Positions 1 to 56,220 of a stretch of 56,220 nucleotides of DNA are shown in pieces; positions within the stretch are counted from its first letter, which is position 1; every line of letters starts with the position of its first letter. The notes below the pieces were generated by a model. The model was not told where the DNA came from. It saw nothing but the letters and a program-made list of their open reading frames with translations, and made no database searches. Made by a program: the position numbers and the translations under genes. This DNA comes from Bacteroidales bacterium (GTDB taxonomy: Bacteria > Bacteroidota > Bacteroidia > Bacteroidales > F082), in the NCBI GenBank assembly GCA_017965765.1, contig JAGCPJ010000044.1, forward strand, positions 1 to 56,220, read 5' to 3'.

Positions 1-1176
1 CAAGCGCAAGTTTTCGACAAGGTCCTGTGCACGTTCCTTGGCTTCGGCGGAGCAATATTTCTCCACATAGAGTTGGCCGATAGCCATTTCCAAATAATTG
101 GATGTCTTGTTGAGTACACGAATCCAACGGGACTTTTGCGCTTCTTGGCCATAAAGGAATCCGTTGAAGAAGTTGAAGTCTTCGGTGACAAGGTCGTCGC
201 TGAGCAGGGGAGCACTGTTGGTGATGACCTTCCAGCGCAGGTAGTCCTTGATGGCACCAAGGTCAGTGTTTTGGATGAATTTGTCCAAGGCGATGAAGAA
301 GTTTGGCGAGGCCACATTGAGGCTGTCGAAGTCAGGTGCCCCTATGGCGGTGAAGTAATTGTCCCAGTTAAAGTTGGGAGCAGAGACTTGAAACTCACTT
401 CGGCTATTGAAATGATAAAGGTTCTGAGGGTCAAGCATTTCCTCCATGGGCATGGAGATTTTGGCAAGTTCAGTCTCCATGGCAAGAACATTTTTGGCTT
501 TCCGCGCTGCAAGGATTGAATCGGTGCCGGTAAGTCGGAACATGTTAGCAATGTGCTCTACATAATAGTCACATATTACCTGTGTCTCTTCTTCGAGATA
601 CAAATCGGGGACAGGAAGGCTGAGGCCATCTTGGAAAGCCACCATAATGTACCTGTCAGCATTCTTCCAATCAACCATGCAACCAGCTGTGAAAAAGGGT
701 TTAAAACCCTCATCATGGAATTGGCCTATGATCTCTGCAAGTTGCGACTTGTCACTTAATTGGTCAATCTTCTCGAAATAGGGAAGCAACTCGCTGTAGC
801 CGCGCTCGTTGATGGCCACCGAGTCCATGCCCGCATTGTAGAAGTCGCGAATCTTCTGGGCAACACTGCCTTGTTCGGCTTTGCTATTATGAATCGCTTC
901 GTCAATAATCTCTTTGATTTGCAGCTTGGTGCGGGCACTAACTTCCGTGAAGGCATCGTAGTAAGGATTCTCTTCAGGAATAGGGTTGTTTTTCAGCCAG
1001 TTGCTGTTGCAATAGCGATAGAAGTCGTCCGCAGGGTTGATGGTGGTGTCCATGTTGCTCAGCTCAATGGCCGGGAAAACTTCTCTCTTTGATTCAGGGG
1101 TTTCGGCTGCCTTTTGACCGCAGCCTGCTGCCATGATGCATAAAAACAACATGGCAATAGCGTTTGTTTTTTTCAT
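1..1176 (-). CDS. M13-family (neprilysin/PepO-like) zinc metallopeptidase, lipoprotein, C-terminus outside window
   Basis: The gene enters from the left edge and only its first 392 codons are visible. The start at 1176 gives a short basic N-terminus, a hydrophobic stretch and a lipobox ending MAAGC, so the product is probably a lipoprotein. The mature part opens with the M13 N-terminal pattern (PADDFYRYCNSNWL, then IPEE, then FTEVSARTKLQIKEII), as in PepO/neprilysin peptidases. The zinc site (HExxH and the distal Glu) lies in the missing C-terminal part and cannot be checked. M13 enzymes cleave peptides outside the cytoplasm. No -7 box is evident just upstream. The family call is strong; the substrate is unknown. 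Confidence 0.85.
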   Translation of the reverse strand, partial: MKKTNAIAMLFLCIMAAGCGQKAAETPESKREVFPAIELSNMDTTINPADDFYRYCNSNWLKNNPIPEENPYYDAFTEVSARTKLQIKEIIDEAIHNSKAEQGSVAQKIRDFYNAGMDSVAINERGYSELLPYFEKIDQLSDKSQLAEIIGQFHDEGFKPFFTAGCMVDWKNADRYIMVAFQDGLSLPVPDLYLEEETQVICDYYVEHIANMFRLTGTDSILAARKAKNVLAMETELAKISMPMEEMLDPQNLYHFNSRSEFQVSAPNFNWDNYFTAIGAPDFDSLNVASPNFFIALDKFIQNTDLGAIKDYLRWKVITNSAPLLSDDLVTEDFNFFNGFLYGQEAQKSRWIRVLNKTSNYLEMAIGQLYVEKYCSAEAKERAQDLVENLRL

Positions 1177-1253
1177 TATGGATTGGGGTTGTAATAAAAC
1201 AACAATAAGACGGATTTGAACGAAAAAAGTTTCAGATTCACTGAATAATCCAT

Positions 1254-1832
1254 TCAGAATTTCAATTGCATCGATACACCGGCACAAGGCTGAAGTGCAC
1301 CAGACGGATCAGGAGCGAGGGAAACCGAAGGAGCAAAACTTAACTCAACTGGTTTTTTACCATTAATTAGGTCTTGATAGTACATGTTCTTGACCTTTGC
1401 GACATTTCTCGCATCGATACAGGACCAAATGGAGAGTCCGAGATCGAGGCCAAGCGCGGTGAGCATGACCACCATGTTCCTCTTGCCCACCTTGGGATCC
1501 GTGTAACCAGTAAGAAAGCCACTTTCGTTGGTGATAGCGACATTGACGACATTCTCGGCGGACGTTCTGATAATACTTAATAGGACGGCCTCTCCACCCA
1601 TGAATGCTAAACCACGCCACGTCTCACCAGAGAGGAGTTGCCCAATACCAGGAATAAAAAACGAAGTTGCTTCATACCAACCCACATGGTACGGGTCGGT
1701 AGCCTGCCGGACATATTCTTTGGGATTATAGTTTCCTTTGATTTCTGAATAGCGGACTTTTTCGGCTTGTTGGGCGCTGGCCGTAGCGAAGGCCATCATG
1801 GTAACCAGAACGGTAATGAATAGCTTTTTCAT
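1254..1832 (-). CDS. Small exported protein of unknown function (DUF5683-like)
   Basis: The product is 192 aa. The reading frame stays open upstream to 2054, but the ATG at 1832 begins a clear signal peptide (MKKLFITV to ASAQ) and lies about 50 bp below a well-formed promoter, so I use it. The mature region has a hydrophobic motif SFFIPGIGQLLSGETWRG and a further membrane-like segment around VVMLTALGLDLGLSIWSC. The PGxGQ pattern followed by a Gly-rich hydrophobic helix resembles Bacteroidota DUF5683-type envelope proteins, but I am not certain of the family. The C-terminus (GVSMQLKF) ends in Phe, as outer-membrane strands often do. It lies downstream of a LytTR regulator on the same strand, with its own promoter between them. 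Confidence 0.7.
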   Translation of the reverse strand: MKKLFITVLVTMMAFATASAQQAEKVRYSEIKGNYNPKEYVRQATDPYHVGWYEATSFFIPGIGQLLSGETWRGLAFMGGEAVLLSIIRTSAENVVNVAITNESGFLTGYTDPKVGKRNMVVMLTALGLDLGLSIWSCIDARNVAKVKNMYYQDLINGKKPVELSFAPSVSLAPDPSGALQPCAGVSMQLKF

Positions 1833-1882
1833 GATACAAAATGATGATTGGTTTGACATTTGAATTTCGATGTTTTCAAATG

Positions 1883-1914
1883 CAAAAATAGACCCAATCA
1901 TCCACGCTACCAAA
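1883..1914 (-). promoter_or_regulatory. Bacteroidota-type promoter for the 1254-1832 gene
   Basis: On the minus strand TATTTTTG (1883-1890) matches the -7 consensus TAnnTTTG. TTTG (1911-1914) lies 20 bp upstream as the -33 element. The pair sits about 50 bp above the ATG at 1832. Confidence 0.65.
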
Positions 1915-1965
1915 CACATGGGACGGACAACTAGAAGCACGGACGAACAACTAGATGAGCCGCTG

Positions 1966-2811
1966 TTAGATGACGTATGACTTGAGTTTGGGAACGAAAG
2001 AACGGGATACGGGAACCGTTGCAAGGCCACCTCCAAGTTCGAGAGTATAACCATTGGAGTTCCCCTTGGCGGAGGTGATGCTGTTCAGGTTCACCACAAA
2101 AGAACGATGGCACTGAAAGATGTTCGGATAATCTTTAAGATCGTTGAGCACGGAAGTTAGGGTGGACTGAATCTCATTCCGGTTCAATTGCCCGTCACGT
2201 ACAAAAAACACCGCCACGTTATTCTTTTGTGCTTCGATGTATAGCAAGTCGTTCAGGGGAAGGCAAAGGTCGTTACCCCTGATACGGTGGTCATGAAGTT
2301 TGACTTGAACACCTTCCTGCTCCTGCGTAGTCTTTTCCAGAAGGGCATCCAACTGCTTGCGCACATATTGATGATAGGATATCGATGTGGAAAGAACTGT
2401 ATATATCAGGCCGATGAGGATTGTGAAATAAACCATTTCCAAACCAGCCGCCAGTTCCATAGGGTATTGAAACAAGATGCAGGCCATTAAGAAATTACAC
2501 AATCCAATGATCAGGATCTCCACGAAAACCGTCAAGGCCTGATGCCATATTCTCCAAGTCTTGACATGTTCATGTAAGGGAACCTCAATGCAATAATCCA
2601 TGGCAAGACAACAAACGAACGTAACCAAGCCAAATGCTAGCGACACCAAGAACTTGTTCCCAGCATATTCGCTGATCCCAAACGGTTGCAGTAAGAATAG
2701 GATCAAAAAGACAATGGCAAACGCAATCAGGCCTTCTTTTACTGGATGATCGTTCAACTCAAACGGATATTTCCTTTTTAGAATTGAAACCTTACCTTTC
2801 ATGCTTTTCAT
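1966..2811 (-). CDS. Membrane-anchored LytTR-family transcriptional regulator
   Basis: The product is 281 aa. The N-terminal half carries four hydrophobic segments (around residues 28-45, 52-70, 88-112 and 118-142), followed by a short linker and a C-terminal LytTR DNA-binding domain (about residues 170-281). Typical LytTR features are visible: DLLYIEAQKNNVAVFF, then a conserved FQCHRSFVVNL and the closing VPVSRSFVPKLK. No receiver domain is present, so this is the membrane type of LytTR regulator, common in Bacteroidota, rather than a two-component response regulator. A second Met three codons in (2802) is an alternative start. The downstream gene with its own promoter is a candidate target. 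Confidence 0.88.
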   Translation of the reverse strand: MKSMKGKVSILKRKYPFELNDHPVKEGLIAFAIVFLILFLLQPFGISEYAGNKFLVSLAFGLVTFVCCLAMDYCIEVPLHEHVKTWRIWHQALTVFVEILIIGLCNFLMACILFQYPMELAAGLEMVYFTILIGLIYTVLSTSISYHQYVRKQLDALLEKTTQEQEGVQVKLHDHRIRGNDLCLPLNDLLYIEAQKNNVAVFFVRDGQLNRNEIQSTLTSVLNDLKDYPNIFQCHRSFVVNLNSITSAKGNSNGYTLELGGGLATVPVSRSFVPKLKSYVI

Positions 2812-2844
2812 ATTGTCCTTTATCTTCTCACTAAGAAAGGTTTA

Positions 2845-2999
2845 TTACAACGCCCGATAATGTTCCTTGAGATAGGCATCTACCCAATCATAATAAGTTT
2901 CCATCTCAGAAACATCCTTATTGCTACGAAGCTTAGATAGGGCCGAACCCCTGTTATGATAAAGGCCAAGGTGATCAAAGCCCAAAAAAGCTTTCTCAT
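2845..2999 (-). pseudogene. Possible small frameshifted gene just downstream of the dsbD-like gene
   Basis: An ATG at 2999, 12 bp past the dsbD-like stop, opens a 39-codon frame (to 2880) that begins like a signal or membrane helix (MRKLFWALITLAFIITG). The frame then turns into basic, non-protein-like sequence. Another frame over the same DNA reads well to a stop at 2845 (SALSKLRSNKDVSEMETYYD, then WVDAYLKEHYRAL) but lacks a start. Together they look like one small exported protein of about 50 aa split by a frameshift. This could also be chance. Confidence 0.3.
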
Positions 3000-3011
3000 G
3001 GCCTTGCAAAA

Positions 3012-5093
3012 TTAATCCAGCACGTGCTGATAGAACGTCCCCTCCTGGAAATGCTGAAGACCTTCTTTCAAGAAATTGACGAATGCATCTTTGTCAAGGT
3101 CATAGGCGCGAGGTTTCATCAGCAAGTTGCCATTATGATCCATCAGACAGTAGTAAGGCTGAGCGTTGGTTCCAAACTTGGCAATCTGGAAATCGGCGTT
3201 CTTACGTCCGATGGTTTTCTTTTCCTTGCCATCATAGCTGGATGTGTACCATTCCTCTTTGGGCAAGGAAGCCTTGTCGTCAACATATAAAGCGCAGAGG
3301 ATAAAGTCGTTACGCAGCATATCCTTTACACGAGGATCGCTCCACACGTTAGCTTCCATCTCACGGCAGTTCACACAACCATGACCCGTGAAGTCGATAA
3401 AGATAGGCTTCCCTTGTGCCTTGGCGCAACTTAGGGCCTGGTTGTAGTCGAAGTAGCCTTTCAGGTTATGGGCCAGGTGGAAGAGGTCGGCGTATTTGGG
3501 CTCCTCGCAGAGGAAGTTGGCGTCGCCTGCAATGGTACTGGCTTGTTCCTGTGATGACACGGTCATATTGGCGAATTTGGCATCCACATATTCGATGACT
3601 TTCTCGCTGTTCTCTTCAATGATGCGGTTCAGGTCGAAGTCAAGGGTTTGCTTAGGAGGAAGATATCCCGAAAGGGCTTTCAACGGAGCGCCCCACATGC
3701 CGGGAATCATATAGACGACGAAAGTGAAGTCAATGATGATGAGGATGAGTCGGAACACGCCCAGTTCCTTGACTTCCTTCTCCCCTTTGAAGCGAAGCTT
3801 GCCAAGCAGGTAAAGGCCAAGCAGGGTGAAGCAGACGATCCAGATGCCGAGATAAACCTCACGATCGAGCAGACCCCAGTGATAGGTCTGGTCGGCAACG
3901 CTGAGGAACTTGAATCCGAGGGCGACTTCGATGAAGCCGAGCACCACCTTCACGGAGTTGAGCCAGCCACCGCTCTTGGGCAGGCGCTGCAGCAAGTTCG
4001 GGAAGAAGGCGAAGAGGGCAAACGGCAGGGCGAAGGCCACCGCGAAGGCAAACATCGTCACAATAGGTGCCCAGAACTCACCTGAAGTGGATTTGATGAG
4101 CACGGTACCAACGATGGGACCCGTACAGGCGAAGGACACCAGCACTAAGGTCAAAGCCATGAAGAAGATACCGCCCAAGTTCTTGGTATTCTGTTTGCTG
4201 TCGCTTTTGTTCACCATATTGCTTCCCAGGGTGATCTCGAAAGCACCGAAGAAGGAAGCCGCAAAGACCATGAACACCAGGAAGAAGATGATGTTGGGCA
4301 GCCAGTGCGTAGCCAGCCAGTTGAAGATGTCGGCCGTGACGCTGTTACCTCCCACCAACCAGGTGATGATGATGATCAAAGCGATGGGAAGGGTGTAAAG
4401 CAACACGATGAAGAGGAAATACATGAAAGCCTTGAAACGTCCTTGCGCTTTGCTCTCTCCTTCGCCGTGCATGAAGAACGACACCGTCATCGGGATCATC
4501 GGGAACACGCAAGGCGTGAGCAGGGCAGCGAAACCCCAAAGGATGGCCTCCAGGATCATCGCCCAAATGTTGGACTTGGCATGGCCGCCAACGCCTTCAT
4601 CTGCTGCATCGGCTGCGCTCAGCACTGCCGGGTCCCCGTAGGTCAGGTCCACATCCTCGGTAAGCGACACACACATACCGTCTTTGCAGGCTTGGTAATT
4701 CAGCTCGCCTACCAAAGGGAAGGAACCCTCCTTGAGTTTCTTGAACTTTTGGCCGAATGATGCGGTCCCTGAGAACTGGTAGTAATCCACCTCGAAGATA
4801 TCGTCATGGAACAGCGGTACCTGGGTAAGGTCGTAGCCCTCACCTACCGGCTCGTAATACTCGGTGGCCTCGAAGCTGAACACCGTGGGCAGCGGAGCTA
4901 GATCAGGCATTTTTGTGGAATAGATGTGGTAGGAAGGTTCGATGGTTGCCGTAGCCACCAATTCGAATTCGTTCTCGTTGAGGTCATTGATGGAAAAAGT
5001 CCACTGCACAGGATCCAGGATTTCCTGAGCTTGAGTCTTTACAGAAAAGGTGGTCGCAAAGACCAGCAATAGCGACAAAAACAGTTTTTTCAT
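3012..5093 (-). CDS. dsbD: DsbD-like thiol:disulfide interchange protein
   Basis: The 693-aa product has a signal peptide (ending around KTQA), an N-terminal periplasmic DsbD-alpha-like domain (about 25-150), a DsbD/CcdA membrane domain with about eight hydrophobic segments (about 175-480; LLTPCVFPMIPMTVSFF and VSFACTGPIVGT carry the membrane cysteines) and a C-terminal thioredoxin-fold domain with CVNC in GHGCVNCREMEANVW. The architecture passes electrons from cytoplasmic thioredoxin to periplasmic disulfides. The order of cysteine pairs supports function in all three domains. The start at 5093 gives the signal peptide directly. It lies 49 bp downstream of tilS and has a candidate -7 box in that gap. 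Confidence 0.93.
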   Translation of the reverse strand: MKKLFLSLLLVFATTFSVKTQAQEILDPVQWTFSINDLNENEFELVATATIEPSYHIYSTKMPDLAPLPTVFSFEATEYYEPVGEGYDLTQVPLFHDDIFEVDYYQFSGTASFGQKFKKLKEGSFPLVGELNYQACKDGMCVSLTEDVDLTYGDPAVLSAADAADEGVGGHAKSNIWAMILEAILWGFAALLTPCVFPMIPMTVSFFMHGEGESKAQGRFKAFMYFLFIVLLYTLPIALIIIITWLVGGNSVTADIFNWLATHWLPNIIFFLVFMVFAASFFGAFEITLGSNMVNKSDSKQNTKNLGGIFFMALTLVLVSFACTGPIVGTVLIKSTSGEFWAPIVTMFAFAVAFALPFALFAFFPNLLQRLPKSGGWLNSVKVVLGFIEVALGFKFLSVADQTYHWGLLDREVYLGIWIVCFTLLGLYLLGKLRFKGEKEVKELGVFRLILIIIDFTFVVYMIPGMWGAPLKALSGYLPPKQTLDFDLNRIIEENSEKVIEYVDAKFANMTVSSQEQASTIAGDANFLCEEPKYADLFHLAHNLKGYFDYNQALSCAKAQGKPIFIDFTGHGCVNCREMEANVWSDPRVKDMLRNDFILCALYVDDKASLPKEEWYTSSYDGKEKKTIGRKNADFQIAKFGTNAQPYYCLMDHNGNLLMKPRAYDLDKDAFVNFLKEGLQHFQEGTFYQHVLD

Positions 5094-5124
5094 AAAAGAT
5101 AGTATTGCTTCGAACTATGAGGTG

Positions 5125-5132
5125 CAAAAATA
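5125..5132 (-). promoter_or_regulatory. -7 box upstream of the dsbD-like gene
   Basis: Minus-strand TATTTTTG matches TAnnTTTG, 31 bp above the ATG. I see no -33 TTTG at the expected spacing. Confidence 0.4.
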
Positions 5133-5142
5133 CAAAAACAAA

Positions 5143-6471
5143 TCACATCATCCGTACAATTAAGATGGTTTTTGTTTTGTCGGTCACTTTAAAACGCTCA
5201 TCGATACGTCGGCCAACCACCCAGACGATCTCCTCTTTCGCCGAGGTGAGCACTTGGCATTCCTCCTTCTGTCTGGTAGTCATCTTCTGATCCACGAAGA
5301 AGTCGCTCAGCAGTTTGGAGCCTTTCATGCCGAGGGGATGGAAACGGTCGCCAGCTTGCCATTTTCTGATTTGCAAGGGAAAAGAAAGCTTTTCGTAGTC
5401 CAATTGTGCTACCTGAGGCGACTTGTCAATGACAAAACCTGCTTCTTTCTCAATTTGCCGATACGACAATTCAATGGGTGTCTCATTCTGCTGACAAATC
5501 GGTGTCAATTCGAGGCCGTTACGTTCGATAGTCACCCGATGCGTCGGGGAAATGAAACTAGTGCCAGGTTGGCCGTTATTTAAGGCTTCATAAATAAAGT
5601 GGACTTGGTCAGAATTAAAACCAAAATCTCTCAACCATTCGAAAAGAAGCTGTTCACCCATGTCATTGCGAGGGAGGAACGACCGAAGCAATCCACACTC
5701 AACAACAGTGGATTGCCGCGTCGCTCCGCAAAGCTCCGCTCCTCGCAATGACGTACCCGGCGCTTCTTGTGTCACCAACTGCGATAGCTTTTCGTTTAGC
5801 AATTCCCGATACAATTCATTTTCCGATGCCAGATGACTAATGGATTTCAAAATAGCACTCCTCCCCTCTTTGGAGATATTGTCAATCGCTGGAAGAAGTT
5901 CGTGGCGAATCTTGTTGCGGAGATACAGGGTCTCTGCGTTGGTATGGTCTTCTCGCCACGTCAGTCCGTTTTCAATGGCATATTGACGGATTTCCTCCCT
6001 TGAAGTTTCCAGTAGGGGTCGAATGATACGACCGTTAACCATTTGCATTCCTTTCAGGCCTTTTATTCCGGCGCCTCTCAGAAGGTTGATGAAGAAAGTC
6101 TCCAATTGGTCGTCGGCATGATGCGCTACAGCGATATGGTCATAACCCAACTGTTGCCGCAGCTCCTCAAACCAGGCGTACCGTAGTTCACGGGCGGCCA
6201 TCTCGATGGAAAGCTTATGCTCCTCGGCATAGTTTAGCGTATCGAACTGTTTCACATAGAGCGTCAACCCGTTCCGTTCCGCATAGGCACGTACAAACTG
6301 TTCATCGCCATCCGATTCCTCTCCTCTCAGGTGGAAGTTACAATGGGCGAGCACGAAGTCAGCTTTAGACTTCAGCAATACGTCAGCGAGCACCATGGAA
6401 TCAATGCCGCCGCTGATCGCAAGGATGATTTTTTTGCTTTCGATGTATGGTTTAACGATCATTTTCATCAT
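5143..6471 (-). CDS. tilS: tRNA(Ile)-lysidine synthetase
   Basis: The 442-aa product has the N-type ATP pyrophosphatase loop SGGIDS at residues 20-25, the downstream HCNFHLRGEES and AHHADDQLET motifs of TilS, and a C-terminal substrate-binding domain (IRKWQAGDRFHPLGMKG). TilS converts the wobble C of tRNA-Ile(CAU) to lysidine and is essential in most bacteria. Residues about 240-270, between the catalytic and C-terminal parts, are encoded by a 91-bp palindrome and are Ser/Arg/Gly/Cys-rich, unlike the rest of the protein. The frame stays open through it. The start could be any of the Mets at residues 1, 2 or 4. A heptamer tract lies just upstream. Confidence 0.95.
   Translation of the reverse strand: MMKMIVKPYIESKKIILAISGGIDSMVLADVLLKSKADFVLAHCNFHLRGEESDGDEQFVRAYAERNGLTLYVKQFDTLNYAEEHKLSIEMAARELRYAWFEELRQQLGYDHIAVAHHADDQLETFFINLLRGAGIKGLKGMQMVNGRIIRPLLETSREEIRQYAIENGLTWREDHTNAETLYLRNKIRHELLPAIDNISKEGRSAILKSISHLASENELYRELLNEKLSQLVTQEAPGTSLRGAELCGATRQSTVVECGLLRSFLPRNDMGEQLLFEWLRDFGFNSDQVHFIYEALNNGQPGTSFISPTHRVTIERNGLELTPICQQNETPIELSYRQIEKEAGFVIDKSPQVAQLDYEKLSFPLQIRKWQAGDRFHPLGMKGSKLLSDFFVDQKMTTRQKEECQVLTSAKEEIVWVVGRRIDERFKVTDKTKTILIVRMM
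5662..5752. repeat. Palindromic element inserted in frame in tilS
   Basis: The outer arms GTCATTGCGAGG (5662-5673) and CCTCGCAATGAC (5741-5752) are exact inverted copies. Inner arms GCAATCCAC (5688-5696) and GTGGATTGC (5708-5716) extend the foldback around a short loop, with imperfect pairing between. It resembles the widespread CATTGCGAGGAGCG-type palindromic elements seen in many bacterial genomes. It encodes about 30 residues of TilS without a stop. Confidence 0.8.
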
Positions 6472-6510
6472 TGTCGCCCCTCAATAAACACCTATTGACT
6501 GATTCCACCT

Positions 6511-6545
6511 ACTCCTAACTCCTAACTCCTCACTCCTCACTCCTT
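6511..6545. repeat. Heptamer tandem repeat (ACTCCTA/ACTCCTC), five units
   Basis: Five contiguous 7-bp units (ACTCCTA twice, ACTCCTC twice, ACTCCTT) fill the gap before tilS. The last unit supplies part of the TAA stop of the flavin reductase gene. Confidence 0.85.
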
Positions 6546-7110
6546 ATCTCTTCTTTTTCACCGAAAACCCAAAACCACCGATCTTCTCGCCCAACCCATA
6601 ATACTTGCCATGGGAATAGGCCAAAGGCCGAGCGTGGTTCAACTGGAAGGCGCCTGTGCCTTTATCGATCAAGCTTTCTTCGGCGTCGACGGCTACCACC
6701 TCGGCGATGAACATATCATGGGAACCCAGTTCTTTCACCTCCACGACCTTGCATTCAATGCTCAGCGGGGACTCCTTGATCAAGGGTGCCTTCACCATTT
6801 GAGCTGGCTCCGCATGGAGATGCATTTGCTTAAACTTATTGTAGTCCCGACCCGAACGCACCCCACACCAATCGGTAGCGGCAGCCAGATCCTCCGTTGT
6901 CAAGTTAATGACGAACTCTTTGTTTTTCATGATGAGCGCATGGGAATGGCGTTCCTTACGGACGGAGATATAGCACATCGGCGGGTCGGAGCAAATCGTT
7001 CCTGTCCAGCCGATGGTGATGATATTATAGTTTTCTTCGCAGTCGCCGCAGGTGACCATCACGGCGGGCAATGGATAGATCAGGGTTCCAGGTTTGAAGG
7101 GGATTTTCAT
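6544..7110 (-). CDS. Flavin reductase-like, FMN-binding split-barrel protein
   Basis: The 188-aa product matches the flavin reductase/flavoredoxin-like family. An N-terminal strand (YPLPAVMVTCG) is followed by NIITIGWTGTICSDPPMCYISVR, the region that binds the FMN phosphate in this fold, and by KEFVINLTTEDLAAATDWCG. It probably binds FMN and transfers electrons or reduces flavin. The partner is not evident. I use the ATG at 7110; the frame also permits a TTG at 7119. Its stop codon lies at the edge of the ACTCCTA heptamer tract. It follows a small exported protein gene by 36 bp and may share its transcript. Confidence 0.85.
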   Translation of the reverse strand: MKIPFKPGTLIYPLPAVMVTCGDCEENYNIITIGWTGTICSDPPMCYISVRKERHSHALIMKNKEFVINLTTEDLAAATDWCGVRSGRDYNKFKQMHLHAEPAQMVKAPLIKESPLSIECKVVEVKELGSHDMFIAEVVAVDAEESLIDKGTGAFQLNHARPLAYSHGKYYGLGEKIGGFGFSVKKKR

Positions 7111-7146
7111 ATAAAACAAAAGAACAACTGGAGTTCACCCTAAGAA

Positions 7147-7635
7147 TCAGAAACTCAAGGTTACACCCACACCTTGAGACACCAACCCGAAATCAACTTC
7201 AACGCTGTTCCCATACGAAGTGACTCCGAGGTTTCCATTATAGATGGTGGCTCCTTTATTGAAATGGTTATCAGCCAAAGCAGATAAGCCAAACCCAATA
7301 GCAGTTAGGCCTATTCCTCCACCTAAAATATAGGGATTAAACTTATCAAAAAAAAGATTGCTAATTTGCCATCCAATGGCAAATCCACCAGCATAAGCAA
7401 ATACATATGAGAAACCCGAAGCAATACTTGCTTTCTTCACCTCCTTAAGTGCCAATGGATCATTGGAAACGATGGCCTTCATGTCACTCATTCTGGTAAT
7501 CATCTTATCCCCATAATAATAATTGTGACCTATAAAAGCTTTGTCAATAATAATGGGTTCATTGCTTGATTGAGCAAACAACGAAGACACTCCAAGGAAG
7601 AGCATGACAACTAATAAGAAAAATAATTTTTTCAT
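7147..7635 (-). CDS. Small exported protein of unknown function
   Basis: The 162-aa product begins with a signal peptide (MKKLFFLLVVML, cleaved near LFAQ). The mature part contains two Gly-rich hydrophobic stretches (FAYAGGFAIGWQI and YILGGGIGLTAIGFGLSAL) and ends in a beta-like segment closing with Phe (GVGVTLSF), consistent with an outer-membrane or periplasmic location. No enzymatic motif is visible. I do not recognise the family. The motif order recalls small Bacteroidota envelope proteins with a paired-helix hairpin. The gene follows a remnant locus and precedes the flavin reductase gene on the same strand. Confidence 0.65.
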   Translation of the reverse strand: MKKLFFLLVVMLFLGVSSLFAQSSNEPIIIDKAFIGHNYYYGDKMITRMSDMKAIVSNDPLALKEVKKASIASGFSYVFAYAGGFAIGWQISNLFFDKFNPYILGGGIGLTAIGFGLSALADNHFNKGATIYNGNLGVTSYGNSVEVDFGLVSQGVGVTLSF

Positions 7636-7676
7636 AATACTGCATTATTTGGTTTAAGATAACGTTTATGGCCTGC

Positions 7677-7837
7677 CTATTCTTGTTGTTGTCGCAAATT
7701 ATCAAAAAGGTATTCTACGGCTTCAAGTAAAGGGTTAAGGTCTTGTTTGATGACATTAGCGAACGAATACCAAAGTCATTCCTTAATTCTTCTTCGTTGT
7801 TTTCAATGAGTTCTATATATTCCTTTTTTGTCTTCAT
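7677..7837 (-). pseudogene. Remnant of an MNT-type nucleotidyltransferase (possibly fused to a HEPN tail)
   Basis: The ATG at 7837 begins MKTKKEYIELIENNEEELRN followed by DFGIRSL. This closely resembles the N-terminus of minimal nucleotidyltransferases (MntA-type antitoxins of HEPN/MNT pairs), but it stops before the GSxxRG active site could follow. That ORF ends after 40 codons at 7715. A second frame then reads FANVIKQDLNPLLEAVEYLF to a stop at 7677, which looks like the C-terminal helix of such a protein or of its HEPN partner. A deletion joining the two ends of the locus explains both pieces. Confidence 0.5.
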
Positions 7838-7892
7838 ACGGCAAAGATAATCATTTTTCATTAAACCACAACCTGTTCGGAAATCAGAAAAT

Positions 7893-7926
7893 AAAAAAAA
7901 TCCCGCTCAAATGAGCGAGATTTTTT
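7893..7926 (-). terminator. Rho-independent terminator of korB
   Basis: The hairpin has near-perfect arms (TCCCGCTCA / TGAGCGAGA, one G-T type mismatch) with a 2-base loop, flanked by A and T runs on both sides. It lies 20 bp past the korB stop. Confidence 0.8.
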
Positions 7927-7946
7927 CATTTCAAATCGATTGACGA

Positions 7947-8981
7947 TTATTCGATGTTCCAGGTGGAACCGCTGTTCAGCAGGTCGTCCATGCAATGGAT
8001 CTTCGAGGCGGCCTTTTCCTTCTCGATGACCTCGTCGAGGCTGTCGTTGAAGGTCGGGGCTTTCACGTCGCGGATGACGCCGATGGCGACCGGGAAATGA
8101 GGCGGCATCATGTGAGCCAGCATCATGTGGAGTCCGGTATCCTCGATCGTCTTGTCGTGGACGAGGATATCCTTTTCGGTGATGCCGTTCTCGCCGATGG
8201 TGACCACTTCGAGTTGGTTGCCATTGAGGCGGATACCTTTATCGCGGTTCTTACCGAAGATGAGGGGCTGACCATGGACGCACTTCACTTGCATGTCGTC
8301 GCGGACGTCTTTTCCGGTGATGTTCTCATGGACACCATTGGAGAAGATCATGCAGTTTTGCAGGACCTCGGTCACGGCGATACCGTCATGGCGATAGGAT
8401 TCCATGAAGATCTCGGTCAGTTCCTTGGGGTTGACGTCCACGCCGCGGGCGAAGAAGGTCGCCTTGGCACCGATGGCGAGTTCACCGGGGTTGAAGGGAT
8501 CTTCGTAGGTGCCTTGGGGTGAGGTCTTGGTCTTGGTGCCGCGGAAGGTGCAGGGAGAGAACTGTCCCTTGGTCATACCATAGATACGGTTGTTGAACAG
8601 GATCAAGTTAATGTCGATGTTACGGCGGCAGGCGTGGATGAAGTGGTTGCCACCGATGGCGGTGCAGTCACCGTCGCCAGTGATCATCCACACGCTCAGC
8701 TTCGGGTTGGCCAGTTTCACGCCGGTGGCGCAAGCGGCGGCACGACCGTGGATGCTATGGAAGCCGTAGGTGTTCATATAATAAGGGAAGCGCGAGGAGC
8801 ATCCGATGCCGGACACCACCACGATATCTTCCTTCTTCACGCCCAACTTGGGAAATACGTCTTGCATGGCCTTCAGGATGGCATGGTCGCCGCAGCCGGG
8901 GCACCATTTCACCACCTGATCACTTGCAAAATCCTCTTTAGTCAGCTGGATAGCTTGATTTTCGATATTCTGATTTTCCAT
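7947..8981 (-). CDS. korB: 2-oxoacid:ferredoxin oxidoreductase, beta subunit (2-oxoglutarate type)
   Basis: The 344-aa product is the thiamine-diphosphate subunit. It shows VKWCPGCGDHAIL near the N-terminus and the TPP/Mg motif GDGDCTAIGGNHFIHACRRN followed by NNRIYGMTKGQFSP. With KorA it oxidatively decarboxylates a 2-oxoacid (2-oxoglutarate is most likely for this subunit type) to acyl-CoA, or runs the reverse carboxylation, using ferredoxin. The subunit is of the two-protein (KorAB) type, without a separate delta subunit in the locus. It lies 7 bp downstream of korA, so the two are co-transcribed, and it ends at a terminator. A 2[4Fe-4S] ferredoxin gene lies divergently on the other side of korA. 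Confidence 0.93.
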   Translation of the reverse strand: MENQNIENQAIQLTKEDFASDQVVKWCPGCGDHAILKAMQDVFPKLGVKKEDIVVVSGIGCSSRFPYYMNTYGFHSIHGRAAACATGVKLANPKLSVWMITGDGDCTAIGGNHFIHACRRNIDINLILFNNRIYGMTKGQFSPCTFRGTKTKTSPQGTYEDPFNPGELAIGAKATFFARGVDVNPKELTEIFMESYRHDGIAVTEVLQNCMIFSNGVHENITGKDVRDDMQVKCVHGQPLIFGKNRDKGIRLNGNQLEVVTIGENGITEKDILVHDKTIEDTGLHMMLAHMMPPHFPVAIGVIRDVKAPTFNDSLDEVIEKEKAASKIHCMDDLLNSGSTWNIE

Positions 8982-8988
8982 GGTCGTA

Positions 8989-10830
8989 TTATTTTAAGAG
9001 GTCGTTAAACTTGGTCTCCAGCTCATTGATGGTGAACGGCAGACCCATCACCTTATTATATTGTTCAGATTTGTATTCCGGGAAGTTCATGCGGAGGTAC
9101 TTGGCGAACTGGCCGCGGTTGATTTCGCAGACCACGATCTTCTTGTGACCTTGGAGCACTTCTTCGGTGTTGCGAGGCAGTGGCATGATGTAGTCGAAGT
9201 GAGCGTGAGCGATCGACTTGCCCTGTTCCATGAGGTTCTCGACGGCGGTACGGATGACGCCGAAGGTGCCGCCCCAGCTGACGACGAGGAGGTCGGCGTT
9301 CTTGTCGCCGTAGATCTCCTGCAGCGGGATGTCGTTGGCCACGCGGGCGACCTTTTCTTCACGGAGTTCGGTCATGCGCTGGTGGTTCTCGGGGTTGGTG
9401 GAGAGGTTACCTTTGCCGTCTTCCTTTTCGAGGCCGCCGACACGGTGACGCAGGCCAGGGGTTCCCGGGATGGCCCATTCGCGGCGGAGCCATTTCTCAT
9501 CGCGACGGAAAGGCATATAGTCGGGATCGTTGGCTTTAGCGATAGGCGGGTTGATGGTCGGGAGGTCTGACATCTTAGGGATGCGGAACACCTCGGAGCC
9601 GTTACCCAGGGAGCCGTCGCTGAGCATGATGACGGGAGTCATGTGCTCGAGGGCGAGACGGGCGGCTTCGAAGGAGGCGTAGAAGCAGCCGGCGGAGCTA
9701 CGGGCAGCGATGACGATCAACGGAGCATCACCGTTACGACCGTAGAGGGCCTGCAGCAAGTCACTCTGCTCAAACTTGGTCGGCAGACCGGTGGAAGGAC
9801 CACCGCGCTGCACGTCGATGATGACGAGCGGGAGTTCGGTCATCACGGCGAGGCCCATGGCTTCGCTCTTCAGCGAGAGACCAGGACCTGAAGTCGTAGT
9901 GACGGCGAGGCAGCCTGTATAAGCGGCACCGATGGATGACATGATGCCAGCGATTTCGTCTTCAGCCTGGTAGGCTTTGACGTTCAAGTTCTTGTACTTG
10001 GTCAATTCTGCCAAAATGTCAGTGGCAGGGGTGATAGGATAAGAGCCGAGGAACAGCGGACGACCGGATTTCTCAGCAGCAGCCATGAGACCCCAAGCAG
10101 CGGCGGTATTGCCAGTGATGTTGCGATATTTGCCTTTTTCAAGGTCGGCGGCTTCCACCTTGTAGGTATTGGTGAAGAGCTCCCAAGTGTCGGCATAATG
10201 GTAACCGGCGTCAAGGACGGTACGGTTGGCCTTAATCACCTGGTCTTTGCCTTTGAACTTGGTCTCGAAATAAGCGTAAACGGTGTCAAGCTCGCGGTTG
10301 AAGAGATACATCACGATGCCGAGGGCGAACATGTTCTTCGATTTCAGCATTGCCTTGTTGTCCATGCCAAAGTCCTTCAGTGCCTCTTTGGTGAGTTCTG
10401 AAATCGGGGCTTTCACCACCTGGTAGTCGGCGAGGGTGCCATCCACGGTGGGATCAGCAGCATAGCCGGCCTTCTCCAAGGCCTTGTCGGTAATTGAGTC
10501 GGTGTCAATGATAATGATGGTACCAGGGCGGAGCCAACGCATGTTGGCTTTGATGGAGGCCGGGTTCATCGCCACGAGGACATCGCAGAGGTCTCCAGTG
10601 GAGTGAATGGGTTTGTGGCCGAAATGCACCTGGAATCCCGACACGCCGGCGACGGTGCCTTGCGGCGGACGGATCTCAGCCGGATAGTCCGGGAAGGTGG
10701 CGAAATCGTTTCCGGCGAATGCCGTTGAATCGGAGAAAAGATTTCCGGTAAGTTGCATACCATCGCCCGAGTCGCCCGCGAAGCGGATAACGACATGCTC
10801 AAGGGCTACAACCTTACTTTTTCCTGTCAT
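8989..10830 (-). CDS. korA: 2-oxoacid:ferredoxin oxidoreductase, alpha subunit with fused gamma domain
   Basis: The 613-aa product combines the gamma domain (about residues 10-190; FAGDSGDGMQLTGNLFS and the FPDYPAEIRPPQGTVAGVSG core) with the pyrimidine-binding alpha domain (about 215-600; GSYPITPATDILAEL, YQAEDEIAGIMSSIGAAYTG and the TTSGPGLSLKSEAMGLA loop). This fused gamma-alpha form is the usual KorA. The ATG at 10830 begins MTGKSKV. A -7 box lies about 60 bp upstream, and the leader between them is made of AT-rich octamer repeats. KorA works with KorB; the divergent ferredoxin is the obvious electron carrier. Confidence 0.93.
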   Translation of the reverse strand: MTGKSKVVALEHVVIRFAGDSGDGMQLTGNLFSDSTAFAGNDFATFPDYPAEIRPPQGTVAGVSGFQVHFGHKPIHSTGDLCDVLVAMNPASIKANMRWLRPGTIIIIDTDSITDKALEKAGYAADPTVDGTLADYQVVKAPISELTKEALKDFGMDNKAMLKSKNMFALGIVMYLFNRELDTVYAYFETKFKGKDQVIKANRTVLDAGYHYADTWELFTNTYKVEAADLEKGKYRNITGNTAAAWGLMAAAEKSGRPLFLGSYPITPATDILAELTKYKNLNVKAYQAEDEIAGIMSSIGAAYTGCLAVTTTSGPGLSLKSEAMGLAVMTELPLVIIDVQRGGPSTGLPTKFEQSDLLQALYGRNGDAPLIVIAARSSAGCFYASFEAARLALEHMTPVIMLSDGSLGNGSEVFRIPKMSDLPTINPPIAKANDPDYMPFRRDEKWLRREWAIPGTPGLRHRVGGLEKEDGKGNLSTNPENHQRMTELREEKVARVANDIPLQEIYGDKNADLLVVSWGGTFGVIRTAVENLMEQGKSIAHAHFDYIMPLPRNTEEVLQGHKKIVVCEINRGQFAKYLRMNFPEYKSEQYNKVMGLPFTINELETKFNDLLK

Positions 10831-10831
10831 A

Positions 10832-10873
10832 ATTATTAGATTTAAAGATTTAATATTTCAAGATTCAATTTGG
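10832..10873. repeat. AT-rich octamer repeat in the korA leader
   Basis: Read on the minus strand, the leader consists of near-tandem units of AAATCTTT/GAATCTTG type, with spacing of 8, 7 and 8 bp, ending just before the korA ATG. The same unit recurs at 17730-17779 and 31425-31462. Confidence 0.6.
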
Positions 10874-10890
10874 TATCTTTTTTGCGTCTG

Positions 10891-10898
10891 CAAAGGTA
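10891..10898 (-). promoter_or_regulatory. -7 box of korAB
   Basis: Minus-strand TACCTTTG matches TAnnTTTG, about 60 bp above korA. No clear -33 element. Confidence 0.45.
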
Positions 10899-11002
10899 CG
10901 TTATTTAATTGGTACTACCTAATAAAAAAGAAAATCTTTTTGACTCGTTTTTTAGACTATTTCTAAATTGAAAGGAAACCCTTCCGAATCAAAACAAACC
11001 AG

Positions 11003-11010
11003 TATATTTG
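11003..11010 (+). promoter_or_regulatory. -7 box of the ferredoxin gene
   Basis: TATATTTG lies 39 bp upstream of the ferredoxin ATG at 11050. No convincing -33 TTTG. Confidence 0.45.
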
Positions 11011-11049
11011 CACGCTGAAATCAGAAACTAACTTTTAAAAATTAAAATT

Positions 11050-11217
11050 ATGGCTTACAAAATCACAGACAAATGTATCGCTTGCGGCACCTGCATCGAC
11101 GAATGCCCGGTTGGCGCTATTTCAGAAGGTAGCATCTACGTCATCGACGCTGATTCATGCGTTGGTTGCGGCACTTGCGCTGGCGCTTGCCCGAACGATG
11201 CCATCGTTGAAGACTAA
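11050..11217 (+). CDS. 2[4Fe-4S] ferredoxin
   Basis: The 55-aa product has two cluster-binding motifs, [12 protein letters not shown] (residues 9-20) and [12 protein letters not shown] (38-49), each CxxCxxCxxxCP. This is the clostridial-type 2[4Fe-4S] ferredoxin, a low-potential electron carrier of the anaerobic cytoplasm. Start and stop are unambiguous, and a terminator follows 32 bp downstream. It is divergent from korAB, which makes it the likely physiological partner of that enzyme. It may also serve other oxidoreductases in the cell. Confidence 0.95.
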
Positions 11218-11248
11218 GAAATGAACATTTAATGCATTAAAAAGAGAA

Positions 11249-11282
11249 AAAAGCCTGTTTTTACGGGCTTTTTTCTTTTTTT
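11249..11282 (+). terminator. Rho-independent terminator of the ferredoxin gene
   Basis: An A run, then stem AGCCTG/CGGGCT around TTTTTA, then a long T-rich run. Confidence 0.8.
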
Positions 11283-11317
11283 TCACCCGAAAAGTGCATT
11301 TTGGCAAATTATTTGAT

Positions 11318-11325
11318 TACTTTTG
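11318..11325 (+). promoter_or_regulatory. -7 box of the 11409 lipoprotein gene
   Basis: TACTTTTG fits TAnnTTTG and implies a leader of about 80 nt. TTTG at 11300-11303 is only 14 bp upstream, shorter than usual. Confidence 0.45.
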
Positions 11326-11408
11326 CACCCGTTATCCGCATTTGGATGACCACAAAACAGAAACATCTTATTAATTAACTCATTTAACAACAAAAAAATC
11401 TAATTACC

Positions 11409-12188
11409 ATGAAAAAATTAGCTTTAGCACTTGTTTGCCTCGTGAGCGTTGCTTTCTTCGCAAGCTGCGATCCTAAAGTTGAAAACCCGGAACCTGTCAT
11501 CGCTGCCCTCACTGGTGAAGGTTATCTCGCTGACAGCGCTGTCGTCGAAGCCAACGTTGATTATCCTTTCGGATTCATCGTCACTTCCAACCCTGACACC
11601 CAGAAGGACATCGTCCGCGTTGAACTCCTCATCAACGACGAGCCTTTTGACACTGTCGAAAACATCGATGCTCAGACCTACACCTATGAAAGCATCTTCC
11701 GTTATGACACCAGAGAAATCATCGACGAAGTTGTGATCGCTCTCCGTGCTACCGATGCTGACAACCAGACTCAGACCGCTAAGATCCGCGTTTGGGTTAA
11801 CGAAGAGGCCTACCTCGTCGCCGACGACTTCACCTGGAACAGACATGGTGGCGCTGACGGCACTGGCCTTGAACCCTTCGGTCTGAAGTGGGAAAGAAAC
11901 GCCAAGGAAGTCTTCGCAGTCATCGAACCCCTGGAAGGCGCTCTGATGTATCGCTTCGATCCTGCTGTTTGGGAAACCATCCAAACCGAAGCTCAGCTGG
12001 CCTCTCTCTTCAGCGAAGCTACTACCATCGACAACTTCAAAGAGGTTTCTTGCGAAGCTGCTGAAAAAGACTACGATGTCGTTCTCGGTACCACCTACCA
12101 GGGCATCAACTACCTGATCCATGTGACCCACAGCTCTGTCTTCACTTTCAAGGGCACTGACGTCACCATCACTGGCCAATACAAATAA
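11409..12188 (+). CDS. Lipoprotein of unknown function
   Basis: The 259-aa product has a lipoprotein signal (MKKLALALVCLVSVAFFASC). Residues about 30-140 are beta-rich and acidic and look like one Ig-like extracellular domain (VRVELLINDEPFDTV, VVIALRATDADNQTQTAKIR). The remainder (DFTWNRHGGADGTGLEPFGL, then WERNAKEVFAVIEPL) recalls Bacteroidota surface lipoproteins that begin a second domain with a D[FD]xWxR-type strand. It is a single-gene unit with its own promoter, a leader of about 80 nt and a strong terminator. The codons are uniform and C-ending (GCT, GAC, ATC), which suggests high expression. Function unknown. Confidence 0.75.
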   Translation: MKKLALALVCLVSVAFFASCDPKVENPEPVIAALTGEGYLADSAVVEANVDYPFGFIVTSNPDTQKDIVRVELLINDEPFDTVENIDAQTYTYESIFRYDTREIIDEVVIALRATDADNQTQTAKIRVWVNEEAYLVADDFTWNRHGGADGTGLEPFGLKWERNAKEVFAVIEPLEGALMYRFDPAVWETIQTEAQLASLFSEATTIDNFKEVSCEAAEKDYDVVLGTTYQGINYLIHVTHSSVFTFKGTDVTITGQYK

Positions 12189-12206
12189 TTTGTATTTCGC
12201 AATGAC

Positions 12207-12239
12207 AAAAAAAGCCCCGATTGCTCGGGGCTTTTTTTG
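12207..12239. terminator. Bidirectional rho-independent terminator
   Basis: Stem AGCCCCGA/TCGGGGCT with a small loop, flanked by an A run on the left and a T run on the right. It can end the lipoprotein transcript (plus) and the GH2 transcript (minus), whose stops lie 18 and 5 bp away. Confidence 0.88.
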
Positions 12240-12244
12240 TTTCC

Positions 12245-14053
12245 TCACTCTGCAAAAGCGTGGCTGATCTTCCTGTTGATCTGCAAGAGCCGCGCCGGAT
12301 CCAGTTTCACCACAGCACGGTCGTAGGTCATCAAGCCGTTGAGTTCGGTTTCACAGTCGGTCGTCTGGGTGTAAACCGCCGCTGAAAACCCTTGGAACGC
12401 CATCTTGTAGAGCAACTCGGCATATTCCACATAGGTGTCGGTCACCTTCTCTTCACTATCGAACTCCACATAGCCCCAACCTTGGTCTTTCACCCAAGTG
12501 TGGCCTTCCACTTTGCGCCCGATGCCGCCATATTCGCCAAGCACCGTGGCTCGTGTGGGATCGTAGAGCACCATCTTCGGCTCGGGATAATGATGCAAAT
12601 CCAAGATGTCGCCGCAGGCATAGAAGTTACCGCCCGAAGCAGGATTCACCAGACGGGTCGGATCCAACGTCTTGGTCATCTCCACAATCTCCGGGGTCTT
12701 GAACTGGCCCCATGATTCGTTGAAGGGCACCCATACCCCGATGCAGGGTTGCGAAATCAGGCTTTCAATAATCTCTTTCCATTCCTTTTTATAGCAATCC
12801 TCCGATTCCTTTGTACGCAGGCTTTCCGGGCCGTCGAAATAGCGGTCGGTCTGCCATCCAGGTCCTCTCCCACCACTCGGCATATCCTGCCACACGATCA
12901 TCCCAAGACGATCGCAATGGTAGTACCAACGTGCAGGTTCCACCTTGACATGTTTTCTTATCATATTGAAACCCAGCTCTTTGGTTTTTTCAATATCAAA
13001 AGCCAAAGCTTGATCGGTGGGTGCTGTATAGAGGCCGTCGGGCCACCACCCTTGGTCCAAAGGTCCGAACTGGAAGATCGGTTTGCCATTCAGGGTCAGG
13101 CGGACGATGCCATTTTCGTCGCGGGTGGTGCCAAAGCTTCGCATGGCGAAATAGCTCTCCACGGCGTCGATGGCCTTGCCTTTACGAAGGACGGTTACCT
13201 TCAGATCGTAAAGCCAAGGATGGTCGGGTGTCCAAGTGCGGAAGCCTTGAGGCATGTTCACCTCCACGGGCTGTCCGCCGAGGGCTTTGCCCGAGGCGAC
13301 CTTCTCCCCTTCGAAGCTCACCTCCACCTGATACAGGTCGTCGGCCGTCAAGCCCACAAAGTCCGGTGTCACAGTAACCGTAGCCCTTTCCAAGTCGGGG
13401 ACGGTCTTCACGGAAGCGATATAGCTCTCGGGAACCGGCTCCAGCCATACGGTCTGCCAGATGCCTGTCACTGAGGTGTAGAAGATACCCCCTGGTTTGC
13501 GCACTTGTTTGCCGTGGGGGATATAAGATGCATCGGTGGGATCCCATACGCGGACCACCAGCGTGTTGTCTTTGTTGTTCAGTGCCTGTGTGATGTCGAA
13601 CGTAAACGGCGTATAGCCACCAGTATGGCTACCCACCTTGATGTCATTGACCCACACATCCGTCATCCAATCGACCGCTCCGAAATGCAACAACACCCGT
13701 TGTCCTTTCCAAGACTTCGGGATGGAGAACGAACGTTGGTACCACAAGGCATTGGAGGGACCCACTTCTTGTTGGACACCGGAAAGTGACGACTCGATGC
13801 AGAATGGCACCAGAATCTGTCCCGCGAACGCCTCGGGTTGCTTCCCGTCCTTGGGTGTTGTGGAATAATTCCACAATCCGTTGAGGTTTTTCCACTCTGG
13901 TCGCACCATCAATGGGCGAGGATATTCAGGCAACACCTGGTCCGGATGCACTTCGGCGGCCCACCGGGTCTTGATTTTGTCGCCAGCCGGTTGATACTGT
14001 GCCCAAGCACAGAGGCCGGAGAACAATAGGACAGTCATAAGAAAGGTTTTCAT
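12245..14053 (-). CDS. Glycoside hydrolase family 2 protein, exported
   Basis: The 602-aa product has a signal peptide ending CAWAQ. A jelly-roll sugar-binding domain follows (about 40-200; WYQRSFSIP, VLLHFGAVDWMTDVWVN, GGYTPFTFDIT), then the Ig-like domain and a TIM barrel. The acid/base Glu446 sits in PFNESWGQ and the nucleophile Glu507 in VLGEYGG, 61 residues apart as in GH2. The enzyme therefore looks active; the substrate (beta-galactoside, glucuronide or mannoside) cannot be told from sequence. At 602 aa it lacks the long C-terminal domains of LacZ. It begins 37 bp after the YbjN-like gene, with no promoter box visible between them, so it may be the last gene of the kinase-AAA operon. 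Confidence 0.9.
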   Translation of the reverse strand: MKTFLMTVLLFSGLCAWAQYQPAGDKIKTRWAAEVHPDQVLPEYPRPLMVRPEWKNLNGLWNYSTTPKDGKQPEAFAGQILVPFCIESSLSGVQQEVGPSNALWYQRSFSIPKSWKGQRVLLHFGAVDWMTDVWVNDIKVGSHTGGYTPFTFDITQALNNKDNTLVVRVWDPTDASYIPHGKQVRKPGGIFYTSVTGIWQTVWLEPVPESYIASVKTVPDLERATVTVTPDFVGLTADDLYQVEVSFEGEKVASGKALGGQPVEVNMPQGFRTWTPDHPWLYDLKVTVLRKGKAIDAVESYFAMRSFGTTRDENGIVRLTLNGKPIFQFGPLDQGWWPDGLYTAPTDQALAFDIEKTKELGFNMIRKHVKVEPARWYYHCDRLGMIVWQDMPSGGRGPGWQTDRYFDGPESLRTKESEDCYKKEWKEIIESLISQPCIGVWVPFNESWGQFKTPEIVEMTKTLDPTRLVNPASGGNFYACGDILDLHHYPEPKMVLYDPTRATVLGEYGGIGRKVEGHTWVKDQGWGYVEFDSEEKVTDTYVEYAELLYKMAFQGFSAAVYTQTTDCETELNGLMTYDRAVVKLDPARLLQINRKISHAFAE

Positions 14054-14090
14054 GTTTTTGTTTTTTAATTAGAAATATCAAGGATATTGA

Positions 14091-14504
14091 TCAAGTATCC
14101 ATCAAGGATTGGAATCGTTCCGCTGCCTCTATCAGGGAGGTTGTAGCTCTCGAGACCACCGATGAGGCATCCGTGTCATCCAACATTTGTTCGAAGCACA
14201 CCCAAACGGAGGCATGTCGCTTGCCAGCCTCCTCATAGTCATAGAGCGAGGCTTTCACCACCTTGTAGTTCCAGTTCAGAGTGTTGCAGGCCATCAGGGC
14301 CTGGGCATAGTTGTTGTCGTTGACATCATAGATGCCGGGCAGGGTCAAGCGGAAGAACACCGGGTCGTCGGCATCATGCCACAGCAGGAAGTTCCAGCCA
14401 TCCACCTGGAAGTTGATCCCCACTTTGGACTTGGTGGCGGCGATGCCATTCTCCTTGAGATAATCCAGCACCAGTTGTTTTGCCTTGGCTTTCTTCATGG
14501 TCAT
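14091..14504 (-). CDS. Small YbjN/CesT-like protein coupled to the kinase-AAA gene
   Basis: The 137-aa product has an alpha-beta pattern (KAKQLVLDYLKENGIAAT, then FQVDGWNFLLWHD, VFFRLTLPGIYDV, ALMACNTLNWNYKVVKASLY and a long C-terminal helix) that resembles the YbjN / type III chaperone-like fold. That fold often acts as a small dimeric adaptor or chaperone. I infer the family from the pattern only. Its ATG (14504) overlaps the stop of the kinase-AAA gene as ATGA, so translation is coupled; a second Met is at 14498. The overlap argues that it works with the kinase-AAA protein, perhaps as an adaptor. Confidence 0.7.
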   Translation of the reverse strand: MTMKKAKAKQLVLDYLKENGIAATKSKVGINFQVDGWNFLLWHDADDPVFFRLTLPGIYDVNDNNYAQALMACNTLNWNYKVVKASLYDYEEAGKRHASVWVCFEQMLDDTDASSVVSRATTSLIEAAERFQSLMDT

Positions 14505-16240
14505 TTGGTGAAACCGATTTTGGTCTTGGTGGAGTAGGTCGGGTTTTTATATTTCAGCACATCGACGAGGATCTTCTGCGAGATGGGCACGTCCATGTAG
14601 GCGGCGGTCATGGCGGCTTCGTTGACGGTTTCCGTGATGTCACCGGCGACGAAGTCTTCTGACAGTCTGGACAGCTCCTCATAGTCAATCTCTTCGCAAG
14701 GACGGTCGCTCAGGTGCTTCTTGAAGATATCCTTACGGGCTTCGAAATCGGGTTGTGAGACGAAGAACACCCGGTCGATGCAACCCGGTCGCATCACAAA
14801 GGGATCAACCTGTTCCGGCAAGTTCGAGGTGGCCACCAGCAAGATGCCGCGTTTGGCGCATCCATTGAGCAGTGACAACATGGCCACGCTTTCTTTGGTG
14901 ACATTCTCTGCGCCGGGATTGGGGATCAGGTATTCGATTTCCTCCATACAGATCACGAAAGGCGCCTTGAGCGTGGCGGCGTCGAAGATACGCTGCAGGT
15001 TATCGATAACGCCTGGCTGGTAGATATTTCCGAACTCCGCAGCTTTCATGATCGTATAGTTGAACCCCAACTCTTCGGCGAAGCTCTCCATGACAAGGCT
15101 CTTGCCGCATCCAGGAGGGCCATAGAGCAGGATGCCGTTGACCGGAAGCAGTTTATATTTCTGGGCTTTCTCTGGATTTTGAAGGCCGAAGATCACCTCC
15201 TTGCGCAGCTGTTCCTTCAGGTCGTCGCGACCTGCCACCTGGTCGAAGCCGCTGCCCGAGCCTTTCTTGAACATGATACGCGCATAGCCTTCGGGCATCT
15301 CCGACTCAGTGGGAGCATTGTTGACCGCGTCAATCATCTCCTCCGCAGCTCCTTCGATGGTATCCGGCACCAGTCGGGCCACCAAGGCGTTAAAGAAATC
15401 TTCCGCCGAAGAGAAGCGAGAATTCACGCGCAGCGACAAGGCTTTTTTCAGGGTCTTCTTCATGAAATCGGGGATGTGAATCTCCTCGGTATCCAGGATC
15501 AGATCGGCCTTTCTGGCATCTCTCACCTCCGCCTTCACCACATTCTTGTCATCACCACAGTTGGAGAGATCCACTTCCCACGGGGCTTTGCCGAAGATGA
15601 GGTAATAGAGGAGGGCGCCTGCGGAGAAGACATCCGACTTGGGGGTATAGATGCCGCGGTAAGTCTCAGGCGCACGGAAGAACGGCGCCAGGTCACCCAC
15701 GAAGAAATTGGGACGTCCCATGACCATATAGGACACATGGCCGAGATCGATGACTGTGGGCAGGAGCATGCCGTCGTCGAGTTCCTTCAACATGATGTTT
15801 GAAGGTCTGATATCGTTGTGCAGCAACGCCTTGGAGTGCATATAGATCAAGCCATTCAAGACGCAGAGCACGATCTGGACCGCATCTTCGACATCGAACA
15901 CGCCATCCTTTTCGACCGACTCGTTCAAGAGCTGGCCTTGGTAATACTCCGTCACCAGATAATGGTAACGTTTCTCGCCCTTGCGAAACTCGCCATTATC
16001 GACATAACGGATGATATTGTCGTTTTTCTCGGCATTCAGTTCCCTGCAGAAAACTATTTCGAAGACCTCCTTGCCCTCAAACAGCTGTGATTTGGGCATG
16101 TCACTTAGGTCGAACACTTTGAGGAAGTAGAGCATGTCGTCGCTGCCATAAGCGGTATAGGACTCGGCAACAGCGCCTTTCTTGATGAATGAGTTGACGG
16201 TATATTTACCGACTTTATCTCCTTTTTTAAACAGTTCCAT
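14501..16240 (-). CDS. Protein kinase-like domain fused to an AAA+ ATPase
   Basis: The 579-aa product (ATG at 16240; an upstream in-frame TTG at 16255 is less likely) has an N-terminal Ser/Thr-kinase fold: beta-3 Lys41 in YFLKVFDL, HND at 141-143 in place of HRD, Asn148, DLG at 165-167 in place of DFG, and APE at 190-192. The Gly-rich loop is degenerate (KKGAVAES). A linker (about 290-335) leads to a classic-clade AAA+ domain: Walker A GPPGCGKS (374-381), Walker B VICMEEIE (429-436) with Glu433 where Asp is usual, sensor-1 Asn473, and MRPGCIDR (483-490) with one of the two usual arginine-finger positions changed to Cys. It is probably cytoplasmic. A phosphorylation-gated remodelling ATPase is an inference. 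It lies 11 bp after the DUF2490-like gene and overlaps the YbjN-like gene. Confidence 0.85.
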   Translation of the reverse strand: MELFKKGDKVGKYTVNSFIKKGAVAESYTAYGSDDMLYFLKVFDLSDMPKSQLFEGKEVFEIVFCRELNAEKNDNIIRYVDNGEFRKGEKRYHYLVTEYYQGQLLNESVEKDGVFDVEDAVQIVLCVLNGLIYMHSKALLHNDIRPSNIMLKELDDGMLLPTVIDLGHVSYMVMGRPNFFVGDLAPFFRAPETYRGIYTPKSDVFSAGALLYYLIFGKAPWEVDLSNCGDDKNVVKAEVRDARKADLILDTEEIHIPDFMKKTLKKALSLRVNSRFSSAEDFFNALVARLVPDTIEGAAEEMIDAVNNAPTESEMPEGYARIMFKKGSGSGFDQVAGRDDLKEQLRKEVIFGLQNPEKAQKYKLLPVNGILLYGPPGCGKSLVMESFAEELGFNYTIMKAAEFGNIYQPGVIDNLQRIFDAATLKAPFVICMEEIEYLIPNPGAENVTKESVAMLSLLNGCAKRGILLVATSNLPEQVDPFVMRPGCIDRVFFVSQPDFEARKDIFKKHLSDRPCEEIDYEELSRLSEDFVAGDITETVNEAAMTAAYMDVPISQKILVDVLKYKNPTYSTKTKIGFTK

Positions 16241-16251
16241 GATGCGTAGAT

Positions 16252-17004
16252 TCAATAAGATTTATAATGATAGGTAAGACCGAGATAAAATCGGTCCACA
16301 GGTTGTTTCACTTGAAGGTCATTGTCCATCCGGAGGAAGGCGCTGAGGGTCTGGCGTCTAGTGAGCCGGTAATCCACATTGAGCACGGTCCGCAAGTTGT
16401 CGATCACGCGTGCCTTGGGGTCGTTCACCAGCCAATGGAGTTCCGTTGAGAGTTCGTACTTGAAGCGGCTGTTGGGTCTCTGGTAGGCAATTTGGAACCG
16501 GTTACGCCAATAGATTTTAGGGTTGATGCGGTAATCGGCGACACGTTCATCCCTAAAGGTGGCCATCACACGGCTTCGGACGGAGAGCTTGAAGCGGCGC
16601 ACTGTCTCTGCATAGGTCACATCGACACCCATACGAGCGCGGTTCTCATAGTAGCCTTTGTCGTTGTAACGACGGATGGCACCCCCAGCCAATCCCAGAC
16701 GCATCCTGTTGTGCAGGCAGGGGTACTCCACCTCCACCTCATTGAGCCAACGGTCGAAACGGGAACAGTTATGGTCGAAGCGCAGTTCTTCTTCCACGCC
16801 CAACGTGAACTTACCCAGCGAAGGGCTTTGGTATTTCGCCCCCAAGATGACACCGAAGTCGGTGGAGCGTTCACTTTGCCCAAAGGCCGACAAGGCCATC
16901 ATACAAACGAAAACGAAAACTACCCTACGGATTATTTTTCGTTTTCCGTTTTCCGTTCTCCGTTTTCCGTTTTCCGTTCTCCGTTTTCCGTTTTCCGTTC
17001 TCAA
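16252..17004 (-). CDS. DUF2490-like outer-membrane protein with repeat-encoded N-terminus
   Basis: The 250-aa frame encodes a signal peptide (KIIRRVVFVFVCMMALSAFG) and a beta-rich mature part with many Arg/Tyr-containing strands (FTLGVEEELRFDHN, ARMGVDVTYAETVRRFKLSV, FKYELSTELHWLVND, TLSAFLRMDNDL), ending in KSY. This fits the DUF2490 family of small outer-membrane barrels. The first about 23 residues are three copies of RTENGKR-type sequence encoded by a heptamer array. No ATG precedes the signal peptide. The only usual start is TTG at 17004, which overlaps the DUF4956 stop (TTGA). The repeat therefore appears to have taken over the gene start, and a change of one 7-bp unit would shift the frame. 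Confidence 0.75.
   Translation of the reverse strand: MRTENGKRRTENGKRRTENGKRKIIRRVVFVFVCMMALSAFGQSERSTDFGVILGAKYQSPSLGKFTLGVEEELRFDHNCSRFDRWLNEVEVEYPCLHNRMRLGLAGGAIRRYNDKGYYENRARMGVDVTYAETVRRFKLSVRSRVMATFRDERVADYRINPKIYWRNRFQIAYQRPNSRFKYELSTELHWLVNDPKARVIDNLRTVLNVDYRLTRRQTLSAFLRMDNDLQVKQPVDRFYLGLTYHYKSY
16942..17001. repeat. Heptamer tandem repeat (TTTTCCG/TTCTCCG) at the DUF2490-like gene start
   Basis: Eight 7-bp units run from 16942 to 16997 in the order TTTTCCG, TTTTCCG, TTCTCCG, repeated, giving a higher-order 21-bp period. A partial ninth unit follows. On the minus strand each 21 bp encodes one seven-residue unit (TENGKRR). Confidence 0.92.
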
Positions 17005-17726
17005 AACTCTTTCAACTTCGTATAAGTCCCAATGGTATTGGACTCACCGGGACGGGGTTTGTACCATATCTTGATGAAGGCCGCATCGCGCAAGTAGTCG
17101 ATATGGCCCACTTCCATTTTCTCGATTTTAATACCGGTACGTGCTTCCAGGTCGGCCTTCAAATCGTCCTCCCTATCGCGTTTAACCAGATCGATCTTGT
17201 CATAGAGGATGACTTTTTCATTCAATTGCTTTGAATGCTTGTTGCCTTCGAAAGCCCAGATGGCGAGGATCACCAGGAGATTGGTGATCAGCAACTCGAT
17301 ATAGCTCGTCGTCAAAGCTTGTCCATTGATGATGGAGAGGCCCATGACGACAAAGAGGTAGGTCATCTCCCGGATGCGCAGGGTCTCGGTGCGGTATCGT
17401 ATCATCCCAAAGATGGCGAAGAGACCGAGGGCGTAGGCCACGTTCATCTTCATATTATCCATCAAAGTGATAATCAAAAAGATGACCACTGCAAACATCA
17501 TAAAGGTGAAGTAATAGTCGCGTCGTTGCGATTTTTTGTAATAAAACAGTCGGATGATGATCCAGCACACCAAGAAGTTCAGCACGAAGCGGAAGAGGAG
17601 GGTCCAAAGGCTGGAGGCGTCAAACAGCGGGACGCCAAGGAAATTGATATCGGAGACGCCGCCACCTGTGCCGAATTCACGGGCGATGTCGGGATCGAAA
17701 GTAGGGGGAGCTTGAAGGAGAAGCAT
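17001..17726 (-). CDS. DUF4956 membrane protein, partner of the VTC-domain gene
   Basis: The 241-aa product has a periplasmic or cytoplasmic N-terminus, four hydrophobic segments between about residues 40 and 155 (LLFRFVLNFLVCWIIIRLF, YFTFMMFAVVIFLIITL, VAYALGLFAIFGMI, then YIELLITNLLVILAIWAF) and a soluble C-terminal domain (about 160-241). The core GLFAIFGMIRYRTETLRIREMTY is characteristic of DUF4956. Genes of this family are commonly found beside VTC-domain polyphosphate polymerase genes, as here. It starts 45 bp after the VTC stop, and that gap is filled by AT-rich octamers. Its stop overlaps the TTG start of the DUF2490-like gene. Confidence 0.85.
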   Translation of the reverse strand: MLLLQAPPTFDPDIAREFGTGGGVSDINFLGVPLFDASSLWTLLFRFVLNFLVCWIIIRLFYYKKSQRRDYYFTFMMFAVVIFLIITLMDNMKMNVAYALGLFAIFGMIRYRTETLRIREMTYLFVVMGLSIINGQALTTSYIELLITNLLVILAIWAFEGNKHSKQLNEKVILYDKIDLVKRDREDDLKADLEARTGIKIEKMEVGHIDYLRDAAFIKIWYKPRPGESNTIGTYTKLKEF

Positions 17727-17729
17727 GGG

Positions 17730-17779
17730 GTTTAGAGTTTAAAATTTAAAGATTTCAAGATTTATAGATTTCAAGATTC
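17730..17779. repeat. AT-rich octamer repeat between the VTC and DUF4956 genes
   Basis: On the minus strand units read GAATCTTG, AAATCTAT, AAATCTTG, AAATCTTT, AAATTTTA. The tract includes the VTC stop codon and reaches the DUF4956 ATG. Confidence 0.7.
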
Positions 17780-18559
17780 TTGGGACTTTAGTTTGTTGAT
17801 TCTGCGGAGTTTCTTCTTGAATCGGTTTTGTTTGACCTCGGGCCGGGTCATGCAAGTACCGATGCAGTACTTACTGATTTTGTAAGGTTTGATACGCAAG
17901 TCGAAGAGCACTTCCTTGAAGAGGGAGCGCGCCCGACCATCCTGTTTCAGTTCCATGACCACCAAGGGATCCATGGAAGCCGAGGTGCCAGAAACGTAGT
18001 TTTGGAAGACGAGATTGCAGTCGATGGTAAGCCGTTCGGTTTTCTCGAAATTGACCAAGGTGATGCGGTCGAAGATCGTTTCCAGAGAGGCATTCAAGAT
18101 CTCAGCAGGATAAGGTAACTCAAATGCTGCAGCCTGCAGTTGTTCGTTCAGTTCAGAGAGCCTCAAAGCCGTTTTCCGTTCTCCGTTCTCCGTTTTTAGT
18201 TCCATCCGTTTTTTCTTGGTTCGGCCTTTGTTGGTCTTATGTTTTACCTCGCAGAAGGACAGGTTGGAGTCCACATAGGTGCGAACCCGAACCTTGTCAC
18301 GCACAAGATGCCGGTCGTGATGAATCATGTACATCGTCAGCTCTGGCGTGTCGTAATACACGGTGCGATACGCAGAGAACCGCTTGCCTTCCACTTCCTG
18401 GGCAAAGTAGTGTTCACGAACGCCTTGCAGTAGGCTTATGAGCTGGTCGGTAGTCACCAAATACTTCGTGTCCACGCGGTTCATGAGTCGCACCTCTTTC
18501 ATCTCATCCAAAGTGATGGGAAGCATCGAATTCACTATGTCTAGGATCTCGGGATTCAC
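17771..18559 (-). CDS. VTC-domain (polyphosphate polymerase-like) protein
   Basis: The 262-aa product carries the tunnel-fold VTC pattern: RVDTKY (28-33), YYDTPEL (68-74), HHDRHLVRDKVRVRTY (80-95), FCEVKHKTNKGRTKKKR (102-118), DRITLVNFEKTERLTIDCNL (164-183) and VVMELKQDG (200-208). The basic and acidic residues that line the polyphosphate tunnel in VTC proteins appear to be present. VTC domains polymerise phosphate from ATP; whether this bacterial form does is inferred. Residues about 121-130 (KTENGERK) come from a heptamer insertion after the KKKR strand. The start is GTG at 18559, overlapping the previous stop as GTGA. A DUF4956 gene follows. Confidence 0.85.
   Translation of the reverse strand: MNPEILDIVNSMLPITLDEMKEVRLMNRVDTKYLVTTDQLISLLQGVREHYFAQEVEGKRFSAYRTVYYDTPELTMYMIHHDRHLVRDKVRVRTYVDSNLSFCEVKHKTNKGRTKKKRMELKTENGERKTALRLSELNEQLQAAAFELPYPAEILNASLETIFDRITLVNFEKTERLTIDCNLVFQNYVSGTSASMDPLVVMELKQDGRARSLFKEVLFDLRIKPYKISKYCIGTCMTRPEVKQNRFKKKLRRINKLKSQES
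18172..18199. repeat. Heptamer repeat inside the VTC gene
   Basis: TTTTCCG, TTCTCCG, TTCTCCG and a diverged TTTTTAG, read in frame as the minus-strand peptide KTENGERKT. Confidence 0.85.
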
Positions 18560-18984
18560 TTGGAGATGTATTCATAGACTTTGACGGATTCCAACTTGCC
18601 GTTGGGGTAATAGTTCAGCTGGCGGCTCTTGCTTCCGTCGTCGTTGTATTCGAACTTACGAATGCGAACCACCTTGTCACGGTCGTTGTACTCGATCTCG
18701 CGCACTACTTTGGCTGAGACATCGCTATGGGGTGGGTATTCACTGACCACGCGAGACTTCTGTCCATAGCTGGCATATTCAATCTCCTCGATCTTACGGC
18801 CCAGGGAGTCATAAGTGGTGACATGGTCAAGGAAAGGGATCTTAGATCCGACAGCGGTATTCCATTCTTTCAGGACCATACCTCTGCGGTTCTCTCTTTT
18901 CTGGATGGTAGCGTCAGAAACCGACTGCGAGAAGAGCGGCAGCGCCATCCATCCAATCAAAAACAAAAAAATAAAACGTTTCAT
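18556..18984 (-). CDS. Small exported protein with MORN/YwqK-like repeats
   Basis: The 142-aa product has a signal peptide (MKRFIFLFLIGWMALPLFSQ). The mature part contains short repeats of the type YDSLGRKIEEIEY, EIEYNDRDKVVRIRKFEY and YNDDGSKSRQLNYYPNGKLE, as in proteins with MORN-like or YwqK-like beta-hairpin repeats. It is probably periplasmic. The specific function is unknown. It lies 3 bp after the lipoprotein gene, and its TGA overlaps the GTG of the VTC gene, placing it firmly in the same operon. Confidence 0.75.
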   Translation of the reverse strand: MKRFIFLFLIGWMALPLFSQSVSDATIQKRENRRGMVLKEWNTAVGSKIPFLDHVTTYDSLGRKIEEIEYASYGQKSRVVSEYPPHSDVSAKVVREIEYNDRDKVVRIRKFEYNDDGSKSRQLNYYPNGKLESVKVYEYISK

Positions 18985-18987
18985 CTT

Positions 18988-19704
18988 TTAAACCTGTATT
19001 CTAACAAAAAATGTGGTATCCGGTTCCATTTGGAGGATCTCGTCTGCTTGCACCGTGATGGTATCAATCAAGGGCGATGGCACCTCGTTGGCGTTTTCGG
19101 TATAGGTAATCACCTCATACGTGCCAGGCAGGACTTTTTGGAACGCGAAAACGCCATCCAGTCCCACACGCACGTCATCCAGATGATATACATCTCCGAG
19201 TTTGCGCAGATAGACCCTATGTTCGTAAGCCCAGCTTTCGCCCTGGTAGGTTCCGTTATGGAAATACATCCCCCAGACCTTGCCTTTGACGATGCCCGTG
19301 CCGTAGGCTTTCCCATCATGGATATAGAGGGTGGGCACGGTGGCTATCGCACCACGATCAAGCGTCACGGTTTGCGACACTGGCAGCCGTTCACCGGTAG
19401 GAAGTGTCGAGTAGGCGAACACGGTATAATCGCCGGGGGTCAGGTAATCGAACTGATACATCCCGTTGGGGTCCGTTTCCGTATCGTCGCCATAGAACTG
19501 GTCGTCGCCATAGACGATAAACACATCCGTCTTGGCCGCGTTCATGGTATCGACATGCAGCTGATAGTCGTCATCGGGATGGTGAACCAGCTTCACAAAG
19601 CCTTGGATGGTTCCTGTGCCGCCTTCACCTTCCTTGTTGTTACAAGCGACAAGCAAGGTGGAGAGCACGGCCAGCCCCAAGACAAAAACAAAAAACTTTC
19701 TCAT
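18988..19704 (-). CDS. Lipoprotein with carboxypeptidase-regulatory-like/SdrD-like domains
   Basis: With the ATG at 19704 the product is 238 aa and has a lipobox (LLVAC, with Cys at about residue 21). A TTG at 19725 in the same frame is an artefact of the longer open frame. Two beta-sandwich modules follow, each ending in a Gly-x-Tyr turn (NGMYQFDYLTPGDYTVFAYS and DGVFAFQKVLPGTYEVITYT). These are the signature of CarboxypepD_reg/SdrD_B-like domains, which are non-enzymatic. It is probably surface- or periplasm-facing. It starts 17 bp after the MarR stop and belongs to the same operon. Confidence 0.75.
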   Translation of the reverse strand: MRKFFVFVLGLAVLSTLLVACNNKEGEGGTGTIQGFVKLVHHPDDDYQLHVDTMNAAKTDVFIVYGDDQFYGDDTETDPNGMYQFDYLTPGDYTVFAYSTLPTGERLPVSQTVTLDRGAIATVPTLYIHDGKAYGTGIVKGKVWGMYFHNGTYQGESWAYEHRVYLRKLGDVYHLDDVRVGLDGVFAFQKVLPGTYEVITYTENANEVPSPLIDTITVQADEILQMEPDTTFFVRIQV

Positions 19705-19721
19705 TTTCAAAAACTTATAAT

Positions 19722-20159
19722 TCAAACGTTCAATTCTTCGATATTATTGCAAGCTTTATTAAGCACCTCGACAAACACCTTCAGATCTGCTTCGGGAATA
19801 CCATTCAGTATGTCGTTGATGGCGGCAATCGCCACCTTTTTCGTGTTTTCCTTCATCGCCATGCCGGTCTTGGAAAGTTTGATGTTGTTGACCCTTCGGT
19901 CAGACGCATCAATGGAGCGGACGACCAAGCCTTTCTTTTCCAGGTTGTCGATAAACTGGGTGACCGAGTTCTTGTCCTTCTGGATGATGTAGGCGATGTT
20001 TTGCTGCGTCATCTCACCCTGATTCCACAGGGCATCCATGACCAAAAACTGTTCAGCGGTAAGGTTGATTCCGTTGGCTTTGAATACGGCAGCGATGTGT
20101 TTCTTCAGTTTGCAGTTGAAGATGTTGACCCACACGGCGGCCTGTTTTACGAGCATCAT
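19722..20159 (-). CDS. MarR-family transcriptional regulator
   Basis: The 145-aa product has the MarR winged-helix layout. An N-terminal dimer helix is followed by LTAEQFLVMDALWNQGEMTQ, the recognition region QQNIAYIIQKDKNSVTQFID, NLEKKGLVVRSIDASDRR (wing with the DxRR pattern) and the long C-terminal dimer helices. It is the first gene of the operon that runs to the kinase-AAA gene and probably to the GH2 gene, so it likely controls that set. A near-palindrome overlaps its leader and could be its own operator. The inducer is unknown. Confidence 0.88.
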   Translation of the reverse strand: MMLVKQAAVWVNIFNCKLKKHIAAVFKANGINLTAEQFLVMDALWNQGEMTQQNIAYIIQKDKNSVTQFIDNLEKKGLVVRSIDASDRRVNNIKLSKTGMAMKENTKKVAIAAINDILNGIPEADLKVFVEVLNKACNNIEELNV

Positions 20160-20181
20160 ATTATCCTATTTTTGGGATTAT
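20160..20181. promoter_or_regulatory. Candidate MarR operator (imperfect palindrome)
   Basis: ATTATCC and GGATTAT flank an 8-bp spacer, with one mismatch from perfect inverted symmetry. The site lies between the -7 box and the marR ATG. Confidence 0.3.
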
Positions 20182-20198
20182 CACAATTTATGAAAGTG

Positions 20199-20229
20199 CA
20201 ATAATACGAATAATATCCCTTTTTCGCAA
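20199..20229 (-). promoter_or_regulatory. Candidate promoter of the marR operon
   Basis: On the minus strand TATTATTG (20199-20206) is one mismatch from TAnnTTTG. TTG (20227-20229) lies 20 bp upstream. Confidence 0.4.
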
Positions 20230-20242
20230 GACCATGATAAAA

Positions 20243-20268
20243 AAGGGCAACCATGGTTGCCCTTTTTA
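20243..20268. terminator. Bidirectional rho-independent terminator
   Basis: Perfect stem GGGCAACC/GGTTGCCC with a 2-base loop between A and T runs. It lies 19 bp past the stop of the spt-like gene on the minus strand. Confidence 0.85.
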
Positions 20269-20286
20269 CGTTTTTCAGTTTCCCGT

Positions 20287-21546
20287 TTACTCGATGCGCA
20301 TGTTCGGCACCTCGGTACCGTCGTAGAAGCCTTGGTCAAGTTTCTCTTTGACTTCCTTGAAAGCGTTGAGGGTGTATTCCACGTCCTCCATGCTATGGGC
20401 GGCCGTAGGAATGATACGGAAGATGATCATGCCCTTGGGGATGACGGGGTAAGTCACCACAGAGCAGAAGATGCGGTAGTTCTCGCGGAGGTCCTTGGCG
20501 ATGTTGGTGGCTTGCACCACGTCGCCTTTGACATGTACTGGGGTGACGCAGGCTTCGGCGGGACCGATGTCGAAGCCCATGTTGCGGAAGCCGTCCTGCA
20601 AGGTACGGGTCACTTTCCAGAGTTGGGCACGGAGGCGGTCACCTTCCTCACCACGGATGATCTCGAGACGTTTCTCGCAGCCTTCCACGATGGCCAGAGG
20701 CAGTGATTTGGCGTACATCTGGGAGCGCATGTTATAGCGCAGGTATTCGATGACGTGTTTCGGTCCGGCCACGAAGCCCCCGATGATGGCCATGGCCTTG
20801 GCGTAGGCGCCGATATAGATATCCACATCGTCCATCACCCCAAAGTGTTCTGAGGTACCGCGACCGGTGGGACCCATCACGCCGAAGCCGTGGGCGTCGT
20901 CGATGAGGATGCGGAAGCTGTATTTCTGCTTCAGCTTGACGATACCCGCCAGGTCACCCAACGCTCCAGTCATGCCATACACGCCTTCGGTGATGACGAG
21001 GATACCGCCGCCGGTCTTCTCCACCACTTCGGTAGCCACCTGCAGTTTCTTCTCCAGGTCGCCCATGTCGTTGTGACGGTACTTGTATTTGTTGCCCAGA
21101 TGCAGACGGATACCGTCCAGCAGGCAGGCGTGAGCTTCGTTGTCATAGACGATGACATCGTGAGGGCTGGTCAGGGTGTCGATGGTAGAGACGATGCCTT
21201 GATAGCCAAAGTTGAACAAGTAGGCCGCCTCTTTCTTCTCAAAGTCGGCGAGTTCTTTCTCAAAATGTTCATGCATACGGGTCTGGCCCGACATCATGCG
21301 GGCGCCCATGGGAGCAGCGAGACCCCAACGGGCTGCACCTTCGGCATCTGCCTTGCGGATGGCAGGATGGTTGGCCAAACCAAGATAATTGTTCAAACTC
21401 CAGCAAAGCACCTCTTTGCCGTTAAACACCATACGGGGACCGAGTTCGCCTTCCAAGCGGGGGAATGCGAAATAGCCGTCAGCACGCTCACGGTATTGGC
21501 CAATCGGGCCACCCGAGTCTTTTGCTATTCTTTCGAAAATATCCAT
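20287..21546 (-). CDS. spt: Alpha-oxoamine synthase, probable serine palmitoyltransferase
   Basis: The 419-aa PLP enzyme belongs to the family of serine palmitoyltransferase, KBL and BioF. Visible motifs are WSLNNYLGLANHP, GARMMSGQTRMHEHFE, VYDNEAHACLLDG, ITEGVYGMTG, LIDDAHGFGVMG and the PLP-lysine region GAYAKAMAIIGGF. The N-terminal part (IGQYRERADGYFAFPRLEGE) is like the Bacteroidota Spt group, which condenses serine with an acyl-CoA to 3-ketosphinganine. I therefore prefer Spt over KBL. KBL is a reasonable alternative, as the two cannot be separated by motif alone. The divergent SDR gene is a candidate for the next step of sphingolipid synthesis. The leader (21547-21626) is largely simple repeats. 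Confidence 0.8.
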   Translation of the reverse strand: MDIFERIAKDSGGPIGQYRERADGYFAFPRLEGELGPRMVFNGKEVLCWSLNNYLGLANHPAIRKADAEGAARWGLAAPMGARMMSGQTRMHEHFEKELADFEKKEAAYLFNFGYQGIVSTIDTLTSPHDVIVYDNEAHACLLDGIRLHLGNKYKYRHNDMGDLEKKLQVATEVVEKTGGGILVITEGVYGMTGALGDLAGIVKLKQKYSFRILIDDAHGFGVMGPTGRGTSEHFGVMDDVDIYIGAYAKAMAIIGGFVAGPKHVIEYLRYNMRSQMYAKSLPLAIVEGCEKRLEIIRGEEGDRLRAQLWKVTRTLQDGFRNMGFDIGPAEACVTPVHVKGDVVQATNIAKDLRENYRIFCSVVTYPVIPKGMIIFRIIPTAAHSMEDVEYTLNAFKEVKEKLDQGFYDGTEVPNMRIE

Positions 21547-21586
21547 CTTTTATAGAATTAAGAATTAGTATTTAAAAATAAGGAGT

Positions 21587-21626
21587 TTCCGACTTCTGTC
21601 TTCTGACTTCCGACTTCTGTCTTCCA
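21587..21626. repeat. Heptamer repeat (TTCTGTC/TTCTGAC/TTCCGAC) in the spt leader
   Basis: Five 7-bp units between 21587 and 21621 plus a partial sixth. A related AGAATTA-type repeat (from 21554) lies next to the start codon. Confidence 0.82.
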
Positions 21627-21634
21627 CCAAAGCA

Positions 21635-21642
21635 CAAAAATA
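21635..21642 (-). promoter_or_regulatory. -7 box of the spt-like gene
   Basis: Minus-strand TATTTTTG fits TAnnTTTG. It lies on the far side of the heptamer tract, so the repeats would be transcribed as a leader. Confidence 0.45.
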
Positions 21643-21677
21643 GTAAATATATTGATTATATAAACATTTACTTTTCG

Positions 21678-21685
21678 TACTTTTG
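21678..21685 (+). promoter_or_regulatory. -7 box of the SDR-VOC pair
   Basis: TACTTTTG lies 17 bp above the SDR ATG, divergent from the spt promoter about 35 bp away. TTG at 21652-21654 is a possible -33 element (spacer 23). Confidence 0.45.
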
Positions 21686-21702
21686 CAAAAAAGAAAGAAA
21701 TT

Positions 21703-22494
21703 ATGTTGAATTTGAAAGGTAAGTATGCCATTGTGACGGGTGGAGGCACTGGGATCGGGCGTTCCATTTCCCTGCATTTGGCACAAGAAGGTTGTAACTT
21801 GATTCTCACCGGCTTGGGCCTTGACGACTTGAACAAAGTCAAAGAGGAATGCGAACAATACGGGGTGAAGGCATGGGCTACCGAGACACGGCTCGACGAC
21901 TATCGTTCCATTGACGAGTTCCACGATTACGTGACGGGATTGGGCGTGAGTATCGACCTCTTCGTGCTCAATGCAGGCATTTCACAACGCGAGAAAGCGT
22001 TGGATACCGACTTCAGCGTCGATGAAAAGATCTTAAAAATCGACTTCTTGAGCGGAGTCTATTTGGTGAAGAAGTTCGGCGACATGATCAAGGCGGCTGA
22101 GCATGTACAGTTCTCCGTGACCACCTCCCTATCGGGTTTGTTTGGCTTCCCGTTGCGTTCCGCCTATTGTGCCGCCAAGCACGCCTTGTTCGGTTTCTAC
22201 GAATCGCTGGAACTGGAATACCCAAACATCAATGTCACCTTCCTGATTCCAGGACGCATCAACACCCAGATCAGCAAGAGCGCACTGATGGGCGACGGCA
22301 GTGCCCATGCCAAGATGGATGCAGGACAGGCCAACGGGCTCGATGTGGATCGATGTGGCGCCATCGCCGTGCGGGCCATCAAGCGGCAGAAGCACCGCAA
22401 ACTCATCGGCAAGACTGAATTGCTGATGGCGCACATTCACAAATGGTGCTTGCCTCTTTACTATAGATTATCAAGAAAAATATCTGCAACATGA
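21703..22494 (+). CDS. SDR-family oxidoreductase, candidate 3-ketosphinganine reductase
   Basis: The 263-aa product is a classical short-chain dehydrogenase. It has the cofactor loop TGGGTGIG (near residues 13-20), NAG (LFVLNAGIS), catalytic Ser in TTSLSGLFG and the YxxxK pair in RSAYCAAKHALFGF. The sequence around the active site resembles DHRS7-type SDRs, which act on lipid or steroid ketones. Divergent placement beside the spt-like gene makes 3-ketosphinganine reduction a reasonable guess, but no sequence feature proves it. Its stop overlaps the next ATG as ATGA. Confidence 0.85.
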   Translation: MLNLKGKYAIVTGGGTGIGRSISLHLAQEGCNLILTGLGLDDLNKVKEECEQYGVKAWATETRLDDYRSIDEFHDYVTGLGVSIDLFVLNAGISQREKALDTDFSVDEKILKIDFLSGVYLVKKFGDMIKAAEHVQFSVTTSLSGLFGFPLRSAYCAAKHALFGFYESLELEYPNINVTFLIPGRINTQISKSALMGDGSAHAKMDAGQANGLDVDRCGAIAVRAIKRQKHRKLIGKTELLMAHIHKWCLPLYYRLSRKISAT

Positions 22495-23555
22495 AAGAAA
22501 AAGTTATTTGCGGAATACAGCAAGTGGGCATCGGAGTCAATGACTTCGTGGAGGCCTGGAAATGGTATTACGACCAATTCGGTTTTGAGATCAAGATCGT
22601 CGATGACGAAGGTGTTGCGGAGCGCATGTTGCCCTACACTGGCGGCAAGCCCCAACCCCGTCGTTCTGGCATTGCCGTCAACATCCGCGGCGGCGGTGGC
22701 TTTGAGATCTGGCAACCCAAGGAGCGGGAACTCAACTATTTGAAAGAGCCCGTGAAGCTGGGCGACCTCGGCATCCTCATCGCCAAGGTCAAGACTCCCA
22801 ACATCGAGCGGGCCCACAACACATTCATCAACCGAGGTCTCGACGTCATCAGTGAGGTCCTCACCTCTCCCACCGGCCAAAAGCATTTCTTCATGCACGA
22901 CCCTTACGGCAACCTCTTCCAGCTTGAAGAAGACGGTTACGTATTTGTCAACGAGGACAAGCTCACCGGAGGCGCCAATGGAGCCGTGATTGGCGTGAGC
23001 GACATGGATCGTTCGCTGGCGTTCTACACCCAATTGCTCAACTATGACAAGGTAGTGCTTGACGAGACGAGGGTATTTGACGATCTTCAGGCCTTGCCTG
23101 GCGGCGAGAACAAGGTGCGTCGTGTCATCTTGGAGCGGAGCAAACCCATCGAAGGGCCCCTTTCGGGCATCATGGGCACCTCACATCTGGAGCTCATCCA
23201 AGCTGAGACTCCTGGCAAGAAGCTCTATGAAGGCCGCTATTGGGGTGATCCCGGTTTTATCCACCTCTGTTTCGATGTCCGCAACATGGCTGCGGTGAAA
23301 GCTGAAACGGAAGCCTTGGGACATCCTTTCGTTTGCGACAGCGGCGCGGACTTCGGCATGGGCGAAGCCAATGGCCATTTCACCTACGTGGAAGATCCCG
23401 ACGGTACGCTCATCGAGTTTGTGGAGACGTTCAAGATCCCGATTGTCAAGAAGTTGGGTCTCTACCTGAATCTGGCAGGCAAAGACGACCACAAACAGTT
23501 GGGCATCCTGAAACTGCTGAGGTTTGCGAAGATCAAACGCGACAATATCAAATAA
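22491..23555 (+). CDS. VOC-superfamily protein with two glyoxalase-like modules
   Basis: The 354-aa product has two vicinal-oxygen-chelate regions. The first (about residues 5-150) contains IQQVGIGVNDFVEAWKWYYD and HDPYGNLFQLEED; the second (about 165-320) contains AVIGVSDMDRSLAFYTQLL and YVEDPDGTLIEFVETF. These repeat the typical [HQ] and Glu metal positions of VOC enzymes (dioxygenases, glyoxalases, isomerases). The substrate is unknown. The 4-bp overlap with the SDR gene shows that the two are translated together, so they probably act on the same lipid- or ketone-type substrate. A terminator follows directly. Confidence 0.82.
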   Translation: MKEKVICGIQQVGIGVNDFVEAWKWYYDQFGFEIKIVDDEGVAERMLPYTGGKPQPRRSGIAVNIRGGGGFEIWQPKERELNYLKEPVKLGDLGILIAKVKTPNIERAHNTFINRGLDVISEVLTSPTGQKHFFMHDPYGNLFQLEEDGYVFVNEDKLTGGANGAVIGVSDMDRSLAFYTQLLNYDKVVLDETRVFDDLQALPGGENKVRRVILERSKPIEGPLSGIMGTSHLELIQAETPGKKLYEGRYWGDPGFIHLCFDVRNMAAVKAETEALGHPFVCDSGADFGMGEANGHFTYVEDPDGTLIEFVETFKIPIVKKLGLYLNLAGKDDHKQLGILKLLRFAKIKRDNIK

Positions 23556-23587
23556 AAAAAGGCGCTTTTTGGAAGCGCCTTTTTTTA
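23553..23587. terminator. Bidirectional rho-independent terminator
   Basis: Stem AGGCGCTT/AAGCGCCT between A and T runs, right after the VOC stop and 16 bp before the ompH stop on the other strand. Confidence 0.85.
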
Positions 23588-23602
23588 TCATACTAAAACC
23601 AA

Positions 23603-24121
23603 TTACTTGATTCCAAGTTTAGCCTTGACATCTTTGGTCACGTCAACGGCATCCGTGCCGATATAGACGGCGGCGCCGGTGGCGACATCTAGGATATAGG
23701 TGTAACCCTTTTCCTTACCGACGGTGTTGATGGCGTTCTGGATCTTCTCCAAAAGCGGAGCCAACAGTTCAGCACGCTTGTTTTCAAATTCAGACTCAGC
23801 GTTGGCCTGGAAAGCAGTGATGCGGCTTTCGATATCCACCAGTTCCTTCTCCTTGGATTGTTTCACCAGGTTGGACATGGTCTCAGCGTTGGCCTGATAT
23901 TCCTGCAGCTTGGTCTGGTACTCCGTGTACATGACCTTCAGCTGGTCCTGCAATTCGTTGTAGTAGTTCTCCAAATTCTTTTCAGCCTTGGTTCTCTCAG
24001 GCATGGCGTTCATCACCTCGTTGGTGTTCACATGGGCAATCTTTACTGTTTGGGCGTTCGCAAATCCGTTCATGGCAAACATCACAACAAACAGGAAGAA
24101 TACTTTGAAAATCTTGTTCAT
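23603..24121 (-). CDS. OmpH/Skp-family periplasmic chaperone (copy 1)
   Basis: The 172-aa product has a signal peptide (ending ANAQ), a short beta region (VKIAHVNTNEVMNAMPER) and a long charged coiled coil (about 45-140) rich in Glu, Lys and Gln. It closes with the small beta part (YTYILDVATGAAVYIG) of the Skp/OmpH fold. Skp trimers hold unfolded outer-membrane proteins in the periplasm. It is the last gene after bamA, with a -7 box in the 82-bp gap above it. Confidence 0.9.
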   Translation of the reverse strand: MNKIFKVFFLFVVMFAMNGFANAQTVKIAHVNTNEVMNAMPERTKAEKNLENYYNELQDQLKVMYTEYQTKLQEYQANAETMSNLVKQSKEKELVDIESRITAFQANAESEFENKRAELLAPLLEKIQNAINTVGKEKGYTYILDVATGAAVYIGTDAVDVTKDVKAKLGIK

Positions 24122-24166
24122 TTTATTCCTTTTTTATGATTTGATATTCTGTTTCAGTTGAGCGTG

Positions 24167-24174
24167 CAAAGATA
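24167..24174 (-). promoter_or_regulatory. -7 box of the first ompH gene
   Basis: Minus-strand TATCTTTG, an exact TAnnTTTG match, in the gap between the two ompH genes. Confidence 0.45.
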
Positions 24175-24203
24175 GGAAAAATATTGTTGCTTATTTAGAT
24201 TCC

Positions 24204-24872
24204 TTAATTTTTAGTCTTTCCTACCTTAGGAGTACCAGCCTTTCCGCTGTTACCGCTCGTTTTGGGACCTGTGGAGGAAGAACCCTTTGACGAACTTGCA
24301 GCGGCGCCGGCACGCTTACGGTCTTCGCGGCGGACGGTCTGCATCACATTGCTCAGTTGGTCAAGGACATCGTCGCTGATATCCACTTTTTCTGAAGCAT
24401 AGAGGATGGAAGTGCCAGAAGCCATGTCGAACACGAAGGTATAGCCCTTGGTTTGGGACAGCTCGGTAAGGGCGTTGTAGATCTTCTCTTGGATAGGTTG
24501 CACCAACTCCTCACGTTTCTGATAGAGTTGTCCTTCAGCGCCGAAATACTGCATCTGAAGGTTCTTGGCCTCTTGTTCCTTGTTGATGATTTCCTGTTCA
24601 CGGGCACGTTTTTGGTCCTCTGACAGCAACACCATTTCCGTTTGGTATTTCTTGTACATTTCGGACACTTTGTCATAAACGGCTTTCACTTCGTTCTGCC
24701 ATTGTGTTGACATGGCATTGAGTTCTTCCTGGGCATCGGCATATTCCGGGATGTTGTTGAGGATATAGTCCGAGTCAACGTAAGCGAATTTCTGTCCGCC
24801 AATCTGGGCGTTGGCAATAACGCTGCAGCAAACAACGGCAGCGGTCAAAAGCAATGATCTTAACGTTTTCAT
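24204..24872 (-). CDS. OmpH/Skp-family periplasmic chaperone (copy 2)
   Basis: The 222-aa product has a signal peptide (ending ANAQ), the FAYVDSDYILNNIPEYADAQ opening, a long coiled coil (about 45-150) and YTFVFDMASGTSILYA. It differs from copy 1 by a C-terminal tail (about 185-222) that is Ser/Gly/Lys-rich and low in complexity (SSKGSSSTGPKTSGNSGKAG), probably disordered. Two different skp genes after bamA is a typical Bacteroidota arrangement. It lies 62 bp after bamA. Confidence 0.9.
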   Translation of the reverse strand: MKTLRSLLLTAAVVCCSVIANAQIGGQKFAYVDSDYILNNIPEYADAQEELNAMSTQWQNEVKAVYDKVSEMYKKYQTEMVLLSEDQKRAREQEIINKEQEAKNLQMQYFGAEGQLYQKREELVQPIQEKIYNALTELSQTKGYTFVFDMASGTSILYASEKVDISDDVLDQLSNVMQTVRREDRKRAGAAASSSKGSSSTGPKTSGNSGKAGTPKVGKTKN

Positions 24873-24934
24873 TTTATCTGTGTTTATTGTATTCCAAAGA
24901 TTGTTATTATATCAATAATTATGCCGATTTCGTG

Positions 24935-27574
24935 TTAGTCGATGGAGCCGCCGATAGAGAAGTGGAATTGGCTTCCTGCGGCGTCACTCATGCCAGGCAC
25001 GGGATCGAAGCCATAGCCCCAGTCCAGTCCCAACAAGCCGAACATCGGGAGATAGATACGGGCACCGATACCTGCGGAACGATAGACGTCAAACGGATTG
25101 AATTCCTTGAAACCCAGCCAGCAGTTACCTGCTTCGAGGAAACCCATGGCATAGATGGTTGCCGAGGGGTTCAGCGACAAGGGGTAGCGCAGTTCAAGGG
25201 TATATTTGGTAAAGATATTACCGCCTTGGGCAACGCTGTTGGCACCTGGGGTCAGCGCTTCGTTCTTATAGCCACGCATACCGATGATCTCACGGCTGTC
25301 GAAGTTGTAGGTTCCGATACCGTCGCCACCCAAATAGAAGCGATGGAATGGTGTGGGACCTATTTCACTATTATAATGTCCGAGATAGCCGAAACGCACG
25401 CGGGTCATCAGCACCAGCTTCTCATAAAGTTCAGAATACCAAGCTGCTTTAAACTTCCACTTGTGCATTTCGATCCATTTGTATTTTTCATCTTCGGACA
25501 TCGAGGCATAGTCTTTAGCGTTCAGCAGGGACAACGGAGGGGTGATTTCAAGAGAGAGCTGCACCTCCGAACCATTGCGCGGATACAAAGGTTGACTCAC
25601 TGAGTTACGACCTATGTTGATGTTGTAGCTAATCATATTAAATGAGCCGTTACCCGTGCCGAAGTTGAAAATGCCGCTATAGTTCTTCAAACGGTAGTTG
25701 TTCAACGAGATGCCATGATAGATGGTGAAGTAGTCGTCAGGCCATGTCAGACGGCTTCCCAACCCCACTGTTCCGCCGGTCTGACGGAAAAAGCCGAAGT
25801 TCTCGTCTTTCCTCTTATAGCCATTGCTATAGAACGATTGGTAAATTGCGGTGGTTAACGAATTGGGTTTGCGACCGCCCAGCCATGGCTCGGTAAAGGA
25901 GAGTGAGTAATTGATGAAGCGGGTACCAATAGTGGAGACGTTGATGGACAGTTTCTGTCCGTCACCTCCAGGGATTGGTCTCCAGGCATCTCTCTTGAAG
26001 ATATTACGCATGGAGAAGTTGGTAAAGGAGAGGCCGGCCTGCAAGATCAGCATATTGTATCCCCAACCTGCGGAGGCAGACACTTGGTCTGCGTTGGCTT
26101 CCTCGACTTCATATTCGATATCGACGGTACCGTCGGTGTAGTTGGGCCTGATGTCCGGGTTGATGGACTCCTGGTTGAAGAATCCCAGGGTAGCAAGTTC
26201 ACGAACGGTACGGGAGACATCGCTACGGCTGAAGAGCTGTCCTGGGCGGGAATACATCTCACGGATGACCACGAAATCATTGGTCTTGCGGTTGCCCTTA
26301 AGGGTCACATTGTTGATTCTAGCCTGCTTACCTTCCGTCATTCGGATCTCCAAGTCGATGGAATCGTTTTCCACCTGCACTTCCACGGGTTCTGCACGGA
26401 AGAAGAGGTAGCCGTCGTCCATGTAGAGCGAGGTGACATCCAAGGAGGTCTCGCTGTAGGTCAGGTTGGTGGTCAACAGGTCCTTGTTATAGACATCGCC
26501 TTTCTTGATGCCGAGCACGCTGTTCAGTGTCTCGTCAGAATATTTGGTATTGCCCGACCAGTTGATATCGCGGAAATGGTACAGGTTGCCTTCATCAATG
26601 ACAATGTCGATTCCAAGGTCATGGTCGTTGATGGCATACACCGAATCCCTGACGATGATGGCGTCACGGTAGCCCCTAGCGTTGTATTTCCTGATGATGT
26701 TTTGCTTATCTTCCTCATAGGTGGATTCCAGGAATTTGGAACTTTTGAAGATTCTTGGGCGATAGTTCTCATAGAAGTACTCCTCCACTTCGGTGATGGC
26801 CTTCAGGGGTTTCAGTGTGAAGATATCCGCCAGTGTGTTGACGACGGTGGGGCCAAGCGGATCCAGCGGGTTAAGCACCCCTTTTTGCTTGGTTTCTTTC
26901 ATGGAGGTCAGGATCTGGGCGTCGGACAGGTTGTCGTTTCCGACGATGTTGATCTTTCCGATTTTCACTTTGCGGCCTTTGTTTACATCAATAATCAGGT
27001 CCACATAGTTGTTCCGAGTGGTATCTGGTACTTGTTGGATATTGATTTCCGCATTGTAGTAGCCTTTATCAGCGTAGTAATCCTTGATGATGCTGATGGT
27101 TTTGGCTTCAAGATGGTTCGTCGCGAAGTCGCCTCTAGAGAGGTTGATCTTGTTACGGATGTCGTCGGCTTCCGACTTTTTCACGCCGTTGAAGGAGAAT
27201 TTGGAGACACGGGGCTTTTCCTGGATGACGATTTGGAGGAAGATCTTAGACCCCATGATGTTGGTGGCATTGATGGCGACATCCTCAAACATGCCCTGGT
27301 CCCAAATCTTACGGATGGCTGTGGAGATGTCATCGCCGGGGACGGTGATTTCGTCGCCTACGCTCAAGCCGGAGAGCATGGCAAGCACGTTGGCATCCAC
27401 ATAGTTGGCGCCCTGCACGGTGATGCCGCCAATCTCATATTTACGAGGGCTGCTGTAGTCGATATCTGAGAGGTCGTCGCCAATCCTGATCTGGGCCATG
27501 GCGGGCGTACTCAAGGCAAGGGCGGCAAGCCCGAAGAGAATAAAGAATGCTTTATGGAGTAAAGTGTGTTTCAT
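24935..27574 (-). CDS. bamA: Outer-membrane protein assembly factor BamA
   Basis: The 879-aa product has a signal peptide, five POTRA-type modules (about residues 45-480; YEIGGITVQGANYVDANVLA and RKVKIGKINIVGNDNLSDAQ mark their starts) and a C-terminal 16-strand barrel (about 520-879). The barrel has GGDGIGTYNFDSREIIGMRGY, containing the conserved RGY of lid loop 6, and ends FHFSIGGSID. BamA inserts outer-membrane proteins. Gene order porG-uppS-bamA-ompH-ompH matches the order in Porphyromonas. It starts 6 bp after the uppS stop. Confidence 0.96.
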   Translation of the reverse strand: MKHTLLHKAFFILFGLAALALSTPAMAQIRIGDDLSDIDYSSPRKYEIGGITVQGANYVDANVLAMLSGLSVGDEITVPGDDISTAIRKIWDQGMFEDVAINATNIMGSKIFLQIVIQEKPRVSKFSFNGVKKSEADDIRNKINLSRGDFATNHLEAKTISIIKDYYADKGYYNAEINIQQVPDTTRNNYVDLIIDVNKGRKVKIGKINIVGNDNLSDAQILTSMKETKQKGVLNPLDPLGPTVVNTLADIFTLKPLKAITEVEEYFYENYRPRIFKSSKFLESTYEEDKQNIIRKYNARGYRDAIIVRDSVYAINDHDLGIDIVIDEGNLYHFRDINWSGNTKYSDETLNSVLGIKKGDVYNKDLLTTNLTYSETSLDVTSLYMDDGYLFFRAEPVEVQVENDSIDLEIRMTEGKQARINNVTLKGNRKTNDFVVIREMYSRPGQLFSRSDVSRTVRELATLGFFNQESINPDIRPNYTDGTVDIEYEVEEANADQVSASAGWGYNMLILQAGLSFTNFSMRNIFKRDAWRPIPGGDGQKLSINVSTIGTRFINYSLSFTEPWLGGRKPNSLTTAIYQSFYSNGYKRKDENFGFFRQTGGTVGLGSRLTWPDDYFTIYHGISLNNYRLKNYSGIFNFGTGNGSFNMISYNINIGRNSVSQPLYPRNGSEVQLSLEITPPLSLLNAKDYASMSEDEKYKWIEMHKWKFKAAWYSELYEKLVLMTRVRFGYLGHYNSEIGPTPFHRFYLGGDGIGTYNFDSREIIGMRGYKNEALTPGANSVAQGGNIFTKYTLELRYPLSLNPSATIYAMGFLEAGNCWLGFKEFNPFDVYRSAGIGARIYLPMFGLLGLDWGYGFDPVPGMSDAAGSQFHFSIGGSID

Positions 27575-27580
27575 CTAGTG

Positions 27581-28324
27581 TTACTTCGTCATTTGTTCGC
27601 TAGTCTTGCCGAAACGGCGTTCGCGGTGTTGGTAATCGACGATGGCTTCATAGAGGTCGTCTTTGTCGAAATCAGGCCAATACTTCTTGGTAAAATAGAG
27701 TTCAGCGTAAGCCAATTGCCAAAGGAGATAGTTGCTGATACGGAGTTCACCGCTGGTACGGATCATCAGCTCGGGGTCAGGGATTCCAGCGGTAGCGACA
27801 TGGGCACTTACCGTGGCTTCGGTGATGTCTTCAGGATTGAGTTTGCCTTCAGCGGCCTCTCTGGCGATTTGACGGGCAGCTTCGGTGATGTCCCATCTTC
27901 CGGAGTAACTCAGGGCGATTTCAAGGATCATGCCCGTGCAGTTTTTGGTCGCTTCTACCGCATTTTGCACCTGTTCATAGTTCACCCGAGGCATTCGGCT
28001 CAAGTCGCCGATGATGCGCAGACGGATGTTGTCCCTCACCATGTTGGCGATTTCTTTCTTGATGGTCTGACCCATCAGCACCATCAAGCCGCTGACCTCT
28101 TCGAGCGGACGGTTCCAGTTCTCCGTGGAGAAAGCGTATAGTGTCAAACACCCCACACCAAGTTCGTTGCAAGCTTCCGTCACTGCCCTGACTGCCTTGA
28201 TGGCATTTCTATGGCCGAAAAGGCGGGGTTTGCCGCGTTCCTTGGCCCAGCGACCATTGCCGTCCATGATGACCGCAATGTGCTTGGGAAGGCGTTCCAT
28301 GTCGATTTGTTCTTTCAGTGTCAT
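27581..28324 (-). CDS. uppS: Isoprenyl transferase (undecaprenyl diphosphate synthase)
   Basis: With the ATG at 28324 the product is 247 aa. It shows the cis-prenyltransferase motifs HIAVIMDGNGRWAKERG (with the Asp that binds Mg-diphosphate), GHRNAIKAV, LTLYAFSTENWNRP and PDPELMIRTSGELRISNYLLWQ. The enzyme makes the lipid carrier for peptidoglycan and other envelope glycans. An in-frame TTG at 28333 would extend it by three residues. One base separates its start from the porG-like stop, so the two are translationally linked. Confidence 0.95.
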   Translation of the reverse strand: MTLKEQIDMERLPKHIAVIMDGNGRWAKERGKPRLFGHRNAIKAVRAVTEACNELGVGCLTLYAFSTENWNRPLEEVSGLMVLMGQTIKKEIANMVRDNIRLRIIGDLSRMPRVNYEQVQNAVEATKNCTGMILEIALSYSGRWDITEAARQIAREAAEGKLNPEDITEATVSAHVATAGIPDPELMIRTSGELRISNYLLWQLAYAELYFTKKYWPDFDKDDLYEAIVDYQHRERRFGKTSEQMTK

Positions 28325-28325
28325 A

Positions 28326-29204
28326 TCAATCAATATTCATTTTACATGCAGAGTGATCCGGGATCACGAATTTCCAGGTGAACGAGAGGTTGACCATGCC
28401 GAACCAATCCTTCGACATGGAGTTGCCGCGCTGGTCGCCTTCCTTGAAACGGCCTGTGGGATCGGTGAAGTCGAACACGACATTGGGGGCTTCATGAGCG
28501 CCAGAACCAATAGTGCCGTCTTTCAACAGCAGCACATGCTGGTCATCCGGACCATAAACGCCGCTCACATCATCCAGGTAATCCGTGAAGGTATAGTGCA
28601 TTCGCCATTCCAGCGAGGTGGCCAGGTGCTTGGTAAGGGAGAGCTTGCATCCGATGCCGAAAGGAATGGAGAAGCTATAGTCTTCATTCAGATAAAAATC
28701 GTCAGGCACCGTTACGCTTTGCCCATCTAAAACGTACTCTGTATAGAGCGGACGGCACTTGAACATGAAGCCGGAGACCCCTGCGAAGAAATAGGGTGAG
28801 ATCTCACTACCCGACTTACCCGTATAATAGTCCAGGAAATTGAATTCCACCATCAGCGACAGGTCGTGCACGGTAGAGCGGAATTGCAGCATGGACTCTG
28901 GGCGCCAGGCCGTGACAGGGTCGAAGGCATTCACTTTCAAGTAGGAATAGTCAAGACGGAACGCCCAACGCGAGTTGGGGTTGTAACGCACCAATGCGCC
29001 GAGATCATAGTCCAATTGATGCAGTTTTTTCCAATTCCATTCGCCAAGGCCACGCCAGACGTTGAGGTCACCCACGTAAGCCGTGCCGCCAAAATGCGGT
29101 CCCACCTCAATAGTCCGAGGGGCTTGGGCAAAAGCGATCTGTCCTACTTGGCAGAAGGCAAGCAGGCAGATGGTCACGAACAAAGAATGCAGTCTGTTTC
29201 TCAT
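28326..29204 (-). CDS. porG: PorG-like outer-membrane protein (DUF6089)
   Basis: The 292-aa product has a signal peptide (ending AFAQ), then TIEVGPHFGGTAYVGDL, a beta-rich run with aromatic strands (WAFRLDYSYLKVNAFD, LSLMVEFNFLDYYTG, ISPYFFAGVSGFMFKCRPL) and TSLEWRMHYTFTDYLDD. This is the DUF6089/PorG-type small barrel of the type IX secretion system. Placement just before uppS-bamA-ompH supports the call. The type B sorting domain of the 42723 gene is independent evidence that the organism uses T9SS. A promoter lies in the 52-bp gap before it. Confidence 0.82.
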   Translation of the reverse strand: MRNRLHSLFVTICLLAFCQVGQIAFAQAPRTIEVGPHFGGTAYVGDLNVWRGLGEWNWKKLHQLDYDLGALVRYNPNSRWAFRLDYSYLKVNAFDPVTAWRPESMLQFRSTVHDLSLMVEFNFLDYYTGKSGSEISPYFFAGVSGFMFKCRPLYTEYVLDGQSVTVPDDFYLNEDYSFSIPFGIGCKLSLTKHLATSLEWRMHYTFTDYLDDVSGVYGPDDQHVLLLKDGTIGSGAHEAPNVVFDFTDPTGRFKEGDQRGNSMSKDWFGMVNLSFTWKFVIPDHSACKMNID

Positions 29205-29218
29205 ACTTTAAAAGTGTG

Positions 29219-29247
29219 CAAATTTACGACTTTTTTTAACGTGACAA
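29219..29247 (-). promoter_or_regulatory. Promoter of the porG-uppS-bamA-ompH operon
   Basis: Minus-strand TAAATTTG (29219-29226) with TTG (29245-29247) 18 bp upstream. It lies 14 bp above the porG-like ATG. Confidence 0.5.
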
Positions 29248-29256
29248 CGCAAGAAA

Positions 29257-30126
29257 TCAATTTCTATTGTCTTTTCCCCACATCAGTTTGTTGCGGATAG
29301 TGCTGAAGAAATCCGTGCCTTCCATCCTGACGGTATGGATGCAGAAGTCTGCCTTGCGGACGACCAGCTCCAACGAGGTGTCCAAGGCACAGACCCTGGA
29401 GTCCATGCTGAACACGAACTTCTTCTCCCTTCCTTCGACGTGGATCCGGACCACGCTGTCATCAGGGATAACGATGGGACGTACCGTTAAATTGTGTGCG
29501 GCGATGGGAGTAATGACAAAACTTCTCGAATCTGGCGTGAGGATGGGGCCTCCAGCACTCAACGAATAGGCTGTGGAACCTGTAGGGGTAGCCATCAGGA
29601 TGCCATCGCCCCAGTAGGTGTTCAAAAAGACATCGTTCACGAAAACCTTGATGGCCAGCAAGGAATGCTCAGGGTTCCGGATGATGTTGATTTCGTTGAG
29701 CGCATAGTTGACGGTGTCGTTGAAGACCCCTTGGGGGGCGACCAGTTCGAGCAAGGTGCGGCGCTCCGTGGTGTAACGGCCATGCAGCAGCTGTTCCACC
29801 GCCTCCCCGATCTCGTCTCTGGCAACGCTGGAGATGAAGCCCAGTCGTCCCATGTTGATGCCCAAGACAGGGATACCCGAATCACGGAGCAAAGGTACCG
29901 CATCCAGGATGGTACCGTCGCCGCCGATGGAAAGCATCAAGTCCGTCCGACCCTTGAGCTCGTCCGTCTTCGAGAAACGCTCCAAAACGAAGCCCTTGGG
30001 AATATATTGGGAGAAAGGCTCATACACCAACACATCGACTCCTCGATCCAAAAGAAGTTGGATCAATTGCCTCAAATAGCTATCGTTTTCCGTGGCGATT
30101 GCCTTTCCAAACAGTGCAATTCTCAT
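29257..30126 (-). CDS. nadK: NAD kinase
   Basis: The 289-aa product has the NAD kinase signature GGDGTILDAV (about residues 68-77), NMGRLGFIS, NEINIIRN and the Gly-rich TPTGSTAYSLSAGGPIL. It phosphorylates NAD to NADP with ATP in the cytoplasm. It lies 12 bp after the truncated CBS/ACT-type gene. In related genomes a full-length CBS-domain gene usually precedes nadK; here that partner has lost its CBS part. Confidence 0.96.
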   Translation of the reverse strand: MRIALFGKAIATENDSYLRQLIQLLLDRGVDVLVYEPFSQYIPKGFVLERFSKTDELKGRTDLMLSIGGDGTILDAVPLLRDSGIPVLGINMGRLGFISSVARDEIGEAVEQLLHGRYTTERRTLLELVAPQGVFNDTVNYALNEINIIRNPEHSLLAIKVFVNDVFLNTYWGDGILMATPTGSTAYSLSAGGPILTPDSRSFVITPIAAHNLTVRPIVIPDDSVVRIHVEGREKKFVFSMDSRVCALDTSLELVVRKADFCIHTVRMEGTDFFSTIRNKLMWGKDNRN

Positions 30127-30138
30127 AATTCTAGTATG

Positions 30139-30495
30139 TTATACGTTCAGATATCTCATCAGCAGGTCGTAACGGTCACGCAGGTCGTTATTCTCCTCAG
30201 GAGCGCTGAACACATTGACTATGTTATAGTTATATCGATAAAAGCTATGCAGGATAGCTGTACAATCCGATTTGTTAACAAGAATGCTGACCAAAACCCG
30301 TCCCGGTTCCTCGGGAATGGTATCGACGGTCAGGCCGATGATTTTGGCATCGTTTTCCTCCACGATCCTGGCGATCTCCGAGGGACTGTAGTCATAGTTG
30401 CCCATCTCCAGTTGGATCGCACAGCTGAAAGGTGAAAGCTGAAAGGAGAAAGATTTCCAGTTTTCCGTTTTCCGTTGTCCGTTTTCAACTTTCAT
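30139..30495 (-). CDS. Truncated CBS/ACT-type protein with repeat-derived N-terminus
   Basis: The 118-aa product keeps only the C-terminal ACT-like part (YDYSPSEIARIVEENDAKII, then VLVSILVNKSDCTAILHSF, YRYNYNIV and LRDRYDLLMRYLNV). In the usual Bacteroidota protein beside nadK this follows a CBS-domain pair after a VIVLEM-type strand. Here that strand survives as AIQLEM, but the CBS pair is absent. In its place is a peptide (VENGQRKTENWKSFSFQLSP) encoded by two heptamer arrays. The ATG at 30495 overlaps the rsgA stop by 11 bp; another Met lies at 30510. It could be a shortened working protein or a decaying gene. Confidence 0.65.
   Translation of the reverse strand: MKVENGQRKTENWKSFSFQLSPFSCAIQLEMGNYDYSPSEIARIVEENDAKIIGLTVDTIPEEPGRVLVSILVNKSDCTAILHSFYRYNYNIVNVFSAPEENNDLRDRYDLLMRYLNV
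30423..30488. repeat. Paired heptamer repeats at the rsgA / CBS-ACT junction
   Basis: Four units of AGCTGAA/AGGTGAA/AGGAGAA (30423-30450) are followed after a short gap by TTTTCCG, TTTTCCG, TTGTCCG, TTTTCAA (30461-30488). The rsgA stop lies inside the second array. Confidence 0.85.
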
Positions 30496-31411
30496 AGCTC
30501 CAATCTTCATTATTGTACATTCTCAAATAGTTGTTATAGCGCCAATCGGCGATGTCACCCCGTTCCACAGCTTCTTTGACGGCGCATCCCGGCTCATGGG
30601 TATGCGTGCAGTTGGCGAAGCGGCATTGGCTCATTAGGTCGCGCATCTCCGGAAAGCGTTGCGCAAGGGTCTCCGTCTCCATATCGTAGAGTGCAAACTC
30701 CTTGATTCCCGGGGTGTCCACGATCCAGGACCCGAAAGCCAGATGATGCATCTCAGCAAAAGTGGTGGTGTGCTTTCCTTTGTTGTGGACGTCGGAGATG
30801 GCCCCGATACGGAGGTTGAGACTGGGGTCGAGGGCATTGGCCAGGGCCGACTTGCCCACGCCGGAATGGCCGGAAAGCAAGCAGATCTTACCCTGCATCA
30901 AGTCTCTCACCTTGTCCAGGTTGAAACCCGTCTTGGCTGAAATCCCGAACGAGGTGTAGCCGATGCCGGAATAGTACTCAATCAATTCCGCCATCTCCCC
31001 GATTTGGTCATCCGAGTAAAGGTCACATTTGTTGAAGACCAACGCTGTAGGGATGTGATAGGCCTCTGCAGTGACCATAAAACGGTCGATGAAACCTGTG
31101 GAAGTGCGTGGCTGGGCAATGGTAGCCACAATGATGGCCAGGTCGATATTGGCCGCGATGATGTGGGATGCCTTGCTGAGGTTCACCGACTTGCGCACGA
31201 TGAGGTTGTTGCGTGGCTCGATTGTTTTGATCACACCTGTCTCTTTTCCAGGCTCTTGCTCAAATACCACATCGTCACCCACGGCTACCGGGTTGGTGGA
31301 ACGCAACCCATCAAGGCGGATCTTGCCACGGAGACGGCATTCCCATTCCCTACCCGTCCCGTCGAGGACGATGTACCAACTACCCGTTGACTTGATGACT
31401 TTGCCTTTCAT
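30485..31411 (-). CDS. rsgA: Ribosome small-subunit GTPase RsgA
   Basis: The 308-aa product is a circularly permuted GTPase. An N-terminal OB fold (about 1-75) is followed by G4 (FNKCDL), then G1 GHSGVGKSALANAL and G3 DTPGIKEF, and a C-terminal zinc region (CRFANCTHTHEPGCAVKEAV; three Cys and His). RsgA matures the 30S subunit. The stop codon is formed within a heptamer array, so the last residues (DWSYES) may differ from the family. The -7 box lies only 4 bp above the ATG. Confidence 0.95.
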   Translation of the reverse strand: MKGKVIKSTGSWYIVLDGTGREWECRLRGKIRLDGLRSTNPVAVGDDVVFEQEPGKETGVIKTIEPRNNLIVRKSVNLSKASHIIAANIDLAIIVATIAQPRTSTGFIDRFMVTAEAYHIPTALVFNKCDLYSDDQIGEMAELIEYYSGIGYTSFGISAKTGFNLDKVRDLMQGKICLLSGHSGVGKSALANALDPSLNLRIGAISDVHNKGKHTTTFAEMHHLAFGSWIVDTPGIKEFALYDMETETLAQRFPEMRDLMSQCRFANCTHTHEPGCAVKEAVERGDIADWRYNNYLRMYNNEDWSYES

Positions 31412-31415
31412 GGCG

Positions 31416-31423
31416 CAAAAATA
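31416..31423 (-). promoter_or_regulatory. -7 box of rsgA, almost abutting the start codon
   Basis: Minus-strand TATTTTTG ends 4 bp above the ATG, implying a leaderless or near-leaderless mRNA. Confidence 0.45.
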
Positions 31424-31424
31424 A

Positions 31425-31462
31425 GAAATTTAAAGATTTAAAATTTAAAGATTTAAAAATCG
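31425..31462. repeat. AT-rich octamer repeat in the rsgA/dprA divergent region
   Basis: On the minus strand AAATCTTT, AAATTTT, AAATCTTT, AAATTTC; same unit as in the korA leader. Confidence 0.65.
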
Positions 31463-31487
31463 ACGAGAGGTAGTTATTTATATTGTA

Positions 31488-31518
31488 TTGCTTAATAAAA
31501 TAAAAAATATTATTTTTG
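31488..31518 (+). promoter_or_regulatory. Promoter of dprA
   Basis: TATTTTTG (31511-31518) with TTG (31488-31490) 20 bp upstream; the ATG used for dprA follows at 31539. Confidence 0.6.
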
Positions 31519-31538
31519 CCAATGAAAATACCCTAAAC

Positions 31539-32636
31539 ATGAACACCCAACTCATTTATCAAATCGCCGTCACCTTGATTCCAGGCATCGGCGACATCAG
31601 CGGGAAGCGCTTCATTTCATACTGCGGAAGCGCAGAAGCCGTGTTTCAAGAGAAACGCAAGGCCTTGGAAAAGATCAATGGCATGCGCGAGGTGACCCTC
31701 GACGCATTAAGCAACCCCAAAGAGATCTTAAAACGTGCGGAGCAGGAAGTTTCGTTCATCGAGAAAAACGGCATCCAGCCCTTGTTCTATCAGGATCCCG
31801 GCTATCCCCGAAGGCTTTTGCAATGCGACGACAACCCCATGATGTTGTATTACAAAGGCAAAGCCAACTTGAACGCTGCCCGGGTGGTCTCCATCGTGGG
31901 GACACGCAACATCACTGATTACGGCAAGGAGGTTTGCGTGAAGTTGGTGAACGACCTTGTTGACGAGCAGGTCTTGGTAGTCAGCGGTCTCGCCTACGGG
32001 GTGGACACCATCGCACATCGCACCTCGGTCAAGGTTGGGATTCCCACTGTAGGCGTGCTGGGCAACGGCTTTCAGCAGATCTATCCAGCCGCAAACAAGA
32101 AGCTGGCGGAGGAGATGTTGGGAAACGGAGGATTGCTCACGGAGTGCATGAGCGGCACACAACCCGACCGGGAGAACTTCCCAAGAAGGAACCGTATCAT
32201 CGCCGGCATGGCGGATGCCGTCATCGTCATCGAATCGGCACTCAAAGGCGGCTCCTTGATTACTGCCGACCTGGCCAACTCGTACAGCCGCGATGTATTC
32301 GCCTACCCAGGTCGGGTGATGGATCTCTACAGCCAAGGATGCAACTACTTGATCCGCACCAACCGTGCCCACCTGATGGAGAGCATCGCCGAACTCCGCT
32401 ATGTGATGCGATGGGAACGAAGGCAGCCCGAAGAACGACAGACCTCCATCTTCAGGGAGTTTACGGAGGAAGAGAAGAAGATCCTGGAGTGCTTCAACGA
32501 CAATGGTATTGCAAGCCTCGACGACCTCATCGTGCACACTGAACTACCCACCACCAAACTTGCCAGCTTGCTGCTCAACTTGGAGTTTGATGGCATACTG
32601 AAAGCATTGCCGGGAAAAAGATACCAACGCTGTTAG
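31539..32636 (+). CDS. dprA: DNA-processing protein DprA
   Basis: With the ATG at 31539 the product is 365 aa; the longer open frame from 31488 would begin in the promoter. An N-terminal helix-hairpin region ([12 protein letters not shown]) is followed by the Rossmann-like DprA core ([68 protein letters not shown]) and a C-terminal winged helix (about 300-365). DprA loads RecA on incoming single-stranded DNA in natural transformation. The last 4 bp overlap the end of convergent lepA. Confidence 0.93.
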
Positions 32637-34420
32637 TCTAATTTAAGCACAGCGAGGAAGGCTGACTGCGGTACCTCCACATTACCGATTTGGCGCATGC
32701 GTTTCTTACCCGCTTTCTGTTTCTCCAGCAACTTGCGTTTACGGGAGACGTCACCGCCGTAGCACTTGGCCGTCACGTCCTTACGCACCTGGCGCACTGT
32801 CTCACGCGCGATGATCTTGGCACCGATGGCCGCTTGGATGGCGATGTCGAACTGGTGTCTTGGGATCAGCTCTTTCAGCTTCTCGCACATGCGGCGACCG
32901 AAGTCGTAGGCATGGCCGCGGTGGATCAAGGTGGATAGGGCATCGACGGACTCGCCATTAAGCATGATGTCGAGCTTCACCAAGTCGGCGTCCTGATAGC
33001 CGGCGATATGGTAGTCGAACGAGGCGTAGCCCTTGGAGATGGACTTCAGCTTGTCATAGAAGTCGAAGACGATCTCGCTCAGCGGCATCTGGAAAGTCAG
33101 CTCCACACGGTCGGTGGAGAGATAGACCTGGTTCTTGAGCACGCCACGTCTTTCGATGCAGAGCGTCATGATGGGACCGGTGAACTCGTTCTTGGAGATG
33201 ATTTGGGCGATGATAGAGGGTTCCTCAATATGGTCAATCTTGGTCACTTCAGGAAGGCCGCTCGGGTTATGCACTTCGATCATCTCGCCGTCGGTCTTGA
33301 AGCATTTGAACGAGACGTTAGGTACGGTGGTGATCACATCCATGTCAAACTCACGGTCGAGTCGTTCCTGGACGATCTCCATGTGGAGCAGTCCGAGGAA
33401 GCCGCAACGGAAGCCGAATCCCAAGGCTGCTGACGATTCTGGTTCCCAGACCAATGAAGCGTCATTCAGCTGCAGCTTCTCCAGGGAGGCACGGAGTTCC
33501 TCATAGTCATCGGCATCCACGGGATAGATACCCGCAAAGAGCATGGGTTTGACGTTCTCGAAGCCCTCCACGGGTTGGTCGCAAGGGCGTTCAACATGGG
33601 TGATGGTATCGCCGACCTTGACTTCCTTGGAGGTCTTGATGCCCGAGATGATATACCCCACGTTGCCAGCGGACAGTTCGTTCACCGGCACCTGATGCAG
33701 TTGCAGCACGCCAATCTCATCGGCATTGTACTCTTTGCCCGTGGCGAAGAACTTGACCAGGTCGTTGGTGCGCATGGTGCCGTTGACCACTCGGAAATAG
33801 GCGATGATACCCCGGTAGGAGTTGAACACCGAGTCGAAGATCAAGGCTTGCAGCGGTGCCTCAGGATCGCCTTGTGGGGCTGGGATCTTTTCTACGATGG
33901 CATCCAGGATGGCTGGTACGCCTTCGCCCGTCCTGGCGCTGACTTTGAGGATTTCCGAGGGATCGCAGCCAAGCATATCCACGATTTGGTCTTCCACGAT
34001 GTCGATCATGGCGCTATCCATATCGATTTTGTTCATCACTGGGATGATCTCCAGGTCATGTTCCAAAGCCATGTAAAGGTTGGAGATGGTCTGTGCCTGG
34101 ATGCCCTGAGTGGCATCAACGACGAGCAGGGCTCCTTCACAAGCGGCGATGGAGCGGGACACTTCGTAGGAGAAGTCCACGTGGCCAGGGGTGTCAATGA
34201 GGTTCAGGGTGTAGATCTCTCCCTTGTATTCATATTTCATCTGGATGGCGTGGCTTTTGATGGTGATGCCGCGCTCGCGTTCCAGGTCCATGTCGTCGAG
34301 CACTTGGTCAACGAGTTCCTTTTCGCTGACGGTCTTGGTGAGTTCAAGCAGGCGGTCGGCCAAGGTCGATTTGCCGTGGTCGATATGAGCGATGATGCAG
34401 AAGTTTCGGATGTTTTTCAT
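32633..34420 (-). CDS. lepA: Elongation factor 4 (LepA)
   Basis: The 595-aa product starts [19 protein letters not shown] (G1). It carries [14 protein letters not shown] (G3), NKIDMDSA (G4), the EF-G-like domains and the LepA-specific C-terminal domain ([40 protein letters not shown]). LepA is a ribosome-associated GTPase. I use the ATG at 34420, not the TTG three codons up. The -7 box is 6 bp above this ATG, so the mRNA is probably leaderless. Confidence 0.96.
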
Positions 34421-34426
34421 GGGGTG

Positions 34427-34434
34427 CAAAGATA
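34427..34434 (-). promoter_or_regulatory. -7 box of lepA, almost abutting the start codon
   Basis: Minus-strand TATCTTTG, 6 bp above the ATG. Confidence 0.45.
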
Positions 34435-34467
34435 CAAAAATATCTTAATAGCACAAAGATACGTTTA

Positions 34468-37400
34468 TTATGATTCTATGGGTTGATGCCCCAGATAAAC
34501 CAATCCGAGGTTACCGTCGATGGCGATCTTGTCGCCTTCATGGAGCGGATGTCCGTTGATGGCGCCAAACTCGTCGTCAACATCCACGTCAAGACCGTCG
34601 CAGCTCACCACGCAGACCTTGCCGAGTCGGACGGCGGTGACAGCAGCGTGTGATGTCGCGCCACCGCGAGCGGTGAGCAGGCCGTCGCAGTCGAAGATCA
34701 TGCCGATGTCGTCAGGCACGGTGTCGGGGCGCACCAAAATGATGTTCTCCTCTGGATATTGCTTACGAAGCTCTTCTATTTGGTTGGCGTTGAAGGCGGC
34801 CAAGCCATTCATAGCTCCTCCACCGATGCCCATGCCATGGCCAACTGAAAGTTGGATTCTTTGCGACTGATTCTCGAAAACAAAGGAACTTTCCGTTTTC
34901 CGTTGTCCGTTTTCCGTTGTCTTGAGGTCTTGGTCACGGGTCTGGAGGATATGGAAATCGTCAGGGTTGTCGCTCTCGAAAGTGAATTCGATCTCTTGCG
35001 GGCTGTAGCCGAGTTCTTCCGTGAGTTTCACGGCGGTGTTATAGATCTTCTTATACATGTCAGGCAACAAGGTCTGCATGGAAGGACCCTCGAGACCGGC
35101 CGTCTTGCGTTGGGTCTCCCCTATCGGCAACGGCTTCACGAGGCCGCCCACAATGTCTTCGCCCTGGCTACGGAGGGTAAAGTCGCCATAAAGGTGGACG
35201 CCGGGACGTTCGCGGTTGGGGTTCTGGGTGAACACCACGCCAGTACCCGAGGTGGCGCTACGGTTACCGAAGATCATCTGTTGGACGATGACTGCGGTAC
35301 CCCAGTTCTCGGAGATGCCCAGATGGCGACGGTAGGCCAAGGCACGCTGGGAGTTCCACGACTCGATGACCATGTTGACACATTCGATGAGTTGCTTGAA
35401 CGAGTCCTGTTCAAACTCCACCTGGTGTTCGGCAAGGATGCGTTTGTAGGCCATGGCGATTTCCTTCATCTGTGCCGCCGTGAAGTCGGCTTTCATCACC
35501 ACGTTGTTCTTCTGTTTGTAGGCGTTGATCTCGTCATCGAACACATCCCGTTCGATACCTTTGGCCATGCCCCAGCTCTGGATCAGTCGCCGGTATGAGT
35601 CCCAGATGGCCCATCCCTTGTCGGGGTCCAGCGCTACCGCCTCAGCGATCTCGTCGTTCAGACCAACGTTAAGGAGGGTATCCATGGCTCCAGGCATGGA
35701 GATGGCGGTACCTGAGCGCACCGAGAGCAGCAACGGATTCTTCGGGTCTCCAAACCGGCGCTTGGTAATCTCCTCCAATCCACCGATGAACCTGCGGATC
35801 ATGCCATGGATCTCGGAACGCAGTTCGGGGATGGTGTTGATGGTCTCGTTGCGGCGGAAGGTCTCCGTGGTAATCACAAAGCCTGGAGGCACCGGAAGGC
35901 CGTTCAGATAGAGGTTCTTCAGATGATAGGCCTTGTTGCCGATGAACACCTGGTTGTCCATCTTTGGTGTAGGTTTCCAGAAGGGGCTGATCAGCATATC
36001 CGAGTTATAGGTCATGATGTCGTTGATCAGTTTCTCGTCAAGGTCGGCAGCCATACCTCTTAATGATTTCAAGATACGGGCAATGAAGTTGTCCAGAGGC
36101 TGCATCAGGAAGGCATCGGAAAGCAGGTCGCGGTGGAACTCCTCGGACTTACGGCTGATCAGCGCGAAAGTCTCCTTTTCGTCGAGTCTGCCCTCGGGAT
36201 CGAAGAGTTGGGGAACAACGACCTTCAGCGGGTACTCGTACGACTTCAAGAAATAGCTGATGACGATGCGTTTGACATCTTCAGAGATAAACTGGAAGAT
36301 GTTGATATACTGGTCGAAAGAGAAGCTTCGCGAGGTCAAGGCGTACTTGAGCATCTTGAGCTTCGAGTTGAGGCTTTGGTTGGTGATGCCGTCGAGTTCC
36401 AAGCCTTCGCGGAAGTATTCCAAGATGTCGTAGATCTGTTCCAAGGTGCGGGCAGAGATGTACTCCAGGTTGATGCTTTGCACCACCTGTTCCATCAGTT
36501 GGGTAGCCACACGTTCCAGGCGGAAGGTCAAGCCCATGGCCTCGAATTTGTTCTCGCGGTAGGTGCCATACATCGAAGGAATGCCGATGGCGATATGCCG
36601 TTTATGGTAAATATTCTCCCAGCCTTCGCTTTCCTCGGGGTTGAAGATGATCTCCTTGAGTTTCTCCATGAAGGAGTAGATGAGCTTTAGCGACTTGCCG
36701 ACTTCCTTGTTTTTATAGGCTTTCTCAAAAGCATCGATGTCCTTGTCGGCAAGGAAGGGATAGTTTCGCAAGGAGTTGAAGATGTTGACGCTTTCGAAGG
36801 AGTATTTCTCACGAAGGAAGGCATAGAGGTCCTTGATATCCATGAGGCGTGCATGTTCGCGATCGCCGATGGCCTGATCCAGTCCCAGTTTTTCCACGGC
36901 CCGGACGATGAGTTTGTCGAAGTCGTCGCGCGAGAGCATGAGCAGGTCCTCTGGGTCGAGGCAGCTGATTTCGCTCATCGTGACGGTGATGTCATGCACA
37001 TAGGTAAACCACTGGCTGTTGACATCGATGCTGTCATACACGTTGTTTGGGAGGATGGGCCTTAGGTTCTCCTTGATGCCATCACTCCAGAACTGGTAAA
37101 CATTAAAAGTCAACCCTATAAGGGTGTTATTGCTTTCCGTATGTACCTGTTTGCGCAGGAAGTGCACCAGTTTGTCTTCACGGCCTGAGATCTCGTCCAT
37201 GTTGGTGGTGACGTTGCGGATCTCGCCCTCGGCGCCGATTTCGTTGAAATAGACGGGGAAGATACGGGTGAGTTGTTTCACCTTCTTATAATAAGGGCTG
37301 ATGTTGGAGTTGAGGATCTTGGTGATCTCACGTTGGAAGAGGTCCGTGTCGCTAAGGAAGATACCGCCCAGTTTCAGGTTCACGATGAGTGCGGAGAGCA

Positions 37401-38607
37401 GTTTCTCCATGGGGAACTTGGAGTGTTCGATGAGTTCGAGCCACACCCGAATGTTTTTGATGTGGTTCTCATCCACAGAGAGTTGCCAATCTTCATCTAC
37501 GAACACCTTCCCAGGGGTGACGAAGCCGAAGTTGATCAATTTCTTTTCGAAGTAGTTGACGATTTCCTTTTGTTCCGTCTGGTCGATGTCAATGATTTTG
37601 AGGCCGAGGGTCAGTTGGAAGTCAAGCACGGCGGACATGTAGTCGCCTCGCAGTTCTTGGGCAAGGTCGAAGATGGTGTCGATGAAGGGTACGATCTGGT
37701 CCTGTGGCATCTCATCCACGGCTTCGCGGAGCATCTTGTTCATGTTCCAGATCAGGCGTTCGCGCTGGCTCTCCATGCCGGGCAGGTGCAACAGGTAGAA
37801 TACGTAGTGGAATTTGGTGATGAAATGCGGGAAGGTCTCTTCCGACTTGGTGAAGCGAGCGGCAATCTGGTCGAAAACCGGCATCTCCGTTAGTTGTTCC
37901 CAGGAGTTGGAAGCTTCCAGAGCTGCATTCAATTGATCAAAGTACGGCTTGCCTATGGTAATTAACAGCATCGTCTTTTCTTCCTCATTCACAAGACTTT
38001 GCTTCTCTTCGATCCAGCCTTCCACCTGGGTAGTATCGCGCCAATAGCGGTAAGTCTCTTTCAGGATCGTTCTCACCAGATCCATGGCTTGCAGACTGTA
38101 TTGCTCGTCACGTGCCACTTGATCGAGATAACGGATGGCATATTTGGAGGCGAGGATGTAGCTGTCACGATTCGACTCAAACTTATCGTTGAGGTCATCG
38201 AAAACCACATCGATCAAGTGTTGGTGTTTCGGAGACTTCGCATACACGGTTTGGACAAATTCCAACAAGGTGTTCACGATGCCGAGCCTTAGTTTCCTAG
38301 GCACTTCAGGATTCAACAGGCTGTGCATCATCCCGATAGGGATCGTCAACGCATCGGCAGGCACATCGTCACGGGTATAAAACCAAAGGTCATCCATTAG
38401 GATTTTACGAAGTTCTTCGGTGACGAAAGTATGGTTCGACATCGGGTGATGGTATTCAGTTATACAATCCTTCGCCCGTTTGTTGATGCCGAAATACTTG
38501 GCCGACAGGTTGATGAATTGTTGATGCTCTTCAGGGATGAAGATATCTTTGTATCTGGTTTGTTCAAGGTTGGCCTCGAGAGCCTGTGATTTGAAGGGTT
38601 CGTTCAT
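34468..38607 (-). CDS. Very large dikinase-like protein (PEP/pyruvate-binding and phosphohistidine domains)
   Basis: The 1379-aa product starts at 38607 (TAATG overlap with the acyltransferase stop; the frame is open further up by chance). Residues 1 to about 870 form a long mostly helical region I cannot assign. From about 885 comes the PPDK/PEP-synthase ATP-binding domain (VFIGNKAYHLKNLYLNGLP, VPPGFVITTETF, LLLSVRSGTAISMPGAMDT). A phosphohistidine domain ends the protein (TARGGATSHAAVTAVRLGKV, His1320). The C-terminal PEP-binding TIM barrel of PPDK is absent. The layout (large N-terminus, ATP-grasp, His domain) recalls glucan, water dikinases in outline only. A heptamer insertion (about residues 1229-1240) separates the two catalytic domains. 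Confidence 0.8.
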   Translation of the reverse strand: MNEPFKSQALEANLEQTRYKDIFIPEEHQQFINLSAKYFGINKRAKDCITEYHHPMSNHTFVTEELRKILMDDLWFYTRDDVPADALTIPIGMMHSLLNPEVPRKLRLGIVNTLLEFVQTVYAKSPKHQHLIDVVFDDLNDKFESNRDSYILASKYAIRYLDQVARDEQYSLQAMDLVRTILKETYRYWRDTTQVEGWIEEKQSLVNEEEKTMLLITIGKPYFDQLNAALEASNSWEQLTEMPVFDQIAARFTKSEETFPHFITKFHYVFYLLHLPGMESQRERLIWNMNKMLREAVDEMPQDQIVPFIDTIFDLAQELRGDYMSAVLDFQLTLGLKIIDIDQTEQKEIVNYFEKKLINFGFVTPGKVFVDEDWQLSVDENHIKNIRVWLELIEHSKFPMEKLLSALIVNLKLGGIFLSDTDLFQREITKILNSNISPYYKKVKQLTRIFPVYFNEIGAEGEIRNVTTNMDEISGREDKLVHFLRKQVHTESNNTLIGLTFNVYQFWSDGIKENLRPILPNNVYDSIDVNSQWFTYVHDITVTMSEISCLDPEDLLMLSRDDFDKLIVRAVEKLGLDQAIGDREHARLMDIKDLYAFLREKYSFESVNIFNSLRNYPFLADKDIDAFEKAYKNKEVGKSLKLIYSFMEKLKEIIFNPEESEGWENIYHKRHIAIGIPSMYGTYRENKFEAMGLTFRLERVATQLMEQVVQSINLEYISARTLEQIYDILEYFREGLELDGITNQSLNSKLKMLKYALTSRSFSFDQYINIFQFISEDVKRIVISYFLKSYEYPLKVVVPQLFDPEGRLDEKETFALISRKSEEFHRDLLSDAFLMQPLDNFIARILKSLRGMAADLDEKLINDIMTYNSDMLISPFWKPTPKMDNQVFIGNKAYHLKNLYLNGLPVPPGFVITTETFRRNETINTIPELRSEIHGMIRRFIGGLEEITKRRFGDPKNPLLLSVRSGTAISMPGAMDTLLNVGLNDEIAEAVALDPDKGWAIWDSYRRLIQSWGMAKGIERDVFDDEINAYKQKNNVVMKADFTAAQMKEIAMAYKRILAEHQVEFEQDSFKQLIECVNMVIESWNSQRALAYRRHLGISENWGTAVIVQQMIFGNRSATSGTGVVFTQNPNRERPGVHLYGDFTLRSQGEDIVGGLVKPLPIGETQRKTAGLEGPSMQTLLPDMYKKIYNTAVKLTEELGYSPQEIEFTFESDNPDDFHILQTRDQDLKTTENGQRKTESSFVFENQSQRIQLSVGHGMGIGGGAMNGLAAFNANQIEELRKQYPEENIILVRPDTVPDDIGMIFDCDGLLTARGGATSHAAVTAVRLGKVCVVSCDGLDVDVDDEFGAINGHPLHEGDKIAIDGNLGLVYLGHQPIES
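34889..34923. repeat. Heptamer repeat inside the dikinase-like gene
   Basis: CTTTCCG, TTTTCCG, TTGTCCG, TTTTCCG, TTGTCTT; read in frame on the minus strand as KTTENGQRKTE. Confidence 0.87.
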
Positions 38608-39623
38608 TACTCCACAATATGTTTCACAAAAGGTATTTTTCTTATCAATTTCGTTGTATAAAGGCTTAAGACAAAGGTGAGCAGGCAGATCAGCAGGGAG
38701 GTTAAAACGTGGTTGGTCAGGTTTCTGATCACATCTTTGTAAAGCACCATCAGCCACAGATCATGCGTCAGATAGACGCCGAACAAGTCATACCGCACGA
38801 ATTCAAGCAATCGCTGGGTTCCGGTTCCGATGTGACACGAGTTTTCTTTCACGAAGACAAACAAGGCCATGGACATCATCGCCACATGCAAACTCAAGAA
38901 GGCGTAGAACTTCTCGTTGAAGGCGCCAGTATAGACCGACAATCCGATGCTTCCGCCAATCGTAGCCAGCGCGCCGATGATGCCGAGAAGATAGATGACG
39001 ATCCTTTGGCGTTTAGAAGTTTCAAGGATGGAGAGAAAATACCCTAACAAGAAGTAGCCAGCATATCCAACGATGGTGTTCATGGCGAACAGTGGTGTGA
39101 ACTGCTTGATTTCTTTGACCATGGCAAAGCTGCATGCAAGATAGCAGAGCCAGATCACCAAGGCATAACGAAGCAATTTCTCATTCGCCGCAATGGGTCG
39201 CAGCAGTGGAATCAGCAAGAAAACCCCGGCCAACATGGGAAGGAACCACAGATGATAATGCGGGGCGATCCATTCCGCTTGGAAGGGTTCTTTTTTGATG
39301 AAGCACCAAACGGTCAAAATGGCCAAGGCATAGATCAGCCACCAGGCGGCGTAAGCCAGCAACAATCTTGGGATCTTTTTTTTCAGCACCAAGCCCATTG
39401 TAATCTCCTTTTGCGGGTCAAGGTACAATGCGCCACTGATCATCACGAAAACAGGCACTGCCCAACGGACCAGGCTTCCACCAACCACTGCTACATACCA
39501 GTTAAATTGCATAAACGATAAGGGCAATACATCTGCGATGATATGGATGAGGATTACCGCAAAGGTTGCAAGCAAACGAAGGATGTCGAGATAGGCGATG
39601 CGTTGGTTAGTGCTTTGTAGCAT
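38607..39623 (-). CDS. Acyltransferase family 3 membrane protein
   Basis: The 338-aa product has about ten hydrophobic segments and the acyltransferase-3 opening RIAYLDILRLLATFAVILIH with the His of that family. Later motifs (VFVMISGALYLDP, HYHLWFLPMLAG) also match. Such enzymes O-acetylate or O-acylate surface glycans in the inner membrane. Its stop overlaps the start of the dikinase-like gene (TAATG). Since both come from one transcript, a shared carbohydrate substrate is possible but unproven. A -7 box lies 20 bp upstream. Confidence 0.88.
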   Translation of the reverse strand: MLQSTNQRIAYLDILRLLATFAVILIHIIADVLPLSFMQFNWYVAVVGGSLVRWAVPVFVMISGALYLDPQKEITMGLVLKKKIPRLLLAYAAWWLIYALAILTVWCFIKKEPFQAEWIAPHYHLWFLPMLAGVFLLIPLLRPIAANEKLLRYALVIWLCYLACSFAMVKEIKQFTPLFAMNTIVGYAGYFLLGYFLSILETSKRQRIVIYLLGIIGALATIGGSIGLSVYTGAFNEKFYAFLSLHVAMMSMALFVFVKENSCHIGTGTQRLLEFVRYDLFGVYLTHDLWLMVLYKDVIRNLTNHVLTSLLICLLTFVLSLYTTKLIRKIPFVKHIVE

Positions 39624-39643
39624 TTCATTCTCAAATTACGATG

Positions 39644-39651
39644 CAAAAATA
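39644..39651 (-). promoter_or_regulatory. -7 box of the acyltransferase-dikinase operon
   Basis: Minus-strand TATTTTTG, 20 bp above the ATG at 39623. Confidence 0.45.
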
Positions 39652-39664
39652 CAAAAAATAGCTT

Positions 39665-39692
39665 TTTGTTTTCCACAGAAACCGTATCTTTG
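39665..39692 (+). promoter_or_regulatory. Promoter of gapA
   Basis: TATCTTTG (39685-39692) with TTTG (39665-39668) upstream (spacer 16, slightly short). Confidence 0.5.
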
Positions 39693-39735
39693 CAATTTGA
39701 ATCAAAGGTAAAATTCACAAAAATAACTCACTGAA

Positions 39736-40743
39736 ATGGAAAAGATTAAAGTAGGTATCAATGGTTTCGGCCGTATCGGCCGCAACGTGTTCCGCATCAT
39801 CTGCGAACGTCCGAATCTGGAAATCGTGGGCGTCAATGACCTGACAAGCACCAAGGTGCTGGCCCACCTGTTGAAATACGACTCCACCCAGGGCAAGTTC
39901 CCCGGCACGGTGGAATATGACGAGACTGCGTTGATCGTCAACGGCCAGCGTATCCCTGTCACTGCTGAGCGCTCTCCGCTGAACATCAAGTGGGGCAAGA
40001 CTCCCGATGTGGTAGTTGAGTCCACTGGCGTGTTCCGTTCCAAGGAAAGCAGCAAGGGCGGCTATGGTGACCACCTGAAAAACGGCGCCAAGAAGGTGAT
40101 TTTGTCTGCTCCTTCCAAGGATGCCATCGACGCCACCATCGTGGTCGGCGTGAACAACCATGAGCTCACCGACGACGTGGAATGCGTGAGCAACGCCTCC
40201 TGCACCACCAACTGCCTGGCTCCTGTGGCCAAGGTGTTGAACGACCGTTTCGGCATTGAGCAGGGTTACATCACCACCATCCACAGCTACACCAACGACC
40301 AGGTGATTTTGGATGGCCCGCACAGCGACCTGCGCCGTGCCCGTTCTGCCGCCATGTCACAGATCCCCACCACCACCGGCGCTGCCAAGGCTGTGGGCAT
40401 CGTGATTCCCGACCTCAACGGCAAGCTTGACGGCATCGCTGTCCGCGTTCCTACGCCCACCGGTTCATTGGTTGACCTGGTCTGCACGCTGAAGACCGAA
40501 GCCACCAAGGAAGAGATCAATGCCGCCATGAAGGAGGCCGCTGAAGGCCCGATGAAGGGTGTGCTCGAATACACTGAGGACCCGATCGTGAGCTGCGACG
40601 TCATCCACAATCCCCACAGCAGCATCTTCGATGCCCAAAGCACCATGGTGATGGGTAAGATGGTGAAAATCATGTCGTGGTACGATAATGAATGGGGTTA
40701 CTCCAACAGAATGGTCGATCTCATCGAGATGATGAAGTACTGA
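39736..40743 (+). CDS. gapA: Glyceraldehyde-3-phosphate dehydrogenase, type I
   Basis: The 335-aa product has the NAD-binding opening KVGINGFGRIGRNVFR, the active-site SNASCTTNCLAPVAKVL and the C-terminal WYDNEWGYSNRMVDL. It catalyses the NAD-dependent oxidation of glyceraldehyde-3-phosphate in glycolysis. Codon use is strongly biased to C-ending codons, as for an abundant protein. It is a single-gene unit with its own promoter and a terminator made of heptamer repeats. Confidence 0.97.
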   Translation: MEKIKVGINGFGRIGRNVFRIICERPNLEIVGVNDLTSTKVLAHLLKYDSTQGKFPGTVEYDETALIVNGQRIPVTAERSPLNIKWGKTPDVVVESTGVFRSKESSKGGYGDHLKNGAKKVILSAPSKDAIDATIVVGVNNHELTDDVECVSNASCTTNCLAPVAKVLNDRFGIEQGYITTIHSYTNDQVILDGPHSDLRRARSAAMSQIPTTTGAAKAVGIVIPDLNGKLDGIAVRVPTPTGSLVDLVCTLKTEATKEEINAAMKEAAEGPMKGVLEYTEDPIVSCDVIHNPHSSIFDAQSTMVMGKMVKIMSWYDNEWGYSNRMVDLIEMMKY

Positions 40744-40748
40744 TTTTT

Positions 40749-40776
40749 AGAAGTCAGAAGAAAGAAGTCAGAAGAG
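40749..40776. repeat. Heptamer repeat after gapA
   Basis: AGAAGTC, AGAAGAA, AGAAGTC, AGAAGAG in direct succession. The last two form the left arm of the following terminator. Confidence 0.85.
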
Positions 40777-40795
40777 ATTCTGGCTTCTTTTTTTA
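40762..40795 (+). terminator. gapA terminator built from the heptamer repeat
   Basis: Arms AAGAAGTCAGAA (40762-40773) and TTCTGGCTTCTT (40778-40789) pair with one mismatch around GAGA and run into seven Ts. It works in the plus direction; the minus side lacks a T run. Confidence 0.75.
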
Positions 40796-42709
40796 TTCCT
40801 TCATTTTGGCTTCAACTTCGGAGTATTTCTCCTTTATTTTGAGCGTGACAGGATGATCCTCACCAAGGGCGGACGAATAAAATCCCAAAGCCTTCTTAAG
40901 GCATTTCAAAGATTCCTCGTAATTGCCTAGATTCATGTAAATAGCACCGAGGTTGTTGTAGCACGAAGCCACCTCGGGATGGTTCTCACCAAGGATAGGT
41001 AACTTGATTTGCAAAGCCTTGTTAAGGTATTCCAAAGCCTTCGGGTAATCGCCTTGCCTATAATACATAACGCCGATGTTATTATAGTCTGTAGCCACGT
41101 CACGATGGTCATTGCCATAGACAGACAAACTGATTTTCAAGGCTTTGATATGGTATTCTATGGCTGTTTCATAGTCGCCCTTTCTTCCGTACACAGTGCC
41201 AATGTTGTTGTAGCTTACTGCAACATCGGGATGGTTCGCACCAAGGACGGACAACCGGATCTCCAAAGCCTTGTTGTAGTATTCCAACGCCTTCTCATTA
41301 TTGTCATGTTTCCAGTAGAAAAAGCCTATGTTATTGTAACTTAAGGCCACGTTTGGATGGTTCTCACCATAGACTGACAAATTGATTCCCAAAGCCTTGT
41401 TGTAGTATTCCAATGCCTTTTCTTCTTCGCCTAATTTCGAGCACACACTACCCAAATTGTTGAAGTATGATGCCACTTCAGGATGATCCTCGCCATAGAC
41501 CGACAACCAAATTTCCAAAGCCTTGTTGAGGTATTCCGAAGCCTTTTCAAAGTCGCCCAGGTCCGCATACAGCGTACCCAAGTTATTGTAGCTTACGGCT
41601 ATATCGGGATGGCTTTTACTGAGGGTGGACAATCTGATTTCCAAAGCCTTGTTGTCAAATTCCATCGCCTTCTCATAGTTGCCTTGAAACCTTGACACTG
41701 AGCCGATGTCGTTGTATCTTGTAGCCACGGTGGGATGGTTCTCGCCCAGGGCAGACATATCGATTTCCAAAGCCTTATTGAGATAGACCATTGCTTTGTC
41801 GTAATCAGCAAGATATTGCGTAACAAACCATGCCGTTTTGACAAGCCACTCCGTGTTCGTCGTATCGAGGCTTGACCTAAGTTCCAGATAATAGGCGGCA
41901 GTGTCGTTCAAATGCTTTGCACTGAAAGTCTCAAAATAGCTGTAGCAACGTCGGGCGGCTTCTTCGATGTCGGCTTGTTGAACGGCCTCCACTTTTTGAA
42001 GCTCTTCCTTTTTCTGCTGAATAGCTTGTCCACGTTGCTTAATTTCGGTTACCTGCGCGGTGATGTCGCCACGGGTCTCCAGTAATGAGTCGGCCTTGAC
42101 CAACTCACCGTTTTCGATAAAGAAGGAGACCTGACGGTAGAACTCGTCCAGCTGGTCGTAGTCCAACTCGGAGTAGCGTTTGGCCATATCCTTGATCAGC
42201 TTTTCATTGCTTTCCTGCTCCTCGTAAAGCTTCTGCAAGGCCCTGTCAAATTCTTCCTCCGTAATCTTTTGGCTTGCTCTTAATTCCTCGATCTCTTCTT
42301 CCTTTTCCTGAAGTTGTTTCAGCAGGTTCCTCCTGATTTTCCGTTCGGAGGCGACTTGGTCCTTCAATTGCTGTTCGGGCGTTTCCATCACGATAAACAG
42401 AGGATTGCCAGAGTATTTATAGGGTCTTGTACAAGCCTCCACATCCACCATTTGGTACCCCTGTTTTTTCACGGAGTCCAGTCGGAATTGCGAACCCGTC
42501 ACCGGGAAAGAGAATTTTCCATTATCGGCGTTCACCAGTACGGCGGTATGCCCTTGCACCGAGACGACGGCCCCTTTCAATCCCTGGCCAGGGACAAGTT
42601 TGCCATTGGCATCCATACGGCCTTTGGTTTTCACATAGCCCTGTTGGGTCTGGGCGACACCAAGGAGGCTCGTCAATAACAGGATATTGAGTAAGAGGAG
42701 TCGTTTCAT
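40793..42709 (-). CDS. Exported tetratricopeptide-repeat protein
   Basis: The 638-aa product has a signal peptide (ending GVAQ), a small beta domain (about 25-115) of carboxypeptidase-regulatory type (GLKGAVVSVQGHTAVLVNAD), a coiled-coil region (about 120-260) and about eight TPRs of 42 residues (about 295-620). The TPRs are of the kinesin-light-chain type (GENHPxVAxxYNNxG then YxxALEYxNKALEI). Repeats are close to each other even at the DNA level. It probably scaffolds a periplasmic or cell-surface complex. It is transcribed with the T9SS cargo gene 13 bp upstream. Confidence 0.88.
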   Translation of the reverse strand: MKRLLLLNILLLTSLLGVAQTQQGYVKTKGRMDANGKLVPGQGLKGAVVSVQGHTAVLVNADNGKFSFPVTGSQFRLDSVKKQGYQMVDVEACTRPYKYSGNPLFIVMETPEQQLKDQVASERKIRRNLLKQLQEKEEEIEELRASQKITEEEFDRALQKLYEEQESNEKLIKDMAKRYSELDYDQLDEFYRQVSFFIENGELVKADSLLETRGDITAQVTEIKQRGQAIQQKKEELQKVEAVQQADIEEAARRCYSYFETFSAKHLNDTAAYYLELRSSLDTTNTEWLVKTAWFVTQYLADYDKAMVYLNKALEIDMSALGENHPTVATRYNDIGSVSRFQGNYEKAMEFDNKALEIRLSTLSKSHPDIAVSYNNLGTLYADLGDFEKASEYLNKALEIWLSVYGEDHPEVASYFNNLGSVCSKLGEEEKALEYYNKALGINLSVYGENHPNVALSYNNIGFFYWKHDNNEKALEYYNKALEIRLSVLGANHPDVAVSYNNIGTVYGRKGDYETAIEYHIKALKISLSVYGNDHRDVATDYNNIGVMYYRQGDYPKALEYLNKALQIKLPILGENHPEVASCYNNLGAIYMNLGNYEESLKCLKKALGFYSSALGEDHPVTLKIKEKYSEVEAKMKE

Positions 42710-42722
42710 GAGTTTTGTTTTG

Positions 42723-45023
42723 TTATTTGACGATCATCACCACGCCTTCCAAACGTTTGGAGACCGGTCCTTCGGGACCAGTCATCTCCACGTCACAAAT
42801 ATAGTAATAGGTGCCCGAAGGACAGGGTTGGCGGGTGTCGGAAGCACGGCCGTCCCAATTGATGAAGATGTCGTTGGTGGCAAAGACAACGCGACCCCAG
42901 CGGTTGAAGACATGGAAGTCCACTTTGTCGATCAGTTCAGCGGTGATACGCATGGGGACAAACACATCGTTGAAGGAGTCGCCATTGGGAGTAAACACAT
43001 TGGGGAGTTCATAAACCGGTTCTTCAGGTTCCGGATCCTCGTTTTCTGTGGGTGTCACATCGATCATGGCGGAATAGTTCACCAACGGTGTCGGCAGACC
43101 TTCCACGGTGTAGTGGCCAAAGGTGCGAACATAATAGCGGTACTTCACGTCGTTCTCAACTCGGTTGTCCTCAAAGGCAAGGGCTTCGGTACCGGCGATC
43201 TTGCGGAACACCGAGTCACGGGTTCTGAAGACTTCCGTGCTATCAATGATCCAAGGCACCGACTCAGTCCAAGTCAAAGAGACCTTCTCGTCGCCGGCAG
43301 TGCCGGAAAGCATGATGGCATTGGCCACGGCGCTCTTGCCTATCAACTGTCCGTTGGCGTCTTTCATCTCAACGTGATAGCTGAGCGACTGTAGTTCCGA
43401 GAGGTCCATCTCCACATCATGGAAAGTGGTGTCCACGCCAGAATATACATCTTCTATTATACCATTAGCGTTACGAATAAGACGATAGTTATATGGTTTT
43501 GTAAAATACGATTCTATGTCACGAGGTCTTACCCATTCCATGCGCATCTGCCCTGAAGCCAGGTCTTGTTCATCGCAGGACACTTTCGTCATCAAAGGCG
43601 TGTTGTTCGGAATCTGGACACACACCTCTTCGCTTGGCTGGCTTTCAACATCACCATGGAACACCGCCACTACACGATAGCAATACTCCACTCCTTGGAC
43701 GAATTCGGCACCGCCATTCGTATCCAGGAAAGATGTTGCATCGGCAGGCAGTTCGGCGATCTTCTGGTACCCTGGGCGCACGCCCGTCTCACAGGGATCA
43801 GGCTGGTAAGGATTCGAGCCCATCTTGCGATATACCCAAATGGCGGACACGTTGGAGCATGCCGTGTAGGGAGACCATGTAAGTTGAGAACGGAAAACGG
43901 AAAACGGAAAATGCTCCACTTTCCGTTTTCCGTTCTCAACTTGGAGGTTTTGGACAGCGGGACCGATGACGCTGATGTTGACCGCTTGCACGTTGGTCAG
44001 CGACACAGGTGCGGCATTGTCACGAGCTCGAACCACCACTTGGTAGGGTGACTTGCGGATGTGGTTGCACGCCGTTTGCCATGTAAAGCCGATTGTGGGT
44101 TGCAGGCCAAAGTCGGTAGGTGGAGTCAACACGGCGGGACTGTTCTCCAACGCAAAGGGAGCGCCCGAGGCTTCCAAGGTGACTTGGTTGCCATTGGGGT
44201 CGTAGGCAGAGATCAAGAAGTTGAGAGATGCACCGGCGACGACGCAGGTGTCGGAGATCATGGAGATCACCGGAAGGTCGTTGTCACAGGCACTGATCAA
44301 GATCTGCATGTCGCGAATCACCGAGCCGATCTTCACGCCATGGCGCCATTCCTCCACCAAGATGGCGACATTATATTCTCCTTGAAGCACAGGATTCTCC
44401 CATTGGAGCAGACCAGTCACGGGATCGATATCGAAAAAACTGGAAGCTTGGGGATAGGTGTACCCGGGGATATCTTGGCCGTCAGCGCCTTTGCAGGGCA
44501 CTAGCCGATAACTAAGGCTGTCGCCGTCAGGGTCGTATGCCGAGGGATGATGGTAATAAGGTTTCCCGACGCAACCCTTGTCCACCGGGGCGTTAAGCAG
44601 TTGCACCGAGTTATTGAACCCCAAATAGGGGTTGATCACCAGTTCCGTTTCGATATACATAGGGATGGCCACAGAATTCGGCACATTCACCACGCCGTAG
44701 TTGCGGTTGGGGTCTTCCATGCTGATCACGTAAGTGCCTGAAGAGGAGAATTCGTGCACCATCTTATAGACACTCAGGAAGTAGTCATCGCCGAGGTCCT
44801 GAAACACCTGTCGGGGCATCATGTCGGCGAAGCCATCCCCCCAGTTCACGAGGAGCGAGTCGCGTTGGACTCCCGCCTCGCTGGAGGTGTAGTAACACGT
44901 CATCGTAAACTCATAGCTGTTGCCTCCCTTCCAAAGATAGGTGATCTCGGCTGCCCGCTGGTGGGTCGCCCAAGCAGGAAAAGCTGTCAGCAAGAAGAGG
45001 CAGATAAGTAAAAGTTTACGCAT
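42723..45023 (-). CDS. Large secreted protein with type B T9SS sorting domain
   Basis: With the ATG at 45023 the product is 766 aa and has a signal peptide (ending AWA). The body carries cadherin/Ig-like modules (DPDGDSLSYRLV, AYDPNGNQVTLEAS) and two fibronectin-like modules (about 390-590). The C-terminal about 90 residues are the gliding-motility-associated (CHU_C) type B sorting domain (LPNVFTPNGDSFNDVFVP, VFNRWGRVVF, WDGR, PSGTYYYIC). It is probably exported through T9SS and attached to the surface. A 62-bp palindrome of heptamers is inserted at the border of the first fibronectin-like module. Confidence 0.9.
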   Translation of the reverse strand: MRKLLLICLFLLTAFPAWATHQRAAEITYLWKGGNSYEFTMTCYYTSSEAGVQRDSLLVNWGDGFADMMPRQVFQDLGDDYFLSVYKMVHEFSSSGTYVISMEDPNRNYGVVNVPNSVAIPMYIETELVINPYLGFNNSVQLLNAPVDKGCVGKPYYHHPSAYDPDGDSLSYRLVPCKGADGQDIPGYTYPQASSFFDIDPVTGLLQWENPVLQGEYNVAILVEEWRHGVKIGSVIRDMQILISACDNDLPVISMISDTCVVAGASLNFLISAYDPNGNQVTLEASGAPFALENSPAVLTPPTDFGLQPTIGFTWQTACNHIRKSPYQVVVRARDNAAPVSLTNVQAVNISVIGPAVQNLQVENGKRKVEHFPFSVFRSQLTWSPYTACSNVSAIWVYRKMGSNPYQPDPCETGVRPGYQKIAELPADATSFLDTNGGAEFVQGVEYCYRVVAVFHGDVESQPSEEVCVQIPNNTPLMTKVSCDEQDLASGQMRMEWVRPRDIESYFTKPYNYRLIRNANGIIEDVYSGVDTTFHDVEMDLSELQSLSYHVEMKDANGQLIGKSAVANAIMLSGTAGDEKVSLTWTESVPWIIDSTEVFRTRDSVFRKIAGTEALAFEDNRVENDVKYRYYVRTFGHYTVEGLPTPLVNYSAMIDVTPTENEDPEPEEPVYELPNVFTPNGDSFNDVFVPMRITAELIDKVDFHVFNRWGRVVFATNDIFINWDGRASDTRQPCPSGTYYYICDVEMTGPEGPVSKRLEGVVMIVK
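43881..43942. repeat. Inverted heptamer repeat inside the T9SS cargo gene
   Basis: The left arm (43881-43903; AAGTTGAGAACGG then AAAACGG units) and the right arm (43920-43942) are exact 23-bp inverted copies with 16 bp between them. The element is read in frame on the minus strand. Confidence 0.92.
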
Positions 45024-45041
45024 TGAAAAAATTTTGGTCTG

Positions 45042-45049
45042 CAAAGGTA
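45042..45049 (-). promoter_or_regulatory. -7 box of the T9SS cargo gene
   Basis: Minus-strand TACCTTTG, 18 bp above the ATG at 45023. Confidence 0.45.
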
Positions 45050-45070
45050 AACAATAATGAGAAAAATCAC

Positions 45071-45078
45071 TAAGTTTG
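45071..45078 (+). promoter_or_regulatory. -7 box of the spoT operon
   Basis: TAAGTTTG, 29 bp above the spoT ATG. Confidence 0.45.
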
Positions 45079-45107
45079 CGTTTTCTTTTTCAAAAAACGT
45101 TTAAGGC

Positions 45108-47294
45108 ATGGAGCATATCTTACCCGACAACTATTCGTCAGAAGAAAAAGAGGAGATTCTCCGAAGGTACAGGGCGTTACTGGACGCTTGGCATACGCGC
45201 AAGGAGCGGCAGGATTTGGAGATGGTGGAGCACGCTTTCTACTTCGCTGCAGACGCCCATTGCAACCAGCGGAGAAGGAGTGGTGAACCCTACATCTACC
45301 ACCCCATCGCCGTGGCCACCATTGCGGCGCAGGACATCGGCTTAGGCAGGACCTCCATCGTCTGTGCCCTTCTGCACGATGTAGTGGAGGACACTGACTA
45401 CACGTTGGACGACATCAAGTCGATCTTTGGAGAGAAAGTCTCCCATATCATCGACGGGTTGACCAAACTCGACCAAGTGGAGAACACCGAGAGCATGCAG
45501 GCGGAGAACTTCAAGAAGATCATCAGCTCGCTCTCCTACGACATCAGGGTGGTGCTCATCAAGTTGGCCGACCGGTTGCACAACATGCGCACCTTAAATT
45601 CCATGCCACCGCACAAGCAGTTGAAAATCGCCTCCGAGACCTCCTACATCTATGCCCCTCTCGCCTACCGTTTGGGGCTCCATGCCATACAAAACGAGTT
45701 GGAAGACCTTTCCCTGAAGTACAGGGATCCCGTCATCTACGACAGTATCCGGAAGCAACTGAACGAGGTCAGGGCCGAGAAGACCAGGCAACTCAAGGAA
45801 TTCCTGGCACCCTTGGAGGAGGCTTTCGACCTACGAGGCCTCAAAGTGGAATCACAAATCATTGAACGTTCCACACACTCCATCTGGAAAAGGATGCAGT
45901 CGAAGCAATTGACGTTCGACGACCTTTACGGGATCTTCAACGTCCGCATCATCATCGATTGTCCGCTAAAGATGGAAAAGATCTCCTGTTGGACTGCCTA
46001 CGCCATCATCACGGACATCTACACGCCCAACACCTCCAAGCTGAAAGACTGGATCTCCACCCCCAAGATCAACGGCTACGAGTCCATCCACGCCATCTTC
46101 ATGGGCAAGGACGGCAAATGGGTGGAAGTACATATCCGGACCAAACGCATGAACGAGATTGCCGAGAAGGGATTCACTGCCTATTGGCAATATCGCACCG
46201 ACAACCAGACGGAGAGCGGTTTCGACGAATGGCTGAAGCGCGTCAACGAACTCATCAGTTCTGAGAGCGACTCCACGCTGGACTTCGTGGACACCTTCAC
46301 CAACGACCTGTTCTCCCACGAGATTAGGGTGTTTACCCCGCAAGGAAGGGCCATCATCCTTCCCAAAGGGGCCACGGCCCTGGATTTCGCCTACAACATC
46401 CACTCCGAGATCGGCAACCACAGCATTGCCGCACACGTCAACAACCGCTTGGTACAACTCGACTATGTATTGCATACAGGCGACCAAGTGGAAGTCGTCA
46501 CCTCAGAGGCACAACACCCCCAAGAGAAATGGTTCGAGTTCCTCATCACCGCCTTTGCCAAGTCGAAACTCAAAGCCGGCATCAAGGAGTTCCGCAAAAA
46601 CTACCGTGAGAAAGGAGAGGAACGTTTTGAAGCCATCATGAAGAAGCTCAACCTGGAGGCTTCCAAAGCCAACCGCAACAAGGTGATGGAAGCAGAGCAC
46701 CTCACCAGTGCCGTGGACTTCTACTATTACGTGGCAGAAGGCAAGATCAACGAGCAGTCCATCCAGAAGGTGCTCAAACCCCAAAGCAGCACCTCGGGAA
46801 GCGGATTCCTCCGCTACATCACCTTCGGACTCCTCGGTGGAGAATCCAAGGAGAAGCACGAAACCCTTGAGTCGTCGGGCGAGTTCGACTTCAACGTGGC
46901 CACTTGCTGCAACCCCATCCCGGGCGATGAAGTCGTGGCATTCAACTTCCCTGGAGAGCCACTCCAAATCCACCGCTCCAGCTGTCCCAAAGCCATTGAG
47001 ATGATGTCGCGTTACGGCAATAACATCGTCAAGGCCAAATGGCAACCTAAGAGTGAGATCGCCTTCCTCGCAGGGTTGAAAATCCTCGCCATCGACAGCG
47101 TTGGCTTGTTGAACAAGATCACCAACCTACTCTCCAACGAGATGAATCTCAACCTCCACTCCTTACAGATGGAATCGAAGCAAAACCTCGTGGAAGCCAA
47201 TATCTCCATCTACGTCCACAGCACCCAAGAACTCGATTTGCTTATCGAGAGCTTGAGCAAGCTGAAGGATGTGAAAAAAGTGATTCGCCTATGA
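45108..47294 (+). CDS. spoT: Bifunctional (p)ppGpp synthetase/hydrolase
   Basis: The 728-aa product has the RSH layout: HD hydrolase domain (about 45-190; [34 protein letters not shown]), synthetase domain (about 250-360; [45 protein letters not shown]), TGS domain (about 400-465; [20 protein letters not shown]) and C-terminal ACT (about 650-728). The HDxxED and NGYxSIH motifs are both intact, so both activities are plausible. It sets the stringent response level. Its stop overlaps the fur start as ATGA. Confidence 0.95.
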
Positions 47295-47752
47295 AAGAGA
47301 CAAATGAAAGTATCTTATTGACTGTCAAGAAGATATTTACAGAATACCTTCATCAGCACAACCTACGAAAGACTCCAGAACGGTTCGCGATCCTACAGGA
47401 GATCTACTCCACCCAAGGGCATTTCGACATCGAGTCGCTCTACAACAAGATGAAGGACAACAAATACCGTGTCAGCAGAGCCACCTTGTACAACACCATC
47501 GAGTTGCTTTTGGACTGCGACCTGGTCATCAAGCACCAATTCGGGCACAACTGCGCCCAGTACGAACATTCGTACAAGTTCAGGCAGCACGACCATTTCG
47601 TGGACTTGGACACTGGGCAAGTGCTGGAGTACTGCGATCCCAGGCTGATGGAAATCCAGCGAACCATCGAGGAAGAACTGGGAGTGGAGGTGACACACCA
47701 TTCGTTGGTGTTTTATGGGAGGAAGAAGACAGAAGACAGAAGCAAGAAGTAA
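47291..47752 (+). CDS. fur: Fur-family transcriptional regulator
   Basis: The 153-aa product has the Fur winged helix ([38 protein letters not shown]) and the dimerisation domain with metal-binding His ([19 protein letters not shown]). The CxxC structural zinc site usual after the HDH motif is not present (LDTG instead of LDCG), and no second Cys pair is seen, as in some Bacteroidota Fur proteins. The C-terminus (KKTEDRSKK) and the stop codon come from a heptamer array. The gene is coupled to spoT; purA follows 25 bp later. Confidence 0.9.
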
Positions 47753-47772
47753 GAAGTAAGAAGTAAGAAGTA
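47724..47772. repeat. Heptamer array over the fur stop and purA leader
   Basis: Seven units of 7 bp: AGAAGAC twice, AGAAGCA, AGAAGTA four times. The fur stop TAA lies in the fourth unit region; the array ends 5 bp before the purA ATG. Confidence 0.93.
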
Positions 47773-47777
47773 AGAAT

Positions 47778-49076
47778 ATGAACAAGATAGACATTTTATT
47801 AGGATTACAATGGGGTGATGAAGGCAAAGGCAAGGTAGTGGATGCGCTTACCCCGAATTATGATATCGTATGCCGTTTTCAAGGGGGACCCAATGCCGGT
47901 CATACCATTGAGTTTGAAGGCAAGAAATTCGTGTTGCACAACATCCCTTCAGGTGTGCTGACGCCAGGTTGCGTCAACCTGATCGGCAACGGAGTCATCA
48001 TTGAGCCCCACATCCTGAAAGGAGAGATTGAAGGCTTGCGTGAGGCAGGTTTCGACTTGCGGCAGACACTGAAGATTGCCAACCGTGCCCATCTCATCCT
48101 CCCCACCCACCGCGCCATAGATGCCGCCAACGAGAAAGCCCTTGGCAAGATGAAAGTCGGCACCACACTGAAAGGCATCGGACCGACCTACACCGACAAG
48201 ACCGCCCGCAGAGGTTTGCGCATCGGCGACATCAACACGGCAAATTTCCGCGAGAAATACGAGCAGCTGAAGAAAGCGCACCTGCAGCAGATTGCCGGGC
48301 TGGGCTTCGACATGCAGGGTTTCCAACTCGACGGTCTTGACTTTGCCGAGTATGAGAAGTTGTGGTTTGAGGGTATTGAATACCTGAAGCAATACCAATT
48401 CGTCGATGGCGAATACTTTATCAACGAGGCCCTGGATGCTGGCAAGAAAGTGTTGGCCGAAGGCGCCCAAGGCTCCATGCTCGACGTGGATTTCGGCAGC
48501 TATCCTTTCGTCACCTCGTCGAACGTCATCGCCGCCGGGGTATGCTCCGGCTTGGGGATCGCCCCTAGCAGGGTCGGCAAAGTCTATGGCATCTTCAAGG
48601 CCTATTGCACCCGCGTGGGCACTGGACCCTTCCCCACCGAACTGTTCGACAAGACCGGCGACACCCTCCGCGAAAACGGTCATGAGTTCGGCGCCACCAC
48701 CGGCCGTCCACGCCGCTGCGGATGGCTCGACCTGCCCGCACTGAAATACGCCGTGATGCTCAGCGGCGTGACCGACCTGATGATGATGAAGTCCGATGTG
48801 ATGGACGACTTCGAGACCATCAAGGTGGCTACCGCCTATCGTTACCAAGGCAAAGAAACCCAACACCTGCCTTTCGCTGCCTGCACAGAGACCATGGAAC
48901 CGGTTTACAAGGAATTAGAAGGATGGAGACAGAAGATAGAAGACAGAAGACAGAAGGCAGAAGACAGCATTCCTGAGAAGCTGGAAGAGTATATTAGATT
49001 TATAGAGCATTATGTCGGCGTGCCGATCAACTTCGTCTCCTACGGCCCCGACCGAACCCAAAATATTTTACGTTAA
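47778..49076 (+). CDS. purA: Adenylosuccinate synthetase
   Basis: The 432-aa product has the GTP-binding opening GLQWGDEGKGKVVD, HxxPSGVL, GIGPTYTDKTARRG, and near the end GATTGRPRRCGWLD. It makes adenylosuccinate from IMP and Asp with GTP. Between about residues 383 and 396 a heptamer array inserts the peptide DRRQKAED and its flank before the conserved C-terminal IRFIEHYVGVPINFVSYGPDR. The frame is kept, and the insertion falls just before the C-terminal segment. The ATG is 5 bp after the fur-side array; the ATP-grasp gene abuts the stop. Confidence 0.96.
   Translation: MNKIDILLGLQWGDEGKGKVVDALTPNYDIVCRFQGGPNAGHTIEFEGKKFVLHNIPSGVLTPGCVNLIGNGVIIEPHILKGEIEGLREAGFDLRQTLKIANRAHLILPTHRAIDAANEKALGKMKVGTTLKGIGPTYTDKTARRGLRIGDINTANFREKYEQLKKAHLQQIAGLGFDMQGFQLDGLDFAEYEKLWFEGIEYLKQYQFVDGEYFINEALDAGKKVLAEGAQGSMLDVDFGSYPFVTSSNVIAAGVCSGLGIAPSRVGKVYGIFKAYCTRVGTGPFPTELFDKTGDTLRENGHEFGATTGRPRRCGWLDLPALKYAVMLSGVTDLMMMKSDVMDDFETIKVATAYRYQGKETQHLPFAACTETMEPVYKELEGWRQKIEDRRQKAEDSIPEKLEEYIRFIEHYVGVPINFVSYGPDRTQNILR
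48926..48966. repeat. Heptamer array inside purA
   Basis: AGAAGAT, AGAAGAC, AGAAGAC, AGAAGGC, AGAAGAC (48931-48965) with a partial unit before them. Encodes EDRRQKAED-type sequence in frame. Confidence 0.9.
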
Positions 49077-50228
49077 ATGATCATCTTAGAAAAACCATAC
49101 GTTTCCGCCCCTTTGGTGGCTTATCTGGAAGAAAAACAGATTCCCGTATTGCATAATGACATGGCCGAGTTGCTGAAACAGCAAGGTCACCAACTCAACT
49201 TGCTTGAAGACCAACCGTTCGTTGAGAAATATCAGCAAACCCAGAAGCTTTACGCCGTTTCGGAAAACGCCCTGGTGTGGCTCTACGCCCAACTCCCCGA
49301 TTCGGAACTCGTGAAAAAAGTCAAGATCCTTAAAGACAAAGCCGCATTCCGGAGGATCTGCCAAAAGATCTACCCCGACTTCTATTATAAAGAGGTGGAG
49401 TTGAAAGCCTTGCGCAGCCTTGACCCCGACACCCTACCCCTCCCGCTGGTGCTGAAGCCTTCGGTGGGGTTCTTGAGTGTAGGCGTGTATATCGTCCGCA
49501 GCAAGGAAGAGTGGCAAACGGCCTTGGATGATATTGACAAGAATTTTGCAAAACGATGTGCTGTATTCCCTGATACCGTTGTTAAGAGTGAGATGTTTGT
49601 GTTGGAGCAGTTTATCGAAGGTGAGGAATATGCTGTGGATGCCTATTACGATGCTGACGGCCAGCCCAACATCATCAACATCTTCCATCACATCTTCAAG
49701 GACGAGACCGATGTAAGCGACCGGCTCTATTGCATGAGCAAGCAAATCTTTGAGACCAACTACCCCGCCTTCAATCAGTTCTGCATTGACTTAAACGGGG
49801 TGCTTCAGCTCAGGAACTTCCCCATGCATGCGGAGTTCCGCGTCGATAAACGCACCGGCAGGGCCATCCCCATCGAGGTGAATCCCCTACGTTTCGCCGG
49901 CATGTGTCTCAACGATCTCACCCGCCACACCTGTGGACTGCTACCCGTTCAGGCTTTCTTTGAAGGCACTCGCCCCGATTATGCGACGATGTGGAACGGC
50001 ATCGAAGAAGACGTGTTCAGCTTCGTGGTGTTGGACAAACCTTTTGAGACCACACGCAGCATTGACTTCGAGGCCATCAAGAAGCATTTCCATGGGGTGT
50101 TGGAGACCCGTGACATCAAGAACCCCGCAATGAGCATCTGGGGCTTCTTGTTCACCAAGACCACACCCGAGCACAAAGACGAGCTCAAGGAGATTCTTTT
50201 CTCTGACTTACAAGAATTTATGATATAG
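49077..50228 (+). CDS. ATP-grasp domain protein of unknown substrate
   Basis: The 383-aa product has the ATP-grasp layout: a pre-domain (about 1-95), LKDKAAFRRICQKIYPDF, the ATP-binding strand LPLVLKPSVGFLSVGVYIV, VLEQFIEGEEYAVDAYYDAD and the Mg-binding C-terminal segment HAEFRVDKRTGRAIPIEVNP. Such enzymes ligate a carboxylate to an amine or thiol with ATP. The substrate is not evident; amino-acid ligases and carbamoyl-phosphate-like ligases share these motifs. Its ATG directly follows the purA stop, and the transglutaminase gene is 3 bp downstream, so the three are co-transcribed. Confidence 0.85.
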   Translation: MIILEKPYVSAPLVAYLEEKQIPVLHNDMAELLKQQGHQLNLLEDQPFVEKYQQTQKLYAVSENALVWLYAQLPDSELVKKVKILKDKAAFRRICQKIYPDFYYKEVELKALRSLDPDTLPLPLVLKPSVGFLSVGVYIVRSKEEWQTALDDIDKNFAKRCAVFPDTVVKSEMFVLEQFIEGEEYAVDAYYDADGQPNIINIFHHIFKDETDVSDRLYCMSKQIFETNYPAFNQFCIDLNGVLQLRNFPMHAEFRVDKRTGRAIPIEVNPLRFAGMCLNDLTRHTCGLLPVQAFFEGTRPDYATMWNGIEEDVFSFVVLDKPFETTRSIDFEAIKKHFHGVLETRDIKNPAMSIWGFLFTKTTPEHKDELKEILFSDLQEFMI

Positions 50229-50231
50229 TCC

Positions 50232-52706
50232 ATGCGAAAAAGCATCTTATTCCTCCTTACCGCAGTGTTGATGGCAACCTGCACGCAGGAACCGAAACAA
50301 AAGGCCTTCGACGAAACGGAAGCCCTGAAGTTCTTATTCCAGTACATGCCACTCGGCGACAGTGTGGATTACACGGAGGACTACTTTCGCGAATGCGTGA
50401 AATATGCCTTTTTGGCCAAAGAAGAACTGCCTTGGGGAAAGGACATCCCCGAACGGGAGTTCAAGCATTTCGTACTCCCCCCGAGAGTCAACAACGAGAA
50501 CCTCGACCGGTTTCGGGCAACTTATTATGAAACGTTGAAAGCAAGAGTGAAGGATTTGACGCTCTACGAAGCCGTGCTGGAAGTGAACCACTGGTGTCAC
50601 GAGCACGTGAATTACAAAGGCTCAGACAGCCGCACTTCTGCTCCCATGGCCACCATCAAGACCTCATGGGGACGATGCGGCGAAGAATCCACCTTGTTGG
50701 TAACCGCCTTGCGAACGGTAGGCATCCCTGCACGGCAGGTCTATACCCCACGTTGGGCCCATTGCGACGACAACCATGCTTGGGTAGAAGCATTCGTTGA
50801 CGGAGCCTGGCATTTCCTTGGTGCCTGCGAGCCCGAGCCCGTACTTGATTTAGGCTGGTTCAACGAACCCGCTTCTCGCACCCTGCTGCTCCACACCAGG
50901 GTGTTTGGAGATTACGACGGACCAGAGGAAGTCATCAGCCGCAACAACAACTACACCGAGATCAACGTGGTCGATAACTATGGCAAGACCGCCAAGACCA
51001 CTTTCACCGTGGTGGATGTAACAGGGGCACCACAACCAGGAATTGAGGTGGAGTTCAAGATCTACAACTACGCCGAGTTCTGCACAGTGGCACGAAAGAC
51101 GACCGACGAAAACGGCCAGACCTGGCTCACTGCGGGGTTGGGCTGCTTGATGGCCTACGCCGCCAAAGACGGGCAGTTCGGATTCCAAGTGTTCAAATCA
51201 GGCGAGCAAAGCGAGGTGACCATCACGCTGGACCATCAGGAAGGCGCCGCCGACAGTTTCGAATTCGACATGGTGCCTCCCCCACCCACTAGCGTATTGC
51301 CCACCGTCAACCCGGAAATGCGGGCGCTCAACGACCGACGCCTTGCCCAGGAAGACTCACTACGCAACAGCTACATCCAATCCTGTAAAGAGGCGCAAAA
51401 GGAACTGATCTCCCAAACAGGAAACAAGACCCTGTGCAGCATCTATGAAAAGACTTGGGGCAACTACCAGACCATCGCCGATTTCATGGATTACGCTAGA
51501 GAAAAAGGAGAAGAAACACCCGCAATACAGCTTTTGGAATGCCTGTCAGACAAAGACTTAAGGGATATCTCATTGGACGTCCTTAAAGATCACTTTAATT
51601 CCGAATTCCGCATTCCGCATTCCGCATTCTCCCTCTCCCCTCGCATCAGCAACGAGATGATTGTGCCTTGGCGTAAGACCCTTTCCGAGTTCTTCCCAAA
51701 AGAGGAAGCCTTGAACTATCGGGAGAATCCCAGCTTGCTGGTGGATTGGGTAAAGCAAAACATCAGGGTCGATGAGTCACTAAACCCCCAGCGCATTCCC
51801 ATCTCCCCGTTGGGTGTGCTGAAAGCCCTGAAAGCCGATCGGCATTCTCGTGACATCTTTTTTGTCGCCCTGGCCCGCAGTTTAGGCATTGAATCCCAAA
51901 TCAACCCAGTCAACGGCAACGTGGAATACAACCGCAATGGCAATTGGAACAAAGTGGACTTTGAAGCGGCAGAGCCTACGGAAAGGGAAACTGGTTATTT
52001 GGACATCCATTACGATCCCATCGCCTCCATGCCCAATCCGAAATACTACAGCCATTTCAGCATCAAGAAGTTTGATGGACAAACCTTCCAGTTGCTCGCT
52101 TACGATGCCCAAGATCCCGGCATAGACGACGGCATGACGCTGTCTTCGTTTGAGCATCCACTTCCGCTGGAAGCAGGTTATTATATCCTTACTGGAGGCA
52201 CCCGACTGAATGATGGTACCGCACTGACACACAGCGAGTTCTTCACAATTAGGCCCAAGGAGACCACACCTATTGACCTCATTTTGAGAGAAGAAAAAAG
52301 AGAGGCTAAAGTCCTTGGACATTTTAATGCAGGGAAACTCACCGAAGGCGTTGATGGTCTTTACATCCTCGGCATCCTGGACCAAGGCAGCGAACCCACC
52401 ACCCATGCCATGCAAGACATCAGCACTTTCAGCGCTGCGTTTGAAGAAAAAGGCCTCCCGATGTACTTTTTATTCGAATCCAAAGAGACCTACGGAAAGT
52501 TCAATCTCAGAAACTTCAACTCCTTACCTTCCAACATCCATTACGACTTGTTTGACACCGATATATTGAAACAGTTGAACGAGGGACTCCAGCTTGAAAA
52601 TCTGCCCATTTTCATTATTGCAGATGCCTCTACGGGCGAAGTGGTTTTCAAAAGCCAAGGATATACCATTGGATTAGGGGAACAATTGTTGAAAGTTTTG
52701 GATTGA
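50232..52706 (+). CDS. Large lipoprotein with transglutaminase-like protease fold
   Basis: The 824-aa product has a lipobox (LMATC). A transglutaminase-like domain follows (about 90-250) with Cys149 in WGRCGEESTLL and His182 in DDNHAWVEAF; the third acidic residue is probably within CEPEPVLDLGW. A carboxypeptidase-regulatory-like module comes next (about 258-330; VVDVTGAPQPGIEVEFKIYN). The C-terminal half ends with a thioredoxin-like segment (FEEKGLPMYFLFES, LPIFIIADASTGEVVFKSQG). It probably cleaves or cross-links peptides at the cell surface. A heptamer insertion lies at about residues 457-467. It is the last gene of the spoT string. Confidence 0.85.
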   Translation: MRKSILFLLTAVLMATCTQEPKQKAFDETEALKFLFQYMPLGDSVDYTEDYFRECVKYAFLAKEELPWGKDIPEREFKHFVLPPRVNNENLDRFRATYYETLKARVKDLTLYEAVLEVNHWCHEHVNYKGSDSRTSAPMATIKTSWGRCGEESTLLVTALRTVGIPARQVYTPRWAHCDDNHAWVEAFVDGAWHFLGACEPEPVLDLGWFNEPASRTLLLHTRVFGDYDGPEEVISRNNNYTEINVVDNYGKTAKTTFTVVDVTGAPQPGIEVEFKIYNYAEFCTVARKTTDENGQTWLTAGLGCLMAYAAKDGQFGFQVFKSGEQSEVTITLDHQEGAADSFEFDMVPPPPTSVLPTVNPEMRALNDRRLAQEDSLRNSYIQSCKEAQKELISQTGNKTLCSIYEKTWGNYQTIADFMDYAREKGEETPAIQLLECLSDKDLRDISLDVLKDHFNSEFRIPHSAFSLSPRISNEMIVPWRKTLSEFFPKEEALNYRENPSLLVDWVKQNIRVDESLNPQRIPISPLGVLKALKADRHSRDIFFVALARSLGIESQINPVNGNVEYNRNGNWNKVDFEAAEPTERETGYLDIHYDPIASMPNPKYYSHFSIKKFDGQTFQLLAYDAQDPGIDDGMTLSSFEHPLPLEAGYYILTGGTRLNDGTALTHSEFFTIRPKETTPIDLILREEKREAKVLGHFNAGKLTEGVDGLYILGILDQGSEPTTHAMQDISTFSAAFEEKGLPMYFLFESKETYGKFNLRNFNSLPSNIHYDLFDTDILKQLNEGLQLENLPIFIIADASTGEVVFKSQGYTIGLGEQLLKVLD
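51598..51632. repeat. Heptamer array inside the transglutaminase gene
   Basis: ATTCCGA, ATTCCGC three times, ATTCTCC; read in frame as FRIPHSAFS. Confidence 0.88.
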
Positions 52707-52758
52707 TATCTTAATAATTTTTAATATATAAACACGGGCGTTATATCCGAAAAATCTG

Positions 52759-52766
52759 TATCTTTG
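52759..52766 (+). promoter_or_regulatory. -7 box of the M14 carboxypeptidase gene
   Basis: TATCTTTG, 25 bp above the ATG. Confidence 0.45.
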
Positions 52767-52791
52767 CCACCTATTTTAAAAAAACAGATTT

Positions 52792-55700
52792 ATGAGGTTT
52801 TTACGCTATTTTATGCTTTTCTTGGTTTCCGTTTTTTGTGTAACCATGGAAGCACAGACCCAAAACGATTTGAAACAACTCATGCGCAACCGCGGTGAGT
52901 ATTATTTTACCCTCAATGTGGATGACCCCACAGAAATCCAAGCCATCAGCGAGATTTGCTCCGTTGATGGCACTGACGGCAAGACTGTTGTCGCCTACGC
53001 TAACCAAAAAGAATACGAAAGACTGATTAAGGCAGGTTACCAGCCCCAGTTCCAGACGCCTCCTTCACTGCGCGAAGAAGCCACCATGTGGAAAGGTGGC
53101 GACCGTGCCACTTACGATTGGAACAGCTACCTGACTTACGGCGACTATGTTTCCATGATGGAAGGATTCCCGAACTCCGTCACCAACGATGCCAACTGCA
53201 CCTTCCTTGACCTGGGCACCCTTTCCACCACCAACCACCGCAGAATCCTGGGTGTCCGTCTCTATAAAGGCAATCCCGATGGCAAGCCAAAGTTCCTTTA
53301 CACTTCCACCATGCACGGTGATGAAGTGACTGGTATGATCCTCATGCTTCGACTCATCAACGAGTTCTGCACCAGCACCGACACCCGCATCCAAAACATC
53401 CTCGAGAATGTCGATTTGTTCATTTTCCCCTGCACCAACCCGGATGGCACTTATAATGGTGGCAACAACACGGTAACAGGAGCTAAACGTTACAACGGCA
53501 ACAACGTGGACCTCAACCGTCACTTCCCCGACTTCGACGATGGAGTTCATCCCGATGGCGCCTCCTATTATCAAGATGAAGCCCAATGGATGATGGATTT
53601 GGCGCAGCAATACCTGTTCACCATGGGTGCCAACTATCACGGTGGCGCCGAGGTGATGAACTATCCTTGGGACACCTACCAGCCCCTTCATCCAGATGAT
53701 GCCTGGTGGCAATACATCAGCCTTGAATACGTCCGTCTTGCACGCCAAGTATATTCCAGCTATATGTCTGATACCGAATCAAACGGCATCACCAACGGCT
53801 ATGCGTGGTACACCATCACCGGAAGCCGCCAGGACTATATGAACTACTACGGCCAATGCCGCGAAATCACTATTGAGTGTTCTTCCACCAAAACTCCAAG
53901 TGCATCGCAACTTCCCAATTTCTGGAACTACAATCACAACAGTATGCTCGCGTTGATCGAGCAATGCCTCAATGGTGTGCATGGCATTGTGGACGATGCG
54001 GTAACAGGCGCAAGACTTGAAGGCGTCAACGTCACTGTGGAAAACCATGATGCCCTTGGCTCTTCTGTGAGCACCCATGCTGTCGGCGACTTCCACCGTC
54101 CCATCAAAGGCGGCACCTATACCTTCACCTTCTCCAAGCAAGGTTATTATCCCCAATCGGTGCAAGTCACCGTGGCCGATGACCAAAGAGTGGATCTGGA
54201 AATCCACCTTGAGCCCAACCTCAACTTGGACGCTGATTTCACAGCCTCTACTACCGACGTCTCCTTGGGCCAGAGCATCAATTTCACCGATACTTCCGAA
54301 GGCATGGTCACTTCGTGGAACTGGACCTTTGAAGGTGCTACCCCTTCCAGCTCAACAGTCCAGAACCCCACCGGCATCACTTACAACACCGCCGGCGACT
54401 ATGATGTCACTTTGACCGTTACCGGTCCCGGTGGCACCCGTACAATCACCAAAGAGAACTACATCCATGTTGCAGAGTCCATCCTTATGCAAAACGGATC
54501 GGTGACGACTTGCAGCGGCATATTCTACGACTCCGGCGGCGCCAATTCCAACTACGCCAACAACCTCAACTACACGATGACTTTCTATCCCGCTTCGGAA
54601 GGAGCCATGCTGAGTGTTGCTTTCACCCAATTCAACACCGAATCCAACTATGACTATCTCTATATCTATGACGGCACATCGACCTCAGCCACTCAAATCG
54701 GAAGATACCACGGCACGAACGGCCCCGGTACGGTGACCGCCACCAATACAGCCGGTGCGTTGACCTTCAGGTTCACCTCAGATTCAGGTGTCAACAATTC
54801 TGGCTGGGTTGCCACAGTATCCTGCATTGGGACCGAGCCTTCAATCATCACTGTTAGTGCCAATCCCACCAGGGCTGGTTCAGTAAGCGGTGGCGGAGAA
54901 TATGCTTACGCCTCAACTTGCACAGTCACCGCCACGCCTAATGATGGTTACGTCTTTACCCATTGGACCGAGAACGGAACGGTAGTTTCCGAAGACGCAG
55001 AATACAGCTTTGCTGCCGTTAATGACAGAGACTTGGTGGCCAACTTCGTATTTGAGGCTGGATCCCAAAAGGACTGTTATCACCCTGTGAGTAGCATTTC
55101 TGCAGGATCATTCGTGATGGGCTATCTTGACGATGATGCATTGGCCATGCCCTCACACAACAGCAATACCACCATGGTTACCGCTACTTCAGAAGTAACC
55201 CCAACCGATTACGGCTTCTCTGTTGATGCCGGGACCAGCCTTCCGCATATTACCTTGACGGCCTACGGAAACAACGGGCAATACTATATCATTTATAACA
55301 GCCGGTATCTATCCAGATCCAACGGCTCCACGATTACTTGGAGCACTAACGCTGGGAGTACCAGCAGATGGTATATCAACGCCAACGGCATCTACCTTTC
55401 CTCCTACGGCAGCTCCTATTATCTCTACTACGACACCAATAGCAGTTCCTTTAAACTCAGCACTAGTCATAACAACAACATCACCTTCTACACTGAAGGC
55501 GACTGTCCCGTTTCAACATTCACCGTTGCTGCCACGGCCAATCCTGCCGAATGCGGCACAGTAGCAGGTGCTGACGTTTACTTTGAAGGCGAGACCTGCA
55601 CCCTGACCGCCACGGCCAATGAAGGCTATCGTTTTGTCAACTGGACCGAGAACGGAGAAGTCGTCTCCACGGACAACCCCTTCAGTTTTGTGGTTGACGC

Positions 55701-56220
55701 CGAAAGGACGCTTGTGGCCAACTTCGGGGCAGCCTCCACTACCTTTGAAATCAGTTTAGTTTCAGGCTGGAGCTGGTGGTCCGCCCCCATTGAATCCGAC
55801 AATCTTTTGGAGCAAATCAAGCAAGGCCTCGGAGCCAACGGCGTGGAGATTACCTCCAAGGAAAGCGGGAGCCTCACCTATTACCCAGGCGGCCTCGGCT
55901 GGCTTGGCTCCTTGAACAGCATGGAAGTTGGAAAGATGTACAAAATCAAGACTAACAGCGCTTGTTCCATCACCCTCACCGGTACACCTGCCATCCCTGA
56001 GGACCACGCCATCACCATCAAAACTGGTTACAACTGGATCGGCTTCATTGGCGACGAAGGACTCACGGTCAATGCTGCTTTCGCCAACTTCCAACCCACC
56101 AACGGCGATATCATCAAATCCAAAAACGGTCAATCTGCCACCTACATCACAGGTTTAGGTTGGATGGGTGGAGGCAATATGACCCTCCAGCCCGGACAAG
56201 GTTATATCTATCAGTCCAAG
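52792..56220 (+). CDS. Large secreted M14 zinc carboxypeptidase with multiple surface modules (right end outside window)
   Basis: The visible 1143 codons start with a signal peptide (MRFLRYFMLFLVSVFCVT, cleaved near MEAQ). The M14 domain (about 115-400) has zinc ligands His175 and Glu178 in TMHGDEVTG and His283 in NYHGG, and the catalytic Glu362 in EITIECSST. A CarboxypepD_reg domain follows (about 405-480), then PKD (about 485-560; SWNWTFEGATPSS), a CUB-like domain, two InlB B-repeat-like modules (TATPNDGYVFTHWTENG and TATANEGYRFVNWTENG) separated by about 150 residues, and two copies of a GWSWWSAPI/GYNWIGFIG module. The frame is open to the window edge. It is probably surface-exposed or secreted through T9SS; the sorting signal would be in the missing part. 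Confidence 0.9.
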   Translation, partial: MRFLRYFMLFLVSVFCVTMEAQTQNDLKQLMRNRGEYYFTLNVDDPTEIQAISEICSVDGTDGKTVVAYANQKEYERLIKAGYQPQFQTPPSLREEATMWKGGDRATYDWNSYLTYGDYVSMMEGFPNSVTNDANCTFLDLGTLSTTNHRRILGVRLYKGNPDGKPKFLYTSTMHGDEVTGMILMLRLINEFCTSTDTRIQNILENVDLFIFPCTNPDGTYNGGNNTVTGAKRYNGNNVDLNRHFPDFDDGVHPDGASYYQDEAQWMMDLAQQYLFTMGANYHGGAEVMNYPWDTYQPLHPDDAWWQYISLEYVRLARQVYSSYMSDTESNGITNGYAWYTITGSRQDYMNYYGQCREITIECSSTKTPSASQLPNFWNYNHNSMLALIEQCLNGVHGIVDDAVTGARLEGVNVTVENHDALGSSVSTHAVGDFHRPIKGGTYTFTFSKQGYYPQSVQVTVADDQRVDLEIHLEPNLNLDADFTASTTDVSLGQSINFTDTSEGMVTSWNWTFEGATPSSSTVQNPTGITYNTAGDYDVTLTVTGPGGTRTITKENYIHVAESILMQNGSVTTCSGIFYDSGGANSNYANNLNYTMTFYPASEGAMLSVAFTQFNTESNYDYLYIYDGTSTSATQIGRYHGTNGPGTVTATNTAGALTFRFTSDSGVNNSGWVATVSCIGTEPSIITVSANPTRAGSVSGGGEYAYASTCTVTATPNDGYVFTHWTENGTVVSEDAEYSFAAVNDRDLVANFVFEAGSQKDCYHPVSSISAGSFVMGYLDDDALAMPSHNSNTTMVTATSEVTPTDYGFSVDAGTSLPHITLTAYGNNGQYYIIYNSRYLSRSNGSTITWSTNAGSTSRWYINANGIYLSSYGSSYYLYYDTNSSSFKLSTSHNNNITFYTEGDCPVSTFTVAATANPAECGTVAGADVYFEGETCTLTATANEGYRFVNWTENGEVVSTDNPFSFVVDAERTLVANFGAASTTFEISLVSGWSWWSAPIESDNLLEQIKQGLGANGVEITSKESGSLTYYPGGLGWLGSLNSMEVGKMYKIKTNSACSITLTGTPAIPEDHAITIKTGYNWIGFIGDEGLTVNAAFANFQPTNGDIIKSKNGQSATYITGLGWMGGGNMTLQPGQGYIYQSK

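Follow-up and report, generated by a model that had tools for sequence, protein, structure and literature searches.

Dispersed heptanucleotide arrays in an uncultured gut Bacteroidales, with motifs that differ between related species

The short tandemly repeated repetitive (STRR) sequences of cyanobacteria are dispersed heptanucleotide arrays, and the palindromic elements of Rickettsia, which are longer palindromes, are repeats that protein genes tolerate in frame at permissive sites. Heptameric repeats of the form GGGNATC or GGGGA(C/T)T have been described in Xanthomonas and Nostoc (Rehm et al. 2015, PMC4692102), and TAACTGA direct repeats in Beggiatoaceae, Cyanobacteria and five Bacteroidetes (MacGregor 2015, PMC4679880). 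In the sections of these two papers drawn on here, the preference for a 7-bp unit and the mode of spread of such repeats in bacteria are treated as an open question, and the favoured step is proposed to reflect how much DNA the polymerase holds (Mrazek and co-workers 2007, as cited in PMC4679880; the same idea appears in PMC4692102). The initial annotation of the DNA studied here had pointed to cyanobacteria as a precedent for heptanucleotide repeats, which is right and holds for Xanthomonas and Beggiatoaceae as well.

Period-7 tracts in the window and in the genome

The window, a stretch of 56,220 bp, belongs to an uncultured herbivore-gut Bacteroidales genus. Period-7 tracts had been annotated at eleven loci, and Tandem Repeats Finder gives period 7 (or 14/21) at every coordinate within a few bases, with starts at 6511, 16935, 18169, 21587, 30423/30454, 34890, 40749, 43889/43920, 47723, 48927 and 51598. 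The tracts at 30423 and 43881 are present, but each is a purine/pyrimidine pair in opposite orientation and not the single tract first described. Under a stricter setting 9 tracts are left, and exact runs of at least 12 matches occur 10 times at lag 7 and at none of the other lags from 1 to 13. A search of the window against Rfam returned nothing at gathering score. The arrays are as follows.

6510..6546, minus strand: AGGAGT[TG] array starting at the stop codon of a flavin-reductase-like gene (6544-7119, minus); missing at the equivalent place in G022
16934..17003, minus strand: GGA[AG]AAC array with roughly nine units, showing a super-period of 21 bp; runs over the stop codon of a DUF4956 gene and occupies the space up to a DUF2490 gene
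18168..18196, minus strand: GGA[AG]AAC array, in frame within a VTC-domain gene (17771-18559)
21587..21624, minus strand: AGAAG[NN]-type array directly upstream of an aminotransferase-family gene (20287-21546, minus)
30423..30452, plus strand: TGAAAG[CG]-type array in a small ORF after rsgA (30139-30510, minus), where it makes up one of the arms of a purine/pyrimidine pair
30454..30486, minus strand: GGANAAC array, the second arm of that pair; adjoins the rsgA stop codon
34890..34921, minus strand: GGANAAC array, in frame in a PPDK-like gene (34468-38757)
40749..40775, plus strand: AGAAGTC/AGAAGAA array directly 3' of the glyceraldehyde-3-phosphate dehydrogenase gene
43881..43942, unstranded: inverted pair of GGA[AG]AAC arrays with 23-bp arms AAGTTGAGAACGGAAAACGGAAA; in frame in a gene (42723-45044, minus) whose product carries a type IX secretion signal domain at its C-terminus
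47724..47777, plus strand: AGAAGAC then AGAAGTA array, from which a Fur-family gene takes its C-terminus and stop codon; ends at the purA start codon
48927..48967, plus strand: AGAAGAC array, in frame in purA (47778-49076)
51596..51632, minus strand: GGAAT[GT]C array, its purine strand antisense, in frame in a transglutaminase-like gene (50232-52706, plus)

The array at 40749..40775 is part of a predicted terminator-like hairpin, read by eye, that ends in a T run. In relatives the gap between the Fur-family gene and purA holds different sequence (L088 was left out of this upstream-gap comparison). G022 has a variant array at the place of 16934..17003 and heptamer-like sequence of two motifs at that of 21587..21624, while the site at 43881..43942 is occupied by a GGANAAC pair in G022 and by a GGAGTG-type array in G054.

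Our own-genome sample comprised the window and 40 further stretches, 598,806 bases or 30% of the assembly, one sampled stretch (2,870 bases) reading N; the genomes compared are draft MAGs. It contains 62 period-7 tracts, mostly of 3-10 units. Tracts of period 4, 5, 6, 10 and 13 number 0, those of period 8, 9, 11 and 12 number 9, 5, 1 and 3, so that among short periods from 4 to 13 period 7 alone is frequent. A second, smaller family with period 8 is also present. In the whole genome, three GGANAAC units give 191 matches and three GGAATKC units 80, and these matches fall on many contigs rather than on one locus; at 62 per 599 kb, roughly 200 tracts would be expected in 2.0 Mb. Five dinucleotide shuffles of the sample yielded 0 period-7 tracts and the reversed patterns of both motifs 0 matches genome-wide. 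The annotated expectation of many tracts, above shuffled sequence, is thus borne out, and these controls rule out chance low-complexity sequence, a reading for which nothing of weight speaks and whose probability we regard as negligible. An assembly artefact is unlikely because arrays recur at the same sites in the separate genomes of relatives.

The arrays are placed unevenly with respect to genes. Their purine-rich strand starts at a stop codon in 54 of 153 pooled arrays and the other strand in 15 of 153, whereas random genome positions, drawn genome-wide and including coding sequence, do so at 1.3-1.7%. The pooled arrays are not all independent, as paired arms and homologous neighbourhoods are included, and the binomial value of 2.6e-6 for the strand bias is therefore only indicative. 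The 3' edge shows no enrichment for start codons (16/153 on the purine strand, 15/153 on the other, about 6% at random). Head-to-head pairs number 9 and tail-to-tail pairs 0. By crude mechanical ORF calls, some of which run through arrays, 24 of the 62 own arrays lie inside ORFs, 17 cross an ORF edge and 21 are intergenic; the host genes include PurA, PPDK-like, VTC and Fur, and several arrays are read through in frame.

Motif, variant letters and length

In most array families the heptamer has a single free base, as in GGA[N]AAC or GGAAT[GT]C (free-column test on the 98 of 150 arrays with at least two mismatches), while AGAAG[NN] arrays have two variable columns. In GGANAAC, column 4 reads A47 G27 C2 T2 and the remaining columns deviate in at most 4 of 78 units. 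The 62 arrays comprise 17 motifs; several unrelated motifs share one genome, and a few dominate each sampled genome. Within a genome the same motifs turn up at unrelated loci, and they vary from one species to another. The exact (TTTTCCG)3 occurs 30 times in G000, 18 times in G022 and not at all in 53 of 59 genus relatives. Three GGTGARA units have 0, 40 and 211 matches in G000, G019 and G009, and three GGAGTKR units 48, 21 and 1, counts whose reversed control is not clean (57 matches in G036, 32 in G009, 31 in G033) because ARAGTGG, the reversed GGTGARA, is itself a heptamer motif of these genomes.

Among the matches listed, the string AGAA is found in 12 of 51 A/G arrays against 4.0 expected, a number reached in 0 of 4,000 shuffles, although it was picked post hoc from 16 possible four-letter strings; the list came from 100 of the 191 GGANAAC matches, and 3 of 54 arrays with other letters were excluded. 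Adjacent units are identical in 15 of 49 cases in our own GGA[AG]AAC arrays (24.3 expected, P = 0.004) and in 66 in the overlapping data of the matches listed (77 expected, P = 0.03), but the deficit is gone once G022 and G033 are pooled (41/83, 45.4 expected, P = 0.17), and GGAATKC and AAAAGWT arrays have none. Uniform arrays make up 0 of 18 in our own sample and 9 of 51, against 10.2 expected, among the genome-wide A/G matches listed. AGGAGTK arrays lean to blocks of like units (P = 0.04, pooled), which fits slippage.

Array ends tend to be phase-locked, and no conserved body extends past the repeat; the flanks gave no support to a mobile element with a conserved body, as in the MITE/REP type. 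A few inverted pairs have a similar loop. We also rejected the possibility that inverted arms are exact mutual copies, as variant letters differ between arms in several pairs; each gene end therefore seems to have its own array.

At five sites within genes or at their edges, the net change relative to most relatives is +21 bp in PurA, +21 in VTC, +24 in the PPDK-like gene, +18 in the ORF after rsgA and -30 in the transglutaminase-like gene. All five are multiples of 3; multiples of 21, towards which in-gene lengths had been proposed to be biased, are found only in PurA and VTC, besides one 21-bp length step between species after rsgA, and in that form the proposal lacks support. As for the accompanying idea of a generating mechanism with selection for the in-frame outcome, survival in coding genes itself demands multiples of 3, and extra selection for seven residues is unnecessary. 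The clean insertion boundaries that had been anticipated are seen in PurA and VTC, and tract presence and motif do vary among relatives at shared sites.

The purA array adds exactly 21 bp relative to 24 of the 25 closest PurA loci; in the remaining one, L101, these 21 bp are present but decayed. This insertion grew by 21 bp from the seed-like native sequence CAGAAGATAGA. As to the question whether distant orthologues hold the same residues, the repeat residues were not found there, but in eight loci beyond the near group (L104-L111) the linker is five residues longer than in near relatives, with unrelated residues, so the PurA site is naturally variable in length. The VTC site spans 58 nt here and 37 nt in 16 of 18 located relatives (best 20 of 49 genomes with a match; 1 of 19 loci not located). 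Among the matches listed, the PPDK-like site measures 26-27 nt in 22 of 29 relatives, the other 7 sharing the 51 nt of the window, and the transglutaminase-like site measures 53 nt here and in G054 and 81-83 nt in 24 of 29. After rsgA, 19 of 29 loci were not located. Three of the homologue sets each consisted of the best 30 loci, out of 55, 58 and 59 matching genomes.

At several orthologous sites, length and 7-bp phase are kept among relatives while the heptamer differs jointly across all or most units. The window and G054 differ at 10 positions in the transglutaminase loop, every one of them in two of the seven columns (P < 1 in 10,000). The same concentration is found for PPDK between the window and G019 (P = 0.0016), after rsgA between the window and G036 (P = 0.0005) and between G036 and G033 (P < 1 in 10,000), and for VTC between the window and G009 (P = 0.02); the window against G054 for VTC (P = 0.18) and against G033 for PPDK (P = 0.12) were not significant, giving 5 significant results in 7 comparisons, which, like the array limits, were picked by eye. 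The same tests at periods 5, 6 and 8 gave P values of at least 0.31. In three of four cases checked the replaced-in motif is abundant elsewhere in its own genome (PPDK in G019, transglutaminase in G054, VTC in G009), the donor support for the VTC site in G009 resting on the reversed-pattern (ARAGTGG) count. G036 yielded a single GGTGARA array, the GGTGAGA one after rsgA (2 overlapping matches, genome 91% complete), so no donor is visible there. Judged from the sequences, this concerted change of motif at fixed length between related species is what appears to be new. The initial annotation had noted neither this change nor the single free base, nor the placement at stop codons with its strand bias.

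Origin and spread of the arrays

We infer that non-reciprocal copying among dispersed arrays both spreads them and keeps them alike. That these are genome-wide short arrays of the STRR or heptameric simple-sequence-repeat kind, propagated in this manner, is our leading explanation, held with slightly less than even confidence. Gene conversion, or template switching during replication, could do the copying over about 25-35 bp. New sites would arise where the local sequence already resembles the motif, or through template-switch insertion, and coding sites would retain frame-preserving changes only. Copying over a fixed-length array would then be tolerated there and a 7-bp gain or loss would not. 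The AGAA string common to unrelated loci adds to the case. Local replication slippage with a preferred 7-bp step, making and homogenising arrays independently at each site, is less probable. Growth from local seeds alone was considered first because of PurA, with its gain of exactly 21 bp from a seed-like sequence, and slippage also accords with a period of exactly 7 whatever the motif, the AGGAGTK blocks, the pooled set without neighbour deficit, the expected rate of uniform arrays among the genome-wide matches listed, the 21-bp step after rsgA and the lone GGTGAGA array in G036. It is weakened by the variant string that several loci share and by coding arrays that change motif at constant length, though every 7-bp step would break the frame; the recurrence of a few motifs at unrelated loci and the neighbour deficit in our own GGA[AG]AAC arrays also stand against it.

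Arrays might instead have a function: a nucleic-acid-binding protein (S1, cold-shock or similar) would recognise them in steps of seven bases, as has been suggested for the TAACTGA repeats, and the motif would follow the preference of the binder. The mostly free base in a fixed column of each unit, the stop-codon placement with its strand bias, the excess of head-to-head pairs and the like placement reported for Xanthomonas and Nostoc in the section cited (PMC4692102) are consistent with this reading, which is nonetheless unlikely given several unrelated motifs per genome, coding loops in PurA, PPDK-like and VTC where no regulatory position is evident, the lack of (TTTTCCG)3 in most genus relatives and the absence of start-codon enrichment at the 3' edge. 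An RNA- or protein-templated, telomerase-like repeat adder that synthesises the heptamer of its species and copies one position loosely would suit the single free column at a constant place, the phase-locked tendency of array ends and the variants interspersed in some of the data. With several motifs in one genome, however, several templates would be required, and end addition does not rewrite at fixed length inside genes; we consider such a process very improbable. Hardly more probable is a dedicated copying or writing machinery that would reset a species' arrays, core genes included, to its current heptamers with one free position as a changeable species-specific signature.

For copying between arrays, coding genes serve as a ruler of array length. 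As the reading frame forbids 7-bp gains and losses, the fixed-length motif differences in the PPDK-like, VTC and transglutaminase-like genes help to separate such copying from slippage, and since dozens of related genomes fill the same sites with different motifs, the question is largely testable by comparison.

Relation to known heptamer systems

A literature text search with five motif strings returned no title on bacterial repeats. With the repeats of Rehm et al., as far as the cited sections describe them (PMC4692102), the present arrays have in common one variable base, genome-wide spread, occurrence as single arrays or inverted pairs, sense-strand positions that lie close to stop codons or overlap them, and retention, for the most part, between the same genes in relatives. 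Those repeats are over-represented in non-coding DNA, G-rich and quadruplex-forming, with four units preferred; our arrays differ in having several motifs per genome, some in frame in core genes, and a motif that differs between related species at the same site. Runs of at least three G or C are absent from 61 of the 62 own arrays, the exception being one GGGGAGT array, and without G-tracts able to form a quadruplex we do not file them under the GGGNATC-type family.

The TAACTGA repeats, in the part of the account cited (PMC4679880), are likewise short heptamer arrays, some over stop codons and some inside reading frames. That system has one motif, with related heptamers rarely or never repeated in the same genome and most arrays directly before start codons; none of the 17 motifs seen in our sample of 30% of the assembly (62 arrays) is TAACTGA, and the fixed-length motif change at orthologous coding sites seen here does not figure in the cited part. 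Cyanobacterial STRR sequences belong to another phylum and are likened to our arrays by description, not by sequence. Compared with the Rickettsia palindromic elements, the arrays have no conserved body beyond the repeat. They are best read as belonging with the known dispersed heptanucleotide repeats, in a new form.

Period-7 arrays in the genome and its relatives

The initial annotation had described 7-bp tandem repeats dispersed over the window, and Tandem Repeats Finder placed a period-7 tract within a few bases of every coordinate that it named. In the window, which is the entire contig C38 of a draft genome of 2.0 Mb (78 contigs, 76% complete), stretches of 12 or more identical bases numbered 10 at lag 7 and 0 at lags 1-6 and 8-13. 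The proposed genome-wide excess over shuffled sequence was borne out as well: 598,806 bases of this genome (the window and 40 further stretches, hereafter our own sample) hold 62 period-7 tracts, compared with 0 in five dinucleotide shuffles and 0-9 for each other period within 4-13. Searched over the whole genome, a pattern of three GGANAAC units matched 191 times and one of three GGAATKC units 80 times; the reversed patterns had no match. The period-7 array is a real feature of this genome.

By its PurA relatives, the host groups with uncultured Bacteroidales of the rumen and hindgut. Period 7 also prevails in twenty stretches taken from other members of the genus, the relative G022 supplying two: they hold 19 period-7 tracts in 326 kb, and no other period in the 4-13 range exceeds 4. 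For other families of the order the count was 2 period-7 tracts in 286 kb. PurA neighbourhoods of further Bacteroidota held 13 such tracts in 376 kb, there with different motifs (e.g. AATTGAA, AATGGAT, AACATTG). Density per 100 kb was 10.4 in our own sample, 22 in G022 (200 kb sampled) and, in three further relatives, 10 in G033 (140 kb), 5 in G051 (100 kb) and 3.3 in G010 (60 kb). Of 59 genus relatives, 6 carry exact (TTTTCCG)3; none of the 40 genomes of other families of the order does, and the overall tally of 7/100 counts the window genome too.

The window also carries other repeats:

5659-5755: palindromic repeat, GTCATTGCGAGG ... CCTCGCAATGAC, within an open tilS-like gene (5143-6471)
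10838-10869: period-8 tandem repeat of a second family, ATTTAAAG-like (Tandem Repeats Finder)
17733-17778: the same period-8 family
31426-31458: the same period-8 family
41355-41588: 126-bp tandem repeat within a TPR-repeat gene (40793-42709)

A tandem repeat is expected in TPR-repeat proteins. The end sequence of the palindrome (at most 1 mismatch) occurs 18 times, on both strands, in our own sample of 599 kb, where strict period-8 tracts number 9, part of them with motifs other than the ATTTAAAG-like one. Where the window has the palindrome, G022 instead carries a short heptamer tract, and in place of the period-8 tract at 17733 it carries a heptamer AAAAGAT array.

Array anatomy and placement at stop codons

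Most heptamer families leave one column free. The fourth base of GGANAAC is A in 47, G in 27, C in 2 and T in 2 of 78 units, the remaining columns being off in at most 4 each; GGAAT[GT]C has one column split 31 to 32 and a last column off in 7 of 63, and AGAAG[NN] has two variable columns. Of 150 arrays pooled over all groups, 98 have at least two mismatches, and in these the mismatches cluster in a single column (174 observed against 128 expected; maximum of 2,000 simulations, 144). Array ends tend to be phase-locked: GGANAAC arrays (n=27) start ..AAC|GGA and frequently end GGANAA(T), and GGAAT[GT]C arrays (n=19) start AAT[GT]C and end GGAATT(A). Array pairs at most 90 bp apart are head-to-head in 9 cases and tail-to-tail in 0. 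At the loci L038, L041, L276 and L295 the loops between head-to-head arrays look alike (e.g. AGCCTCCGGAGGTAATA and ATTGCCTCAGGAGGTTA), and perhaps represent a shared loop element.

The 5' edge of the purine strand falls at the stop codon of a reading frame of 150 or more codons in 23 of our own 62 arrays (other strand, 7), 15 of 44 in G022 (4), 5 of 14 in G033 (0), 9 of 24 in PurA neighbourhoods (1) and 2 of 9 in the other stretches from the genus (3). Random positions fall at a stop codon in 1.3-1.7% of cases; because they were drawn genome-wide and not from intergenic DNA alone, the comparison between strands is the safer one. Start codons were not enriched at the array 3' edge (purine strand 16/153, other strand 15/153, random about 6%).

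In-gene sites and concerted motif change

In purA the tract is an insertion of exactly 21 bp relative to 24 of the 25 closest loci, which lack it; the 25th (L101) has a decayed version of these 21 bp. The native purA sequence CAGAAGATAGA is itself motif-like, and in eight loci outside the near group the PurA linker is 5 residues longer than in near relatives and made of unrelated residues. The VTC gene site measures 58 nt in the window genome, G054 and G009, and 37 nt in the remaining 16 of the 18 relatives where it was located; the PPDK-like gene site, 51 nt in the window genome and 7 of 29 relatives, and 26-27 nt in 22. The small ORF after rsgA, which has no Pfam match, measures 94 nt in the window genome and 3 relatives, 115 in 2 and 76 in 5, the site not being located in 19 of 29 loci. 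For the transglutaminase-like gene the lengths are 53 nt (window genome and G054), 81-83 (24 of 29 relatives), 47 (two) and 113 (two, with a different repeat). In G033 and G036 (L211, L236) a GTCATTGCGAGG-type repeat occupies this loop where the window has the heptamer array, which shows that repeats of unrelated kinds can be accommodated there. The type IX signal gene was compared with G022 and G054 only.

At several of these sites, species that share site, length and phase have different heptamers, the change affecting most or all of the units. In the transglutaminase loop the window genome has ATTCCGC units and G054 has ACTCCTC units; the 10 differences between them are confined to two columns (permutation P <1 in 10,000). 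The PPDK-like loop has GGANAAC in the window genome and TGAAAGG-like units in G019 (P 0.0016), the VTC loop GGANAAC and, in G009, GGAAAGT (P 0.02), and the site after rsgA TTTCAGC-like units and, in G036, CTCTCAC (P 0.0005); G036 and G033 also differ at this last site (P <1 in 10,000). Column concentration was not significant for VTC against G054 (P 0.18) or PPDK against G033 (P 0.12). Control periods 5, 6 and 8 gave P >=0.31 in all seven comparisons, whose pairs and array limits were chosen by eye. The replacement motif is common elsewhere in the same genome in three cases, with genome-wide matches in line with the respective loop motifs: 40 to GGTGARA in G019, 49 to GGAGTKR in G054 and 32 to ARAGTGG in G009 (counted as the reversed GGTGARA pattern). 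G036 disagrees: a genome-wide search found no array of this motif there other than the one after rsgA.

Slippage, copying and known heptamer repeats

Stepwise duplication would give more identical neighbouring units; copying of ready-made arrays would give shared strings, and would permit in-gene motif change at fixed length. None of the 18 GGA[AG]AAC arrays of at least 3 units in our own sample is uniform, and their neighbours are alike in 15 of 49 cases, fewer than the 24.3 expected at random (P = 0.004). The deficit disappeared once arrays of G022 and G033 were added (41 of 83, 45.4 expected, P = 0.17), and 7 of 29 arrays in this larger set are uniform. Genome-wide, the first 100 of the 191 GGANAAC matches were chained to 54 arrays, of which 51 A/G arrays were analysed. 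Among these matches listed, 9 of 51 arrays are uniform (10.2 expected), identical neighbouring units number 66 (77 expected, P = 0.03), and AGAA, a string picked after the list was seen, occurs in 12 arrays (4.0 expected; 0 of 4,000 shuffles). Since the neighbour deficit was not seen in the other motif families, and AGGAGTK arrays lean to blocks, slippage probably contributes. Copying between arrays is the best-supported reading of the generating mechanism, and we hold it at just short of an even chance.

In the limited open-access literature searched, and as far as the parts consulted extend, no account came up of coding genes in which a motif is replaced in concert at fixed length. That heptamer repeats have such a placement and one free base is known from two studies. 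The GGGNATC heptamers reported by Rehm and co-workers in Xanthomonas and Nostoc (PMC4692102) resemble the present arrays in their position and strand relative to stop codons, in forming inverted pairs and in having a single variable base. The TAACTGA arrays reported by MacGregor in Beggiatoaceae, Cyanobacteria and five Bacteroidetes (PMC4679880) include some that overlap stop codons and reading frames.
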